A DNA stretch of 64,000 bases. Origin: Pectobacterium polaris (GTDB taxonomy: Bacteria; Pseudomonadota; Gammaproteobacteria; Enterobacterales; Enterobacteriaceae). The notes under the pieces were generated by a model. It ran no database searches and was not told the origin of the DNA. It saw nothing but the letters and a program-made list of their open reading frames with translations. Shown piece after piece: positions 1 to 64,000 of this stretch. The translations under genes were made by a program, and so were the position numbers. The stretch lies in the NCBI RefSeq assembly GCF_002307355.1, contig NZ_CP017481.1, positions 4,650,001 through 4,714,000 on the forward strand, given 5' to 3'. The stretch's first letter is position 1. The number at the start of each line of letters is the position of its first letter.

Positions 1-116
1 GCGTGCATCATCTCCAGCGTAGAGAGCTGATCCAGCACCATCGTCGCCGGGTTTCTCGTTTCGGAAACCAGCTTCCCTAAATTAAGGTTCTCTCCATCCG
101 TCACATCTGAACGCAT
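1..116 (-). CDS. murQ: N-acetylmuramic acid 6-phosphate etherase, N-terminal fragment
   Basis: Only the first 38 codons are inside the window; the gene runs off the left edge. The start ATG is at 116 on the minus strand. The N-terminus reads NLGKLVSETRNPATM, then LDQLSTLEMM, which matches the conserved start of MurQ etherases. MurQ is a cytoplasmic enzyme of cell-wall recycling that cleaves the D-lactyl ether of MurNAc-6-phosphate to give GlcNAc-6-phosphate. It is divergent from lapG, with about 150 bp between the two starts. The family call rests on this short segment only. Confidence 0.75.
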   Translation of the reverse strand, partial: MRSDVTDGENLNLGKLVSETRNPATMVLDQLSTLEMMH

Positions 117-270
117 TCTGCTACCTCATGCTTTGTGCCAGCGCTTTCTACACGCCTATGACAAACAACCATTTTCACCACTATACTGCTTTTGAGACCG
201 ATGAAAGTACGCTATTCTGCATCGAATTAACCCTCCATATTCATCTCGCAAGGTAAACAGAGAAACCTCA

Positions 271-960
271 GTGCGACTCTCCGGGTTCAGACTCTCCAGT
301 TACACGCTTTTCTTTATTAGCTGTCTGCTGTTTCTGCTGGCGGGTTCCCTACGTGCGGACTGGGATTTTATTACCATTAATCAGCGAACCGAGCAGCTTT
401 ATGGCCCGGCAACGCCCGATGCTCGCCGCCGAATAGATGAATGGCAGACGCTGTTGGTCAATTCCCGCAATAAAGAGGAAAAGGCGCTGCTGAGCAGCGT
501 GAACCAATTTTTCAATGATCGTATGCTGTTTCGCGATGATATTGTCGTCTGGAATCAGGAAGATTACTGGGCTACGCCGATTGAAGCACTGCGTAAAGGT
601 GCCGGGGACTGCGAAGATTATGCGCTTGCCAAGTATTTTACGCTGCGCCATTTAGGCGTCTCAGCGGACAAATTACGCATTACCTATGTTAAAGCCCTGC
701 GCCTGAATAAAGCGCACATGGTGCTGACCTATTATCCCACGCCAACCTCAATTCCGCTGGTGTTGGACAATCTGACCGACAAGATCCAACCGGCGACAGA
801 GCGCAATGATTTAGTTCCGGTGTACGCCTTTAATGGCGGAGGTCTCTGGCTGCCGGGCGCCAGCGGCAGCAACAAACGAGTCAGTGACAGTAAACGACTT
901 TCACGCTGGCAGGATGTATTAACCAAAATGCGTGCCGAAGGGTTTTCAATTGAGGAGTAA
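271..960 (+). CDS. lapG: LapG-type periplasmic cysteine protease (transglutaminase-like)
   Basis: Protein of 229 residues with an N-terminal signal segment (hydrophobic stretch about residues 10-27), so it acts in the periplasm. The bacterial transglutaminase-like cysteine protease fold is shown by GDCEDYA with catalytic Cys114, KAHMVL with His149, and LDNL with Asp166. In characterised Lap systems LapG cuts the N-terminus of the LapA adhesin at a double-alanine site and releases it from the cell. It uses calcium and is held inactive by c-di-GMP-bound LapD. The start is GTG at 271, chosen because it begins the signal peptide; the ribosome binding site is weak. It is followed 9 bp later by lapD, so the two form an operon. 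Its target is encoded convergently downstream. Function is inferred from family and context. Confidence 0.92.
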   Translation: MRLSGFRLSSYTLFFISCLLFLLAGSLRADWDFITINQRTEQLYGPATPDARRRIDEWQTLLVNSRNKEEKALLSSVNQFFNDRMLFRDDIVVWNQEDYWATPIEALRKGAGDCEDYALAKYFTLRHLGVSADKLRITYVKALRLNKAHMVLTYYPTPTSIPLVLDNLTDKIQPATERNDLVPVYAFNGGGLWLPGASGSNKRVSDSKRLSRWQDVLTKMRAEGFSIEE

Positions 961-969
961 GGGTAGGCT

Positions 970-2922
970 ATGTCTCTATACAAACAATTACTGATAGCCA
1001 TCTGCCTGTTTGTGCTAATTATTTTCAGCGGGAGTTTTTTCGTCAGCCTGGAAAATTCGCGTGAACAGTACAATAACCAGCTTCACTCTCACGCGCAGGA
1101 TGCCGCTACCGCACTGGGACTTTCCCTGACGCCGAATATCGATGATCCGGCAATGGTAGAGCTGATGGTCAGCTCGATTTTCGACAGCGGCTATTTTTCC
1201 AGTATTCGCGTGCGGGATTTAAAAACCAGCAATGTCACGCTGGAGCGCACCGCGTCACCAGATATCCCTGATGTACCACGCTGGTTTGTTCAGTTAGTGG
1301 ACCTGCAACCCGGCGCGGGCGAAGCCATCGTGATGCGCGGCTGGGAACAGGCGGCAAAAGTCGAAGTCGTCAGCCATCCGATGTTCGCGGTGACCCGACT
1401 GTGGCGCAGCAGTACGGCCTCTTTCCTGTGGCTGCTCGGCTGCGGCACGCTGGGCGTGTTACTCGGCGCGCTGTTCCTGCGCCGCCAGCTACGTCCGCTC
1501 GATTATATTGTCGATCAGTCGCTGGCGATTACCCGTCGTGAATTCCTTAGCCAGCCGGATTTGCCCAATACGCCCGAATTCCGCCGCGTCGCACAGGCGA
1601 TGAACCTGATGGTTAGCAAGCTCAAAACGCTGTTTGAAGAAGAGGCGGAACGGAGCGAGCGTTTACGTCAGGACGCCTATCAGGATCCTCAAACCGGATT
1701 GAATAACCGCCGCGCGTTTGACATGCAGTTCAACGACAAACTGGCCGACGAAGAAACCGCCCCCGGCTTTCTGATCATGATTCGCGTACAGGATCTGGCG
1801 GGGATGAACCAACGGCTGGGCGGCCAGCGCACCGATGCCCTATTAGCCTCTGTCGGGCATATCCTGCGCAAAATGCAAAAACAGCATACCAATGCGGAGA
1901 GCCTTCTGGCACGCATCCGTGGTGGGGAATTTGCGCTGTTCTGCCCCGGTCTGGTCGATAAAGAAGCCTATGCGCTGATTGGCGAACTGACACGCAACAT
2001 CGAAACCTTGCATCTAACAGGCGAAACCGACGTCTCCCCTGTCGCCCAATTCGGCATGGTGCCTTTCCGCCCCAGCGACACCGCGCAATCCCTGTTTATT
2101 CAGGGTGATCAAGCGCTCACGCGGGCCGAAAGCAATACCGATACCACCGCGCCTCATGAGATTCCGTCCGTCAGTACCGAACAGGTCGAAACCGATCGCC
2201 ATATGTGGTTTAACCTGCTCGATCCTATCTTGGAACAGGAACGCTTGCAGCTTTTCCTGCAACCGGTCGTCGCGTGTGACGATCCCAGTCAGGTACTGCA
2301 TCACAAGGTACTGGCTCGTATTCAGGATGAGCAAGGGAACAGCATCGCCGCTGGTCGCTTCCTGCCGTGGATTCAACGCTTTGGCTGGGATACCCGTCTG
2401 GATCAAACCATGCTGCGCGAAGTGCTAGACTATCTTCGTCAGCACGACGGTAATCTGGCGCTGAGCCTGTCCGGCACTACGGTTCTGAATCTTCATCTGC
2501 TCGCCGATCTGCTTGCTCCGTTGAAGCATCAGCCTGATGTTGCCAGACGATTGATTCTGGAGCTGGACGAGAACCAATTGCCAGACAGCGCCCAACTGGA
2601 AGCCTTAATCAAGCTGCTGAATGAACATGGCTGTGCGCTGGGGCTACAGCATTTTGGCGGGCGCTTTAATATGATCGGCAACCTGTCGCAATGGGGGCTG
2701 GCTTACCTGAAAGTCGATGGCAGCTACATCCGCAATATCGATCAGGAAGACGATAAACAAATGTTTATCGAAGCGCTGTATCGCGCCACCAACAGTATTG
2801 CCCTGCCGCTTATCGCCGAACGTGTTGAAACCGCCGGTGAGCTGAAAGTGCTTCAGGAGATGGGATTACAGGGCGCGATGGGACGGCTGCTGGGTGAACC
2901 AGCGCCAGCGATCAGAATCTGA
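970..2922 (+). CDS. lapD: LapD-type inner-membrane c-di-GMP receptor (degenerate GGDEF-EAL)
   Basis: Protein of 650 residues. Order: N-terminal membrane segment (about 5-25), periplasmic LapD/MoxY-type output domain (about 26-150), second membrane segment (about 152-170), HAMP-like linker, GGDEF-like domain, EAL-like domain. Both enzyme domains are degenerate. The GGDEF position reads RGGEF (about 317-321), the EAL position reads KVL (about 446-448), and the DDFG position reads QHFG. This is the signature of a receptor rather than an enzyme. In known Lap systems c-di-GMP binding to the EAL-like domain makes the periplasmic domain sequester LapG, which keeps the adhesin on the surface. It lies 9 bp after lapG and is convergent with the adhesin gene. 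Confidence 0.93.
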   Translation: MSLYKQLLIAICLFVLIIFSGSFFVSLENSREQYNNQLHSHAQDAATALGLSLTPNIDDPAMVELMVSSIFDSGYFSSIRVRDLKTSNVTLERTASPDIPDVPRWFVQLVDLQPGAGEAIVMRGWEQAAKVEVVSHPMFAVTRLWRSSTASFLWLLGCGTLGVLLGALFLRRQLRPLDYIVDQSLAITRREFLSQPDLPNTPEFRRVAQAMNLMVSKLKTLFEEEAERSERLRQDAYQDPQTGLNNRRAFDMQFNDKLADEETAPGFLIMIRVQDLAGMNQRLGGQRTDALLASVGHILRKMQKQHTNAESLLARIRGGEFALFCPGLVDKEAYALIGELTRNIETLHLTGETDVSPVAQFGMVPFRPSDTAQSLFIQGDQALTRAESNTDTTAPHEIPSVSTEQVETDRHMWFNLLDPILEQERLQLFLQPVVACDDPSQVLHHKVLARIQDEQGNSIAAGRFLPWIQRFGWDTRLDQTMLREVLDYLRQHDGNLALSLSGTTVLNLHLLADLLAPLKHQPDVARRLILELDENQLPDSAQLEALIKLLNEHGCALGLQHFGGRFNMIGNLSQWGLAYLKVDGSYIRNIDQEDDKQMFIEALYRATNSIALPLIAERVETAGELKVLQEMGLQGAMGRLLGEPAPAIRI

Positions 2923-2956
2923 TGCCATATCGTTTTGGCTAACGGCGTTTAACGAC

Positions 2957-2987
2957 CCGGCTTCTCACTACGATATTGAGAAGCCGG
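2957..2987 (+). terminator. Stem-loop after lapD
   Basis: An 11-bp perfect inverted repeat (CCGGCTTCTCA / TGAGAAGCCGG) with a 9-nt loop lies 35 bp after the lapD stop. No T-tract follows, so it may be a weak or Rho-assisted terminator, or an mRNA 3' stabilising hairpin. Confidence 0.45.
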
Positions 2988-3035
2988 AACGGCTGAACGG
3001 GACGTTAAGGGATGATTTTTGCTTCAAAGCGTTAT

Positions 3036-3098
3036 GTCTTTAAAGCAGTAAGCCTTTAAAACACAAGCCGTTAAAACAGTAAGTTTTTAAAACATTCA
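3036..3098. repeat. Short degenerate tandem repeat, four units of 15-16 bp
   Basis: Four consecutive units share a TTAAAA/TTTAAAG core, for example GCCGTTAAAACAGTAA, in the gap between the lapD stem-loop and the convergent small gene at 3106. Units 1 and 3 share CAGTAAG at the same place. It resembles other short tandem repeats in this window. Confidence 0.6.
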
Positions 3099-3105
3099 CT
3101 ATTCT

Positions 3106-3450
3106 TCAAAACATAGTCTCTTCGTCGTCGCCAATCAGCTTGTTCAATCCGCCATTCAGGGCTTCACGCGCCTGCGCACGGTTGATCAGCTTCAGCTGTG
3201 CCGCCTGAGGGAAGTCGGTAATGCTGACCACGCCTTTCTGAATCAAAACCTGAATTAAATCCTCCAGCACGCGCACCATTTCCAGATCGCTTTGCCGTAA
3301 CTGCTGGAGACTGGACATCGCTGCCTGATGACTGCGGAACCAAGCCTGCGCCTCACGCGAATCGTCGGACAGTTCGCCGTTCATTTCAGGAAAAGGACTC
3401 TTTTCTACCTTCATCAGGTGGCCATCACTGTCGCGCTGGATATAGAACAT
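3106..3450 (-). CDS. Conserved hypothetical protein next to the adhesin gene
   Basis: Protein of 114 residues with no signal peptide or membrane segment, predicted cytoplasmic. It starts MFYIQRDSDGHLMKVE and is mostly helical and polar, with two helix-rich stretches (about 45-75 and 85-105). Proteins of this kind are often mislabelled as a tryptophan synthase beta-like protein. No catalytic motif of that enzyme is visible here and I assign no reaction. It is 59 bp downstream of the adhesin gene on the same strand, with an intrinsic terminator between them. Expression from the adhesin promoter would therefore need read-through. Confidence 0.7.
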   Translation of the reverse strand: MFYIQRDSDGHLMKVEKSPFPEMNGELSDDSREAQAWFRSHQAAMSSLQQLRQSDLEMVRVLEDLIQVLIQKGVVSITDFPQAAQLKLINRAQAREALNGGLNKLIGDDEETMF

Positions 3451-3475
3451 GTTCGGAGACCTTTTAAGTTTTTGA

Positions 3476-3501
3476 TAAAAAAGGGAGCCGGGCAGGCTCC
3501 C
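3476..3501 (-). terminator. Intrinsic terminator of the adhesin gene
   Basis: Read on the minus strand: stem GGGAGCC, 5-nt loop, GGCTCCC, then six T residues, starting 9 bp after the adhesin stop codon. Confidence 0.85.
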
Positions 3502-3509
3502 CCTTTTCG

Positions 3510-6500
3510 TCAGCTCGACGGTTCTGGCTTGCTGACCAGACTTTCAAGCGACGGCAATGCACCGTTATAGTGTTCCAACGTAATCGACACTGCAACCGTT
3601 CCACCTTTATCCGCCGTAAAGTTCCCCGCGGTGCTCACTTCAATCGTCGGTGAACCATGATTATCGGTGATGCGAATATAGCGGCTGATATCAGTGCCTT
3701 CCTCCAGTTCGCCAACCAGATCGCTTAAATCAATCCGGTCACCCTCTTTGGCATTAAAGTCTTTGATCACATCGTTGCCGATATCGCCAGCCTGCCACTT
3801 AAAGGTATCCGCACCCGCCCCGCCGATGAGCGTATCGCCCCCCGCGCCGCCAATCAGGATGTCGTCTCCACTGCCGCCATAGAGCAGGTCATTCCCCGCC
3901 CCACCGTAGAGGGTGTCATTTCCTCCCTGGCCGAAAAGGATATCATCCCCTGCGCCGCCATTGAGTATGTCATTCCCCCCTTTCGACGACGACAGATCAA
4001 ACTCTGAACTGTGCGCAGCAATATAGTTATGCATGTCTTTCGTCGTCGGGACGCCCGTTTGCATGCCTAATTGTTTGCCGATGTAGTTCTGTAAAGCCAC
4101 AATGCCGTTACCGTCGATATTAGGGAACGACACGACATCGCCAAACAGCACATCATCATTATACGTGCCGGATATCGTATCATTGCCCGCCGCACCGACA
4201 CTCAGCCCATACTGTTCAGCACCTTCCGCCGAATAGCCGGTCGCCGTATCGTGGTTGCCCATTTCTGTCGATGTCGCCTGCGCCACGACATTCAATTTAC
4301 CCGCATCGGCCGGCACCTCAAGCGTGATTTTCCCGGCTAACGTCATGGCGTTGTGCGCATTTTGAATCAGGTATGAACCATCAGCACCGACGGTATACTT
4401 CACGTTATTAATCTGGTCGGTCAGCACCGTTCCCGTCGGGATCCCCGTCAACCTAATCCCCGACAGCGTTTCGCTACCGTCGCGGTCGGTCAATGCCGCT
4501 GAAACATCGAGCGTATAGGTCTGTTTTCCCGCCTGACCGGGGACTTTTTCCACCGTTGCGCTATTGGTACCGGGGGTATATGTCGATCCATCGCTGTAGA
4601 TCACGCCTTCGATATTGTTGCTAACCTGCCTCGTAAACGAGCCTGACTTGCCACTGCTATCGGTATAATTAACCTTCAGCCCATCCAGCGTGTTGACCGA
4701 CGTATTCGCGTTGTTGTTGGTGCTATAGGTCGCGTTATAGGTGTAGCCCGTTTCCTTGATGACGAAAACATAGTCAGAGTGCGCGTTGCTGCCATTATTG
4801 GTCCGGTTACCGTTGAATGAATCCAGATCGCGGTGATCCTTACGATCGGCCGCCCAGTCGCTCTGACGATAAAAATAGCCGCTGTTGGAGTGCACAACGA
4901 AGATATCGCTGTAATTGCCATCCCCGCTGGTATTGCCCTGACTGTAGTACGCCACCTTCCCGTTGCCGACTACGGTAGGGACCGAATCCCCCTCGGTCAG
5001 CCAGACGCGGACACCGTTGCCCACCGCGACGATTTTTCCGTTCTGTACGTCAAAACCACCGTTCGCGCTTCCGCCATTCACCTTAATGACTTCCGCAGAA
5101 GCTGGCGCCGTGGTAACGCTGGTCGTGCTCAGGCTTACGACTGGCGCATCGGCGACTGGCGTAATACCAATATGCAGCGCGGCTTTATCGCCCGTGTTCC
5201 CTGCGCTATCGACAGGTCGGTAAGCGATGTCCCCCAGCACTGCGCCAGAAACATTACTCGCAGGCGTAAAGCGTAGATCGGTGTTGCCAGCCGTAAAGGA
5301 TTGTCCAGCGGTGACCGCTTTCCAACTCCCGTTATCATTAAAATAGAGCGTGCCAGCGGCAGCAGGCGGCAGAGAAGAAATCACGATGCTGGTGGTATCA
5401 CTCGATACACCCAAATCGCTCCAGCCAATGTGCAACGGCGTGTCTTCCGTACCAGACACCGTGTTGTTGTGTGCGGCTGGCGGCGTAACATCCATGATGG
5501 CCTGACTGTTATCATGTGCCTGATTACCTGCCGCATCGGTTGCCGTCGCCCCTGCAGTAATCTTGCCTTCCGCTAACGTACTCAGATCGACATTCGTCTG
5601 CCATTTTCCGTTCGTCACGGGCACGTCATGCAGCGTAACCGACTTACCATTAACATCGGTAAAGACCAGATCGACCTTCTTCTCGTTGCTGGTGCCGCTG
5701 ACTAGGGTGTTTTTCGACTCACTCTGGCTGACATAGCCATCGTTACCCGCGAAATTCGTAATATCAATTTCTGGTGCAGTCGTATCTACGCTGTATGCAT
5801 GATGGGTATTCGCCGTGGTGGCATTCCCCGCCGCATCACGCGTGGTCACGCTGGCACTAATGTCACTGTTAGCCGCCAGTACCGAACCGGGAACATTCAC
5901 ACTCCAGGTTTTACCATCCGTATTGACGGTGGTCTGGTAGGTCTCGGTGCCAATTTTTACCGTAACGCTATCGCCCGCCCTAACCTCATTGCCGACTTTT
6001 CCGGTAACAGAGATCGTTTGTCTGGATTCATTAGCGTTAATCACGTTATCTGACGTGACGTTATCAATAGAGATCGACGCCACTGGCGCAACCGTATCGA
6101 CGCCGTAAGTGTGATTGGTGTTCGCGGTGGTGACGTTACCTGCGGTATCGCGCGTCGTAACCGTCGCACTCACATCACCGTTCGCGGCCAGCACCGCCCC
6201 CGGAACGTTGACGCTCCAGGTCTTGCCATCGGTATTCACGGTCGTCTGGTACGTTTCGGTGCCAACTTTGACGGTAACCGCATCGCCCGCTTTCACTTCA
6301 TTGCCAACCTGACCGGTGACCGCAATCGTCTGACCAGATTCGGTAGCATTGATGACATTGTCAGCGGTGACGTTATCGATAGTAATCGATGCGGTTGGCG
6401 CAACGGTGTCCACACCGTAAGTGTGGCTGGTATTGGCGGTAGTAGCGTTACCCGCCGTATCACGAGTGGTGACCGAAGCAGAGACATCACCGTTAGCAGC

Positions 6501-9500
6501 AAGTACCGAACCGGGAACATTCACGCTCCAGGTTTTACCGTCGGTATTCACCGTGGTCTGGTAGGTCTCGGTGCCGACTTTGACGGTAACCGCATCGCCC
6601 GCTTTCACTTCATTACCAACTTTACCCGTCACCGCAATCGTCTGACCGGACTCGCTGGCGTTAATCACGTTATCGCTGGTGACATTATCGATAGAAATCG
6701 ACGCCACCGGCGCAACCGTATCGACACCATAAGCGTGGCTGGTATTGGCGGTGGTGACGTTGCCCGCGGTATCGCGCGTGGTGACCGTGGCACTCACATC
6801 GCTATTAGTTGCCAGCACCGAGCCCGGAACATTCACGCTCCAGGTTTTACCATCGGTATTCACCGTCGTCTGGTACGTTTCAGTACCGACGTTGACGGTA
6901 ACGGCGTCACCCGCCTTGACTTCGTTGCCGACTTTCCCCGTCACGGCTATCGTCTGACCGGATTCGCTAGCATTGATGACGTTATCCGATGTGACGTTAT
7001 CGATAGAGATTGAGGCCACTGGCGCAACGGTATCCACGCCGTAAGCGTGGCTGGTGTTCGCGGTCGTAACATTGCCTGCCGCATCGCGCGTGGTGACCGT
7101 GGCACTCACATCGCCATTCGCCGCCAGCACCGCCCCCGGAACGTTGACGCTCCAGGTCTTGCCGTCGGTATTGACGGTCGTCTGATAGGTTTCCGTACCA
7201 ACTTTGACGGTAACCGCATCGCCCGCTTTCACTTCATTGCCAACCTGTCCCGTGACCGCAATGATCTGACCGGATTCGCTGGCGTTAATCACGTTATCGG
7301 ACGTGACGTTGTCGATTGAAATTGAAGCAACCGGCGCAACCGTATCCACACCGTAAGTGTGATTGGTATTCGCGGTCGTGGCGTTGCCCGCGGTATCACG
7401 CGTGGTTACAGTGGCGCTCACATCACCGTTCGCGGCCAGTACCGACCCCGAAACATTCACGCTCCAGGTTTTGCCGTCGGTGTTCACCGTCGTCTGGTAG
7501 GTTTCGGTACCGACGGTAACGGTAACGGCGTCACCCGCTTTCACTTCATTGCCAACCTGTCCCGTGACCGCAATCGCCTGACCGGATTCGCTGGCATTGA
7601 TCACGTTATCCGACGTGACATTGTCGATAGCGATCGACGCCACCGGTGCAACCGTATCGACACCGTAAGCGTGGCTGGTATTGGCGGTGGTGACGTTGCC
7701 CGCCGTATCGCGCGTGGTGACAGTGGCGCTCACATCACCGTTCGCTGCCAGCACCGATCCCGGAACATTGACGCTCCAGGTCTTGCCATCGGTATTCACC
7801 GTCGTCTGATAGGTTTCCGTGCCGACGGTAACGGTGATCGCATCACCCGCTTTAACGTCGTTATCGACTTTACCCGTCACCGCAATGGTCTGACCCGACT
7901 CAGCAGCGTTGATGACGTTATCCGACGTGACATTATCGATAGAGATAGACGCCACCGGTGCGACGGTATCCACACCGTAAGCGTGACTGGTGTTCGCCGT
8001 GGTGACGTTACCCGCCGCATCAAGTGTCGTGACAGTGGCAGAGAGATCCCCATTGGCCGCTAATACAGTGCCCGGAACATTCACGCTCCAGGTTTTGCCG
8101 TCGGTATTCACCGTCGTCTGGTACGTTTCGGTGCCAACGGTAACGGTGATCGCATCACCCGCTTTGACTTCATTGCCGACCTGACCGGTCACGGCAATGG
8201 TCTGACCGGATTCGGTAGCATTGATGACATTGTCAGCGGTGACGTTATCGATAGTAATCGATGCAGTTGGCGCGACGGTGTCCACACCGTAAGTGTGATT
8301 GGTGTTCGCAGTAGTGACGTTACCTGCGGTATCGCGCGTGGTCACGGTTGCACTGACATCACCATTGGCGGCCAATACAGAACCCGGCACGTTGACGCTC
8401 CAGGTTTTGCCATCGGTATTCACCGTCGTCTGATAGGTTTCGGTACCGACTTTAACGGTAACGGCATCGCCAGCTTTGACCTCATTGCCGACTTTGCCCG
8501 TCACCGCAATGGTCTGGCCGGACTCACTGGCATTAATCACGTTATCCGACGTGACGTTATCGATAGCAATCGACGCCACTGGCGCAACGGTGTCCACACC
8601 GTAAGTGTGACTGGTGTTCGCCGTGGTGGCGTTACCTGCCGTATCGCGCGTGGTGACGGTTGCACTTACATCGCCATTGGCGGCCAGCACAGCGCCCGGA
8701 ACGTTCACGCTCCAGGTCTTACCATCGGTATTCACCGTCGTTTGGTACGTTTCCGTGCCGACTTTGACCGTAACCGCGTCACCCGCTTTGACTTCATTGC
8801 CAACCTGCCCCGTCACAGCAATCGTCTGACCGGATTCGGTAGCATTAATGACGTTATCCGACGTGACATTGTCGATAGCAATCGACGCCACAGGCGCAAC
8901 CGTATCGACACCGTAGGCGTGGCTGGTGTTCGCGGTCGTAACATTGCCTGCCGTATCGCGCGTGGTGACGGTTGCACTCACATCGCTATTCGCTGCCAGC
9001 ACAGAGCCAGGAACATTCACGCTCCAGGTCTTGCCATCGGTATTGACGGTCGTCTGGTATGTCTCGGTACCGACTTTGACGGTAACGGCGTCACCCGCTT
9101 TGACTTCATTGCCCACCTGCCCCGTCACCGTAATGGTCTGGCCGGATTCGCTGGTATTAATTACGTTATCGGATGTGACGTTATCGATAGTAATCGACGC
9201 GACCGGCGCAACCGTATCCACGCCGTATGTGTGATTGGTATTCGCGGTGGTGACATTGCCTGCGGTATCGCGCGTGCTGACGGTTGCTGAGATATCACCA
9301 TTGGCCGCTAATACAGAGCCCGGAACGTTGACGCTCCAGGTTTTACCGTCCGTATTCACCGTCGTCTGGTAGGTCTCGGTACCGACTTTCACCGTAACGG
9401 CGTCACCCGCCTTGACTTCGTTGCCGACTTTCCCCGTCACCGCAATCGTCTGACCGGATTCGGTAGCATTAATGACGTTATCGGATGTGACGCTATCAAT

Positions 9501-12500
9501 TGAAATTGAAGCAACAGGCGCGACAGTATCCACGCCGTAAGTGTGGCTGGTATTGGCCGTGGTGACGTTGCCTGCGGTATCACGGGTGGTGACTGTCGCA
9601 CTCACATCACCGTTCGCCGCCAGCACTGTGCCTGGAACATTCACGCTCCAGGTCTTACCATCGGTATTCACCGTGGTCTGGTACGTTTCGGTACCGACTT
9701 TAACGGTGATCGCATCACCCGCTTTAACGTCGTTATCGACTTTACCCGTCACCGCAATCGTCTGGCCGGACTCAGTGGCGTTGATGACGTTGTCTGATGT
9801 GATGTTATCTACAGAGATCGAGGCAACTGGTGCGACGGTATCGACACCATAAGTATGATTCGTATTGGCTGTGGTGGCGTTGCCTGCGGTATCACGCGTG
9901 GTGACCGTCGCACTCACATCACCGTTAGCGGCCAACACCGATCCCGGTACGTTAACGCTCCAGGTCTTACCGTCGGTATTCACCGTCGTCTGGTAGGTTT
10001 CGGTGCCGACTTTGACGGTGATAGCGTCACCCGCTTTGACTTCATTACCGACCTGACCGGTCACGGCAATCGTCTGACCGGACTCGGTCGCATTGATCAC
10101 GTTATCCGACGTGACATCATCAATAGAGATCGACGCTACTGGCGCAACGGTGTCCACACCGTAAGTGTGGCTCGTATTGACAGTGGTGACATTGCCTGCG
10201 GTATCACGGGTAGTGACCGTTGCCGAGATATCGCCATTGGCGGCCAACAAGGTTCCCGGAACATTCACGCTCCAGGTTTTGCCATCGGTATTCACCGTCG
10301 TCTGGTACGTTTCGGTGCCGACTTTAACGGTGACCACATCACCGGCTTTCACCTCATTACCCACCTGACCGGTGACCGCAATCGTCTGGTCGGATTCGGC
10401 CGCGTTAATTACGTTATCGGACGTGACACTGTCGATAGCAATCGAGGCTACTGGCGCAACCGTATCGACACCGTAAGTGTGCGAGGTATTGGCGGCGGTG
10501 ACGTTACCTGCCGTATCACGCGTGGTGACCGTCGCCGAGATATCACCATTAGCGGCCAAAACAGAACCTGGAACATTCACGCTCCAGGTCTTGCCGTCGG
10601 TGTTCACCGTCGTCTGATAGGTTTCGGTGCCGACTTTGACGGTAACCGCATCGCCCGCTTTGACTTCGTTGCCGACCTGACCGGTGACGGCAATCGTCTG
10701 ACCCGATTCGGTAGCATTGATGACATTGTCAGCGGTGACGTTATCGATAGTAATCGATGCGGTTGGCGCGACGGTATCCACACCGTAGGCATGGCTGGTA
10801 TTCGCGGTGGTCACGTTACCTGCGGTATCGCGCGTGGTGACCGTGGCACTCACATCACCGTTTGCTGCCAGCACCGCCCCCGGAACGTTCACGCTCCAGG
10901 TCTTGCCATCGGTGTTCACCGTGGTCTGGTACGTTTCGGTGCCAACGGTAACGGTGATAGCATCACCCGCTTTGACTTCATTGCCGACCTGACCCGTCAC
11001 CGCAATCGTCTGACCCGATTCGCTGGCATTGATGACATTGTCAGCGGTGACGTTATCGATAGTAATCGATGCGGTTGGCGTGACGGTATCCACGCCGTAA
11101 GCGTGACTAGTATTGGCGGTGGTGGCGTTGCCTGCGGTATCACGCGTGGTGACCGTGGCACTCACATCACCATTGGCGGCCAGCACCGATCCCGGAACAT
11201 TCACGCTCCAGGTTTTGCCGTCGGTATTCACCGTGGTCTGGTACGTTTCGGTACCGACGTTGACGGTAACGGCGTCACCCGCTTTGACTTCATTGCCGAC
11301 CTGACCGGTGACGGAAATCGTCTGACCCGATTCGCTGGCATTGATGACATTGTCAGCGGTGACGTTATCGATAGTAATCGATGCGGTTGGCGTGACGGTA
11401 TCCACGCCGTAAGCGTGACTAGTATTGGCGGTGGTGGCGTTGCCTGCGGTATCACGCGTGGTGACCGTGGCACTCACATCACCATTGGCGGCCAGCACCG
11501 ATCCCGGAACATTCACGCTCCAGGTTTTGCCGTCGGTATTCACCGTGGTCTGGTACGTTTCGGTACCGACGTTGACGGTAACGGCGTCACCCGCTTTGAC
11601 TTCATTGCCGACCTGACCGGTGACGGAAATCGTCTGACCCGATTCGCTGGCGTTAATCACGTTATCTGATGTGATGTTATCTACAGAGATCGAGGCAACT
11701 GGTGCGACGGTATCGACACCGTAAGTATGATTCGTATTGGCGGTGGTGGCGTTGCCTGCGGTATCACGCGTGGTGACCGTGGCACTCACATCACCATTGG
11801 CGGCCAGCACCGATCCCGGAACATTCACGCTCCAGGTTTTGCCGTCGGTATTCACCGTGGTCTGGTACGTTTCGGTACCGACGTTGACGGTAACGGCGTC
11901 GCCCGCTTTAACTTCATTACCGACCTGACCGGTGACGGCAATCGTCTGACCGGACTCGGTCGCATTAATCACGTTATCCGACGTGACGTTATCAATAGAG
12001 ATCGAAGCCGTTGGCGCAACGGTATCGACGCCATAAGCGTGACTGGTGTTAGCCGTAGTCACATTGCCTGCGGTGTCACGCGTGGTGACGGTCGCACTCA
12101 CATCACCGTTTGCTGCCAGCACGGATCCCGGAACGTTGACGCTCCAGGTTTTGCCGTCCGTATTGACGGTCGTCTGATAGGTTTCCGTGCCAACGGTAAC
12201 GGTGATCGCGTCGCCCGCTTTGACCTCATTGCCCACCTGACCGGTGACGGCAATGGTCTGACCGGACTCGGTAGCATTAATCACGTTATCCGACGTGACA
12301 TTATCGACAGAGATCGAGGCCACAGGTGCAACGGTATCCACACCGTAAGCGTGACTGGTGTTCGCCGTGGTGGCGTTACCTGCGGTATCACGTGTCGTGA
12401 CCGTGGCACTCACATCACCGTTTGCTGCCAGCACAGAACCCGGCACGTTGACGCTCCAGGCCTTGCCATCGGTATTGACCGTCGTCTGGTAAGTCTCGGT

Positions 12501-15500
12501 ACCGATGGTAACGGTAACCGCGTCGCCCGCTTTCACGTCGTTGCCCACCTGACCCGTGACCGCAATCGTCTGACCGGACTCGCTGGCGTTAATCACGTTA
12601 TCTGATGTGATGTTATCTACAGAGATCGAGGCAACTGGTGCGACGGTATCGACACCGTAAGTATGATTCGTATTGGCTGTGGTGGCGTTGCCTGCGGTAT
12701 CACGCGTGGTGACCGTCGCACTCACATCACCGTTAGCGGCCAACACCGATCCCGGTACGTTAACGCTCCAGGTCTTACCGTCGGTATTCACCGTCGTCTG
12801 GTAGGTTTCGGTGCCGACTTTGACGGTGATAGCGTCGCCCGCTTTGACTTCGTTGCCGACCTGACCGGTGACGGCAATGGTCTGACCCGATTCGCTGGCG
12901 TTAATCACGTTATCGCTGGTGATGTTATCGACAGAGATCGAAGCGACTGGCGCAACCGTATCCACGCCATAAGTGTGACTGGTATTGGCCGTGGTGGCGT
13001 TGCCCGCGGTATCACGCGTGGTGACGGTCGCACTCACATCACCATTCGCTGCCAGTACGGATCCTGGAACATTCACACTCCAGGTCTTGCCGTCGGTATT
13101 CACCGTCGTCTGGTAGGTTTCGGTACCGACTTTCACAGTAACCGCATCGCCCGCTTTGACTTCGTTGCCTACCTGACCCGTCACGGCAATGGTCTGCCCG
13201 GATTCGCTCGCGTCAATCACGTTATCTGACGTGACATTATCGATAGAGATAGACGCCGTTGGTGCGACGGTCTCCACACCGTAAGCATGAGAGGTATTGG
13301 CGGTGGTGACGTTACCAGTCGTATCGCGCGTGGTGACGGTCGCACTCACATCGCCATTCGCGGCCAGCACCGAACCGGGAACATCGACGCTCCAGGTTTT
13401 GCCATCGGTATTCACTGTCGTCTGGTAGGTTTCGGTGCCAACGGTAACAGTGATCGCATCGCCCGCTTTGACTTCATTGCCGACCTGACCAGTAACGGCG
13501 ATCGTCTGGCCTGACTCGCTGGCATTGATGACATTGTCAGCGGTAACGTTATCAATTGAAATTGAAGCGACCGGCGCAACGGTATCGACCCCGTAAGTGT
13601 GATTGGTGTTCGCGGTAGTGACATTACCTGCGGTATCACGCGTCGTAACCGTCGCACTCACATCACCATTCGCCGCCAGCACAGAACCGGGAACATTCAC
13701 ACTCCAGGTCTTGCCATCGGTATTCACCGTGGTCTGGTACGTCTCGGTGCCGACGGTAACGGTGATCGCATCGCCCGCATTGACTTCGTTGCCGACCTGC
13801 CCCGTGACGGCAATGGTCTGGCCGGATTCGCTGGCATTAATCACGTTATCGGATGTGACGTTATCAACAGAGATAGACGCCACAGGTGCAACCGTATCCA
13901 CGCCGTATGTGTGACTGGTATTCGCAGTGGTGACATTGCCTGCGGTGTCACGCGTGGTGACGGTCGCACTCACATCACCATTCGCTGCCAGCACCGCCCC
14001 CGGAACGTTGACGCTCCAGGTTTTGCCATCGGTATTCACCGTCGTCTGGTACGTTTCGGTACCGACTTTCACCGTAACGGCGTCACCCGCCTTGACTTCG
14101 TTGCTGACCTGACCCGTCACGGCAATGGTCTGACCGGACTCGCTGGCGTTGATGACGTTATCCGACGTGATGTTATCGATAGTAATCGAAGCAACAGGTG
14201 CAACCGTATCCACACCGTAAGCGTGACTGGTATTGGCCGTGGTGACATTGCCTGCAGTATCGCGCGTGATGACGGTTGCACTGACATCGCCATTCGCGGC
14301 CAGCGCCGCACCGGGAACATTCACGCTCCAGGTTTTACCGTCAGTATTCACGGTGGTCTGGTACGTTTCCGTGCCAACGGTAACCGTGATCGCATCACCC
14401 GCTTTGACGTCGTTATCGACTTTACCCGTCACTGCAATCGTCTGGCCGGATTCGGTCACATTGATCACGTTATCGGACGTGACATCATCGATAGAGATAG
14501 ACGCAATCGGCACAACGGTATCGACACCGTAAGCGTGCGAGGTATTGGCTGTCGTGATGTTACCTGCGGTGTCACGCGTCGTAACCGTCGCACTCACATC
14601 ACCATTCGCCGCCAGCACCGATCCCGGAACGTTGACGCTCCAGGTCTTGCCGTCGGTATTCACTGTGGTCTGATAGGTCTCGGTACCGACTTTAACGGTA
14701 ACGGCATCACCTGCTTTGACTTCATTGCCCACCTGACCGGTGACGGCAATCGTCTGGCCCGACTCGCTGGCGTTAATCACGTTATCGCTGGTGACATTAT
14801 CAATAGAGATGGACGCCACTGGCGCAACCGTATCGACGCCATAAGTGTGATTCGTGTTGACAGTAGTAGAGTTACCCGCAGTATCGCGCGTCGTGACCGT
14901 AGCGCTCACATCACCGTTTGCTGCCAACACCGATCCCGGAACGTTAACGCTCCAGGTCTTGCCGTCGGTATTCACCGTGATCTGATAGGTTTCGGTACCG
15001 ACTTTAACGGTAACGGCATCACCCGCTTTGACTTCATTGCCCACCTGACCGGTGACGGCAATTGTCTGACCGGACTCAGTCGCATTGATCACGTTATCCG
15101 ACGTGACATCATCAATAGAGATCGACGCTACTGGCGCAACGGTGTCCACACCGTAAGTGTGACTCGTATTGACAGTGGTGACATTGCCTGCGGTATCACG
15201 GGTAGTGACCGTTGCCGAGATACCCCCATTCGCAGCAAGTACCGAGCCTGGTATGTTGACGCTCCAGGTTTTACCATCGGTATTCACCGTCGTCTGGTAC
15301 GTTTCGGTGCCAACAGTAACGGTGATCGCATCGCCCGCTTTCACTTCATTACCGACCTGACCGGTGACTGCAATGGTCTGACCAGACTCAGTAGCATTAA
15401 CCACGTTATCTGACGTGATATTGTCGATAGAGATCGAAGCAACGGGAGGCAAAGTATCGACTGTGATCGCTTCACTTCCGCCCGTGCCAGGAATGCCCGC

Positions 15501-16253
15501 AGCATTAGTGTAGCTACCGTCAGGAATGCTGAGGCGGACTTCTCCCTCAAAATTGGCGGCTGGCGTCAATGTCGCCGTCCAGCGAGTTGGATCGTTAGGA
15601 TCCTGCACCAGATTCGTTACTGAGCCGTTTGTTACGGTGATATCACTGAGGTCAAAACCAACGGGCGGTGTTGTGAAGACAAAACTTACTATGCCATCAC
15701 TGTTTATGACAATGGTGACAGAAGGCGGAGTGGTATCGGTAGTATCCGTTGCCGCAGCCAGCAACGTCGTGGATGAATCTACGCCATCCAGAACGGACGA
15801 GGCTCGGTCAGTAAACGATGAGCCCGCGGTATCATAGCCAATCGGAGTAGTCACGACCTCGGCCGTCAAATTCAGAACGACCGTTGGATTGAAATGCCCA
15901 CCGCCGCCGTCACCGGCTTCTCCAGTGTCGTCATTACCAGCGGCAGTCGCTTCTAATACTTGCGTTGGGTCGGCGCCCTGAGCGATAGCATCTTGTATAG
16001 CCGCGACATCATCGGCGACATCCGCGTTGGACTGAGAGGACGCATTGCTAACATCGCTCCAGCGGCTATCACGCCCCAAATCCAATGTTTTGCCATCCGG
16101 TAATGTGATTGAAACCGCGCCGTTAGCGCCAGTTACCACTTCTTCACCGCTGTAAACGCGATCGCCAGCAACTAGCAGTCTCTGGCTTCCATCAAGCGCG
16201 ACGATAAATACTTGTCCAATAACGAACTTAATGACACCAATCACACCATTCAA
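3510..16253 (-). CDS. lapA: Giant LapA-like multi-repeat surface adhesin, type I secreted
   Basis: Protein of 4247 residues, cysteine-free in its repeats. Order: N-terminal retention module (1-about 102); TAAG (103-106) followed by an acidic/glycine linker, the expected LapG cut site; one divergent Ig-like domain (about 175-264); 31 tandem Ig-like repeats of 104 residues (265-3488); more Ig-like domains; an unrecognised domain (about 3720-3892); a T1SS-143-like region; about six RTX nonapeptides of GGAGNDxLxGG type near the C-terminus; and a final secretion signal. The start is TTG at 16253, preceded by AAGGAG with 8-nt spacing; the nearby ATG is out of frame. Known LapA-type adhesins stay plugged in the LapE pore until LapG cuts them, and mediate biofilm and host attachment. 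The orphan T1SS next door is its likely exporter. From memory, an orthologous multi-repeat adhesin is described in P. atrosepticum. Confidence 0.95.
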   Translation of the reverse strand: MNGVIGVIKFVIGQVFIVALDGSQRLLVAGDRVYSGEEVVTGANGAVSITLPDGKTLDLGRDSRWSDVSNASSQSNADVADDVAAIQDAIAQGADPTQVLEATAAGNDDTGEAGDGGGGHFNPTVVLNLTAEVVTTPIGYDTAGSSFTDRASSVLDGVDSSTTLLAAATDTTDTTPPSVTIVINSDGIVSFVFTTPPVGFDLSDITVTNGSVTNLVQDPNDPTRWTATLTPAANFEGEVRLSIPDGSYTNAAGIPGTGGSEAITVDTLPPVASISIDNITSDNVVNATESGQTIAVTGQVGNEVKAGDAITVTVGTETYQTTVNTDGKTWSVNIPGSVLAANGGISATVTTRDTAGNVTTVNTSHTYGVDTVAPVASISIDDVTSDNVINATESGQTIAVTGQVGNEVKAGDAVTVKVGTETYQITVNTDGKTWSVNVPGSVLAANGDVSATVTTRDTAGNSTTVNTNHTYGVDTVAPVASISIDNVTSDNVINASESGQTIAVTGQVGNEVKAGDAVTVKVGTETYQTTVNTDGKTWSVNVPGSVLAANGDVSATVTTRDTAGNITTANTSHAYGVDTVVPIASISIDDVTSDNVINVTESGQTIAVTGKVDNDVKAGDAITVTVGTETYQTTVNTDGKTWSVNVPGAALAANGDVSATVITRDTAGNVTTANTSHAYGVDTVAPVASITIDNITSDNVINASESGQTIAVTGQVSNEVKAGDAVTVKVGTETYQTTVNTDGKTWSVNVPGAVLAANGDVSATVTTRDTAGNVTTANTSHTYGVDTVAPVASISVDNVTSDNVINASESGQTIAVTGQVGNEVNAGDAITVTVGTETYQTTVNTDGKTWSVNVPGSVLAANGDVSATVTTRDTAGNVTTANTNHTYGVDTVAPVASISIDNVTADNVINASESGQTIAVTGQVGNEVKAGDAITVTVGTETYQTTVNTDGKTWSVDVPGSVLAANGDVSATVTTRDTTGNVTTANTSHAYGVETVAPTASISIDNVTSDNVIDASESGQTIAVTGQVGNEVKAGDAVTVKVGTETYQTTVNTDGKTWSVNVPGSVLAANGDVSATVTTRDTAGNATTANTSHTYGVDTVAPVASISVDNITSDNVINASESGQTIAVTGQVGNEVKAGDAITVKVGTETYQTTVNTDGKTWSVNVPGSVLAANGDVSATVTTRDTAGNATTANTNHTYGVDTVAPVASISVDNITSDNVINASESGQTIAVTGQVGNDVKAGDAVTVTIGTETYQTTVNTDGKAWSVNVPGSVLAANGDVSATVTTRDTAGNATTANTSHAYGVDTVAPVASISVDNVTSDNVINATESGQTIAVTGQVGNEVKAGDAITVTVGTETYQTTVNTDGKTWSVNVPGSVLAANGDVSATVTTRDTAGNVTTANTSHAYGVDTVAPTASISIDNVTSDNVINATESGQTIAVTGQVGNEVKAGDAVTVNVGTETYQTTVNTDGKTWSVNVPGSVLAANGDVSATVTTRDTAGNATTANTNHTYGVDTVAPVASISVDNITSDNVINASESGQTISVTGQVGNEVKAGDAVTVNVGTETYQTTVNTDGKTWSVNVPGSVLAANGDVSATVTTRDTAGNATTANTSHAYGVDTVTPTASITIDNVTADNVINASESGQTISVTGQVGNEVKAGDAVTVNVGTETYQTTVNTDGKTWSVNVPGSVLAANGDVSATVTTRDTAGNATTANTSHAYGVDTVTPTASITIDNVTADNVINASESGQTIAVTGQVGNEVKAGDAITVTVGTETYQTTVNTDGKTWSVNVPGAVLAANGDVSATVTTRDTAGNVTTANTSHAYGVDTVAPTASITIDNVTADNVINATESGQTIAVTGQVGNEVKAGDAVTVKVGTETYQTTVNTDGKTWSVNVPGSVLAANGDISATVTTRDTAGNVTAANTSHTYGVDTVAPVASIAIDSVTSDNVINAAESDQTIAVTGQVGNEVKAGDVVTVKVGTETYQTTVNTDGKTWSVNVPGTLLAANGDISATVTTRDTAGNVTTVNTSHTYGVDTVAPVASISIDDVTSDNVINATESGQTIAVTGQVGNEVKAGDAITVKVGTETYQTTVNTDGKTWSVNVPGSVLAANGDVSATVTTRDTAGNATTANTNHTYGVDTVAPVASISVDNITSDNVINATESGQTIAVTGKVDNDVKAGDAITVKVGTETYQTTVNTDGKTWSVNVPGTVLAANGDVSATVTTRDTAGNVTTANTSHTYGVDTVAPVASISIDSVTSDNVINATESGQTIAVTGKVGNEVKAGDAVTVKVGTETYQTTVNTDGKTWSVNVPGSVLAANGDISATVSTRDTAGNVTTANTNHTYGVDTVAPVASITIDNVTSDNVINTSESGQTITVTGQVGNEVKAGDAVTVKVGTETYQTTVNTDGKTWSVNVPGSVLAANSDVSATVTTRDTAGNVTTANTSHAYGVDTVAPVASIAIDNVTSDNVINATESGQTIAVTGQVGNEVKAGDAVTVKVGTETYQTTVNTDGKTWSVNVPGAVLAANGDVSATVTTRDTAGNATTANTSHTYGVDTVAPVASIAIDNVTSDNVINASESGQTIAVTGKVGNEVKAGDAVTVKVGTETYQTTVNTDGKTWSVNVPGSVLAANGDVSATVTTRDTAGNVTTANTNHTYGVDTVAPTASITIDNVTADNVINATESGQTIAVTGQVGNEVKAGDAITVTVGTETYQTTVNTDGKTWSVNVPGTVLAANGDLSATVTTLDAAGNVTTANTSHAYGVDTVAPVASISIDNVTSDNVINAAESGQTIAVTGKVDNDVKAGDAITVTVGTETYQTTVNTDGKTWSVNVPGSVLAANGDVSATVTTRDTAGNVTTANTSHAYGVDTVAPVASIAIDNVTSDNVINASESGQAIAVTGQVGNEVKAGDAVTVTVGTETYQTTVNTDGKTWSVNVSGSVLAANGDVSATVTTRDTAGNATTANTNHTYGVDTVAPVASISIDNVTSDNVINASESGQIIAVTGQVGNEVKAGDAVTVKVGTETYQTTVNTDGKTWSVNVPGAVLAANGDVSATVTTRDAAGNVTTANTSHAYGVDTVAPVASISIDNVTSDNVINASESGQTIAVTGKVGNEVKAGDAVTVNVGTETYQTTVNTDGKTWSVNVPGSVLATNSDVSATVTTRDTAGNVTTANTSHAYGVDTVAPVASISIDNVTSDNVINASESGQTIAVTGKVGNEVKAGDAVTVKVGTETYQTTVNTDGKTWSVNVPGSVLAANGDVSASVTTRDTAGNATTANTSHTYGVDTVAPTASITIDNVTADNVINATESGQTIAVTGQVGNEVKAGDAVTVKVGTETYQTTVNTDGKTWSVNVPGAVLAANGDVSATVTTRDTAGNVTTANTNHTYGVDTVAPVASISIDNVTSDNVINANESRQTISVTGKVGNEVRAGDSVTVKIGTETYQTTVNTDGKTWSVNVPGSVLAANSDISASVTTRDAAGNATTANTHHAYSVDTTAPEIDITNFAGNDGYVSQSESKNTLVSGTSNEKKVDLVFTDVNGKSVTLHDVPVTNGKWQTNVDLSTLAEGKITAGATATDAAGNQAHDNSQAIMDVTPPAAHNNTVSGTEDTPLHIGWSDLGVSSDTTSIVISSLPPAAAGTLYFNDNGSWKAVTAGQSFTAGNTDLRFTPASNVSGAVLGDIAYRPVDSAGNTGDKAALHIGITPVADAPVVSLSTTSVTTAPASAEVIKVNGGSANGGFDVQNGKIVAVGNGVRVWLTEGDSVPTVVGNGKVAYYSQGNTSGDGNYSDIFVVHSNSGYFYRQSDWAADRKDHRDLDSFNGNRTNNGSNAHSDYVFVIKETGYTYNATYSTNNNANTSVNTLDGLKVNYTDSSGKSGSFTRQVSNNIEGVIYSDGSTYTPGTNSATVEKVPGQAGKQTYTLDVSAALTDRDGSETLSGIRLTGIPTGTVLTDQINNVKYTVGADGSYLIQNAHNAMTLAGKITLEVPADAGKLNVVAQATSTEMGNHDTATGYSAEGAEQYGLSVGAAGNDTISGTYNDDVLFGDVVSFPNIDGNGIVALQNYIGKQLGMQTGVPTTKDMHNYIAAHSSEFDLSSSKGGNDILNGGAGDDILFGQGGNDTLYGGAGNDLLYGGSGDDILIGGAGGDTLIGGAGADTFKWQAGDIGNDVIKDFNAKEGDRIDLSDLVGELEEGTDISRYIRITDNHGSPTIEVSTAGNFTADKGGTVAVSITLEHYNGALPSLESLVSKPEPSS
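5790..15461 (-). repeat. 31 tandem repeats of 312 bp inside the adhesin gene
   Basis: The VDT codons that open the first unit (15461) and close the last (5789) are 9672 bp apart, exactly 31 x 312. The unit encodes 104 residues beginning VDTVAPVASISIDNVTSDN, with conserved GTETYQTTVNTDGKTWSVNV in the middle and ending HTYG. It is a bacterial Ig-like beta-sandwich. Variation is concentrated at a few positions: NVTSDN / NITSDN / NVTADN, the residue before VGTETYQ (K, N or T), and NTSHA / NTNHT. No unit is longer or shorter than the rest. Confidence 0.95.
15936..15947 (-). other. Predicted LapG cleavage site (TAAG) in the adhesin
   Basis: The codons encode Thr-Ala-Ala-Gly at residues 103-106, followed by an Asp/Glu/Gly-rich linker. 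P. fluorescens LapA is cut between the two alanines of a TAAG at nearly the same distance from the N-terminus. The site is therefore predicted from established knowledge plus the presence of lapG. Confidence 0.8.
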
Positions 16254-16634
16254 AATACTTTCTCCTTGATATCTATAATTATTTTTATAATGTGGCGATA
16301 TTGCGGCTATAGATTTTTGCTATCATCCTGATAAGGTTGATTTGCTGTGTGTCGTCCTGACATTTTATGAAAAAAAGCGTTACGATAGTGCTGTCGTTAT
16401 GCGTCAAACGCTTGACTCAATGACCGATATAATAAAAAATTCGGAATATTCTTTCCAGAACTTTACTCATTTAGAGTAAGCCTTATTTTTACCGCATTAA
16501 GGCACGTCAGGAATGAAATTAACACATTGATATAAAAGGAATAAAAACAAATCAATTCGTTAAGCGTTTATATAACACTCAAACACTTTAATAGGAATAA
16601 TCACAAATAAAGTTTTTGTGAAGGAAAACTGCTG
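16254..16634. promoter_or_regulatory. Divergent promoter region between the adhesin and its secretion operon
   Basis: AT-rich 381-bp gap with no gene. It must hold the promoters of both the adhesin (minus) and lapE (plus). Visible elements: the adhesin ribosome binding site AAGGAG just before 16253; an imperfect nested palindrome at 16374-16412 (arms AAGCGTT/AACGCTT); TATAAT at 16429-16434; an RcsAB-box-like site; and AAGGA 9 nt before the lapE start. I could not fix a convincing -35/-10 pair for either direction. Confidence 0.6.
16441..16454 (-). promoter_or_regulatory. RcsAB-box-like site upstream of lapE and the adhesin
   Basis: TCGGAATATTCTTT matches the reverse complement of the RcsAB box consensus TAAGAATATTCCTA at 12 of 14 positions. 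It shares a 12-bp core with a second site at 23565-23578 upstream of the cyclase gene. Sequence match only. Confidence 0.5.
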
Positions 16635-17987
16635 ATGATGCGTAGATACCATTTTGCTTTATTACCTTTTATTACCATTTTTTCCACAGCGACGCATGCC
16701 GAGACAATTCAGGACGCCATAAAAAGTACGCTTTATACGCATCCTGAAGTAAGCGCCTCTATTAATAGTCGTTTTTCTGCCGAACATGATTTACGTGCGG
16801 CAAAAGGCGGATATCTCCCCTCCATCACGCTAAGTGCAGGCGTTGGACGCGAAGAGACCGATAGCCCCTCAACACGCGCCAGCACCAATAAGCGCGTTGA
16901 GCTCAGCCGCCAGGAATCAAGTATCAATCTAAGCCAGACGGTGTTTGATGGTTTCGCCACCTCCAGCGAAGTGGGCAGACAACGCGCTACGGTCAATTCA
17001 CGCGCCTATAAAGTATTAAATACCAGTGAGGCAACGGCATTAGATACCGTTCAGGTTTATCTTAGTGTGCTGCAACGTCAGGAATTTGTCCGTCTGGCGG
17101 AAGCCAACCTTGCAAGCCATGAGCGCATTTACGATCAAATCAGGCTGCGCAGCGAACAAGGCGTTGGGCGATTGGCCGATTTGGACCAGGCTGAAGCACG
17201 TCTTGCACAGGCCCGTAACAACGTGCTGACAGAAAAAACCAATCTGGACGACGCCAAAACCAACTACATGAGCATTGTGGGTAAGGTACCAGAGAATTTG
17301 GTGATGCCCGATGCGTCTGCGATAAAACTCCCCGCCTCGCTGGAAGACGCGCTGCGCATCATGCTGGCTAACAGCCCGGCATTGAAATCCGCGGAGTCAG
17401 ATATTGAAGCCACTCAGCAGCAATATGAGACTTCAAAATCAACGTTTTACCCACGCCTCAACGTGGAACTCTCTCGCACGATGGATAACAACGTTGACGG
17501 AACACGCGGTCAAAATAATGAGTGGCAGGCGATGCTGCGGATGCGCTACAACCTGTATGAAGGCGGTAGCAGTAAAGCCAACATGGAATCAAAAGCCTAT
17601 CAGGTAAAAGAAGCACAGGATGTCCGAAATAATGCCCTCCGCCTGCTGAGCGAAGAACTCAAGCTAGCCTGGTCAGCGTTAAATAACTCGCGTCAGCAGC
17701 TGCCGATTGCCGCTGAATATGCTGACCGCAGTATGAAAGTGCGTACCGCCTATCAGAAGCAATTTGGCCTGGGAGAAAGGACGTTGCTGGACCTGCTGGA
17801 CAGCGAGAACGAGCTGTTCACCGCACAGCGCCGTCTGGTCGAGGTTCGCTTCACCTCCCTCTATACCGAATACCGGATCGCATCCCGTATGGGAGAGCTA
17901 TTAAACCGTTTGGCGATTCCAGCGCCTGATGCCGGTACCAGCTTGACCAACGTCACCACCCAAGCAGAGTTGCCGAGCCTTAATTAA
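16635..17987 (+). CDS. lapE: TolC-family outer-membrane channel of the adhesin secretion system
   Basis: Protein of 450 residues with a signal peptide (MMRRYHFALLPF... ending THAE, about 1-22) and the TolC/OEP duplicated coiled-coil plan. It has the typical first-helix text TIQDAIKSTLYTHPEVSAS and long amphipathic helices around 130-215 and 320-400. It belongs to the AggA/LapE branch dedicated to adhesin export rather than housekeeping TolC. In the Lap system this channel also holds the adhesin by its retention plug. Start at 16635 with AAGGA 9 nt upstream; a second ATG follows directly. It leads the operon lapE-lapB-lapC. Confidence 0.92.
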   Translation: MMRRYHFALLPFITIFSTATHAETIQDAIKSTLYTHPEVSASINSRFSAEHDLRAAKGGYLPSITLSAGVGREETDSPSTRASTNKRVELSRQESSINLSQTVFDGFATSSEVGRQRATVNSRAYKVLNTSEATALDTVQVYLSVLQRQEFVRLAEANLASHERIYDQIRLRSEQGVGRLADLDQAEARLAQARNNVLTEKTNLDDAKTNYMSIVGKVPENLVMPDASAIKLPASLEDALRIMLANSPALKSAESDIEATQQQYETSKSTFYPRLNVELSRTMDNNVDGTRGQNNEWQAMLRMRYNLYEGGSSKANMESKAYQVKEAQDVRNNALRLLSEELKLAWSALNNSRQQLPIAAEYADRSMKVRTAYQKQFGLGERTLLDLLDSENELFTAQRRLVEVRFTSLYTEYRIASRMGELLNRLAIPAPDAGTSLTNVTTQAELPSLN

Positions 17988-18065
17988 TATATTTCATTGG
18001 TCAGACGGCGATAAATTATGCTTTATATGCGGGGAATTACGTTGCGTAAGGGAACGTTTAGTTAA

Positions 18066-20369
18066 ATGAAGTTGCATTCAGTACAAGAGACAAATGGTTC
18101 TGATAAATCAGTTAACCAAGAGTCTATCGTCCAAGAGCCAGCTGTTCACGAGCCGACTGTTGTTCATGAATCGACTAGTGTTCACGAGTCGACTATTGCC
18201 CATGAGCCGTCGATCGTTCATGAGCCTATCGTTAATGAAAATAGTGACCCTCGCAGCCGCCATGACGATCCCTTATTGGATAGCTTGCTGATCCTCTGCA
18301 CCTTGCAGGGGAAATCCGTCAGTCGTACCACACTCACCGCGGGGCTCCCTTTAGCCAACCAGCGGTTATCGGTAAAATTGCTCCCGAGAGCCGCTGCACG
18401 TGCGGGGTTGCAAGGGCGCGTTCTCAAACGTTCTCTGAATAAAATTTCCGAGATGTCGCTCCCCGCGATGTTGCTGTTACGGGAAGGACGTGCGGCGATT
18501 CTGCTAGGCTGGAACGCTGATGGCAGCGCGCGTCTGATGCCCAGTGAAACAGAAGGCGGGGAAATTTCCGTTGAGCACAATACGCTGCAACAGAATTACC
18601 TCGGTCTGGTGATGTTTGCCCAACCTCGTCATCAGTTCGATCTGCAAAATCCATCGCTGATCCCCCGAACCAAATCCTGGTTCAAAGATACGCTGAAGCT
18701 TTCGCGTTCGCTCTATCTCGATGCCGTCCTCGCCAGTTTGCTGGTGAACATTATCGCACTTGCCACGCCGCTGTTCGTGATGAATGTCTATGACCGCGTT
18801 GTGCCCAATCAGGCAACGGCGACACTATGGGTGCTGGCTATCGGCGTGACTGGCGCTTTTGTTTTCGATTTGATACTCAAAACACTGCGCGGCATTTGCC
18901 TGGATATGGCGGGCAAAAAAACCGACCTGATTATTTCTGCCACGTTATTTGAACGAATCACGGGCATGTCGATGAAGGCCCGACCACCGCGGGTTGGTAG
19001 CTTTGCACAGAATATTCATGAATTTCAGTCGCTCAGAGATTTTCTGTCATCACTTACGCTGACGACGCTGATCGATTTTCCTTTTACGCTACTTCTGCTG
19101 CTGGTTATCGGTATCATCGGCGGCCCACTGGTCTGGGTTTCTATACTAGCCTACCCTATCGCCTTGCTGGCGAGTTGGGCGATGCAAAAGCCGCTGTCCG
19201 CCACCATTGAAAAAACAATGCACCTTGCCAGTGAACGGCAGGCTACGCTGATCGAAACTTTGAGTTGTCTGGACGCGATCAAGGTCAATAATGCGGAAAG
19301 TGAACGGCAGCACCAGTGGGAACAGACCATTGGCAGCCTGAGCAAGCTGGAAATGCGAGCCAAGGCACTGTCTTCACTGGCGGTAAACCTGACGCAGTGG
19401 TTCCAGCAATTTGCCGGCGTTGCCATGATTGTCGTCGGCGTCTATATGCTGATTAACGGCAAACTCAGTATGGGTGGGCTGATTGCCTGTTACATGCTGA
19501 ACGGCAGAGCGCTCATGCCGTTGGGCCAGCTGTCTGGGCTGGTCAGCCGTTACCAGCAAGCGCGTTTGACGATGCAAACCACCGAACAGATGATGCAGTT
19601 ACCGCAGGAGCGTAGCGATAACGAACGCCCGCTGAAGCGCGAGAGCATCCGGGGCGGTATCGAATTTCGCGATGTGACGTTTAATTACCCAGAACAAAAA
19701 ACCAGTTCGCTGCAAGGCATTAGCTTGACCATCGCGCCCGGTGAAAAAGTGGGCGTAATTGGCCGTAGCGGCTCGGGAAAAAGCTCGCTGCAAAAACTGA
19801 TCGTAAACCTCTATCAGCCTAATACGGGCAATATCCTGATCGACGGCGTCGATGCTCGTCAGTTGGATGTCAGCGATTTACGCCACAACATTGGTTATGT
19901 TCCTCAGGATATTCAGTTATTTAGTGGTTCTCTGCGCAATAACCTGATTAGCGGCGCACGCTATGTCGAAGACGAAGCCATGTTGCGAGCCGCAGAAATT
20001 TCAGGGGTGAACGAGTTTGCTCGTCTGCACCCCGATGGCTATAACCTTCAGGTGGGTGAACGTGGTCAACAACTCTCCGGCGGGCAGCGTCAGGCGGTCG
20101 CGATAGCCAGAGCGCTGCTGCTCGATCCGCCGATTCTGGTGCTGGATGAACCCACCAGTTCGATGGATAACACCAGCGAAGACCGACTAAAGCAAGCCCT
20201 GGCCCCCGTGATTGCAGAGAAAACGCTCTTACTGGTCACGCATCGGGTTTCCATGCTGGCGCTGGTCGATCGTTTAGTGATTGTCGACAGAGGTAAAATT
20301 ATTGCTGATGGGCCGAAAGCAATCGTGATGGATGCGTTGAAGAAGGGGCAGATCAATGCGTCTCGGTAA
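18066..20369 (+). CDS. lapB: Type I secretion ABC transporter (LapB-like) with N-terminal repeat extension
   Basis: Protein of 767 residues. It has an N-terminal extension (1-60) with hexapeptide repeats, then a C39-like domain (about 68-195) that lacks the catalytic cysteine motif. A six-helix membrane domain follows (about 215-500), then an ATPase with Walker A GRSGSGKSS (about 565-573), signature LSGGQRQ (about 669) and Walker B ILVLDEP (about 690). A C39-like domain without protease activity is normal for RTX adhesin exporters. Those substrates lose no leader peptide and are recognised by a C-terminal signal. It energises export of the adhesin through LapC and LapE. Start ATG at 18066 after AAGGGA. 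The gene overlaps lapC by 14 bp, so translation is probably coupled. Confidence 0.92.
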   Translation: MKLHSVQETNGSDKSVNQESIVQEPAVHEPTVVHESTSVHESTIAHEPSIVHEPIVNENSDPRSRHDDPLLDSLLILCTLQGKSVSRTTLTAGLPLANQRLSVKLLPRAAARAGLQGRVLKRSLNKISEMSLPAMLLLREGRAAILLGWNADGSARLMPSETEGGEISVEHNTLQQNYLGLVMFAQPRHQFDLQNPSLIPRTKSWFKDTLKLSRSLYLDAVLASLLVNIIALATPLFVMNVYDRVVPNQATATLWVLAIGVTGAFVFDLILKTLRGICLDMAGKKTDLIISATLFERITGMSMKARPPRVGSFAQNIHEFQSLRDFLSSLTLTTLIDFPFTLLLLLVIGIIGGPLVWVSILAYPIALLASWAMQKPLSATIEKTMHLASERQATLIETLSCLDAIKVNNAESERQHQWEQTIGSLSKLEMRAKALSSLAVNLTQWFQQFAGVAMIVVGVYMLINGKLSMGGLIACYMLNGRALMPLGQLSGLVSRYQQARLTMQTTEQMMQLPQERSDNERPLKRESIRGGIEFRDVTFNYPEQKTSSLQGISLTIAPGEKVGVIGRSGSGKSSLQKLIVNLYQPNTGNILIDGVDARQLDVSDLRHNIGYVPQDIQLFSGSLRNNLISGARYVEDEAMLRAAEISGVNEFARLHPDGYNLQVGERGQQLSGGQRQAVAIARALLLDPPILVLDEPTSSMDNTSEDRLKQALAPVIAEKTLLLVTHRVSMLALVDRLVIVDRGKIIADGPKAIVMDALKKGQINASR
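18144..18233 (+). repeat. Five 18-bp repeats encoding V-H-E-P/S-x-x in LapB
   Basis: Five consecutive 18-bp units (18144, 18162, 18180, 18198, 18216) encode VHEPTV, VHESTS, VHESTI, AHEPSI and VHEPIV, residues 27-56 of the ABC transporter. A partial VQEPA precedes them. All are in frame, so gain or loss of a unit would keep the gene open. Confidence 0.85.
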
Positions 20370-21717
20370 ATATATCAAACGAATTAAACGGTATTTTGTC
20401 GGCGGAGATGAAGAGAGCCTGCAAACGATGCCAGAAGTGAGCCGGGCAATGGCCGAAGATTCGCCACGTTCTATTCGCTTCACGCTGTGGGCTATCGGTG
20501 CTTTTTTCCTGTTTTTCATCCTGTGGGCCGGACTCGCAAATATCGATGAAGTCACTCGCGGCGATGGTAAAGCCATCCCGTCTTCCCGGCTGCAAAAAAT
20601 CCAAAACCTGGAAGGCGGTATTATCACGGAAGTGTTTATTCGTGAGGGACAAGTCGTCAATGCAGGCGATCCTTTGCTACGCCTTGATGATACCCGCTTT
20701 GCCTCCAACGTCGGTGAAACCGAAGCCGATCGGCTTGCGCTGCTGTCGCGAATTGAACGCCTAAACGCCGAAATCAGCGGTCAAGACCTCGTGCTTTCCG
20801 AAGAAATCACGACGCAAGCACCTAAAATAGCAGCAGGAGAAAAAGAGCTTTATAACAGCCGCCGCCAGCAACTGCATAATGAGATATCCGGCCTGGAAGA
20901 GCAGTTGATCCAGCGCCAGCAGGAACTGCGGGATTTCTCAGCCAAAGAGATTCAGTTCCGCAACAGCCTTGGCCTACTCCAGCAAGAAATTAAAATGTCA
21001 GAACCGCTGATCGCGGAAGGCGCGATTTCTAAAGTGGAAGTTTTACGTCTGCGCCGTGCTGAAGTCGAAACCCGTGGCCAGCTTGATTCCATCAAACTCT
21101 CCATTCCGCGGGCTGAGTCTGCGATTAAAGAGGGCGAAAATAAAATAGAGGAAACGCGTAGTCGCTATAAAAGCGAGGCGCTATCACAACTTAGTGAAGC
21201 ACAAACCAGCCTGAACAAAATTGCAGCCACGGGTAAAGCGCTCGAAGATCGGGTAAACCGAACGCTAGTCGTCTCCCCTGTTCGCGGTATCGTGCAGCAA
21301 GTTCTGGTGAATACCATCGGGGGAGTAATTCAACCGGGTAGCGATCTGGTAGAAATTGTCCCACTGGATGACAAGCTGTTGGTCGAAGCTAAAATTCGTC
21401 CTCAGGATATTGCGTTTTTACACCCAGGTCAGGATGCCATCATAAAATTGACGGCCTACGACTACACCATATATGGTGGCCTAAAAGGTCAGTTGGAACA
21501 AATCAGCCCGGACACCGTCACGGATAAAGAAGGGAACAGCTTTTATATTATTCGCTTACGGACTGATAAGAATTATTTAGGTTCAGCCGATAAACCACTT
21601 CTTATCATTCCAGGCATGGTGGCCTCTGTTGATATCATCACGGGCAAGAAAACTATCCTCAGCTATTTGTTAAAGCCGATTATCCGAGCAAAAGCAGAAG
21701 CACTACGAGAAAGATAA
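20356..21717 (+). CDS. lapC: Membrane-fusion (HlyD-family) adaptor of the adhesin secretion system
   Basis: Protein of 453 residues. It has a short cytoplasmic N-terminus, one membrane segment (about 43-62), a lipoyl-like half-motif around ITEVFIREGQVVNAGDPLL, and a long periplasmic coiled coil (about 120-290). The second lipoyl half and the beta-barrel include NRTLVVSPVRGIVQQV. This is the plan of HlyD/LapC adaptors, which link the inner-membrane ABC transporter to the outer-membrane channel. It starts inside the end of lapB (14-bp overlap) and is followed 4 bp later by a terminator, closing the operon. Confidence 0.92.
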   Translation: MRLGKYIKRIKRYFVGGDEESLQTMPEVSRAMAEDSPRSIRFTLWAIGAFFLFFILWAGLANIDEVTRGDGKAIPSSRLQKIQNLEGGIITEVFIREGQVVNAGDPLLRLDDTRFASNVGETEADRLALLSRIERLNAEISGQDLVLSEEITTQAPKIAAGEKELYNSRRQQLHNEISGLEEQLIQRQQELRDFSAKEIQFRNSLGLLQQEIKMSEPLIAEGAISKVEVLRLRRAEVETRGQLDSIKLSIPRAESAIKEGENKIEETRSRYKSEALSQLSEAQTSLNKIAATGKALEDRVNRTLVVSPVRGIVQQVLVNTIGGVIQPGSDLVEIVPLDDKLLVEAKIRPQDIAFLHPGQDAIIKLTAYDYTIYGGLKGQLEQISPDTVTDKEGNSFYIIRLRTDKNYLGSADKPLLIIPGMVASVDIITGKKTILSYLLKPIIRAKAEALRER

Positions 21718-21720
21718 TAA

Positions 21721-21748
21721 AAAAGGCGCTCGACAGAGCGCCTTTTTT
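21721..21748 (+). terminator. Intrinsic terminator after lapC
   Basis: Stem GGCGCTC, loop GACA, GAGCGCC, then six T residues. An A-run on the other side lets it also serve the convergent diguanylate cyclase gene. Confidence 0.92.
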
Positions 21749-21758
21749 ATTTCATTTA

Positions 21759-23273
21759 TCAATGATCGTTCATGCTGTGATAAATCTGAGTCTGACTACG
21801 CCCCATGGCTTTAGCTTGGTACATGGCGGAATCGGCATTAATTGCCAGCGTCAGAGAATCGGAGCCATGTTCTGGATACAGTGCAATACCGATACTGCAC
21901 GATATATCAAGTTTTTTCCCATTGATCTCAAATGGTTTGTTCAGTGCGTTGTGTATTTTATCTGCAACATAGAGTGTATTATCAATTTCCTTAATACCCT
22001 GAAGCAGAATAATGAATTCATCACCGCTACGGCGATATACCGTATCCGAATCTCGAACCGCACCACGCATACGTGCAGCCGCTTCTTTTAATAGCAAATC
22101 GCCAACAGCATGTCCAAACGAGTCGTTTATCTGTTTAAATTTATCGAGATCCAGGAACATCAGCGCGATCTTTCTACCCGTTTGTTTCGATAACAGAATC
22201 GCCTGCTCCATCTGCTCAGCAAACGTCAGGCCATTAGCCAGTGACGTTAATGAGTCATAGTGCGCCAGCTGCCGATAGTGTTCCTCGCTGCGCCGCAGCA
22301 TATCAATGGCATGATATCGCTCTATCGCGATCGCAATCAGCTGTGCAGATTTCTCGATAGAGAAAATTTCCTCTTCCGTCGGGACATACACTTTACGGTG
22401 ATAAACGCTTAAAACACCTAATATTTCTTTGTTCTGACCAATGATAGGTTCAGACCAGCAGGAACGCAGCCCGGCATATAATGCGAGCCCTTTATATAAA
22501 GACCAATGTGGATGCACGGAAATATCATCAGCGATTACGCGTTTTCCGGTATGGGCTGCTGTACCAAAAGAAGCCACACCATCGGCAATTTTCACATTGT
22601 GAATGGCATTTTTATAAAAACCTGGCAAGCTCGGCGCCGATCCAAGCGTCAAACATTTCTTTTCTTTATCAACGAGCAGTACAGAACAAACAATACGACC
22701 TGGGTTTTTTTCCTCAACGCTGAAAATGATCGCATCCAGGATATCCTTCAGCGGCGCGCCGCTTGATAACAACTCCAGCGCACGATTGTATGAATTATCA
22801 TGATGTTCCTGCGATTTCCGCTCTGTAATATCTAGTTTAATGCCGACATACTGGGTCGTGTTACTCGCTTTATTATATATTTTAACGATATTGGCCTTTT
22901 CCCAATACAACTGCCCATCTTTACGCCGGTTAACGAACTCACCGCTCCAAACATTACCTTTATTTATGGTAGCCCACAGATCTTCATAGACGCTGGCGTT
23001 GGTCATGCCAGAGTTTAATATATTCGTTTTTTTGCCAATAACTTCATCCGGCATATAACCAGACATGGTAATAAACTGGCGATTAACGTAAATAATTTCA
23101 CAATTTTCATCTGCGATCATAATTGAGGCAGGGCTATATTCCATCGCAAAAAAAGTCATGTTGAGGAAGTCTTGTTTTTTCTGCTCAGTTTTAAACTTTT
23201 GTTTAATTTTTCTATTTTTCACAGAAGAAAACAATAACAATAACAACAGTAGGGTTATTATAATTTCATACAC
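21759..23273 (-). CDS. Membrane-anchored PAS-GAF-GGDEF diguanylate cyclase with SGDEF motif
   Basis: Protein of 504 residues. It has an N-terminal membrane anchor (about 4-17, leucine-rich), a PAS domain (about 40-150, with NRQFITMSGYMPDEVIGK), a GAF domain (about 165-325) and a GGDEF domain (about 335-500). The active-site motif is SGDEF (416-420) instead of GGDEF. An RxxD inhibition site, RDSD, lies at 407-410, exactly five residues upstream, as in product-inhibited cyclases. Predicted to make c-di-GMP from two GTP in response to signals sensed by PAS and GAF. It is convergent with lapC, and its product would be read by LapD. From memory, a non-canonical SGDEF cyclase linked to the multi-repeat adhesin of P. 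atrosepticum was shown to be active; this looks like its ortholog. Confidence 0.9.
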   Translation of the reverse strand: MYEIIITLLLLLLLFSSVKNRKIKQKFKTEQKKQDFLNMTFFAMEYSPASIMIADENCEIIYVNRQFITMSGYMPDEVIGKKTNILNSGMTNASVYEDLWATINKGNVWSGEFVNRRKDGQLYWEKANIVKIYNKASNTTQYVGIKLDITERKSQEHHDNSYNRALELLSSGAPLKDILDAIIFSVEEKNPGRIVCSVLLVDKEKKCLTLGSAPSLPGFYKNAIHNVKIADGVASFGTAAHTGKRVIADDISVHPHWSLYKGLALYAGLRSCWSEPIIGQNKEILGVLSVYHRKVYVPTEEEIFSIEKSAQLIAIAIERYHAIDMLRRSEEHYRQLAHYDSLTSLANGLTFAEQMEQAILLSKQTGRKIALMFLDLDKFKQINDSFGHAVGDLLLKEAAARMRGAVRDSDTVYRRSGDEFIILLQGIKEIDNTLYVADKIHNALNKPFEINGKKLDISCSIGIALYPEHGSDSLTLAINADSAMYQAKAMGRSQTQIYHSMNDH

Positions 23274-24060
23274 AATAACACTCTCCTCAGGCCCGAGTGG
23301 TCCTGATCGTACAAATCACAACGCTGATGACGAAAAATCCCGGTAACAAGCCCCTACCCCGTAGATTTTCAGGATGGGTGCATTTCCGGAGAGCAGAAAG
23401 GATGAAAGAAAAAACGCTCCATGAAGCAGGAGTGTTTAGAAACATAGCAACGTAAGCATAAAGCCCTCGCATATGACTGTGCGCAGATAAAAACAACAAA
23501 TTCAAAAGAGTATCTTAATTTAATAGTAGTAATTGTTCGGGTTATAAGCTTCTCTAATGGAATAAAAGAATATTCCTAAGGGTACATGGCGATATATTCT
23601 GAACATCAAATTTTTGTAAGCAAATCAATTATACCAATAAGTATCATTGTTTTAATCAACAAAATCTATCACAAAGTGATTTTTGATCGTTAACAGTAAA
23701 CATTATATTTTTTTACCATTAAAAATCAAATAATTAAAAGAAAAAAATAAAATCATTAACGTAAGCGTCTGATTATATATGTCATAATTTGATGCAAAAT
23801 CCGTAGTCCTCCTCCCTGTTGCTTCATTGAAATTAAACACTGTCATAACAAATAAAATGAGAATTAAATAACAAAAACAAAACAAAATACAGCATTATAC
23901 CTCGATAATCAGCAGGAAAAGAAAGCCTGTCAGGCGGGTGGGATTTTGTACAAAAATGAAATATTAGGAAATATAATGAATTAATATGAAGGAACAGCAT
24001 GGATGGGCATACAGCAGTACTCTACTATGCAAAGTGATAGCCTAAACAACAGGTTATCAC
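23274..24060. promoter_or_regulatory. Long AT-rich region upstream of the diguanylate cyclase gene
   Basis: 787 bp with no convincing gene; short open frames here (for example 23703-23885) lack ribosome binding sites. It lies between pdeH and the cyclase gene, both on the minus strand, and probably holds the cyclase promoter and regulatory sites, including an RcsAB-box-like site at 23565-23578. Base composition is clearly more AT-rich than the genes on either side. Confidence 0.6.
23565..23578 (+). promoter_or_regulatory. RcsAB-box-like site upstream of the diguanylate cyclase gene
   Basis: AAAGAATATTCCTA matches the RcsAB box consensus TAAGAATATTCCTA at 13 of 14 positions. It lies about 290 bp upstream of the cyclase start. 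Binding is predicted only. Confidence 0.55.
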
Positions 24061-24852
24061 CTAAAGTTCAAGCTTCAATGTCTCAAAATTCTCAAACGGC
24101 TGAGGGCGCGAGAGGTAGTATCCTTGGGCAGCATAAGCATGCGATGCTTGAACAATGGCCCATTCTTCCTTTGTTTCGATTCCTTCAATGACCACATAAT
24201 TGCAAAAACGCGATAGCAAAGCGATCAGTGCAGGGAAAACGGTTTTTCCTTCACCACTTTGTTGCAGGAGAATGAAGAGCTCACGTGCCACTTTGATGCA
24301 ATCATACTGAGCCAGCATAAGTGATGAAAAATTCGCCATGCCGCAGCCGAAATCATCCAGCCACAGTGTTTGTGCTTCAGGGAGCTTGGTTAAGATTTCT
24401 TTTGGCAGCCCTCCCTGATTTTCGACCATTTCAAAACGAATCCAGGGCATTGTGGCAATCAGGCGTTTAGCTTCCAGATTATTTTGTAACGCCAGTAACG
24501 TCATGCCATCAATGTTGACGGAGGCAAAAAGACCGTCACGAGTAAATCGAAAATTCCACTGAGATAAAAGTTGCAGTTGTTCTACAATAATTAGAAGGCG
24601 GGTTTCAACATCAATATTCGCGAAGTATTTTTCAGGAGAGATGAACTTTTGCGGCAGGGTAGGAGAAAAAACGGAAGTCAGTAACTCAATAGCCATCAAT
24701 TTACCTGATGTTCGGTAAATGGGCTGAAAAGTATACCGCCGTTGGCATTGGTGCCAGTAATCAGCGCCTAATGGCTCTGCGTCTCCCTGTTGGAAAAATC
24801 CTGCCCCAACCTGATTAAAATGACCTTCCTGCTGCACTATGAGTTCCGCCAT
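24061..24852 (-). CDS. pdeH: EAL-domain c-di-GMP phosphodiesterase, PdeH (YhjH) type
   Basis: Protein of 263 residues made of a single EAL domain. It aligns over its length with E. coli PdeH as I recall it: FQPIYRTSGKLMAIELL, GLFASVNIDGMTLLAL, LWLDDFGCGMANFSSL, VVIEGIETKEEWAIVQ. The EAL position reads ELL as in PdeH, which is active. The metal-binding LDDFG and the EGIET lysine/glutamate motif are intact. Predicted to hydrolyse c-di-GMP to pGpG in the cytoplasm. In enterobacteria PdeH lowers c-di-GMP to favour motility. Here its position beside the cyclase and Lap genes suggests it opposes surface retention of the adhesin. It is separated from the cyclase gene by 787 bp. Confidence 0.9.
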   Translation of the reverse strand: MAELIVQQEGHFNQVGAGFFQQGDAEPLGADYWHQCQRRYTFQPIYRTSGKLMAIELLTSVFSPTLPQKFISPEKYFANIDVETRLLIIVEQLQLLSQWNFRFTRDGLFASVNIDGMTLLALQNNLEAKRLIATMPWIRFEMVENQGGLPKEILTKLPEAQTLWLDDFGCGMANFSSLMLAQYDCIKVARELFILLQQSGEGKTVFPALIALLSRFCNYVVIEGIETKEEWAIVQASHAYAAQGYYLSRPQPFENFETLKLEL

Positions 24853-25583
<731 letters not shown>

Positions 25584-25601
25584 GCATCCTTTTACGAGCG
25601 A

Positions 25602-25982
25602 TCAGCTTTCGATAATCACTGTCGCACAGGCATAGCGTCTTTCGTCAGCCAGCGTCACATGGACGTGTCTGACGCCCATCTGTTCAGCCAGCTCTGCCGC
25701 TTTAGCAAAAAACCGCAGGCAAGGTTTACCCAGTTCGTCATTAAAAACCTCAAACTGGTTGAACGCGAGCCCGTTACGGATTCCGGTACCGAAGGCTTTT
25801 GCGGCCGCTTCTTTCACGGCAAAGCGCTTGGCGAGGAAACGAACAGGCTGCTGATGCTGCTGATAATGCGCCCATTCAGCATCCGTCAGAATGCGGCGAG
25901 CCAATCGCTCGCCTGAACGTTCAATCACCGCGTCAATACGGGCGATTTCGACAATATCCGTTCCGAGCCCAAGAATTGCCAT
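25602..25982 (-). CDS. acpS: Holo-[acyl-carrier-protein] synthase
   Basis: Protein of 126 residues beginning [16 protein letters not shown], with the metal-binding GTDIV and [14 protein letters not shown] motifs of group I phosphopantetheinyl transferases. It moves 4'-phosphopantetheine from CoA to the acyl carrier protein, giving active holo-ACP for fatty-acid synthesis. Its ATG overlaps the pdxJ stop by one base, so it is translated from the pdxJ message. Confidence 0.97.
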
Positions 25983-26713
25983 CAGCGGCGTGCTTCTCGC
26001 ATCAGACTCTTCATTTCGGCAACAGCATCCTTCAGACCGGACATCACTGCACGCCCGATAATCGCATGCCCAATATTCAATTCATGCATTTCTGGCAAGG
26101 CGGCAATCGGCAGAACGTTATGGTACGTCAGACCATGTCCGGCATTGACTTTAAGCCCCTTCTCCGCAGCATAAGTCGCCGCATCACGAATACGCTCGAA
26201 CTCATGCTGGCGTGCTTCGTCATCTGACGCATCGGCATACGCCCCGGTATGGATTTCGATATAGGGCGCACCGCTGGCCACGGCAGCATCGATTTGCCGC
26301 TTATCCGCATCAATGAAGAGCGAAACCAAGATATTAGCCTGGCTAAGTCTGGCTACTGCGTTATCGATCTTTTCCTGCTGCCCCGCGACATCCAGCCCGC
26401 CTTCGGTTGTCACTTCCTGACGTTTTTCCGGTACCAAACAGCAAAAATGCGGTTTCACCTCACAGGCGATGTTCAGCATCTCTTCCGTGACAGCCATTTC
26501 CAGATTCATACGGGTTTGGAGCGTTTCTCTCAGGATCCGCACATCACGATCCGTGATATGGCGACGATCTTCACGCAAATGCACAGTGATGCCATCCGCC
26601 CCCGCCTGCTCAGCGACAAAAGCCGCCTGAACGGGATCGGGATACGCCGTTCCACGCGCATTACGCAGCGTTGCAATGTGATCGATGTTAACGCCAAGCA
26701 GCAGTTCAGCCAT
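25982..26713 (-). CDS. pdxJ: Pyridoxine 5'-phosphate synthase
   Basis: Protein of 243 residues, the standard PdxJ length, with N-terminal [22 protein letters not shown] and C-terminal [12 protein letters not shown] / [10 protein letters not shown], which line the phosphate and active site of the TIM barrel. It condenses 1-deoxyxylulose 5-phosphate with 3-amino-2-oxopropyl phosphate to make pyridoxine 5'-phosphate (vitamin B6). It lies between recO and acpS in the conserved enterobacterial order and overlaps acpS by one base. Confidence 0.97.
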
Positions 26714-26793
26714 GATAAATCCTCGGTAAAGTCATGCACGATACGTGGCAGTTTACACCGATGTCACAGCGTCAGGGTACTGAGGAGGCGGGA

Positions 26794-27531
26794 TTATTTA
26801 TCAGAAGATGCGGGTTTGGACAAATTAGCAGCAGGAACGAACTGGCGGAATAGTTCACGACTTTTCAGCGGTTTTCCCCCCAGATAAGGCTTTAACGCGA
26901 TACGGGTGAAACGCTTTGCCGCCTTCAATGTGCCGACATCTGGAAATTCACGCGACGCCAGCGAGCGTAACTCATGCCCGGTAAAGCTTTTATTATCAAC
27001 AACCAGACTGGCAATAAATCCCCTTTCTTCTCGATACTGATAAGTCATGGTATCGGCCACGGGTTCACCGCTACCAGCACAATGCAGGAAATCAACGCCG
27101 TATCCTAGATAGCCTAACAACGCTAATTCAAAGCGTCTTAATGCTGGTTCGGGAGAGGCATCTTGTGCAGCAAGATGTTGTAAACAGTGGAGATAATCGA
27201 AGAAAAGAGCAGAGTAATTGGTTTCATGTTCTAGCACGCGAGACAGCAGTTCGTTAACGTATAAACCGCTATAAAGCATCGAGCCAGTCAGTGGTAGCGC
27301 GAGCGAGACAGGCTCAGCGCTGCGTAATGTTTTCACTTCTCCCCGGCCACTCCAGCGCACCAGCAGCGGAGTGAAAGGCTGTAAACAGCCTTTCAGGCTA
27401 GAGCGTCGGGCTCGCGCGCCTTTGGCAAGCACGCGAACTCGACCATCGCTTTCACTAAACAGATCCAGCAATAAACTGGTTTCACTGTAAGGTCGCCCAT
27501 GTAAGACAAATGCGCGCTGCCAGCCTTCCAT
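26794..27531 (-). CDS. recO: DNA repair protein RecO
   Basis: Protein of 245 residues with the N-terminal OB-fold start [23 protein letters not shown], then the helical part. RecO works with RecR to load RecA onto SSB-coated single-stranded DNA and anneals complementary strands. It is downstream of era by 11 bp in the same direction. A gap of 80 bp separates it from pdxJ. Confidence 0.96.
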
Positions 27532-27542
27532 CGGCGTGAACC

Positions 27543-29128
<1,586 letters not shown>

Positions 29129-29245
29129 TTACCAATAGATCAACGATGCGTCAAAAACAGCAGCATACGGAACAGCCCTGCTTACTAATTCGGTCAAAAC
29201 TGTTTCGTTTGCATTGGCTCCCGTAAGGAAGCCTGCCTTTCTGCC

Positions 29246-29322
29246 CGTCATACTTCGCGTTGCCTGTGCGCTAGCGTGGTTCAAACGCTAACGTGTTGTC
29301 CTGCAACTCGTACTATTTAGGG
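29246..29322. repeat. REP/MITE-like imperfect palindrome between rnc and lepB
   Basis: The outer arms CGTCATACTTCGCGTTGC and CTGCAACTCGTACTATTTAG are imperfect inverted copies. The inner arms GCTAGCGT and AACGCTAAC can pair. Similar outer arms (…CATACTTCAAGTTGC / GCAACTCGAATTATT…) are, from memory, a recurrent intergenic element in Yersinia, Serratia and Pectobacterium. It lies in the 291-bp gap, which has no gene. Confidence 0.5.
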
Positions 29323-29416
29323 CATGTTCTTTCAAAAAGAGCGTTACTGAAAATATTCTACAACGGACAGCATCAGAATGCTGCCTGTATCTTATTTTGC
29401 TTAATGCTTACTTTGG

Positions 29417-30382
29417 TTAATGGATAGCACCGATGCGACTCAAACGTACACCGGTAGGCCATTCACCTTCCTGCTTCTCAAAGCTCATCCAGATAGCAGT
29501 GGCTTTACCGACCAGATTTCTCTCCGGTACAAAGCCCCAATAGCGACTATCCAGACTGTTATCGCGGTTATCACCCATCATGAAATAGTGCCCGGCAGGG
29601 ACAACCCATGTCGCAAGCTGCTGCTGCGATTGCTGATAATAACCACCGAGCTGATCCTGCTGACCCGGCACTAACAGAATATTGTGCGTCACATTACCTA
29701 ATGACTCTTTGCGCGCGCCCATACGAGTCCCTTCCACGCTATTGTCATTGGCAGGCACCTCATAAAAACCGCTGCGCGACTCCAGTCCAGGCTGATTGAA
29801 GGTCTGAACAAAATCGCTAGGCTGAACATTACTGTACGTGACCGCCAGTGCGGTATCACACGCCTGCTGTCCCTGACAGGATGGACGAATCGTCACCTGT
29901 TTGGTTATCGGGTTATAGCTCACGCGATCGCCCGGTACACCAACCACACGCTTGATGAAGTCCACTTTAGGATCGGACGGGTATTTAAATACCACCACGT
30001 CGCCACGCTTCGGGTGGCCGGTTTCGATCAGCGTTTTTTGCGTGAAGGGTTCTTTAATACCGTAGGCAAATTTCTCCACCAGAATAAAATCACCGATCAA
30101 CAGCGTCGGCATCATCGAACCGGATGGAATTTGAAACGGCTCATAAATGAAGGAGCGCACAACCAATACCAAAGCCACGACCGGGAAGACGGATGCGATT
30201 GTTTCAATCCAGCCTGGTTGTTCAATGGCTTTCGATGAAACTGCACCATCAGCCAGATCGGCGCCGCTCATGGCAGCAAATTTCTTCCGGCGAGCAGGCG
30301 CCCAGACGAAACGTTCTAAACACCAGACAATCCCGGTGACCAGCGTCACCAATGCCAGAATTACGGCAAACATATTGGCCAT
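29417..30382 (-). CDS. lepB: Signal peptidase I
   Basis: Protein of 321 residues. It has two N-terminal membrane segments (about 4-22 and 62-80), then the catalytic domain in the periplasm. The nucleophile serine is in IPSGSMMPTL (about 90) and the general-base lysine in DFIKRVVGVPGD (about 145); the conserved box MGDNRDNSLDSRYWG is near 275. It removes signal peptides from secreted proteins. It is 16 bp downstream of lepA in the usual lepA-lepB operon. Confidence 0.98.
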   Translation of the reverse strand: MANMFAVILALVTLVTGIVWCLERFVWAPARRKKFAAMSGADLADGAVSSKAIEQPGWIETIASVFPVVALVLVVRSFIYEPFQIPSGSMMPTLLIGDFILVEKFAYGIKEPFTQKTLIETGHPKRGDVVVFKYPSDPKVDFIKRVVGVPGDRVSYNPITKQVTIRPSCQGQQACDTALAVTYSNVQPSDFVQTFNQPGLESRSGFYEVPANDNSVEGTRMGARKESLGNVTHNILLVPGQQDQLGGYYQQSQQQLATWVVPAGHYFMMGDNRDNSLDSRYWGFVPERNLVGKATAIWMSFEKQEGEWPTGVRLSRIGAIH

Positions 30383-30398
30383 GCCAACTCCTCAGAAT

Positions 30399-32198
30399 TT
30401 ATTTACTGTCTTTGCCGACGTGCAGAATTGCCAGAAACGCCTCTTGCGGCAGTTCGACGTTACCGACCTGCTTCATACGTTTCTTACCGTCTTTCTGTTT
30501 CTGCAACAGTTTCTTCTTACGGCTGACGTCGCCACCATAACACTTGGCCAGTACGTTTTTACGCAATTGCTTAACCGTAGAGCGCGCAATAATGTGGTTA
30601 CCAATTGCGGCCTGAATCGCGATATCAAACTGCTGACGCGGAATCAGTTCTTTCATCTTTTCGACAAATTCACGGCCACGATATTGTGAATTATCGCGGT
30701 GAGTAATCAGAGCCAATGCATCGACACGCTCGTTGTTGATTAATACATCAACGCGCACCATGTCTGATGTCTGGAAACGTTTGAAGCCGTAATCCAGAGA
30801 TGCATAACCACGAGAGGTTGATTTCAGGCGGTCAAAGAAATCGAGTACCACTTCGGCCATCGGAATCTCATACGTCAACGCAACCTGATTACCGTGGTAC
30901 ACCATGTTCGTCTGCACGCCGCGCTTCTCAATACAAAGCGTAATCACGTTGCCCAAATATTCCTGAGGCATCAGCATGTGACACTCGGCAATCGGTTCGC
31001 GCAGTTCCTGAATGTTATTCAGCGGCGGCAGTTTAGACGGGCTATCGACATAAATGGTTTCTTTCGCCGTCGTTTCTACTTCATACACTACCGTCGGTGC
31101 CGTGGTAATCAGTTCCAGGTCGTATTCACGCTCCAGACGCTCCTGAATGATCTCCATGTGCAGCAGACCCAGGAAGCCACAGCGGAAACCAAAGCCCAGC
31201 GCAGTAGAGCTTTCTGGTTCATAGAACAGGGAGGCATCATTGAGGCTCAGCTTGCCTAAGGCATCACGGAATGCTTCATAGTCGTCGGAGCTAATCGGGA
31301 ACAGGCCAGCGTAGACCTGCGGTTTGACTTTCTTGAAGCCCGGCAACGCTTTTTCAGCTGGCTGACGCGCCAACGTCAGGGTATCCCCTACTGGCGCACC
31401 CAAAATATCTTTGATGGCGCACACCAACCAACCTACTTCGCCGCAGTTCAATACATCACGGTCGATCTGCTTCGGCGTAAAAATACCGAGACGGTCAGCG
31501 TTATAAACCTGACCCGTACTCATCACCTTAATTTTATCGCCTTTGCGCATCGTGCCGTTTTTGATACGCACCAGCGACACAACGCCTAAGTAGTTATCAA
31601 ACCAGGAATCGATAATCAGCGCCTGTAGCGGCGCGTCAGGGCTGCCTTCCGGCGGCGGAATATCACGCACCAGACGATCCAGAATATCCGTTACGCCCAC
31701 CCCAGTTTTCGCGGAGCAGCGCACGGCATCGGTAGCATCAATGCCGACAATATCTTCAATTTCCTGAGCAACACGATCTGGATCGGCAGCAGGCAGGTCG
31801 ATCTTATTCAGAACCGGCACCACTTCCAGATTCATATCCAGCGCGGTATAGCAGTTAGCCAGCGTTTGAGCTTCAACACCCTGCCCTGCGTCAACGACAA
31901 GCAGCGCACCTTCACAGGCGGCGAGCGAACGGGATACTTCATAAGAGAAGTCAACGTGCCCAGGCGTATCGATGAAGTTTAACTGGTAGGTTTGGCCGTC
32001 TTGCGCTTTATAATCCAGCGTGACGCTTTGCGCTTTAATCGTTATTCCGCGTTCGCGTTCCAGATCCATGGAATCCAGAACCTGCGCAGCCATCTCACGC
32101 TCGGTTAAACCGCCGCAAATCTGGATAATACGGTCAGATAACGTCGATTTACCGTGGTCGATATGGGCAATAATGGAGAAATTTCGTATATGCTTCAT
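30399..32198 (-). CDS. lepA: Elongation factor 4 (LepA)
   Basis: The frame is open to 32297, but homology begins at the internal ATG (32198), [19 protein letters not shown]. That start gives 599 residues, the E. coli length, and AAGGTAG lies upstream. GTPase motifs: [26 protein letters not shown]-like domains and the LepA-specific C-terminal domain follow. It is a ribosome-associated GTPase affecting initiation and elongation under ionic stress. Confidence 0.97.
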
Positions 32199-32494
32199 TA
32201 TAAAAATTTTTCTACCTTGATATTCCTGAAATTCTTGCCGATGGGCATGCGCATAGGTGAAAACAGCAGCGATGTTATTCCACCTGAATCGCAGCATTCT
32301 ACATGCGAGAAGCGTGAAAACCTAGTCATGTCCAGTGCATTCCCCTTGATTATGACGGTTTTATTTGGAATAGCAGAACAACCAGAGGAAAGCAGGAAGT
32401 AAAGTGTCATTACGTGGCAAATATCGTGTCGAAAGATAACAAGCGAGTAAGCAATGTTTCCGCACCGCGCGCCGCTTACGCTCGAGTGAACAGG

Positions 32495-32947
32495 TCAATT
32501 TTGTAAGAGAGTACCCGGCAGTGCGATTTGCAGGATAACGGGTTCATAACGTTTATTTTTACCTAGCTGCTTCGCCCAGCGCTTCACACCAATAAACGCC
32601 ACGCCACCGCCTAACAGCGCGCCAACAACCGCAGCCAGATCGGTACCGAACAGCGTTTGGCATATCGCTGCCCCGAACAGCAACCCAAACAGCGGGACAA
32701 CATAAACCAGCGCGGCGGAAAACAGTAACCGCCCTTCAGAAATACCCAGCTCCACTTTTTGTCCGATTTCCAAAGGCCGATCGTAAGGAACGTACAGCGT
32801 ATTTTCGGCAGAGAGTCCAAGCTGACTTAATAAACCGGTTCCACACGACGAGCGGGATTTGCAGGTGCCACAGCCCGCACTTGGCTCACACCGCAGCTCC
32901 GCAATTCCATCCTGCCATGACACTACCGTTGCCCACTCTTTAATCAC
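32495..32947 (-). CDS. rseC: SoxR-reducing / sigma-E regulatory membrane protein RseC
   Basis: Protein of 150 residues. The N-terminal cysteine cluster CEPSAGCGTCKSRSSC (about 19-34) is followed by a small beta domain and two membrane segments (about 72-92 and 98-118). RseC assists reduction of the SoxR iron-sulfur cluster and has a minor effect on sigma-E. It overlaps rseB by 4 bp and is the last gene of the rpoE operon. The roughly 300-bp gap to lepA shows no gene. Confidence 0.95.
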   Translation of the reverse strand: MIKEWATVVSWQDGIAELRCEPSAGCGTCKSRSSCGTGLLSQLGLSAENTLYVPYDRPLEIGQKVELGISEGRLLFSAALVYVVPLFGLLFGAAICQTLFGTDLAAVVGALLGGGVAFIGVKRWAKQLGKNKRYEPVILQIALPGTLLQN

Positions 32948-33906
32948 GGTTGCGCCTTCAAAATAATGCTGTCAGCCACACGTTTAGCCGTAGAAGGGGG
33001 AATATCGCCGACGACGGTAATCTCTCGGTTGCCTTTCATGACAGTGTAAATAGAGCGTCGCCCCGTGAGCACAGACTGTTCCTCGCTCACGTCAGAAGAC
33101 GGGCTAATGTTAATCGAAAAGCTGAATAAACCATCGCTATACAGGCGTGTTTCAATCGGAATAGACGAACCTGGCAATACTTTTTTGTTGTGCGACAGCT
33201 CTTTCATCCCGGCAGGCAGCCATTCCGGCACCCAGGTAAAATCACCTTTTTCCGCAGCAGGCGCGGGTAGCGCAGGAGGAAGTTTTATTCCTTCCAGCGG
33301 ACGCATCACGCTCACTACATCATCGTCAACAATCAGTGATGTCGTTAAGAATTGCTCCAGCCGTTTGTCGCCATTGCGATCCTGTAAATCAATGCGCAGT
33401 GGAAGTTTCGAGTCCGCATCAATCCACACCGTATAGCTATAACGTGTGCCATCGCGTGAGATCACCCGAATGCCTGATGCCAGACGATCGGCAATGCGAA
33501 CCCGTCCGTCAGCAGGAACAAAATCATAATAGGGCGATAGCTTCTGGAAATCAGCGAAGACCAGAGAAGGGAGAGAATCAACGATATGGTCGCTGGTGAG
33601 CGTAAACGGCTCAAAACCAGGATCGAAATAGCTGACTTCATTACCCCGCTGCACGATCTCGCGTCGCGGCCCGTCCATAAACAGCAACTGCGCTAAAGCG
33701 CGGTTGTTGACCACAGCATGACGATACCGTACTGACTCGAACCCTTGCAGGGTAATGTTAATAAAGGAAATTTCGTAATTCAGAGAACGAATAGCGCTAT
33801 TCATCTGTTGCAGCGACGCGCCCGGCTCAACATTCTGAGCCGGGGCGAAAGTAGAATAAAACAGACTGCCAATCAGAAAACAGGCGGCGGACCAAACACG
33901 CTTCAT
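32944..33906 (-). CDS. rseB: Periplasmic sigma-E regulator RseB
   Basis: Protein of 320 residues with a signal peptide (about 1-23, ending TFAPAQ) and the MucB/RseB two-domain, lipoprotein-carrier-like fold. It binds the periplasmic part of RseA, shields it from DegS, and is displaced by lipopolysaccharide intermediates. Its start overlaps the rseA stop by one base; its end overlaps rseC by 4 bp. Confidence 0.96.
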   Translation of the reverse strand: MKRVWSAACFLIGSLFYSTFAPAQNVEPGASLQQMNSAIRSLNYEISFINITLQGFESVRYRHAVVNNRALAQLLFMDGPRREIVQRGNEVSYFDPGFEPFTLTSDHIVDSLPSLVFADFQKLSPYYDFVPADGRVRIADRLASGIRVISRDGTRYSYTVWIDADSKLPLRIDLQDRNGDKRLEQFLTTSLIVDDDVVSVMRPLEGIKLPPALPAPAAEKGDFTWVPEWLPAGMKELSHNKKVLPGSSIPIETRLYSDGLFSFSINISPSSDVSEEQSVLTGRRSIYTVMKGNREITVVGDIPPSTAKRVADSIILKAQP

Positions 33907-34553
33907 TACCGGGGCTGTGTTCCTAATGATTGAGTACCGGGAACCTGAATTGCCGCTTGCTGATCGTCCTGCGGCAGAGCGTGCTCGGCATGCAGCCGAC
34001 GCTGTAATTCGTAGTCCTGCAAAATGGCGTTAAGGCGATTGCGCTGCATATCGGATTTTTGTTGGCCGCTGTTAGGGGCAACATTTTCTGACGGCACGCC
34101 GAGGCTCACTGGAGAGGCGGTGCCCATCGCGGGTAAGGTGCTGAACACACCGGATTCCACAACATGTTCGGAAGCATTACCCTGCTGATAATTTTGTACG
34201 CCGACAATCACCGCTAAAGAGACGCAGGCGGCCACACCGACTTGCGTCAGTTGGCTGCCCCACGGGCGGATTTTGTGCCAGAAAGGCATCTTCGTCCACT
34301 CGACAGGTTGTGGCTGAGATTCAGGCTGCGCTTGTGGAACCAAACGAACAGGTTCTTTTTCGATTGCAGCGGCAACACGAGAAGCGATGTCCAGGTGAAT
34401 CACGTTCTCACTCACATCACCACGCATCACATCACGAATCAGATGATAACTTTGCCAACTTTGCTGCAACGTGTCATCCCGTGACAATGCGCCTAACAGT
34501 TCGGAATCTACTGCTTCGCCATCCATTAAAGCGGAAAGTTTCTCTTTCTGCAT
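33906..34553 (-). CDS. rseA: Anti-sigma-E factor RseA
   Basis: Protein of 215 residues. The cytoplasmic N-terminus (MQKEKLSALMDGEAVDSELL) binds sigma-E. One membrane segment (about 98-118, QLTQVGVAACVSLAVIVGV) and a periplasmic domain that binds RseB follow. Stress triggers cleavage by DegS then RseP, freeing sigma-E. It lies 59 bp after rpoE in the same operon. Confidence 0.97.
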   Translation of the reverse strand: MQKEKLSALMDGEAVDSELLGALSRDDTLQQSWQSYHLIRDVMRGDVSENVIHLDIASRVAAAIEKEPVRLVPQAQPESQPQPVEWTKMPFWHKIRPWGSQLTQVGVAACVSLAVIVGVQNYQQGNASEHVVESGVFSTLPAMGTASPVSLGVPSENVAPNSGQQKSDMQRNRLNAILQDYELQRRLHAEHALPQDDQQAAIQVPGTQSLGTQPR

Positions 34554-34612
34554 ACCGACACCCTTACCTTGTCAAATCCATCATTAGTCATGCGGATAGC
34601 TGAAAACGCTCG

Positions 34613-35188
34613 CTAGCGCTGAATAAGCGGTTGTACTTTATTATCAATCGCTTCCCGCGCCCGAAAAATACGAGAACGAACAGTGCCGACGGGACAATCC
34701 ATAATCACGGCGATCTCTTCGTAGCTTAAACCGTCCAACTCACGCAGCGTAATCGCTAAACGTAAATCTTCCGGTAAAGACTCGATAGTTCGGAAAACGA
34801 TGCTTCGTAATTCCTCTGACAACATTAAATTCTCAGGGTTCGATATTTCTTTCAATGCACCCGCATTTTCATAGTTTTCCGCGTCATTGGCATCAATGTC
34901 GCTGGAAGGCGGGCGGCGTCCCTGAGCTACCAGATAATTCTTGGCCGTATTCACTGCGATACGATACAGCCACGTATAGAACGCGCTATCGCCGCGGAAT
35001 GACTCTAACGCGCGATAGGCTTTAATAAACGATTCCTGTACCACGTCCGGCACGTCCCCTTGGGGAACATACCGCGATACCAGGCTCGCTACCTTATGCT
35101 GATAACGAACGACCAACAAGTTAAACGATTTTTGATCGCCTTTTTGGACTCGCTCGACCAGAACTTGATCTGCCAGTTGCTCGCTCAT
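34613..35188 (-). CDS. rpoE: Extracytoplasmic stress sigma factor RpoE (sigma-E)
   Basis: Protein of 191 residues. Region 2 contains DVVQESFIKAYRALESFRG and TWLYRIAVNTAKNYL; region 4 contains YEEIAVIMDCPVGTVRSRIFRAR. It directs RNA polymerase to envelope-stress genes such as degP. The ribosome binding site directly before the ATG is weak, and a short upstream frame overlaps the start by 4 bp, so translation may depend on coupling. A sigma-E promoter lies about 85-110 bp upstream, giving autoregulation. Confidence 0.98.
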   Translation of the reverse strand: MSEQLADQVLVERVQKGDQKSFNLLVVRYQHKVASLVSRYVPQGDVPDVVQESFIKAYRALESFRGDSAFYTWLYRIAVNTAKNYLVAQGRRPPSSDIDANDAENYENAGALKEISNPENLMLSEELRSIVFRTIESLPEDLRLAITLRELDGLSYEEIAVIMDCPVGTVRSRIFRAREAIDNKVQPLIQR

Positions 35189-35253
35189 CCGAGGTAATCT
35201 CTACTCAAACCGTTCTCCACGCGTAAAATAGTACTGCCAGCTATATAAGTCAT
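35185..35253 (-). CDS. Candidate 22-codon leader ORF coupled to rpoE (RseD-like)
   Basis: Reading on the minus strand, an ATG at 35253 follows AGGAG with 10-nt spacing and opens a 22-codon frame beginning MTYIAGSTIL. Its TGA stop overlaps the rpoE start codon as ATGA. An in-frame stop lies immediately before the ATG, so it cannot be longer. E. coli has a leader ORF, rseD (51 codons, from memory), whose translation is coupled to rpoE and repressed by CsrA. This frame has the same position and overlap but is shorter. GGA triplets, the core of CsrA/RsmA sites, occur in its ribosome binding site, inside it and at the rpoE start. From the nearby sigma-E promoter the transcript would begin within its Shine-Dalgarno sequence, so upstream promoters may matter more. 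Confidence 0.5.
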   Translation of the reverse strand: MTYIAGSTILRVENGLSRDYLG

Positions 35254-35270
35254 TTAGAGCAAGCTCCTAA

Positions 35271-35298
35271 TTAGAACCAAGACATCCAATAAAGTTCC
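35271..35298 (-). promoter_or_regulatory. Sigma-E promoter of the rpoE operon
   Basis: On the minus strand GGAACTT, 16-bp spacer, TCTAA: a full match to the sigma-E -35 and core -10 consensus, 83 bp upstream of rpoE. Confidence 0.9.
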
Positions 35299-35574
35299 GA
35301 GTCATCATTTTTCTTTTGCTTAGCGCTGTTACTCGTCTTTGCGATGCGTATCATCACACATTCTCTTCATCACAGTCTTCATCAAAAATGGTCTTCATCT
35401 GAGGCTCTACGCTTCTCAGAGGATGATACGATAAATCTGGGGTATGCGCACGATTCAGCATCCCCCTCCCTTTGCTTATTTATAGTGTAGATAGGCGGCT
35501 AAAAACCAATACAGCAATCAACCATTGGGTGCTACCATCGGATTTCCTCTTCTTTTTGCACCCACGACACGACC
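35299..35574. promoter_or_regulatory. Divergent region between rpoE and nadB
   Basis: 276 bp with no gene. It should hold further rpoE promoters (minus) and the nadB promoter (plus). A TATAGT-like -10 lies at 35480-35485. The motif TCTTCATC occurs three times within about 40 bp (35363-35399). I see no clear NadR operator. Confidence 0.4.
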
Positions 35575-37176
35575 ATGCAAACGACCACTGAATACGTCTG
35601 TGATGTTTTAATCATTGGCAGCGGTGCTGCCGGGCTTTCACTGGCGCTGCGTCTGGCTTCACAAGCCAACGTGACGGTATTAAGCAAAGGCCCACTCAAC
35701 GAAGGCGCAACGTTTTATGCTCAGGGCGGCATCGCCGCCGTTTTCGATGAAACGGACACCATTGACTCCCATATCGAAGATACCCTGATCGCTGGCGATG
35801 GCCTGTGTGAACGGGAAGCCGTTGAGTTTATCGCCAGCAATGCCAAACACTGCGTGCAATGGCTGATCGAACAAGGCGTACTGTTCGATACCGAAACCAG
35901 CACCAGCGGCGAAGAGCGATACCATCTCACACGCGAAGGCGGGCACAGCCATCGTCGAATTCTGCACGCGGCGGATGCAACGGGAAAAGAAGTGGAAAAC
36001 ACGCTGGTGCAGAAAGCGCTATCTCATCCGAATATTCGGATTATGGAACGCTGTAACGCCGTCGATTTGATTACCTCGAATAAGCTGGGTCTGCCCGGCA
36101 CACGCCGCATTATCGGTGCTTATATATGGAACCGTGAACGGGAACGCGTAGAATCCTGCCGGGCGAAAACGGTGGTTCTGGCGACCGGCGGCGCATCCAA
36201 AGTGTATCAATACACCACGAATCCCGATATTTCCTCTGGTGATGGCATCGCCATGGCCTGGCGCGCGGGTTGCCGCGTGGCAAATCTGGAGTTCAATCAG
36301 TTTCACCCGACCTGTCTGTTCCACCCGCAGGCGCGAAACTTCCTGCTAACGGAAGCGCTGCGCGGTGAAGGCGCGTACCTTAAACGTCCTGACGGCACAC
36401 GCTTTATGCCCGATTTCGATGCCAGGGGCGAACTGGCACCGCGCGACGTGGTCGCCCGGGCGATTGACCATGAGATGAAACGGCTTGGCGCAGACTGCAT
36501 GTATCTGGATATCAGCCACAAGCCCGAAGCGTTCATCAAACAGCACTTCCCCACTATCGATGAAAAGCTACAGTCTCTCGGCATCGATCTGACGCGTGAG
36601 CCGATCCCCATCGTCCCTGCGGCACACTACACCTGCGGTGGCGTGATGGTCGATCAGCATGGTCGCACCGACCTTGACGGCCTGTATGCGATTGGCGAAG
36701 TCAGCTATACCGGATTGCACGGCGCAAACCGCATGGCGTCCAACTCATTACTCGAGTGTCTGGTTTACGGCTGGTCAGCCGCTGAGGATATTTTGCAGCG
36801 CTTACCGCAAATCAAAGCGGTGAAAAAGTTACCGGATTGGGATGAAAGTCAGGTCGACAACTCCGACGAACAAGTGGTGATCCAGCATAACTGGCACGAG
36901 CTGCGCCTGTTTATGTGGGACTACGTTGGGATCGTGCGGACGACGAAACGACTGGAGCGGGCACAGCGCCGCATCCAACTGCTTCAGCAGGAAATCAATG
37001 AGTACTACGCTCACTTCCGTATTTCCAACAACTTGCTGGAACTGCGTAATCTGGTGCAGGTCGCCGAACTCATCGTCCGCTGTGCGCTGGAAAGAAAAGA
37101 AAGCCGCGGGCTACATTACACTCTGGACTATCCAGAGCAGTTCGACGCCCCAACGCCAACTATTCTGGTGCCGTAG
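35575..37176 (+). CDS. nadB: L-aspartate oxidase
   Basis: Protein of 533 residues with the FAD-binding start [17 protein letters not shown]. Succinate-dehydrogenase-like active-site text includes [28 protein letters not shown] and [10 protein letters not shown]. It oxidises aspartate to iminoaspartate, the first step of NAD synthesis, before NadA. Divergent from rpoE as in E. coli. Length and start agree with the family. Confidence 0.98.
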
Positions 37177-37232
37177 TTCATAAAAAGTAGTTCACTCAGA
37201 AAAGGCAGACGCAGCAACAAAGCGTCTGCCAT

Positions 37233-37979
37233 CTACATAAAGAGATAAAAATCTTTTGTCAGTTGCTGGAAGTCCGTTGAGTAACACCTTTCTGCATCAC
37301 GAATGGCCAATGAGGAATTCAGACATTCTCTTTCCTGACGAGACAGCGCCAGCAAAACGCGATGCGCAGGTTTCTCCTCCTGTTCCGATACGCGAAGTTG
37401 CTGGTGAACGTGCCAATTGTGCTGCTGCGCCAGCGGAATAAAGCTATCTGCAACCAGAACGGGCAGTACAACGCAGAAAAGTCCTTCAGGCATCAGCAGT
37501 TGATGAGCACAGCGCAACAGCGCTTCATGAGTTAACAACGTGGTATAGCGAGCCTGATCGCGCTGAACTGACCCGCACGCGATCCCCGGCGGGAAATAAG
37601 GCGGGTTACTGATAATCAACGAATAGGTGGCGCTTCGCGTCTCAGCAAAACCGACGATATCTTCAGCGTACACCGTTATTCTGTCTGCCCATGGCGAGGC
37701 GGCAATGTTTTCTTTCGCCTGATCGCTGGCGGCACTATCCAGTTCGATGGCATCAATCTGAACGTGTGGTTCAGAACGTTGCGCCAGCATCAGCGCGAGG
37801 AGTCCGGTACCGCTGCCGATATCCAGAATCCGCGTGGCTGAAGACACCGGCGTCCAGGCCCCCAGCAAAATGCCGTCGGTCCCCACCTTCATGGCACAGC
37901 GATCGTGCGCCACAAAGAATTGCTTGAAGGTAAATCCATCCCGACGCAATGTCAGTTTATTATCAGCCTGATGACTCAT
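37233..37979 (-). CDS. trmN: tRNA1(Val) adenine-37 N6-methyltransferase
   Basis: Protein of 248 residues with a Rossmann methyltransferase fold: SAM motif [15 protein letters not shown] and catalytic NPPYFPPG. It matches E. coli YfiC/TrmN (TrmN6), which methylates A37 of tRNA-Val. It is convergent with nadB and divergent from srmB, as in E. coli. Interestingly, three tRNA-Val(TAC) genes, the likely substrates, lie 6 kb away. Confidence 0.95.
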
Positions 37980-38113
37980 GAAAATAAGATTCCAAACGCA
38001 AACCGCAGTAGCATAGGTGAAACATCAGTACAGGAAAAGTGCCGATGTCTGCTTAAACAGGTGAAGAAATCGGCCAATCCGTCTATAATCGGCGCCCCAA
38101 ATAGAGGTAGACC

Positions 38114-39439
38114 ATGACTGTAACCAATTTTTCCGAGCTTGATCTTGATGAAAGCCTGTTAGACGCCCTGCGCGACATGGGCTACGAGCGCCCAACCGTG
38201 ATTCAGGCTGAGGCGATCCCGCCGGCGATGGAAGGCCGCGACGTACTGGGTTCCGCGCCAACAGGAACAGGTAAAACCGCCGCCTATCTGCTGCCGGTTT
38301 TGCAGCATCTTATCGATTTCCCTCGTAAAAAATCGGGTCCACCTCGTATTCTGATCCTCACGCCAACCCGTGAACTCGCCATGCAGGTGGCCGATCAGGC
38401 GCGAGCGTTTGCAGCGCATACGCACCTGGATATCGCCACGATCACTGGCGGCGTGGCCTACATGAACCACGCGGAAGTCTTCAGTGAAAATCAGGATATC
38501 GTCGTCGCGACGACGGGCCGTCTGCTGCAATACATTAAAGAAGAAAACTTCGATTGCCGCGCGGTAGAAACGCTGATTCTGGATGAAGCGGACAGAATGC
38601 TGGACATGGGCTTCGCTCAGGATATTGAACATATCGCCGGAGAAACCCGCTGGCGCAAGCAAACTCTGCTGTTTTCTGCGACGCTGGAAGGGGACGCGAT
38701 CAAAGATTTCGCCGAGCGCCTGCTCAACGAACCTGTTGAAATCGAATCCGACCCATCGCGTCGGGAACGTAAAAAAATTCTGCAATGGTATTACCGCGCT
38801 GACGATCTCAAACACAAAACGGCACTGCTCTGCCACCAGTTAAAACAGCCGGACGTGACGCGTTCTATCGTTTTTGTACGTAAGCGTGAGCGTGTGCATG
38901 AGCTGGTTGCCTGGCTGCGTGAAGCTGGCATTAACTCCTGCTATCTCGAAGGCGAAATGGTGCAAGCCAAACGTAATGAGGCGATCAAACGTCTCAGCGA
39001 CGGGCGTGTCAACGTGCTGGTAGCAACGGATATTGCGGCACGCGGTATTGATATTAACGATGTCAGCCACGTATTTAACTTCGATTTGCCGCGCACATCG
39101 GACACCTATCTACACCGTATTGGCCGTACCGGTCGCGCCGGTCGTAAAGGCTGTGCTATCTCTTTCGTCGAAGCACACGACCATCTGCTGCTGGGAAAAA
39201 TCAGCCGCTACTTGAATGAACCGCTAAAGCCGCGCGTCATTGAAGAACTCCGCCCAGAGACTAAAGCACCAAGCGCTAAAACGACGGGGAAACCGTCGAA
39301 AAAAGTGCTAGCTAAGCGGCAAGAGAAGAAAGAGAAGGAAAAAGAAAAGGTGAAGGTAAAAGTTCGCCAGCGCGATGCTAAAAATGTGGGTAAGCGTCGT
39401 CAACCAACGCAGAAAACTGACGAACCCTCTGCCAAATAA
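38114..39439 (+). CDS. srmB: DEAD-box RNA helicase SrmB
   Basis: Protein of 441 residues with Walker A APTGTGKT, motif II LDEADRML, motif III SAT and motif VI HRIGRTGRAG, followed by a highly basic lysine-rich tail (about 375-441). SrmB helps early 50S ribosome assembly. A consensus -10 TATAAT lies at 38084-38089, 25 bp before the start, with no good -35. A UUCG-loop terminator follows. Confidence 0.97.
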   Translation: MTVTNFSELDLDESLLDALRDMGYERPTVIQAEAIPPAMEGRDVLGSAPTGTGKTAAYLLPVLQHLIDFPRKKSGPPRILILTPTRELAMQVADQARAFAAHTHLDIATITGGVAYMNHAEVFSENQDIVVATTGRLLQYIKEENFDCRAVETLILDEADRMLDMGFAQDIEHIAGETRWRKQTLLFSATLEGDAIKDFAERLLNEPVEIESDPSRRERKKILQWYYRADDLKHKTALLCHQLKQPDVTRSIVFVRKRERVHELVAWLREAGINSCYLEGEMVQAKRNEAIKRLSDGRVNVLVATDIAARGIDINDVSHVFNFDLPRTSDTYLHRIGRTGRAGRKGCAISFVEAHDHLLLGKISRYLNEPLKPRVIEELRPETKAPSAKTTGKPSKKVLAKRQEKKEKEKEKVKVKVRQRDAKNVGKRRQPTQKTDEPSAK

Positions 39440-39461
39440 AATTTCTATAAAATAGAGATGT

Positions 39462-39488
39462 AAAAAAGGGAGCTTCGGCTCCCTTTTT
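39462..39488 (+). terminator. Bidirectional terminator between srmB and grcA
   Basis: Stem AAGGGAGC, tetraloop TTCG, GCTCCCTT, with A6 on the left and T5 on the right; it serves both convergent genes. Confidence 0.92.
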
Positions 39489-39523
39489 GTTAAGGCTTGT
39501 TTTGTTAAGGCTTAAATTACAAC

Positions 39524-39907
39524 TTACAGGCTTGCGGTAAAAGTACGAGCGATAACGTCACGCTGCTGCTCTGGCGTCAGCGAGTTGAAACGCACAGCGT
39601 AGCCAGATACGCGGATGGTCAGCTGCGGATAGTTTTCCGGATGCTTAACGGCATCTTCCAGCGTCTCACGGCGCAGAACGTTCACGTTCAGGTGTTGACC
39701 ACCTTCTACACGCACTTCAGGTTTGATTTCCAGCGGAATTTCACGATACTCGATCTGACCCAGATCGCTCACCGGAACGATTTGATCTTCGCTATAACCC
39801 GATTTAGCACACACGCAACGCGCCTGTGATTTTTCTTCATCCAGCAACCAGAAAGAATTGATCAGCGCGCTGTCGTTAGCCTTGGTGATTTGAATACCAG
39901 TAACCAT
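39524..39907 (-). CDS. grcA: Autonomous glycyl radical cofactor GrcA
   Basis: Protein of 127 residues. The C-terminal glycyl radical motif [20 protein letters not shown] carries the radical glycine. GrcA (YfiD) can replace an oxygen-damaged C-terminus of pyruvate formate-lyase and is made under low oxygen and acid. The upstream region has two FNR-like sites, matching the known FNR control of the E. coli gene, and a long leader containing tandem repeats. Confidence 0.97.
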
Positions 39908-39937
39908 AATTGCCTCCGTAAAACGGCGTGTTATTGT

Positions 39938-40033
39938 CTTAGTTAAAAACGAACGTAGTTAAAAACTGACTTAGTTAAAAACGGTCTTAGTTAAAACCTG
40001 ACCGAGTTAAAACCGCTATCGGTAAAAAACTGC
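39938..40033. repeat. Five to six tandem 16-bp repeats in the grcA leader
   Basis: Units at 39938, 39954, 39970, 39986 and 40002 follow the pattern CTTAGTTAAAAACNNN, with a decayed sixth at 40018. They lie 31-126 bp upstream of grcA, inside the predicted 5' untranslated region. The period is exactly 16 bp. Confidence 0.85.
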
Positions 40034-40105
40034 CAGATTTCGTAACGATCGTATAAAACTGTTTGTATCTACTCTCTTATATACCAGCCTGATAACGGGA
40101 TATCC

Positions 40106-40119
40106 TTGACTTAAATCAA
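40106..40119 (-). promoter_or_regulatory. FNR site proximal to the grcA promoter
   Basis: TTGACTTAAATCAA matches TTGAT-N4-ATCAA at 9 of 10 fixed positions. A TATATA -10-like element on the minus strand at 40078-40083 would place this site near -41, the class II FNR activation position, with transcription starting near 40072. Confidence 0.8.
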
Positions 40120-40158
40120 TTTTAAAACTCCACCACTTAACCACGCGAAGGCAATTTA

Positions 40159-40172
40159 TTGTTTTATATCAA
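40159..40172 (-). promoter_or_regulatory. Second, upstream FNR site of grcA
   Basis: TTGTTTTATATCAA matches 9 of 10 fixed positions. Its centre is 53 bp from the proximal site. From memory, the two FNR sites of E. coli yfiD (centred near -40.5 and -93.5) are also 53 bp apart. Part of the 425-bp gap between grcA and ung, which has no other gene. Confidence 0.7.
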
Positions 40173-40332
40173 TTTTACCAGCACACCTAATTGCAAATAT
40201 TTTTGTAAATTTTCAATTTTTTTTCAAAAAAAGGCGTTTTCATTACGACAACAACGGTTACGGTTTTACCTCGGCACGATAGATCGGTAAGCTACCCACA
40301 ACACCATTCAACCTGTAAAAAAAGAGTGCATG

Positions 40333-41019
40333 ATGGCGACCTCTCTCACCTGGCATGACGTGCTGGCACAAGAAAAGCAGCAGCCTTACTTCATTAATAC
40401 CCTTGAATTCGTTGGGAAAGAACGTGCAGCGGGTAAGACTATCTATCCTCCGCAGAAAGATGTTTTCAACGCGTTCCGCTTTACTGAACTGCATCAGGTC
40501 AAAGTCGTCATTCTGGGACAAGATCCCTATCACGGCCCAAATCAGGCACACGGGCTGTCATTTTCTGTACGCCCTGGCGTACCCGCTCCGCCTTCTCTGG
40601 GTAATATTTATAAAGAATTGGCGAGCGACATCCCTGGATTTGAAATTCCACGGCACGGTTTCCTGCAAAGCTGGGCGGAGCAAGGCGTTTTACTGCTCAA
40701 CACGGTATTAACCGTTGAAGCCGGACAGGCGCATTCGCATGCTAATTTGGGCTGGGAAACGTTTACTGACCGTGTCATCGCGGCATTGAATGAACAGCGG
40801 GAAGGTCTGGTCTTTCTGCTATGGGGCTCGCATGCCCAGAAAAAAGGCAACATCATTGATCAGCAGCGCCACCATATTCTGAAATCGCCGCACCCTTCCC
40901 CACTGTCTGCACACCGCGGTTTCTTGGGCTGTAAGCATTTTTCGCAGGCTAATCAGCTTCTGGAACAGCAAGGACTGTCGCCAATAGACTGGACGCCAAG
41001 GCTTCCGGAAGAGGCTTAA
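40333..41019 (+). CDS. ung: Uracil-DNA glycosylase
   Basis: Protein of 228 residues from the second of two adjacent ATGs; the first is at 40330. The second gives better spacing from AGAG and matches the E. coli N-terminus [12 protein letters not shown]. Active-site motifs: [18 protein letters not shown] with catalytic Asp, and [13 protein letters not shown] with catalytic His. It removes uracil from DNA. It is divergent from grcA. Confidence 0.98.
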
Positions 41020-41066
41020 GAGATAACGGTTTGGTTGTCTTCAAAAAACGAAGGCAGCCGACTGTC

Positions 41067-41136
41067 GTTTACAAAGAATGGTTTACAAAGAATGGTTTAC
41101 AAAGAATCGTTTACAAAGAATGGATTACAAGTAATC
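41067..41136. repeat. Tandem repeat of 14 bp downstream of ung
   Basis: Units at 41067, 41081, 41095 and 41109 read GTTTACAAAGAATG (one ends in C); a decayed fifth is GATTACAAGTAATC at 41123. It lies between ung and the tRNA-Ala pair. Confidence 0.85.
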
Positions 41137-41220
41137 GAAAAGTATTGAGCAAACGAAAGACGTTGATTGAATACGGATAAATCGAAAAAACGGGATGAAA
41201 TAAGAGGTAATACGATGATT

Positions 41221-41296
<76 letters not shown>

Positions 41297-41343
41297 ACAA
41301 CGTGTGGAATGTTCGTGATAATCAACCAAACAGAGGGAGTGTT

Positions 41344-41419
<76 letters not shown>

Positions 41420-41467
41420 GTATCTTACAGCATAACCATAAAAGCAAGTACTGTGCGAACGCGTCGC

Positions 41468-41496
41468 ATAATATGAAACCCGATTCGCAGTGTCAA
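41468..41496 (-). promoter_or_regulatory. Sigma-70 promoter of the tRNA-Ala operon
   Basis: On the minus strand TTGACA, 17-bp spacer, TATTAT, followed by a GC-rich discriminator GCGACGCG, typical of stringently controlled stable-RNA promoters. Confidence 0.88.
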
Positions 41497-41607
41497 CGGC
41501 TAAATCCGGTTATCCGATTAACCGCTGAAAAAGACGCCAAAGGTAAGAAAAAACAGACGACAATTTCGATGTCATCTCATCATAAGCACAATAAAAAAGC
41601 TGCTAAC

Positions 41608-41626
41608 GATAACGCGATTTATTATC
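41608..41626 (+). promoter_or_regulatory. Fur-box-like site upstream of the esterase gene
   Basis: GATAACGCGATTTATTATC matches the 19-bp Fur consensus at 14 positions, including both outer half-sites GATAA and TTATC. It lies 48 bp before the likely start of the esterase. Confidence 0.6.
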
Positions 41627-41673
41627 ATCACTTCACGTTACGCTTCTGCCTCCTATATAATAAGCCCCATCAC

Positions 41674-42558
41674 ATGCGCTATGTTCCTATGATTGTATTT
41701 TCTCTGATGGTATCTACCTCTGGCATGTTGCCTGTTCGGGCGCAGCCAACCATTCCTGATATGACCGAACAAGCAAAAGCTCAATTTGAGATCAGGCAAA
41801 TTGAGATGAAAAGCGATGCACAGCATGCCTATCGGCTTTTTATTGCACTTCCCCGCCAACCCGTGCCTGAAGGTGGCTATCCGGTTCTGTACATGCTGGA
41901 TGGCAACGCTCAGTTTCCCGTTGCCGTAAACCGCTATAACGCGAAGAATGGTGCGGCACCGCTGATTGTCGCTATCGGCTATCCGATCGATAAGCCTTAC
42001 GATGTTCCCGCCAGAACGCGTGACTACACACCGCCGACAACGCTCACTGATCCAGATTTTGCCGCAGGCGGCGAAGCTGAGGCGTTTTATCAATTCCTGC
42101 AATCCACGGTAAAGCCTTGGGTTGAAGCGAACTACGCCGTAAATAAGCAAAAACAAACGCTGGCCGGGCACTCTTTCGGCGGTCTGTTTACGCTCTATAC
42201 GCTTTTTAACCACACCGAATCTTTCCAGCGTTATGTTGCTGCAAGCCCGTCTATCTGGTGGGGAAATGGCGTTGTGATTCCGGCAAGAACGCCGCTGATC
42301 GCTACACCGCCACCATCAATTACCGTCACGGCAGGGGCAAATGAAGATGAGCCAGCCAAAACGCAGGCAGGTAAACCTGTTGATGAAAAACGGGCTGAAC
42401 GGCTCAGCCAAAGAAAAATGGTGGAAAGAGCAACAGCGCTGGTCGCACAGCTCAACGAACAAGGCACAAAAGCCGACTTTATTCTGTTCCCCGGTAAAGG
42501 GCACGGCGACGTGATCCCCGATGCCATCGGCAAAGCAGTCGCTATCGCTGGCCAATAA
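41674..42558 (+). CDS. Periplasmic alpha/beta-hydrolase, probable siderophore (IroE-like) esterase
   Basis: The frame is open from 41473, but a signal peptide begins at the ATG at 41674 (MRYVPMIVFSLMVSTSGML, then PVRAQ), giving 294 residues. The upstream part of the frame contains the tRNA-Ala promoter and the Fur box, so it is not coding. Esterase D/PF00756-type features: YPVLYMLDGNAQFPVA, nucleophile serine in GHSFGGLF, catalytic histidine in GKGHGDVIP. IroE, Fes and BesA esterases of this family hydrolyse trilactone or other ferric siderophores. The signal peptide and Fur box favour an iron role, but substrate is inferred. It stands alone between tRNA-Ala and gltX. Confidence 0.8.
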   Translation: MRYVPMIVFSLMVSTSGMLPVRAQPTIPDMTEQAKAQFEIRQIEMKSDAQHAYRLFIALPRQPVPEGGYPVLYMLDGNAQFPVAVNRYNAKNGAAPLIVAIGYPIDKPYDVPARTRDYTPPTTLTDPDFAAGGEAEAFYQFLQSTVKPWVEANYAVNKQKQTLAGHSFGGLFTLYTLFNHTESFQRYVAASPSIWWGNGVVIPARTPLIATPPPSITVTAGANEDEPAKTQAGKPVDEKRAERLSQRKMVERATALVAQLNEQGTKADFILFPGKGHGDVIPDAIGKAVAIAGQ

Positions 42559-42574
42559 TCCCCATAGCACGCCA

Positions 42575-42601
42575 TAAAAAAACCCCGGTTTCTGACCGGG
42601 G
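42575..42601 (-). terminator. Intrinsic terminator of gltX
   Basis: Stem CCCCGGT / ACCGGGG with a 5-nt loop; the A-run at 42576-42582 is the U-tract for the minus strand. Confidence 0.88.
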
Positions 42602-42635
42602 CTCGTCTTGTATAACGCGATTCACACGATAACGA

Positions 42636-44051
42636 TTACTGCTGCGCTTCGCGCTCGGCGATGAACGTCAGCGCTTTATCAATACGCGCCAGCGAACGCT
42701 GTTGACCAATCGCATGCACAGTCACGTCAACGCCAGGAGACTGACCCGCGCCGGTTACCGCAACGCGCAGCGGCATACCGACTTTACCCATGCCCTGACC
42801 CAGTTCGTCCGCCGTGCCCTGAATGGCATGATGGATGTTCTCTGGCGTCCAACTGGTAATCGCGGCCAGTTTTTCACGTACCAGCTCAAGCGGCTGACGG
42901 GCAACCGGACGCAGGTGTTTCTTCGCAGCATCGGCATCAAACTCAGCAAAATCTTCATAGAAATAACGGCAAGAATCCGCCATTTCTTTCAGCGTCTTGC
43001 AACGCTCGCCCAGCAAGCCAACCAGTTCGCTCAGCTGCGGCCCGGTGCGGGTATCAATTCCAGCCTGCTCGATATGCCATGACAGATGCGTCGCCACGTA
43101 TTCTGCGGGTAAATGGTTAATATAGTGATGGTTCAGCCATTGCAGCTTCTCAGTATTGAAAGCGCTCGCCGATTTGTTGACGGCATCCAGCGAGAACAGC
43201 GATTTCATCTCATCCATAGAGAAGATTTCCTGATCGCCAGACGACCAGCCTAAACGCACCAGATAGTTCAGCAGAGCTTCCGGCAGATAGCCGTCATCGC
43301 GGTATTGCATTACACCCACAGCGCCGTGACGTTTGGACAATTTCTTACCGTCGTCGCCCAGGATCATCGACACATGCGCATATTCCGGCACGGGTGCGCC
43401 CAGTGCTTTCAGGATGTTGATCTGGCGCGGTGTGTTGTTGATATGGTCTTCACCACGGATAACGTGCGTGATTTCCATATCCCAGTCATCGATAACGACA
43501 CAGAAATTGTAGGTCGGTGAGCCGTCAGTACGACGAATAATCAGGTCATCGAGTTCCTGATTGCTGAATTCGATCGGCCCGCGAATGCGGTCATTGAAGA
43601 TGACCGAGCCTTCCTGCGGGTTGAGGAAACGCACGACGTGCGGCTCATTATCAGCATGATGTTCGTGAGAGCCACGGCAACAGCCGTCGTAACGTGGCTT
43701 ATCACCATTTTCCATCTGCTGCTCACGCAGCGCTTCCAGACGCTCTTTAGAACAGTAGCACTTATAGGCTGTGCCATTTTCCAGCATCTGATCGATAACC
43801 GCGTTGTAACGGTCAAAACGTTTAGTCTGGTAGTAAGGGCCTTCATCCCAGTTCAGGCTCAGCCAGTTCATACCATCCATAATGGCATCAATCGCGTCCT
43901 GAGTTGAACGCTCCAGATCGGTATCTTCAATACGCAGCACGAACTCGCCGTCATGATGACGGGCAAACAGCCAAGAGTACAGTGCGGTACGAGCGCCGCC
44001 GACGTGAAGATAGCCAGTAGGACTAGGGGCGAAACGGGTTTTGATTTTCAT
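42636..44051 (-). CDS. gltX: Glutamyl-tRNA synthetase
   Basis: Protein of 471 residues, class I synthetase with the HIGH-type motif [14 protein letters not shown] (residues 9-22), a cysteine-rich insertion CYCSKERL...GCCRG (about 98-127) that binds zinc in the E. coli enzyme, and the KMSKS-type KLSKRHG (about 237). It charges tRNA-Glu. It is divergent from the tRNA-Val/Lys operon, as in E. coli. The last 290 bp before those tRNAs hold no gene. Confidence 0.98.
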
Positions 44052-44297
44052 TTGGGATTACAGCCTTATTACGCAACGGCTGTCGGCATAGACCGACATA
44101 AGCTCAGAGAACAAAAGTGGGCAACATTCTATCACTCTGCTTCGATTCCTCAACGCCGTAACATGCCGCACAGGCTTTTATTCTGCTAGCGATAGCAAGA
44201 TAACAGGCTGAATTGCGCAAGGATGCAGCACCAGCGGCGATAAATACGACGTCTTGACTAATTTTGCAACGAACAATCATTTTAGTTTTAAAAAGCG

Positions 44298-44325
44298 TTG
44301 ACTCATATTCAAGGATCCCTATAAT
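44298..44325 (+). promoter_or_regulatory. Sigma-70 promoter of the tRNA-Val/Lys operon
   Basis: TTGACT, 16-bp spacer, TATAAT, then discriminator GCGACTCC, 17 bp before the first tRNA-Val. Confidence 0.9.
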
Positions 44326-44342
44326 GCGACTCCACACAGCGG

Positions 44343-44418
44343 GGGTGATTAGCTCAGCTGGGAGAGCACCTCCCTTACAAGGAGGGGGTCGGCGGTTCGA
44401 TCCCGTCATCACCCACCA
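44343..44418 (+). tRNA. tRNA-Val (anticodon TAC), copy 1
   Basis: 76 nt with CCA; acceptor GGGTGAT pairs with ATCACCC; anticodon TAC in a CCTCCCTTACAAGGAGG arm; T-loop GGTTCGATCC. Confidence 0.97.
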
Positions 44419-44477
44419 CTCTTTACGATTTTTAAGTAAAAAGTGTCTCGCTGTGTAGAGTAAGAAGATTTGAGATT

Positions 44478-44553
44478 GGGTGATTAGCTCAGCTGGGAGA
44501 GCACCTCCCTTACAAGGAGGGGGTCGGCGGTTCGATCCCGTCATCACCCACCA
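44478..44553 (+). tRNA. tRNA-Val (anticodon TAC), copy 2
   Basis: 76 nt, same sequence as copy 1, spaced 59 bp after it. Confidence 0.97.
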
Positions 44554-44608
44554 ATCTCATACCAGCTGGTCTTCTTATTAGAAGTTGAAGTAAATGTAGT
44601 TCAGAAGT

Positions 44609-44684
44609 GGGTGATTAGCTCAGCTGGGAGAGCACCTCCCTTACAAGGAGGGGGTCGGCGGTTCGATCCCGTCATCACCCACCA
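44609..44684 (+). tRNA. tRNA-Val (anticodon TAC), copy 3
   Basis: 76 nt, same sequence as copies 1 and 2, spaced 55 bp after copy 2. Confidence 0.97.
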
Positions 44685-44691
44685 CTTCTGC

Positions 44692-44767
44692 GGGTCGTTA
44701 GCTCAGTCGGTAGAGCAGTTGACTTTTAATCAATTGGTCGCAGGTTCGAATCCTGCACGACCCACCA
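44692..44767 (+). tRNA. tRNA-Lys (anticodon TTT)
   Basis: 76 nt with CCA; acceptor GGGTCGT pairs with ACGACCC; anticodon arm TTGACTTTTAATCAA with TTT. It follows copy 3 of tRNA-Val by 7 bp, giving the valU-valX-valY-lysV arrangement of E. coli. Confidence 0.97.
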
Positions 44768-44919
44768 CTTCCGCAAAGTGATTCCCCATCTGAAGTAAAT
44801 CCACCAAATATTATCTGCTGCATATGTTGTGTAGATAAAATTCTACTCAATTGTTCCGCATTAACCTTCCAAAAATTCAATGAAGTACCGCAGCCCTATT
44901 CAGCTACGGCACCTGAAAA

Positions 44920-46026
44920 TCACGCCAGTACGGCTAAATCCGCAGCATCAAAACCGCGTAATTTATCAGTCTGTCCAGAACGCACTTTTTGCACCCATTG
45001 CGCATCAGAAAGCAGGACTCGGCCTACCGCGATCAGGTCAAACTCTTCTCGCTCCATCCGTGCGTACAAATTGTCCAGTGCCGCAGTGCCAGAACCTTCA
45101 CCGCCAAACGCGGCAAAGAAATCTGAGGTCAGCCCCACTGAACCAACGCTGATTGTCGCCGCACCCGTCAATTTTTTCGCCCAACCGGCAAAGTTCAGCC
45201 CTTCCGCCCCATCAACCTCCGGGAATTCAGGCTCCCAGAAACGGCGCTGAGAACAGTGAAGAATATCCACGCCCGCCTCAACCAGCGGCGCTAGCCAATC
45301 CGTCATCTCCTGTGGGGAACTCGCCAGCCGTGCGCTGTAGTCCTGCTGTTTCCACTGACTCACACGCAGAATCAACGGGAAATCTTCACCAACAGCAGCC
45401 CGGACAGCACGGATAATGGCTGCGGCAAAGCGAGAGCGTTCACGGATCGTTGCGCCACCAAAGGCATCTTCACGCTTATTCGTGCCCGGCCAGAAGAATT
45501 GGTCGATCAGGTAACCATGTGCACCATGCAACTCCAGCGTGTCAAAACCTAATAGTTTCGCATCCGCCGCAGCGCGAGCAAAAGCCGCCACGGTATCAGC
45601 GATATCTTCTTCGGTCATCACCACACCACGAGGCTCGTCTGGGCCAACCAGTCCCGATGGGCTTTCAACAGGCGCATCAGGCTCCCAGCCACGTCCGTGG
45701 GTTGAACCCGTATGCCAAATTTGCGGCCCAATACGGCCACCAGCGGCATGAACCGCTTTCGCCACCGCGTCCCAACCGGCCAACGCCGTTTCGCCATGAA
45801 ACAGCGGGATTCCTGGCATATTACGCGAAGCAGGACGATCGACTACCGTTCCTTCTGTCAGAATCAGCCCGACTCCCCCTTCCGCACGGCGGCGATAATA
45901 TTCCGCCTGCGCGGGGCCAGGAATGCCGTTTTCAGCCATCCCTCGCGTCATCGGTGCCATAACAATACGGTTAGGAAGAGTTAACCCTTTCAACGTGAAG
46001 GGACGAAACAGAACATCATCAGACAT
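44920..46026 (-). CDS. Old Yellow Enzyme family NADH:flavin oxidoreductase
   Basis: Protein of 368 residues, an FMN-binding TIM barrel. It starts DDVLFRPFTLKGLTLPNRIVMAPMT and has the OYE text WHTGSTHGRGWEPDAPVESPSGLV, then HGAHGYLIDQFFWPGTNKR. Enzymes of this family reduce alpha,beta-unsaturated carbonyls or other electrophiles with NAD(P)H. The true substrate is unknown. It is divergent from an aldo/keto reductase and near a TetR regulator, with inverted-repeat operator candidates between them, suggesting an electrophile-responsive cluster. Confidence 0.9.
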   Translation of the reverse strand: MSDDVLFRPFTLKGLTLPNRIVMAPMTRGMAENGIPGPAQAEYYRRRAEGGVGLILTEGTVVDRPASRNMPGIPLFHGETALAGWDAVAKAVHAAGGRIGPQIWHTGSTHGRGWEPDAPVESPSGLVGPDEPRGVVMTEEDIADTVAAFARAAADAKLLGFDTLELHGAHGYLIDQFFWPGTNKREDAFGGATIRERSRFAAAIIRAVRAAVGEDFPLILRVSQWKQQDYSARLASSPQEMTDWLAPLVEAGVDILHCSQRRFWEPEFPEVDGAEGLNFAGWAKKLTGAATISVGSVGLTSDFFAAFGGEGSGTAALDNLYARMEREEFDLIAVGRVLLSDAQWVQKVRSGQTDKLRGFDAADLAVLA

Positions 46027-46164
46027 AAATATTTCCTTTTATGGTTTAACGTCATCGCGGCGTTGAATGTCGATTAGAAACTCAATTCATGCAGTTAAGC
46101 AACCCCCGTTAGCGTTGCCTCCCGTAAAGAGAATACCACCCTGCTTGCACTCATAAATGATGTA

Positions 46165-46194
46165 TGACATATATAATAGATGTCAATCGACATT
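46165..46194. promoter_or_regulatory. Operator-like inverted repeats between the OYE and aldo/keto reductase genes
   Basis: TGACAT, 9 bp, ATGTCA (46165-46185) encloses TATAAT (46172-46177). It is followed by AATCGACATT, whose complement AATGTCGATT recurs at 46066-46075 near the OYE start. Half-site spacing and position over a -10 element suggest a repressor site, perhaps for the TetR regulator at 47347. Confidence 0.5.
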
Positions 46195-46212
46195 TAAATA
46201 TAGAGGCACGGT

Positions 46213-47262
46213 ATGAAATACACGACTTTTGGGCGCAACACCGGCTTACGCGTTTCCGAACTTGCTCTCGGAACAGGAAATTTTGGCACTGGTTGGGGCT
46301 ATGGCTCTGAAAAAGAACAGGCTAAACAGGTATTTGATCGTTATACCAACGCGGGCGGTAACTTCATTGATACAGCAGATGCTTACCAGGTCGGTCAATC
46401 TGAACAAATGGTCGGAGAATTCATTGCCGCAGATCGCGATCATTTTGTTGTGGCGACAAAGTACACCTTAAGCGCCCTACCGGAAGCAGGAATATCTCGA
46501 ACCGGCAATAGCCGTAAGAATATGATCTCATCGGTAGAAAACAGCCTTAAGAGACTTAACACCGATCGTATCGATGTGCTGTGGGCACACTTTGATGACC
46601 AATTAACCCCGCTGGAAGAGATTATTCGCACTTTCGACGATCTCATTCGAGCAGGAAAAATCCAGTACGCAGGCCTCTCTAATTTCCCGGCCTGGCGCAT
46701 TGCCCGAGCAGATACCATCGCGGAGCTGCGCGGCTGGTCGCGAATTGCTGGCCTTCAGGTGGAATACAGTCTGGTACAGCGCACCGCAGAGCGAGAACTG
46801 CTGCCGATGGCAGAAGCGATGGGGTTGGCAGCGACGCTTTGGTCTCCGCTGGGTGGCGGCCTGCTGACGGGCAAATACCGCAAAAGTAAAGAAGGTCGTC
46901 TGATCGGCTTTGGCGGAAGACTCGTACACACCGAGCAAGACACAGCCTTGCTGGACGAGGTATTTCGCGTGGCAAACGACTTAAACGTCATGCCAATACA
47001 AATTGCCATCGCCTGGCTGCGGCATAAGTCAGCCCGCGCTAGCACCAGCCTGATCCCTATTCTGGGCTCCCGCACGCTGGCACAGTTGGATGATACGCTG
47101 CTCGCATTAAATGTGGCACTCAGCGACGATCAGGTCGCGCGACTGGACGACGTCAGTGCTATTTCGCTGGGAACGCCGCACGATCAAATCGCGGGTTCAT
47201 TGCCTCGGGCTCAGGGAGGTGATAGCGCTCATATTATTACACCGTGGCCGCCACGGGCCTGA
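46213..47262 (+). CDS. Aldo/keto reductase
   Basis: Protein of 349 residues, (beta/alpha)8 barrel. The catalytic tetrad is visible: Asp in FIDTADAY with Tyr four residues later, Lys in VVATKY, His in VLWAHFDD. The NADPH-binding C-terminal part includes ILGSRTLAQLDDTL. It reduces aldehydes or ketones; substrate unknown. Start ATG at 46213 with AGAGGCA just upstream. It is followed 84 bp later by the TetR-family gene in the same direction. Confidence 0.92.
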   Translation: MKYTTFGRNTGLRVSELALGTGNFGTGWGYGSEKEQAKQVFDRYTNAGGNFIDTADAYQVGQSEQMVGEFIAADRDHFVVATKYTLSALPEAGISRTGNSRKNMISSVENSLKRLNTDRIDVLWAHFDDQLTPLEEIIRTFDDLIRAGKIQYAGLSNFPAWRIARADTIAELRGWSRIAGLQVEYSLVQRTAERELLPMAEAMGLAATLWSPLGGGLLTGKYRKSKEGRLIGFGGRLVHTEQDTALLDEVFRVANDLNVMPIQIAIAWLRHKSARASTSLIPILGSRTLAQLDDTLLALNVALSDDQVARLDDVSAISLGTPHDQIAGSLPRAQGGDSAHIITPWPPRA

Positions 47263-47346
47263 TCCGGCTATTGATGAAAGGCATCATCTATTGAGTCTGG
47301 CTTTTTCATACCCTAAGATGATGCCTGACAGAAAGAGGAGAACAGA

Positions 47347-47928
47347 ATGGCCCGTGTATCAAAACAGCAGATGGAGCGTAACCGAGAGGAAATCATTCAG
47401 GTTTCTTCACAGCTCTTTCGTGAACGGGGCCTGAACGGCGTCAGCGTGAACGACTTGATGGCCGCAGCCGGCTTAACTCACGGTGGCTTTTATGGTCATT
47501 TTGCTTCTAAAGATGAACTCGCTGCCATCGCCAGCCGAAAAGCACTTGAGGGTTCCAATTCCCGCTGGCAAGAAATAAGTCAGCACGCAGATCAACATAA
47601 CCTGCAAACGATGGTTGAACACTATCTTTCTCCCGCCCATCGTGACGGTGCTAAGGATGGCTGTGCGCTCACTGCGTTAGCCAGCGACATAGCCAGAGAA
47701 AGTGAAGACAAACCGGTACGTGAAGTTTATCTCAGCGGTGTCAGAGCCATGCTGGACAGGCTGGAGTCGCTATCGACGATAGAAGATAAAGAACAGCGCC
47801 GACTGCATGCTCTGGCGCAATTCGCCCTGTTATCCGGCGCGCTAACGTTAGCACGCGCAACGGCGGGCGATGCCTTGTCGGACGACTTTCTCAATGCAGC
47901 CAAAAAGGCACTGCTTGGCGACGCATAA
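47347..47928 (+). CDS. TetR/AcrR-family transcriptional regulator
   Basis: Protein of 193 residues. The N-terminal helix-turn-helix domain reads FRERGLNGVSVNDLMAAAGLTHGGFYGHFASK (about 24-56), the TetR pattern. The C-terminal ligand-binding domain is of the type found with YxaF/AcrR-like regulators. AGAGGAG lies 8 nt before the ATG. It probably represses the neighbouring aldo/keto reductase and OYE genes; this is inferred from position and operator-like repeats. Confidence 0.9.
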   Translation: MARVSKQQMERNREEIIQVSSQLFRERGLNGVSVNDLMAAAGLTHGGFYGHFASKDELAAIASRKALEGSNSRWQEISQHADQHNLQTMVEHYLSPAHRDGAKDGCALTALASDIARESEDKPVREVYLSGVRAMLDRLESLSTIEDKEQRRLHALAQFALLSGALTLARATAGDALSDDFLNAAKKALLGDA

Positions 47929-48277
47929 ACCGATTATGAAAAAGGAACCTGTCGCATCCAAGATAGGTTCCACACTGCATCCCCTCTAACACGATTCCCT
48001 TTATGCAATCCATTCCTCTGACCTTCAGCCATTGAGACTACGTTCCTTTTTCATAACATCTTGTTATTGCATTATTCCCATCCATCATTAGACCGCCGCA
48101 ATTGCGGTGCTATGCTTATCTGCGTTTACGACGTTCACGTAATTTTTTGACAGAAAACATCAAATTTATTGGTTTTCTATTCAACCCCTAAATCAACGAC
48201 ACTGCCGCCCTATACAAAGCATTGCCAACAAACATTACCAATAAGCATTTTTTGCTCACTTAATGAGGTTGTCTATT
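47929..48277. promoter_or_regulatory. Intergenic region between the TetR gene and doxX-like gene
   Basis: 349 bp with no gene. A hairpin GGAACCT ... AGGTTCC at 47944-47971 (stem about 10 bp with wobble, no T-tract) probably ends the tetR message. TTGACA at 48147-48152 is a possible -35 for the DoxX gene, without a clear -10. Confidence 0.45.
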
Positions 48278-48712
48278 ATGATTGCTCAGTTGAATCAGTG
48301 GTTCACGCGTTTAACCGATCATCCTGATGCAGGTAAACTTTTACTGCGTTTAACTGTGGGTATTCTGCTGCTGTTTCATGGCGTAGCAAAAATTGAGCAC
48401 GGTGTAGGTTGGATCGTACAAATGCTGCAAGGCGCAGGTCTGCCAGGTTTTATCGCTTATGGCGTTTATATCGGCGAGGTTGTTGCCCCAATTCTGATTA
48501 TTCTGGGCGTATTTACCCGTATTTCAGGCCTGATTGCCGCATTGACGCTGGTTGTTGCTACGCTGATGGTTGGCACAGGTAAATTCTTCACGCTGACTAA
48601 CGTGGGTGCCTGGGCGCTGGAATTGGAAGCACTCTATTTCTTCGCTGGCATTATCATCATGCTGGTCGGTAGCGGTCGCTATTCTGTTGCCTCTAACCCC
48701 GCTTATCGCTAA
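48278..48712 (+). CDS. DoxX-family inner-membrane protein
   Basis: The ATG at 48278 is preferred to one at 48263 because GAGG lies 9 nt before it. Protein of 144 residues with four membrane segments (about 20-42, 55-75, 80-98, 110-132) and the DoxX text LLLRLTVGILLLFHGVAKIEHG. Some family members take part in quinone- or thiol-linked redox defence; the role here is unknown. It stands alone and is closed by a strong terminator. Confidence 0.88.
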   Translation: MIAQLNQWFTRLTDHPDAGKLLLRLTVGILLLFHGVAKIEHGVGWIVQMLQGAGLPGFIAYGVYIGEVVAPILIILGVFTRISGLIAALTLVVATLMVGTGKFFTLTNVGAWALELEALYFFAGIIIMLVGSGRYSVASNPAYR

Positions 48713-48750
48713 TCCTTGCCACCCGGCTGGTGTTGACGACAAAAGCAAAA

Positions 48751-48775
48751 AACCCGCGGATTCGCGGGTTTTTTT
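48751..48775. terminator. Bidirectional terminator between the DoxX gene and cysA
   Basis: Stem AACCCGCG, loop GATT, CGCGGGTT followed by T5; an A-run on the other side serves cysA. Confidence 0.93.
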
Positions 48776-48793
48776 ATTTCGATGCTCTGTCGA

Positions 48794-49786
48794 TCAGATT
48801 TCCCAATCGTGGCTATAACGCTTAGGTTTGAACTGAATCACATCGCCTTTCTGTAGCCCGTGCAGGCTTGCATCATCTTTTGCGACTTCCGCTTCAATCA
48901 GTTCCGACTGCTCACCCAGCTTCAACGACAGGCGTGTTAAGGCACCGAGTGGGCGAATATCTCGCACTGTCACCGCCTGATAGCCTTCTTGCGCCTGAAC
49001 GGATAACGACACTTCATGAGGACGGAACAGAATCGTCTCTTCCGTCTGCGCCACTTTCAGCCGGTTACTGTCGCCAAGGAAATGGTAAACAAACTCGCTG
49101 GCTGGGTTGTTATACACTTCCGCTGGCGTGCCGATTTGTTCAATCACGCCTTTGTTCATCAGCACGATGCGGTCGGCGACTTCCATCGCTTCTTCCTGAT
49201 CGTGCGTCACAAATACCGACGTCAGATCGATATCTTCATGCAACTGAGACAGCCAGCGGCGCAGCTCTTTACGTACCTTGGCATCCAGTGCGCCAAAGGG
49301 CTCATCCAGCAGCAGGATGCTCGGTTCGACGATCAGCGCACGCGCCAGTGCAATACGCTGACGCTGGCCGCCGGAAAGCTGTTCAGGGTAACGATCCCCC
49401 AGCCAGTCCAACTGCACCAAATTCAGCAATTCATGTACTTTCTTTTCGATGTCACTCTTTGATGGCCGGATATTTTTCGGCTTCATTCGCAGCCCAAACG
49501 CCACGTTATCGAACACCGTCATGTGGCGGAACAGCGCATAGTGCTGAAATACAAACCCCACGTTGCGTTTACGCACATCGTGAACGGACACATCCTGACC
49601 GTGGAAAATAATGCTGCCGCTATCCGGCTGTTCCAGCCCGGCGATAATACGCAGCAGCGTCGTCTTACCACAGCCCGATGGCCCCAGCAGCGCCACCAGC
49701 TCACCGCTGTGGATCGATAAATTAATCTCGTTCAGCGCCCGGAACTGGCCAAATTGTTTATTAATATTGCGAATCTCAATGCTCAT
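48794..49786 (-). CDS. cysA: Sulfate/thiosulfate ABC transporter ATPase
   Basis: Protein of 330 residues, about 35 shorter than E. coli CysA, with the shortfall in the C-terminal regulatory part. ATPase motifs: [11 protein letters not shown] (Walker A), [15 protein letters not shown] (signature), [11 protein letters not shown] (Walker B). It energises sulfate and thiosulfate import with CysT and CysW. Its start overlaps the end of cysW by 11 bp, so it is the last gene of the cysT-cysW-cysA unit. Confidence 0.95.
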
Positions 49787-50657
49787 TTTTGGCCAACTCC
49801 TGTTGTTTCTGTATTTGCTTCGTCAATCGACCTTCACTCCACTGGCGCAGCAGCAACACCACTAGCGACATTAGCAGCAGCAGAATCGCCACGCTGAAAG
49901 CGGCAACGATGTTGTACTCGTTATAAAGAATTTCGATATGCAGCGGCAGCGTGTTCGTCAGACCGCGGATATGACCGGAAATGACGGAAACGGCACCAAA
50001 TTCCCCCATTGCACGCGCGGTACACAGCACCACGCCGTAAATCAGCGCCCATTTCACATTTGGCAGCGTGATGTGCCAGAACATTTGCCAGCCGTTCGCC
50101 CCCAGCAGTCTCGCCGCTTCTTCTTCCTGCGAGCCCTGCTCTTCCATCAGCGGAATCAGCTCACGGGCAACATAAGGCAGCGTGACGAAAATGGTCGCTA
50201 GTACGATGCCCGGCACGGCGTAAACAATTTGCAGATCGTGTTCGAGCAGAAAAGGATGGAGCGAGCTTTGTGCCCCAAACAGCAGCACATACACCAGTCC
50301 TGCAACCACAGGCGAAACGGAGAACGGCAAGTCGATCAGCGCCAGCAGAAAGCTCTTGCCACGAAACTCGAATTTCGTCACACACCACGCGGTTGCCAGC
50401 CCGAACACCACATTTAACGGCACAGAAATGACGGTCGCGAGTAGTGTCAGCTTAAGCGCAGAGATCGCATCCGGTTCGGTAATCGCGTCCCAAAATGCAC
50501 CGATGCCTTTATCCAGCCCCTGAGTCACCACCATCATCAACGGCAGCACCAGAATCAGGAAAAAGACGACCCACGCGAGTGAAACCAGAATGTAATAGGC
50601 GGCGGGCTGTTTTTTTCTTTTAGCCGCATTGGCCTGAGCGGAAATAACCTGTTCCAT
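49776..50657 (-). CDS. cysW: Sulfate/thiosulfate ABC transporter permease CysW
   Basis: Protein of 293 residues with about six membrane segments and the permease EAA loop [28 protein letters not shown] (about 185-213). It forms the inner-membrane channel with CysT. It is 12 bp after cysT and overlaps cysA by 11 bp. Confidence 0.95.
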
Positions 50658-50669
50658 GACGACCGGCCC

Positions 50670-51482
50670 TTACAGTTTCGGTTGAATGCGGCGCTGCAAC
50701 ACGTTAATCAGCAGCAGCATAATGAAAGAAACCAGCAGCATGAATACGCCGATCCCGGTTGCTCCCTTGTAGTCATACTGATCGAGCTTGGAGACGATCA
50801 GCAGCGGCAGGATTTCGGTTTTAAACGGAATATTCCCCGCGATAAACACCACAGAACCGTATTCTCCAACGCCGCGGGCAAAGGCCAGCGCAAAGCCCGT
50901 CAGCCACGCTGGTAACAATGCAGGAAGCAAGACATGGCGGAAAACCTGAAGCGGACGCGCACCAAGGCAGGCGGCAGCTTCTTCCACTTCTTTGGGAATA
51001 TCAGCCAGCACCGGTTGCAGCGTTCTGACCACGAAAGGCAGCGTGACGAAAATAAGCGCCAGCGTGATACCAATACTGGTGTAGGCAATTTTGAACGGAA
51101 ACAGCGAGCCAATCAGGCCATTCGGCGCATACAACGCCGTCAGCGCAATCCCCGCCACGGCGGTTGGCAGCGCGAAGGGCATATCGATCATTGCATCGAT
51201 CACTTTACGGCCGGGAAAGGTATACCGCACGAGCACCCAGGCCAGCAGCGTCCCGAGAATGCCGTTAATAAACGCCGCCGCCAGCGCCGTACCAAACGAA
51301 AGCCGCAGGGAGAAAAGCACCTGACGGCTGGTGATCAGATCCCAAAACTGACCAAACGTTAGTTGGCTGGCATACAAAAACATCCCCGCCAACGGAATGA
51401 GGACTATTAATCCTAAATAGCTCAGGCTAAACCCTAACGTTAGCCCGAAACCGGGGATCACTGAGGAAGAACGTTGTGACAT
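50670..51482 (-). CDS. cysT: Sulfate/thiosulfate ABC transporter permease CysT
   Basis: Protein of 270 residues (also called CysU), about six membrane segments, EAA loop LADIPKEVEEAAACLGARPLQVF. Partner of CysW. It lies 153 bp downstream of sbp, with a terminator hairpin in that gap. Confidence 0.95.
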   Translation of the reverse strand: MSQRSSSVIPGFGLTLGFSLSYLGLIVLIPLAGMFLYASQLTFGQFWDLITSRQVLFSLRLSFGTALAAAFINGILGTLLAWVLVRYTFPGRKVIDAMIDMPFALPTAVAGIALTALYAPNGLIGSLFPFKIAYTSIGITLALIFVTLPFVVRTLQPVLADIPKEVEEAAACLGARPLQVFRHVLLPALLPAWLTGFALAFARGVGEYGSVVFIAGNIPFKTEILPLLIVSKLDQYDYKGATGIGVFMLLVSFIMLLLINVLQRRIQPKL

Positions 51483-51584
51483 ACCGTGCCTTTAATTTTC
51501 ATACTCACTACCCAGCCAACAACTGCTTGCCGACGCGCGCTACCTGACAGAATTAAGGCGGCAGATCCTCTGCCTTCTTAACCT

Positions 51585-51611
51585 GAAAAAAGCCGCTATG
51601 GTGATAGCGGC
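51585..51611 (-). terminator. Terminator hairpin between sbp and cysT
   Basis: On the minus strand: stem GCCGCTAT, loop CACC, ATAGCGGC, then six T residues. It would reduce expression of cysTWA relative to the periplasmic binding protein. Confidence 0.82.
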
Positions 51612-51635
51612 CTTAATCCGTCAGACATTAAAAAC

Positions 51636-52646
51636 TTACTTATTAATCTCTTTAAAGATGGCGTCGAACACACCGCCGTCGTTAAAGAATTTGTCCTGTG
51701 CCGCTTTCCAGCCGCCGAAATCCTTATCAATCGTCACCAGATTCACCGGTGCAAACTGATCTTTAAACTCTTCAGCGATCTTGGCATTACGTGGACGGTA
51801 GAAATTTTTACCGATGATGCGCTGTGCTTCATCGCTGTAGAGGTATTGCAGATAGGCTTCAGCCTGTTTCTGCGTTCCCTTACGCTCAACGACTTTGTCG
51901 ACAACGGCAACCGGCGGTTCTGCCAGAATAGACAGAGACGGCGTCACGATCTCAAGCTGATCGCCGCCCTGTTCGTGCAGAGACAGATAAGCTTCGTTTT
52001 CCCATGCCAGCAGCACATCGCCTAGCTGACGTTGCACAAAGCTGATGGTTGCCCCACGCGCACCGGTATCCAGTACTGGCGCATGGCGATACAGCTCAGT
52101 GACAAATTTCAGTGCAGTTTCATCATTGCCGCCCGGTTGCGCTTTGGCATAGGCCCACGCTGCCAGGAAGTTCCAACGCGCACCACCAGAGGTTTTCGGG
52201 TTTGGCGTGATCACTTCAACGCCCGGCTTAACCAGATCGTTCCAGTCTTTGATTTGCTTTGGATTACCTTTGCGCACCAGAAAAACGATGGTGGAGGTGT
52301 AAGGGGTGCTGTTGTCAGGCAGACGTGCCTGCCATTTAGGATCGATCAACGGTTGATTCAGGTTTAATGCATCAATGTCACCAGCCAGCGCCAGCGTCAC
52401 CACGTCGGCCTGCAAACCGTCAATCACCGAGCGAGCCTGCTTTCCAGAACCACCGTGCGAGTTTTTGATAGAGATATCTTCACCCGTGGTAGCTTTCCAA
52501 TGCTTAATAAACGCCGCATTGTATTGCTGATAGAGTTCACGCGTCGGATCGTAAGACACGTTTAATAGTTCGGTAGCCGCCGAGGCCACACCGGAAAACA
52601 ACAGTGCTGCCGTAGCAACAGATAACCCCAGACGACGTATTGACAT
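51636..52646 (-). CDS. sbp: Periplasmic sulfate-binding protein
   Basis: The frame opens with a GTG at 52655, but the ATG at 52646 has AGGGAG 8 nt upstream and begins a good signal peptide ([17 protein letters not shown], cut near GVASA), giving 336 residues. Conserved Sbp text: [61 protein letters not shown]. It binds sulfate and delivers it to CysTWA, encoded just downstream. Confidence 0.95.
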
Positions 52647-53036
52647 TCTTATCACTCCCTAATGCTCGAAAGTATCAGATAAAATCATGATGGATGTGAC
52701 TGATTAATAACTTAAATAATTCGATTTGCCGGACAAAGCGTTATTGATTTGAACTGCGTACATGTCGCTTGAAATAGGATGGGTCTATCAGGCTGACAAC
52801 ATGGAAGTGACAATAGTGGATATAAGGAAGGGGCAAAAATATTGTTTCGCGATAATTTATGCTATCGCGTTATATTGTTAATGATTATGTAATAGTTTTC
52901 AGTCTAAGCAATTTTGTTGCAGTGGGAATATTTTACGACTGAATATGAGATAACCCTGATGCCATGCGGCATCAGGTGAATACGATGGAAGGCCAGCTTG
53001 AATCACGGTGGACGTAAAACGACGTGTCTTTCTGCC
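52647..53036. promoter_or_regulatory. Region upstream of sbp with palindromes
   Basis: 390 bp between cdaR and sbp, both on the minus strand, no gene. It contains CGCGATA-N8-TATCGCG (52849-52870), a perfect inverted repeat about 200 bp upstream of sbp. It also contains CCTGATGCC/GGCATCAGG (52955-52976), a hairpin without T-tract that may end the cdaR message. A CysB site is expected for sbp but its loose consensus cannot be fixed by eye. Confidence 0.5.
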
Positions 53037-54194
53037 CTACTCTTCTTCATCCAGCTGCAAAGCTACGTACAGCAGCAGACGGTCGTCGAAATTCCCCAGG
53101 TCTAATCCCGTCAATTCAGAGATACGATTAAGGCGATATTCCAACGTATTGCGGTGGATAAAGAGCGCTTTCGCCGTCGCACCGGGCTGGACGTTGTTAC
53201 GGAACCAAGCCCCCAGCGTCCGACGCAGCAGACCATTGCCATCCATTGCTTTAAGCTTCGAGAGCGGACGCACCAGCTCGTTTGCCTGCCAGCCGCCGCG
53301 TAGGCTGTCCAGCAGCACGGGCAACATCAAATCCTGATAGTAATAACAGCGCTGGGCGGGCATACGCTGCTTACCTACGCTCATGGTCGTTCGTGCCGTT
53401 CGGTAGGAGCGCGCGATACTGCCGGGGCCAGAAAAATAGTTCCCCAGCGCCAGCCGCACTCGCAGCCGACTGCTTTCAGCCATACGCGACATCAGCGTAT
53501 CCACGCGACGCCGGTGTTCCTCTGCATCCCAGCGCCCGTGGCTGTTCAGCGCCGGTTTTAGCACCACCATTTCCGTCAGAGAAACGATAGCAATGAGGTT
53601 GTCGCGTTCCGGCGTGGTCAGCAACGTCTGCAACTGCTGTAGCTCTGCCATGGCAGAGTCGACACCGAGCTGCCCGCTGTCCACTTCGATCACCGCAGCG
53701 ACACGAGGCTTATTCAGATCAATACCCAAACGCTGCGCCCACTCCATGAGGGCGGGAGACAGATCGTCGGTGCGAATCAGGTTCAGAACCAGTTCTTCAC
53801 GCAGACGGCTATCCTGCGCCAGCATATGCAACAGCCTCGCCTGCTCCAGCATCATTTCCGCCGTCATGCAGACAAGCTCGCCGTATTGCCGTAGCTGGCT
53901 GGGATTCCCCGTCAGGCCAATGACGCCAACGATTTCGCCGTCAATGCGCAAAGGTAAATTGATGCCCGGACGCACGCCGTGCAGGTGACGCGCTACGGCA
54001 TCATCAATATCGACAACTCGCCCCTGCGAAAGCGCCAGCAGCGCTCCTTCGTGCAGTTCCCCCAATCGTTCCTGATCGCCACTGCCGATAATCTTACCGC
54101 GAGCATCCATCACGTTGATATTGCTATCAATGATCTGCATGGTCCGCGCGACAATATCCTGTGCCATCTTGGCATTGAGATGATACGACGCCAT
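53037..54194 (-). CDS. cdaR: Sugar-diacid utilisation regulator CdaR
   Basis: The frame extends to 54272, but homology with E. coli CdaR begins at the ATG at 54194 (MASYHLNAKMAQDIVART), which has AGAGG 5 nt upstream and gives 385 residues, the E. coli length. The N-terminal diacid-recognition domain (about 1-135) contains GVIGLTGNPSQL. The C-terminal PucR-type helix-turn-helix contains ATAKALFIHRNTLEYRLNRISELTG. It activates glucarate, galactarate and glycerate use genes. It lies next to degP as in E. coli. Confidence 0.95.
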   Translation of the reverse strand: MASYHLNAKMAQDIVARTMQIIDSNINVMDARGKIIGSGDQERLGELHEGALLALSQGRVVDIDDAVARHLHGVRPGINLPLRIDGEIVGVIGLTGNPSQLRQYGELVCMTAEMMLEQARLLHMLAQDSRLREELVLNLIRTDDLSPALMEWAQRLGIDLNKPRVAAVIEVDSGQLGVDSAMAELQQLQTLLTTPERDNLIAIVSLTEMVVLKPALNSHGRWDAEEHRRRVDTLMSRMAESSRLRVRLALGNYFSGPGSIARSYRTARTTMSVGKQRMPAQRCYYYQDLMLPVLLDSLRGGWQANELVRPLSKLKAMDGNGLLRRTLGAWFRNNVQPGATAKALFIHRNTLEYRLNRISELTGLDLGNFDDRLLLYVALQLDEEE

Positions 54195-54339
54195 TTTTAC
54201 CTCTGAGAGGAACATTGACAATTGCACCAGCATACCGCCACTCGGTGCGCCACACATTGTGCAAATTAACAAAGAAACGGGAATTAGATTAAATCTGTGG
54301 AAGAACTCACAAAAGCACTTTCATAGAGAAGCGAGAAGT

Positions 54340-54365
54340 GGCCGAGTACCTGAGTACCCGGCCAG
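54340..54365. repeat. Inverted repeat between cdaR and degP
   Basis: TGGCCGAGTAC, loop CTGA, GTACCCGGCCA, one mismatch in an 11-bp stem. No T-tract on either strand; may be the end of the degP message or a REP-like unit. Confidence 0.5.
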
Positions 54366-54426
54366 ATAAGTAACGTAACAAATTGTCTTAAAAGGTAATT
54401 ATTAACTTACACGCTGAACAGCTCGA

Positions 54427-55875
54427 TTACTGAGCCAGCAGATAAATCGTGCTGTCACCGCGACGAACGTTCAAGGCCAATACGGCCGGTTTGCTGTCCA
54501 GAATTTTACGCAACTCACCAATATTCTGTACTGGCTGTTGGTTAACCCCCAGAATAATGTCGTCCTTCTTCAGGCCAACCTTAGCCGCCGCGGAACCGGG
54601 TTTAACGTTATCCACTTTGACGCCTTTTTTGTCGTCTATCTGAGTATTACTCAGCTCGGCACCTTCAATGCCAGAATAGAGATTACCGGAAGCTACCTGA
54701 GCCTGATTACTCTGTTGCAGCGTCACCTCAACCGTCAGCGGTTTGCCCTCACGCAGCAGTCCCAGCGCCACTTTGCTGCCCACCGGCAGCGATCCAACCT
54801 GCGCACGCAATGCAGAGAAGCTGCTGACAGCTTTACCATTCAGCGTGACGATCACATCACCAGCCTTGATGCCCGCTTCATCTGCCGCCGATTTTGGCCG
54901 CACCTGGCTCACAAAGGCACCACGCTGGGCATCAACTTTCATCGCCTGCGCCAGTTCGGAGTTCAACTCCGTCCCGGTGATACCCAGCTCGCCGCGCTTC
55001 ACTTCGCCAAATTCGATAATCTGTGCCACGACGCTTTTCACCATATTGCTGGGGATAGCGAAACCAATCCCGATATTGCCGCCATCTGGAGCAAGAATCG
55101 CGGTATTCAGCCCAACCAATTCCCCATTCAGATTCACCAGCGCACCACCGGAATTCCCCCGGTTGATGGCCGCATCGGTCTGAATAAAGTTCTCGTAATT
55201 TTCAATATTTAACCCGCTACGCCCCAGCGCGGACACAATGCCCGATGTCGCCGTTTCGCCCAGACCATACGGGTTACCAATCGCTACCGTGTAATCACCG
55301 ACCCGCAGTTGGTCAGAATCCGCAACCTTAATCGCCGTCAGATTTTTAAAGTCTTTCAACTGCACCAGCGCGATATCCGAACGCGGGTCTTTGCCTAACA
55401 CTTTGCCGTCATACTTGCGGCCATCGCTGAGTCGAACCTGAATCTTATCGGCGTTATCCACCACATGGCTGTTGGTCACCACATAGCCTTTTTCTGCATT
55501 AATCACGACACCCGCGCCCAGCGCCTGGAAATTTTCCTGCTGCGGTGGCTGACCGTCGTCGTCACCGTCTCCCTGACACATCGGCGATGACTGGAACGGC
55601 GATCCCTCCTGACAGAAAGGCGAGTTTTCACCAAAAAACGGCTGAAGCTGCGGTGGGATACCTTCTTTTCCCGCATTGCCCGCATGGGTGGTATGCCCTT
55701 CCACATAGATGCTCACCACGGAAGGCATGACGTTTTCCAGCATAGGGGCCAGGCTGGGTAATTGACCCGATGACGCAACAGACGCCGCTGACTCAGCGGC
55801 ATTCGCCGTGGTGGAGCCCATTGCCATCGCCAGACTTAACGCCAACGCACTCAGAACCAGTGATTTTCTTTTCAT
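54427..55875 (-). CDS. degP: Periplasmic serine protease/chaperone DegP
   Basis: Protein of 482 residues with a signal peptide (about 1-26, ending TANA). It has the trypsin-like domain with His in VTNSHVVDN, Asp in RSDIALV and Ser in GNSGGAL, then two PDZ domains (about 288-380 and 395-480). The loop CQEGSPFQSSPMC carries the two cysteines also found in E. coli DegP. It degrades or refolds misfolded envelope proteins and is needed for heat survival. A sigma-E-like promoter and a 9-bp hairpin precede it. The Shine-Dalgarno sequence is weak. Confidence 0.97.
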   Translation of the reverse strand: MKRKSLVLSALALSLAMAMGSTTANAAESAASVASSGQLPSLAPMLENVMPSVVSIYVEGHTTHAGNAGKEGIPPQLQPFFGENSPFCQEGSPFQSSPMCQGDGDDDGQPPQQENFQALGAGVVINAEKGYVVTNSHVVDNADKIQVRLSDGRKYDGKVLGKDPRSDIALVQLKDFKNLTAIKVADSDQLRVGDYTVAIGNPYGLGETATSGIVSALGRSGLNIENYENFIQTDAAINRGNSGGALVNLNGELVGLNTAILAPDGGNIGIGFAIPSNMVKSVVAQIIEFGEVKRGELGITGTELNSELAQAMKVDAQRGAFVSQVRPKSAADEAGIKAGDVIVTLNGKAVSSFSALRAQVGSLPVGSKVALGLLREGKPLTVEVTLQQSNQAQVASGNLYSGIEGAELSNTQIDDKKGVKVDNVKPGSAAAKVGLKKDDIILGVNQQPVQNIGELRKILDSKPAVLALNVRRGDSTIYLLAQ

Positions 55876-55918
55876 AGGAGGTTATCTCATAGTAATCAAC
55901 ACGCGAGTCTTACGGCCC

Positions 55919-55940
55919 GTGTACCCGACACCGGGTACAC
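55919..55940 (-). other. Hairpin in the degP leader
   Basis: GTGTACCCG, loop ACAC, CGGGTACAC: a perfect 9-bp stem between the predicted transcription start and the degP start codon. Confidence 0.6.
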
Positions 55941-55957
55941 TCAGTGGTCGTGCTGTA

Positions 55958-55985
55958 TGAGATAAATATGGACCAACAAGGTTCC
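55958..55985 (-). promoter_or_regulatory. Sigma-E-like promoter of degP
   Basis: On the minus strand GGAACCT, 16-bp spacer, TCTCA; it differs from the consensus GGAACTT / TCTAA by one base in each element. Same geometry as the rpoE promoter in this window. Control of degP by sigma-E is established in E. coli. Confidence 0.7.
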
Positions 55986-56064
55986 CAAGGGGAAGATCGT
56001 GAAGCGTAAGGAAATATTGAACGGCTTTACAAAAGTCGCGATTTCCATTGCGGCCTGTTCATCG

Positions 56065-57576
56065 CTAATCCGCGGCCATCAGCTTGCGGTATTCGTCGTA
56101 GGCGTACAAATCGGTCATACCGCTGATGTAATCCTGAATCAGACGCGCCCGATAATAATATTCACGGATGACGCGCTCGGTTTCTGGTAATCCTTCCAGC
56201 GCGACAACCGCTTCACAATAGGCCAGACAGTGCTTGCTGGATAGCTTGTGGTAAAGCCGTGTTTCAATCGGATAGCGCTTGTGCGTATCGTCGCGGACAA
56301 GCTGACTGAAATCCTGATAGGGCATCTCGAGCAGCGGGCTATAAATATCCAGTAGGCCGCGAATCACGCGGTCACCCTGTAGCTCAAGCTGTTCAACTTC
56401 ATGATGGTTAAAAACGTGCTTTAAGGCGACACGTTTGAAAATACCTAACAGGCGGTTCTGCGGGCTGTCGTCCTCAAGTAATGCCTGATTAAACGAACCG
56501 GCATAGACTTCCGGCAGGTTATCGATAAAACGTAGTGCAGCATGTGGCACCATCTGCCCTACGGTGTAAACGCGAAGATTCATGAAGAACTGATCGTCAT
56601 GACTACGCCATTGAAAGCGTTCGCGTTCTTTGTAAGCACGTTCAATCGTTTTGGCGAAGATATCTTTCTCTGCGCCTGCGCCCCAATTTTCGCGCAGACG
56701 ATCGTAAAGTTCTTCGATCGTGAGGATATCTTTCTCGACAGCATCCTCAAGATCCGCGATGCAGTAGGACACATCGTCGGCCGCTTCCATAATGTAGCTC
56801 AGCGGATGACGATGAAATTCGCCCATATCCAGCTCTTCACGCAGTGTGGCGACAAACGCTTCCTCTGACAGATAGTAGCCCGGCTTCTTCATCAAATAAT
56901 GGTAATCCGCCGGAAGCTCGCCGTGCCAATACGCGGGACGGGTGTATTTCAGAATGCAGGCCACCTGCCCGTAGGTCAGGTTGAGCTTCAGCAACGTATG
57001 CACCAGACGGATCGCCTGTGCGTTGCCTTCAAAATGGCTCAGATCCTGCCGGATTTGCCCGCGCAGATCGTCCAGTCCATCCTGCTGCATCCGCAGCGTA
57101 GGCACTTTGCAGTCATCGACGCGTTCCGGGGATTCACTGTCCAGATAGTGGCTATCCAGCAATTTTCTGAACCATTGATTAATCGCGGATTCGCCAAAAT
57201 GTCCAAACGGCGGATTGCCGATGTCATGCATCAGACACGCCATTTCAACCAGGCTTTCAAACGGCGTTTCTCTGTCGTCCAGCCCCAATGACGCCAGCCG
57301 CCCCTCGACTTGCAGGCGGTGCAAAATCTCTTTAGCGATATAGCGGCCAACCTGCTGAACTTCCATCGAATGGGTCAGACGCGAGCGGACGGCTGCATTA
57401 CGTTCTAGCGGAAAGACCTGGGTTTTTTGCTGTAAGCGGCGAATGGCAGCGGAGTTAATAATACGACCCCGATCGCTCTCAAACTGGCGCACAATCGTAT
57501 ATTCATCCTCAGCCGTTTTAGGCCGGCTGAAATGGCGCTGAAAGCTCATTTTTTTGGCGAAATCGATACCAGACAT
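56065..57576 (-). CDS. dgt: Deoxyguanosinetriphosphate triphosphohydrolase
   Basis: The ATG at 57576 (MSGIDFAKK) is preferred to one at 57588 because GGAG lies 6 nt upstream and it matches the E. coli N-terminus; 503 residues. HD-domain motifs: [18 protein letters not shown] and [18 protein letters not shown]. It hydrolyses dGTP to deoxyguanosine and triphosphate. It is divergent from mtnN, as in E. coli. Confidence 0.97.
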
Positions 57577-57659
57577 ACGGTTCTCCATGTCATCCCGCTA
57601 CAGCACAATGATGGACACTCCATCTCATCCCGCTAGCCATGATAGACTAACATCCGCGA

Positions 57660-57783
57660 TATACACCTAATGCTGGTCATTTAACGATCCGATATACACG
57701 GTGCGACCACAGGAGTGAGGCATCCCTGCGGGAACCTCTCCCTGTGTTTCCCCTAAAATGGGACTTCAGTGACCAGCATTAGG
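57660..57783. repeat. MITE-like palindromic element between dgt and mtnN
   Basis: Terminal inverted repeats CCTAATGCTGGTCA (57666-57679) and TGACCAGCATTAGG (57770-57783) are perfect over 14 bp, with TATAC flanks. The core contains a second palindrome around ACAGGAGTGAGG ... CCTCTCCCTGT. About 124 bp in total, non-coding; its size recalls ERIC elements but the sequence differs. Confidence 0.65.
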
Positions 57784-57823
57784 TATACGCCTTCCATTTA
57801 TAACAGAATTTGCGGGGAACCTT

Positions 57824-58522
57824 ATGAAAGTCGGTATTATCGGCGCGATGGAACAAGAAGTAACGCTGCTGCGCGATCGGATTGAAAACCGTCAGACCTT
57901 CCAGCGTGCGGGTTGCGAAATTTACACCGGACAAATCAACGGTGTGGATGTCGCCCTGCTGAAATCCGGTATCGGCAAAGTCTCCGCCGCGCTGGGCACC
58001 ACGTTGCTGCTGGAACACAGCAAGCCAGACGTGGTCATTAACACCGGTTCCGCTGGTGGACTGGCACCTACATTGAACGTCGGTGATATCGTCGTTTCCG
58101 ACGAAGTGCGCTACCACGATGCCGACGTCACGGCTTTTGGCTATGAACCTGGCCAGATGGCGGGTTGCCCTGCCGCTTTCCTTGCCGATGAAAAACTCAT
58201 CACACTGGCGCAGGAAGTCATTGCCGAGTTGCAGCTGAACGCCGTGCGCGGTCTGGTTGTCAGCGGTGATGCCTTCATTAACGGCGCAGAGCCGTTAGCT
58301 CGTATCCGCACCACCTTCCCGAAGGCGATTGCCGTAGAAATGGAAGCCACCGCGATCGCCCATGTCTGCCACCAGTTCGCCGTCCCGTTTGTGGTGGTAC
58401 GCGCGATTTCTGATGTGGCCGATAAAGCCTCACACCTGAGTTTCGATGAGTTCCTGAGTGTTGCAGCACAGCAATCAACGCGGATGGTAGAAGCTATTCT
58501 GGCCAAGCTGGCCGCACGCTAA
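57824..58522 (+). CDS. mtnN: 5'-methylthioadenosine/S-adenosylhomocysteine nucleosidase
   Basis: Protein of 232 residues beginning [18 protein letters not shown], with the purine-binding INTGSAGGL and catalytic [13 protein letters not shown] (the Asp). It cleaves methylthioadenosine and S-adenosylhomocysteine, feeding methionine salvage and AI-2 precursor formation. It is followed 2 bp later by btuF, so they are cotranscribed. Confidence 0.98.
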
Positions 58523-58524
58523 TC

Positions 58525-59355
58525 GTGACAGTCAGGTTCCTCTGCTGGCTGACCGGGCTGCTGCTCTGCTCTGCCGCTTATGCCATTCCGCAGCGTGTGA
58601 TCAGTCTCGCACCACACGCGACGGAAATGGCCTATGCGGCAGGCATGGGTGAACAGCTGATTGCGGTTAGCGCCTGGTCAGATTACCCGCCAGAAGCCAA
58701 AAAGCTGGAGCAGGTTGCCTCCTGGCAGGGAATCAACCTGGAGCAGATCCTCGCCCTCAAGCCTGATCTGATTCTGGCGTGGCGCGAGGGCAACCCGCAG
58801 CGTCCGCTGGAACAGCTCGCCAACTTCTCGATTCCTATCGTTTATCTGGATGCGAAGACGTTAGACGATATCCCAGCGTCACTACGGCAGCTGGCGACCT
58901 ATAGCCGTCATCCTGAGCAAGCCGAACGGGCCGCGACAGATTTTCAGCAGGAAATAGGCGAACTCCAACACACTGGCGAGACGCATAATGCCGCGCCATT
59001 GCGGGTCTTCATTCAATTTGGTACTCAGCCGCTGTTTACCTCGTCGAAAGCGACGCTGCAAAGCCAGATCGTTTCACTGTGCGGTGCCGAAAATGTCTTT
59101 AGCGACAGCCCGGTGCCTTGGCCGCAGGTCAGTCGTGAACAGGTGTTAAGACGCCAGCCGCAGGCCATTATTGTAGGCGGTGCGCCAGATAGGATTTCCA
59201 GCGTGCAGGCGTTTTGGCAGCCGCAATTAGCGGTTCCGGTCATTACCGTCAATGAAGACTGGTTTAGCCGCAGCGGCCCTCGTTTACTATTAGCAGCCCG
59301 GCAAATTTGTTCTCAATTAGCAGAGTTAAGACCCACGCTTTCGTCAGCCAAGTGA
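58525..59355 (+). CDS. btuF: Vitamin B12 periplasmic binding protein
   Basis: Protein of 276 residues. The start is GTG at 58525, 2 bp after mtnN, and opens a signal peptide (about 1-18). Substrate-binding text: [69 protein letters not shown]. It delivers cobalamin to the BtuCD importer. Closest family is E. coli BtuF. Confidence 0.95.
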
Positions 59356-59547
59356 TTGTTAATTAACACCGTGAAACCATTCCGCTAACAATAGCTTCAT
59401 TAGTATACAAGTTGTAACACTAACCGACTTTTATTTCGCCAATAGTTGTCGATAATCTGAACGTAACGGTGGAATCATAAACAGCATTCATGTTTTTGAT
59501 TACCATCTGGCGAAAAAGCCAAAGCAAAGACGAAATGAGAAAACTTT

Positions 59548-59563
59548 GAACCGATATCGGTTC
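59548..59563. promoter_or_regulatory. Perfect 16-bp palindrome upstream of a small secreted protein gene
   Basis: GAACCGATATCGGTTC lies 24 bp before the ATG at 59588. Operator-like in length and position; the regulator is not known. Confidence 0.55.
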
Positions 59564-59587
59564 CTTTGACACCAGGTAGCTTTAACT

Positions 59588-59866
59588 ATGAAAAATGCGT
59601 TGCTTTACGCGGGCTTACTTATGGCGGCCTGTAGCACGGCATATGCAGGGAGTCAGGGCGGGCAAATTAACGCTCAACTGACGATACAACCGGCATGCGG
59701 CGTAACGCCTCAATCCGGTCAATATCAAATGAATTGTAACGTAGCCTCTGTACCACAACCTAAAATTACTGAGTCACGTATTCAGGTCGATCAGGCAAAA
59801 TTTTCGACCTCTGCGGCAAAAACTGCACAGGGTACGGAAATACGTTTGATTACGGTCGAATGGTAA
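59588..59866 (+). CDS. Small secreted protein of unknown function
   Basis: Protein of 92 residues with a clear signal peptide (MKNALLYAGLLMAACSTAYA, cut after AYA or nearby). The mature part has two cysteines in CGVTPQSGQYQMNC. The segment GGQINAQLTIQPACGV resembles the first strand of fimbrial or spore-coat-U subunits, but it is far too short for such a subunit and has no donor-strand repeat. I do not recognise a family. It is monocistronic, between the btuF operon and erpA, and ends before a strong terminator. Codon use looks normal. Confidence 0.75.
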   Translation: MKNALLYAGLLMAACSTAYAGSQGGQINAQLTIQPACGVTPQSGQYQMNCNVASVPQPKITESRIQVDQAKFSTSAAKTAQGTEIRLITVEW

Positions 59867-59919
59867 TCACAGTAAAAACAGGGGGCGTGTTTTTTTAACG
59901 CTTCTTATAATTGGCTTAC

Positions 59920-59951
59920 TGTCTGCTATAAAAAATGTCTGCTATAAAAAA
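59920..59951. repeat. Two tandem copies of a 16-bp unit
   Basis: TGTCTGCTATAAAAAA occurs twice in direct succession just before the terminator stem. Confidence 0.75.
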
Positions 59952-59985
59952 ACCGTGTCTCGGCAACAAGACACGGTTTTTATTT
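59949..59985. terminator. Bidirectional terminator between the small secreted protein gene and erpA
   Basis: Stem AACCGTGTCT, 8-nt loop, AGACACGGTT, with an A-run on the left and T-run on the right. Confidence 0.93.
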
Positions 59986-60014
59986 TTTAGTCGGTGAATA
60001 ACCGCAATGCAGGA

Positions 60015-60362
60015 TCAGACGCTGAAAGAGGAACCACAGCCGCAGGTAGATTTCGCATTCGGATTCGTCACGATGAAACGAGAACCTTCCAGCCCTTCGG
60101 TATAATCCACCGCACCGCCAACCAGATATTGCAGGCTCATCGGATCAACCACCAGCGCCACACCTTGTTTCTCAATGGTCATATCGCCGTCGTTGATTTG
60201 ATCATCAAAGGTAAAACCATACTGGAAACCGCTACAGCCGCCGCCCGTGATATACACACGCAGTTTCAGCTCTGGGTTTTCTTCATCAGCAATCAGGTTT
60301 TTCACCTTGCTTGCCGCCGCATCGGTAAATTGCAGAGGCAGTGCTGCTATATCATCGCTCAT
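60015..60362 (-). CDS. erpA: Iron-sulfur cluster insertion protein ErpA
   Basis: Protein of 115 residues, A-type carrier with the three conserved cysteines, one in [11 protein letters not shown] and two in STCGCGSSF. It hands Fe-S clusters to targets such as the isoprenoid enzymes IspG and IspH. It is divergent from hemL with about 270 bp between. The clcA gene present here in E. coli is absent. Confidence 0.97.
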
Positions 60363-60629
60363 ATTTTTACTCCCAACTCAGGGCTTATCAGGTGATAGAC
60401 CCATATTCATACGCTTATTATCCGGCAGTATGCGAAAACGTTCAAGATTTGACAGCTGTTGTTGAAATAATCGCCGCATTATGCCGCCTCATCCACCACA
60501 CAGCCAGTACTCTCTGTGGGTATGATACGACGCGTTTTCAAGTGAAAACCCGCACAGCGATTTCATAACGGCGGTCAGTTCATTAGAATACCCCTACATT
60601 TTACGATCAAGACCAGTCAGGACTGCGTA

Positions 60630-61910
60630 ATGAACAAATCTGAAAGCCTGTATGCTGCGGCACAGCAACTTATTCCCGGCGGAGTGAACTCACCCGTTCG
60701 TGCTTTTAACGGCGTCGGCGGTACTCCTCTGTTCATCGAACGGGCTGATGGCGCTTATCTCTACGACGCTGACGATCAAGCGTACATTGATTACGTGGGT
60801 TCGTGGGGCCCGATGGTGCTGGGTCACAATCATCCGGCAATCCGTGAGGCGGTGATCGCGGCAGCAGAACGCGGCCTGAGCTTTGGCGCACCGACAGAAA
60901 TGGAAGTGCAGATGGCGCGTTTGGTCACCTCGCTGGTGCCGAGTATGGATATGGTGCGGATGGTCAACTCCGGTACGGAAGCCACCATGAGCGCGATCCG
61001 TCTGGCGCGTGGTTACACGGGCCGCGATAAAATCATCAAATTTGAAGGCTGCTACCACGGCCACGCCGACTGCCTGCTAGTGAAAGCCGGCTCCGGCGCG
61101 CTGACGCTGGGCCAACCTAACTCACCCGGCGTTCCGGCCGATTTCGCCCGTCACACGCTGACCTGCGTCTATAACGATCTGTCATCTGTTCGCGCCGCGT
61201 TTGAACAATATCCTGATGAGATCGCCGCAATTATTGTTGAACCCGTTGCGGGCAACATGAACTGCATTCCACCGCTGCCAGATTTCCTTCCCGGCCTGCG
61301 TGCCCTATGCGACGAGTTTGGTGCCCTGTTCATCATCGATGAAGTGATGACCGGCTTCCGTGTTGCACTGGCGGGTGCACAGTCGCACTACGGCGTGGTG
61401 CCGGACCTGACCTGTCTGGGGAAAATCATCGGCGGCGGCATGCCAGTCGGCGCATTCGGCGGCAAGCGTGACGTCATGCAGGCGCTGGCACCGACCGGCC
61501 CGGTTTATCAGGCGGGAACGCTGTCCGGCAACCCGATTGCCATGGCCGCAGGCTTTGCCTGTTTGACGGAAGTGGCGAAACCCGGCGTACATCAAAAACT
61601 CACCGAGTTGACTAATCAGCTGGCTGACGGCCTGTTGGCTGCCGCGAAAGCCGAAAACATTCCGCTGGTGGTGAATCAGGCGGGCGGCATGTTCGGTCTG
61701 TTCTTCACGGATGCAGAGAGCGTCACCTGCTATCAGGATGTGATGAAGTGCGACGTCGAGCGCTTTAAGCTGTTCTTCCACATGATGCTGGAAGAAGGGA
61801 TTTACCTCGCGCCGTCCGCGTTTGAAGCGGGCTTTATGTCGCTGGCACATACGCCACAGGACATCGATCGCACCATTGAAGCCGCACAGCTCTGCTTCTC
61901 ACGGCTGTAA
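60630..61910 (+). CDS. hemL: Glutamate-1-semialdehyde 2,1-aminomutase
   Basis: Protein of 426 residues, class III aminotransferase fold. The PLP-lysine is in [17 protein letters not shown] (about 265); substrate text [21 protein letters not shown] is present. It converts glutamate-1-semialdehyde to 5-aminolevulinate for haem. AGTCAGGA lies about 10 nt before the ATG. Confidence 0.98.
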
Positions 61911-61920
61911 AAGCGTATCT

Positions 61921-61953
61921 CGACGGCGTCATTAATTAACACTGACGCCGTCG
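61921..61953 (+). terminator. Stem-loop after hemL
   Basis: CGACGGCGTCA, 11-nt loop, TGACGCCGTCG; a perfect 11-bp stem with no T-tract, 10 bp after the hemL stop. Confidence 0.6.
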
Positions 61954-62069
61954 CATTTCCTCCTCTCCGCCGCCATCTACTTTTTTCAGCAGCGTTCTCG
62001 TTCGAGAATGACAAGCTCTCTTAAATTGGTTATGAGTAAGTCTATTTTCCTGAAAATAGCGGAGAGGTC

Positions 62070-62693
62070 ATGTTAAAGGTTCTAGGACGCACGTCGTCGA
62101 TCAACGTTCGGAAAGTGCTGTGGCTGTGTGATGAGTTGGTGATTCCCTTCGACCGCGAAGACTGGGGCGAAGGTTATCAGTCACCGCAGTCACCGGCATT
62201 TCTGGCGCTCAATCCCAATGCCATGATACCGGTTATTCAGGACGACGATTTCGTCATGTGGGAATCGAACGCCATTATACGTTACCTCGCCAACGCAAAG
62301 GACGGAGCCTGGCTCTACCCACAAGATCCGCGTAGCCGTGCTTCGATCGATCAATGGATCGACTGGCAGGCCAACGAGCTCAATCCCTCATGGCGTTACG
62401 CTTTTATGTCGCTGGTGCGTCAGTCTCCTGCACATCAGGATCCAACGCTCTTAGCAGCATCCTGCAATCTTTGGTCGCGTACGATGGGCATTTTGAATCA
62501 GCAATTAGAGCGAACCGGCCACTACGTTACAGGACAGGCGTTTACGCTGGCAGATATTCCCATCGGGCTATCGGTGAACCGCTGGTATGAAACACCGCTG
62601 GAACACACGGACTATCCTGCCGTCCGCGCCTACTATGAGCGCTTAAGCGAACGCGCGGGCTACCTGACCTGGGGACGCAACGGCACGCCATAA
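62070..62693 (+). CDS. Glutathione S-transferase family protein
   Basis: Protein of 207 residues. The thioredoxin-like N-terminal domain (LKVLGRTSSINVRKVLW, NPNAMIPVIQDDDFVMWESNAIIRYLA) is followed by an all-helical C-terminal domain (about 90-205, including FTLADIPIGLSVNRW). Catalytic serine probably in the TSSINVRK loop. Conjugates or reduces substrates with glutathione; its target is unknown. AGAGG lies just before the ATG. Confidence 0.9.
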   Translation: MLKVLGRTSSINVRKVLWLCDELVIPFDREDWGEGYQSPQSPAFLALNPNAMIPVIQDDDFVMWESNAIIRYLANAKDGAWLYPQDPRSRASIDQWIDWQANELNPSWRYAFMSLVRQSPAHQDPTLLAASCNLWSRTMGILNQQLERTGHYVTGQAFTLADIPIGLSVNRWYETPLEHTDYPAVRAYYERLSERAGYLTWGRNGTP

Positions 62694-62707
62694 GGCGACT
62701 CATAACA

Positions 62708-64000
62708 CTACTCTGCGCTACCCGGTTCGATACCGCTCATCTCACACGCCAGCGCCCCCGCGCGCTTAAGCGCATACGTGTAGCGTTCATCAAACGGGTA
62801 GCAGCATGATAGCCGAAGCGCGTGCTTGCAGCGGCCACTTAGCGTGTAAAGCTCGCCGGGCGTGACGCAAATTTTCTCTTGCAGCAGGCGATGGAATAGC
62901 TCAACGCCATCCACGCCGCCCGGTAACTCCAGCCAGAAGACAAAACCGCCCTGCGGCTGCGTCGCGCGTGTCCCCTGCGGAAAATGCCGGGCAATCAGCC
63001 CACGCGCCTCATCCATCTGCGCGGCATAGCGGCGGCGCAGCGTGCGCAGATGATGATCGTAACCGCCGGACTCCAGAAACTGCGCCAGCGTTTCCGATAG
63101 CAGCGCCGATTCCGCCATTGACGATACCGCTTTCAGCCGCGCCACTTTGGCACGGAAACGGCCTGACGCCATCCAGCCGATGCGGAAATCGGGTGCCAGC
63201 GTTTTCGTGAAGCTGGAGCAGTAAATCACCCAGCCGTCGCGGTCGAAGGCTTTCACCGTCGGCGACAGCGGCCAGGTAAACTGAAGTTCACTGTATAACC
63301 CATCCTCGATCAGCGGAACCTGATACTCGTTCACCAGCTTTGCCAGCCGTTTTTTATCCGCCAGCGTCATGCTGCATCCGAGCGGATTCTGCGCGTTCGG
63401 CATGGCGATAATCGCCTGTAACCGCCCCTCTGACAGCAGCAATTCCAGTGCATCCAGCGCAAGACCACGTTGCGGATCGGTGGGAATTTCCACCGTTTTC
63501 AATCCCAGACTGGCAAGCAGAGGAAAGAGATAAAAATAGGTTGGCGTTTCCAGCCCCACACAGTCGCCCGGCTGCGTGACCGTGCGTAGCGCCAGCTGTA
63601 GCGCTTCCATACAGCCGTGGGTGATCGTGATGTCCTCGCGGGTCAATGTCATACCCAAATCCATCGCCCGCCGCGCCACTTCACGCCGCAGCCGTTCACT
63701 GCCCGGCGGTAGCGCATAGCGGCCAATCAGGTCGGGCTGTCGCCGTAGCAAAGAAGCGGCAATGCGACTGATCTTTTCGGTCGGATAGAAATCGGCATGC
63801 TGCGGGCACGCCAGAGAAATGTTGATGTAGTCCGGGTGCGTCTGGGCAGCAAAAACGGTATCAATCAGATCCAGTTGCTCACTGCCCGGCACAATCACCT
63901 GCGCACGGTGAGGCTTGCTTTCCGTCAGCGACGGCAGACGTCCTCGCACAAAGTAGCCGGACTGCGGTCGTGCTTCGATCAGCCCGCGATCTTCGAGGAT
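62708..64000 (-). CDS. MocR-type GntR/aminotransferase transcriptional regulator, 5' end missing
   Basis: The gene runs off the right edge: codons continue from 63949 to 64000 and read ILEDRGLIEARPQSGYFV, the end of a GntR winged helix. The remainder is a fold-type I aminotransferase domain with PLP-binding YCSSFTKTLAPDFRIGW (lysine) and AQNPLGCSM. This is the MocR/PdxR arrangement, in which the aminotransferase domain acts as a PLP-dependent sensor. The GTG at 63949 is therefore internal, not the start. Target genes are unknown; it is convergent with the GST gene. Confidence 0.93.
   Translation of the reverse strand: MLEDRGLIEARPQSGYFVRGRLPSLTESKPHRAQVIVPGSEQLDLIDTVFAAQTHPDYINISLACPQHADFYPTEKISRIAASLLRRQPDLIGRYALPPGSERLRREVARRAMDLGMTLTREDITITHGCMEALQLALRTVTQPGDCVGLETPTYFYLFPLLASLGLKTVEIPTDPQRGLALDALELLLSEGRLQAIIAMPNAQNPLGCSMTLADKKRLAKLVNEYQVPLIEDGLYSELQFTWPLSPTVKAFDRDGWVIYCSSFTKTLAPDFRIGWMASGRFRAKVARLKAVSSMAESALLSETLAQFLESGGYDHHLRTLRRRYAAQMDEARGLIARHFPQGTRATQPQGGFVFWLELPGGVDGVELFHRLLQEKICVTPGELYTLSGRCKHALRLSCCYPFDERYTYALKRAGALACEMSGIEPGSAE

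Follow-up and report, generated by a model that had tools for sequence, protein, structure and literature searches.

A Lap adhesion locus of Pectobacterium polaris and its neighbouring cyclase and phosphodiesterase, a probable cell-wide c-di-GMP pair

A complete Lap module of known type

The window, a stretch of 64,000 nucleotides of Pectobacterium polaris DNA (NZ_CP017481.1, positions 4,650,001 to 4,714,000), carries between positions 271 and 24852 a complete Lap module, made up of lapG, lapD, a LapA-type adhesin with a TAAG motif and lapE-lapB-lapC, and adjoining it a cyclase and an EAL phosphodiesterase (Table 1). Both the module and its two enzymatic neighbours had been proposed in a sequence-only reading, and gene coordinates and family scores bear both out. 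LapG and LapD each exceed their NCBIfam equivalog cut-offs and thus qualify as orthologues. The domain search places PF16448, GGDEF and EAL domains of LapD over the cut-off and HAMP slightly below it, and its motifs read RGGEF at the GGDEF site and KVLAR at the EAL site. The three linked LapBCE-type secretion genes likewise all exceed their family cut-offs. The adhesin contains 31 in-register repeat units, each exactly 104 aa long (mean pairwise identity 0.90), ends in RTX and T1SS_VCA0849 domains and begins with what we take to be an N-terminus of the retention-module type, where TAAG marks the predicted LapG site. Across 25 loci with an adhesin N-terminus, TAAG is present in 19, a variant in 5, and the site is cut off in 1. 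For the inverted repeat behind the adhesin, the scanner placed the stem on the plus strand only.

Table 1. Genes and sequence features of the locus in window coordinates
Feature	Position	Strand	Remarks
lapG, periplasmic cysteine protease	271..960	+	GTG start; NF045674 378 bits (cut-off 320); PF06035
lapD, membrane c-di-GMP receptor	970..2922	+	NF045673 1083.5 bits (cut-off 1020)
114-aa conserved gene, "tryptophan synthase subunit beta" in databases	3106..3450	-	no Pfam/NCBIfam family
Likely terminator, inverted repeat then T6 on the minus strand	3483..3501	-	between adhesin stop and 114-aa gene; own reading
LapA-type adhesin (MRP), 4247 aa	3510..16253	-	TTG start behind AAGGAG
Tandem repeats of 312 bp (104 aa), about 31 units	5805..15437	-	TRF
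lapE, TolC-type outer-membrane channel	16635..17987	+	TIGR01844 315.7 bits (cut-off 225)
lapB, T1SS ABC transporter	18066..20369	+	TIGR03375 982 bits (cut-off 693)
lapC, T1SS membrane-fusion protein	20356..21717	+	TIGR01843 436.7 bits (cut-off 209)
PAS-GAF-GGDEF diguanylate cyclase, ECA3270 type	21759..23273	-	SGDEF site; RxxD five residues upstream
pdeH, PdeH/YhjH-type c-di-GMP phosphodiesterase	24061..24852	-	NF008617/PRK11596 389 bits (cut-off 190)
sigma-28 (FliA)-like box TGAAGTTT-N11-GTCGATGA	24901..24927	-	upstream of pdeH; 13/16 consensus positions

The mechanism that we envisage for this locus takes its Lap logic from published work, and the gene families, gene order and conservation were computed here. 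The long repeat adhesin would be secreted by LapBCE and stay lodged via its N-terminal retention module, with LapD binding cytoplasmic c-di-GMP and holding LapG. A drop in c-di-GMP would then free LapG, which would cut at TAAG and release the adhesin.

The whole module is the known Pectobacterium MRP/Lap locus, and we know of no difference in kind between the window locus and the MRP locus of P. atrosepticum. With the LapA-LapBCE-LapD-LapG system of Pseudomonas fluorescens Pf0-1, in the layout we assume for it, the window shares the LapD and LapG equivalogs, an LssB-type transporter and an adhesin with a TAAG-type site, but, unlike that system, it has a PAS-GAF SGDEF cyclase and PdeH as neighbours. 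Going by the papers, the P. atrosepticum MRP locus or HAI15 (ECA3262-ECA3271) holds the same adhesin, T1SS, SGDEF cyclase and EAL gene, with ECA3266, ECA3270 and ECA3271 tabulated together in print; this likeness is one of published gene content rather than of SCRI1043 sequence, and the repeat number may differ. The sequence-only reading had pointed to a related, partly described locus in P. atrosepticum, which was right in direction but understated, as the gene content equals that published for ECA3262-ECA3271. The accompanying view that regulation and variation are the open part does not hold for variation, since genus-wide conservation and adhesin-length variation are already in print, and a review reports c-di-GMP-dependent control of the surface adhesin for P. 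atrosepticum. As the locus has already been studied, a general claim about it adds little. Two points nevertheless stand apart from the known module, namely the 114-aa gene, which looks new, and the persistence in Dickeya of LapB and a shortened LapC without an adhesin.

The cyclase and the PdeH-type phosphodiesterase

The active-site motif of the cyclase reads SGDEF in 29 of 30 loci and SGDKF in the remaining one. The literature credits the P. atrosepticum counterpart ECA3270 with activity even though it carries SGDEF, and the motif in the window counts as a tolerated GG(D/E)EF variant. The solved chains nearest to the PAS domain are 3ewk and 2gj3, and the enzyme would raise c-di-GMP by way of this domain, which resembles flavin redox sensors, and of its GAF domain, with redox as the presumed input. 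The LOV motif carries a cysteine; LOV photosensing by this PAS domain was considered and rejected, the stretch that aligns with LOV-type proteins having no cysteine. An Rfam scan of window positions 1-31000 at gathering cut-offs detected no RNA elements in the 788-bp gap between the cyclase and pdeH; its sole match was rncO, at 29071-29246.

The phosphodiesterase scores at about twice the equivalog cut-off of NF008617, which we take to be the PdeH/YhjH model. It shares with E. coli PdeH (YhjH) both this match far over the cut-off and a putative flagellar-type promoter sequence; E. coli yhjH is under FliA control, and its chromosomal neighbourhood differs from that of the window gene. Scored against what we assume to be the sigma-28 consensus, a box with at least 12 of 16 matching positions precedes pdeH, between -62 and -77, in 25 of the 28 loci compared, although shuffles reached the score in 0-11% of trials in single loci and the set of 28 includes many closely related loci. 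The box is absent in three Lonsdalea loci, and before the cyclase it occurs in none of the 28. On the strength of this box, pdeH appears to be under flagellar (sigma-28) control, in which case cells that swim would bring their c-di-GMP down and release the adhesin. Speaking against the PdeH assignment, the nearest solved chain is STM1697, which is not a PdeH. The EXLXR signature general for EAL enzymes is also incomplete, the motif reading ELLTS with the arginine missing. This gap is not decisive, because the YhjH-like counterpart of Dickeya zeae also lacks a key motif, yet is active.

A cell-wide or a local role for the pair

The sequence-only reading had taken the two enzymes to form a dedicated local signalling circuit. 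In D. zeae EC1, W909_14945 and W909_14950 are likewise a PAS-GAF-SGDEF cyclase and a YhjH-like phosphodiesterase, likened here by description rather than by EC1 sequence, and a pair of this kind, adjacent to each other, was mapped in D. oryzae ZYY5. Both D. zeae enzymes are active in vitro, and deleting them strongly changed total c-di-GMP and swimming, of which they are main determinants; the phosphodiesterase W909_10355 and the cyclase W909_02155 play a part there too, and the W909_14945 deletion was complemented only partly. The activities and the global role of the pair in D. zeae come from published papers, and its outliving of the module in Dickeya is our own result. The pair is kept in D. 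oryzae, in three further genomes treated as Dickeya and in one other genome (G038), where the locus contains no lapG, lapD, adhesin or lapE match, and a whole-genome search of four of these five detected no LapG match and no LapD-domain match over the cut-off. In the comparison of locus order between Pectobacterium and Dickeya, suggested as a check, the four Dickeya loci examined retain the cyclase-pdeH order and have no match to lapG, lapD, adhesin or lapE. For the cyclase, dN/dS is 0.006-0.012 in Dickeya (6 pairs) versus 0.011-0.030 in lap-bearing Pectobacterium and Brenneria (15 pairs), and for pdeH it is 0.044-0.071 versus 0.035-0.076 in the same sets, with several dS values saturated and the ratios for both genes not computable for G038. 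Both enzymes are therefore under unrelaxed selection in Dickeya loci without lapG, lapD, adhesin and lapE.

These findings make it likely that the cyclase and PdeH are cell-wide c-di-GMP enzymes rather than a private switch, coupled to adhesion via the shared pool. A pair controlling LapD alone, for example by direct contact, seems quite improbable to us, given that the D. zeae counterparts target the whole-cell pool, that the loss of LapD and LapG in Dickeya leaves the constraint on the pair unchanged, that pdeH is of the YhjH type with a conserved flagellar-type box, and that six lap-bearing genera are without an ECA3270-type cyclase (four of these have PdeH, on another contig or 0.7 Mb away). 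In Dickeya the enzymes are not lost together with the module, and the comparison does not support the proposal of a dedicated circuit. What speaks in its favour is the constancy of the arrangement: the cyclase adjoins pdeH in all 28 cyclase-bearing genomes among 147 searched (pdeH being broken in one), the pair lies next to lapC or a lapC remnant in 25 of 25 named loci, and ECA3270 and ECA3271 are listed with the T1SS in print. Moreover, five loci from two further genera of the family carry an unrelated GGDEF-EAL gene roughly 2 kb away from lapG (domains checked in L117). One of these genera belongs to the six cyclase-less lap-bearing ones, and the recurrence suggests that the closeness of c-di-GMP genes to lap may go beyond coincidence. 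A global enzyme may also act locally, by touching LapD.

Alternatively, the neighbourhood could be an accident of the landing site, a horizontally acquired lap island (HAI15) having settled beside a pre-existing pdeH. HAI15 has been drawn as ECA3262-ECA3270, with ECA3271 outside, and 15 other genera have PdeH but not the cyclase. We regard this explanation as a genuine, if doubtful, possibility; the cyclase, however, lies inside HAI15 and adjoins pdeH in each of the 28 genomes that carry it, with orientation and spacing conserved across several genera. What the comparison adds under the cell-wide reading is that the local enzymes are better read as a main c-di-GMP pair of the whole cell, whose link to adhesin release runs via the common pool and, probably, flagellar control; in the strain under study, the pair would link the global pool to LapD and LapG.

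The 114-aa gene and the Dickeya remnant

The gene between lapD and the adhesin, missing from the gene list of the sequence-only reading, appears to be misnamed in the databases as a tryptophan synthase subunit. Within 295 family genomes sampled, it is carried by all 39 that bear LapD, in 38 of them at most 250 bp from lapD, and could be an overlooked secretion factor. Its product would act in the cytoplasm as an additional part of the adhesin secretion machinery. Whether the gene is an undescribed core part of Lap secretion (a cytoplasmic partner of LapB or the adhesin, a chaperone or docking factor), kept in Dickeya with LapB and a hairpinless LapC as a repurposed, reduced type I transporter, seems to us evenly poised. 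A hitchhiker whose job is unrelated to Lap would be rather unlikely, considering that the linkage to lap persists while strand and position vary between loci, that in one genome with two adhesins each of these is accompanied by its own copy, and that lap genes or their remnants are retained in the 5 of 44 carriers that show no LapD at the threshold. It would nonetheless account for the gene being missing in 22 of 45 LapG-bearing genomes, for two copies among the 39 that match in the C-terminal two thirds only and one with an internal stop, and for divergent relatives located apart from any lap genes in 7 of 26 neighbourhoods across Gammaproteobacteria, where the gene is otherwise Lap-associated. 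The hitchhiker reading is also favoured by Dickeya, where adhesin, LapD and LapG are missing and the gene is nevertheless intact and under constraint; G038 has an intact copy as well (the dN/dS of the gene in Pectobacterium and Brenneria was computed separately).

LapB and a shortened LapC that lacks the helical hairpin likewise persist in Dickeya under purifying selection in the absence of the adhesin. One published study notes that its Dickeya strains have no lap T1SS; in the portions of the open-access literature available to us we found neither an account of the LapB/LapC remnant nor any that gives the 114-aa gene a role in Lap, and those portions offered no basis for naming its product after LssX/Y/Z/A of the Legionella rtxA locus. 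A structure model of the shortened LapC (mean pLDDT 50) was left unused. The fold model of the 114-aa protein reached a mean pLDDT of 80.5 and a pTM of 0.45, with no match in the PDB at E 0.001. A phage kinship, raised by a divergent match beside phage-like genes, was rejected, as a PHROG search with 7 members yielded nothing below E 0.01; a search of 50,697 phage records was likewise negative at E 0.01. Among plasmid records, the protein has one match, on a Halomonas replicon.

Gene content and published record of the locus

Domain and NCBIfam searches confirmed the gene list of a sequence-only reading that had described positions 271–24852 as a complete Lap adhesion module and suggested a dedicated local c-di-GMP circuit: lapG, lapD, the adhesin, lapE-lapB-lapC, a cyclase and an EAL gene are all present, together with a 114-aa gene absent from that list. 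The motifs read in LapD (RGGEF at the GGDEF site and KVLAR at the EAL site) have what we take to be the pattern of a receptor, not an enzyme. The adhesin carries TAAG close to its N-terminus and 31 repeats of exactly 104 residues each (mean pairwise identity 0.90), and the EAL site of the pdeH product reads ELLTS, without the arginine of EXLXR. LapB has a variable, HEPT/HEST-like tail at its N-terminus, encoded by 18-bp repeats at 18143–18226, and the length of LapB varies among species. The genome holding the window is a single contig of 4.83 Mb.

Features of the Lap locus (window coordinates)
Feature	Position	Strand	Description
lapG	271–960		over NCBI equivalog cut-off
lapD	970–2922		over NCBI equivalog cut-off
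114-aa gene	3106–3450	-	between lapD and adhesin
adhesin	3510–16253	-	4247 residues; RTX and T1SS C-terminal domains
lapE, lapB, lapC	next after adhesin		divergent to adhesin
cyclase	21759–23273	-	after lapC; PAS-GAF-GGDEF, active-site motif SGDEF
pdeH (EAL protein)	24061–24852	-	after cyclase; 389 bits to NF008617 (presumably the PdeH/YhjH model), cut-off 190

The Lap module itself is an already known, published locus; the new parts of our findings are the small conserved gene and a remnant of the module in Dickeya. In P. atrosepticum, the multi-repeat adhesin ECA3266 is tabulated with ECA3270 and ECA3271 in a review citing Perez-Mendoza 2011 (PMC6584795), ECA3270 is cited as active despite its SGDEF motif (PMC3974145), ECA3262–ECA3270 form the island HAI15 (PMC2718846), and ECA3270 and ECA3271 are reported among the genes raised in starved cells (PMC5230779). 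One study records lapBCE in 84 of 84 Pectobacterium genomes and in none of the Dickeya strains it covered (PMC6286560), and the lap genes and pdeH of P. betavasculorum are listed jointly under T1SS (PMC10991766). Published work also describes an adhesin gene that varies greatly in size, as well as pseudogenes of the adhesin (MRP) and LapG in one subspecies (PMC6963963). In the 16 of 25 same-genus genomes with both genes on one contig, the span from lapD to the cyclase measures 16.6–25.7 kb. This would correspond to some 12–42 repeats were the difference due to repeats alone, though draft assemblies may collapse repeats. Two Pectobacterium records have broken or partial genes across the locus, possibly through sequencing error (L023: pdeH, lapC, lapB and acpS; G021: lapD and pdeH).

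Role of the cyclase and PdeH

The proposal that the cyclase and pdeH form a dedicated local circuit was not borne out. The identity of PdeH and the sigma-28-like box at its gene, data from D. zeae, the distribution of the pair and its persistence after module loss lead us to the verdict that these are most likely global c-di-GMP enzymes whose pool LapD reads. PdeH is known from E. coli as the motility-linked, cell-wide phosphodiesterase of enterobacteria. Upstream of pdeH, 25 of 28 loci have a sigma-28-like box at −62 to −77 that agrees with at least 12 of 16 consensus positions; the broken-gene loci L022 and L023 were excluded. The box was not found in the three Lonsdalea loci, and none of the 28 reaches 12 positions upstream of the cyclase. 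When the 25 loci were shuffled one by one, 0 to 11% of trials matched the box score. Many of these loci are close relatives, and the case for the box is made by its conserved position. In D. zeae EC1, W909_14945 (SGDEF) and W909_14950 (YhjH-like), which we equated with the pair by domains, SGDEF motif, consecutive locus tags and the arrangement in D. oryzae, are reported to be active in vitro, and their deletion to change total c-di-GMP and swimming strongly; complementation of W909_14945 was partial only, and effects were also seen for a further phosphodiesterase (W909_10355) and a further cyclase (W909_02155) (PMC7733949).

The closest match to the cyclase among those listed (77 named loci) is that of Pectobacterium carotovorum DSM 30168; nearer ones may lie outside this set. 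At E 1e-80 or better, 28 of 147 genomes, from four genera, have the cyclase, always beside pdeH (broken in one). It was not found in six additional genera that possess LapD orthologues, four of which have PdeH on another contig or 0.7 Mb off. Alternatively, though less probably, the two enzymes may act locally through contact with LapD. GGDEF and EAL matches lie ~2 kb from lapG in five loci (L117, L207, L208, L216 and L218) of two other lap-bearing genera (g20 and g24), so that c-di-GMP enzymes recur beside lap, though as a different, unrelated gene, the one at 2610–4841 of L117 encoding a 744-aa GGDEF-EAL protein. Against a dedicated circuit stands the comparison with Dickeya, where the cyclase and pdeH persist in loci that gave no match to lapG, lapD, the adhesin or lapE.

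As global enzymes, the cyclase and PdeH would set the c-di-GMP pool that LapD reads. At high c-di-GMP, LapG is held by LapD and the adhesin remains surface-bound; when c-di-GMP is low, LapG cleaves the adhesin, which is then released (PMC6584795). Flagellar control of PdeH would then tie adhesin shedding to motility. The cyclase PAS domain is closest to two PDB chains, 3ewk (121 bits, summed from two stretches) and 2gj3 (titled "nitrogen fixation regulatory protein"; 84 bits). We take both to be FAD-binding redox sensors, so a redox input through this domain is a reasonable guess.

A remnant of the module in Dickeya

D. oryzae ZYY5 (L014), three members of genus g376 (L201–L203) and G038 (L109) retain lapB and the small gene along with the cyclase and pdeH, and lapG, lapD, the adhesin and lapE had no match within these loci. 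We assigned the g376 genomes to Dickeya because their 114-aa protein is 92–97% identical to that of D. dadantii. Whole-genome searches of these three and G038 gave no match to the LapG family, and LapD-domain matches below the cut-off only, in two of the four. For the cyclase, dN/dS was 0.006–0.012 in Dickeya (6 pairs, 4 loci) versus 0.011–0.030 in lap-bearing Pectobacterium/Brenneria (15 pairs, 6 loci), and for pdeH 0.044–0.071 versus 0.035–0.076; the ratios are rough because several dS exceed 1.5, and in G038 dS was saturated for both genes. Judging from these values, neither enzyme appears visibly relaxed by adhesin loss within Dickeya.

LapC of the four Dickeya loci (L014:11529–14550 and the lapC-lapB of L201, L202 and L203) has lost ~170 residues in frame between its two lipoyl halves, presumably the helical hairpin region of HlyD-type proteins, with the membrane helix and barrel still alignable; lapC had no match in G038. 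Dickeya LapB retains a full frame of 726–732 residues with Walker A and LSGGQ, and the exact LVLDEPT string, also missing from some lap-bearing relatives, is present in two of the four loci. With dN/dS of 0.063–0.098 for lapB and 0.110–0.142 for the short lapC, versus 0.017–0.044 (14 of 15 pairs computable) and 0.021–0.056 (8 of 15) in lap-bearing relatives, both genes are, by this measure, relaxed but maintained under purifying selection, above their relatives and far below 1, which suggests a possible adhesin-independent role. The start of a minus-strand gene that by eye resembles murQ occupies 1–117 of the window, and such a gene is likewise found after the locus in D. oryzae.

A small conserved gene beside lapD

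The 114-aa protein bears the database name "tryptophan synthase subunit beta" and matched no Pfam or NCBIfam family. Its gene occurs in 44 of 295 family genomes, including all 39 with a LapD orthologue (E 1e-150 or better), where it lies within 250 bp of lapD in 38 and 10.6 kb away, past the adhesin, in one (G035); the match is partial in two of the 39 (G567 and G650, from about residue 39 onward) and has an internal stop in one (G636). Five carriers have no LapD at this threshold: the three genomes assigned to Dickeya, G038, and G513, where a broken lapD sits amid other lap genes. In a class-wide sample, 28 of 321 genomes carry the gene; 23 of these 28, versus 22 of 293 non-carriers, have a LapG scoring at least 150 bits, a threshold chosen afterwards (Fisher p 3.6e-18, uncorrected for kinship of genomes); at E 0.001 the counts were 23/28 and 38/293 (p 2.5e-14, likewise uncorrected). 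Lap genes lie within ~10 kb in 19 of 26 neighbourhoods read (in one, just a weak match to lapE next to a 2349-aa frame) and in none of the other 7, and a named Halomonas record has the small gene alongside lapG and lapD. Counting against a Lap link, the gene is missing from 22 of 45 LapG-bearing genomes.

Its dN/dS is 0.043–0.080 in Dickeya, and the median in Pectobacterium/Brenneria is 0.043 (337 pairs, dS 0.3–1.7). Two hints at the partner of the protein disagree: the gene occurs twice in G033, once next to each of its two adhesins, which points to the adhesin, whereas its retention with lapB without an adhesin in Dickeya and G038 points to the transporter. Elsewhere in the window, short tandem repeats (39938–40012 and 41067–41130) lie close to two tRNA-Ala genes.
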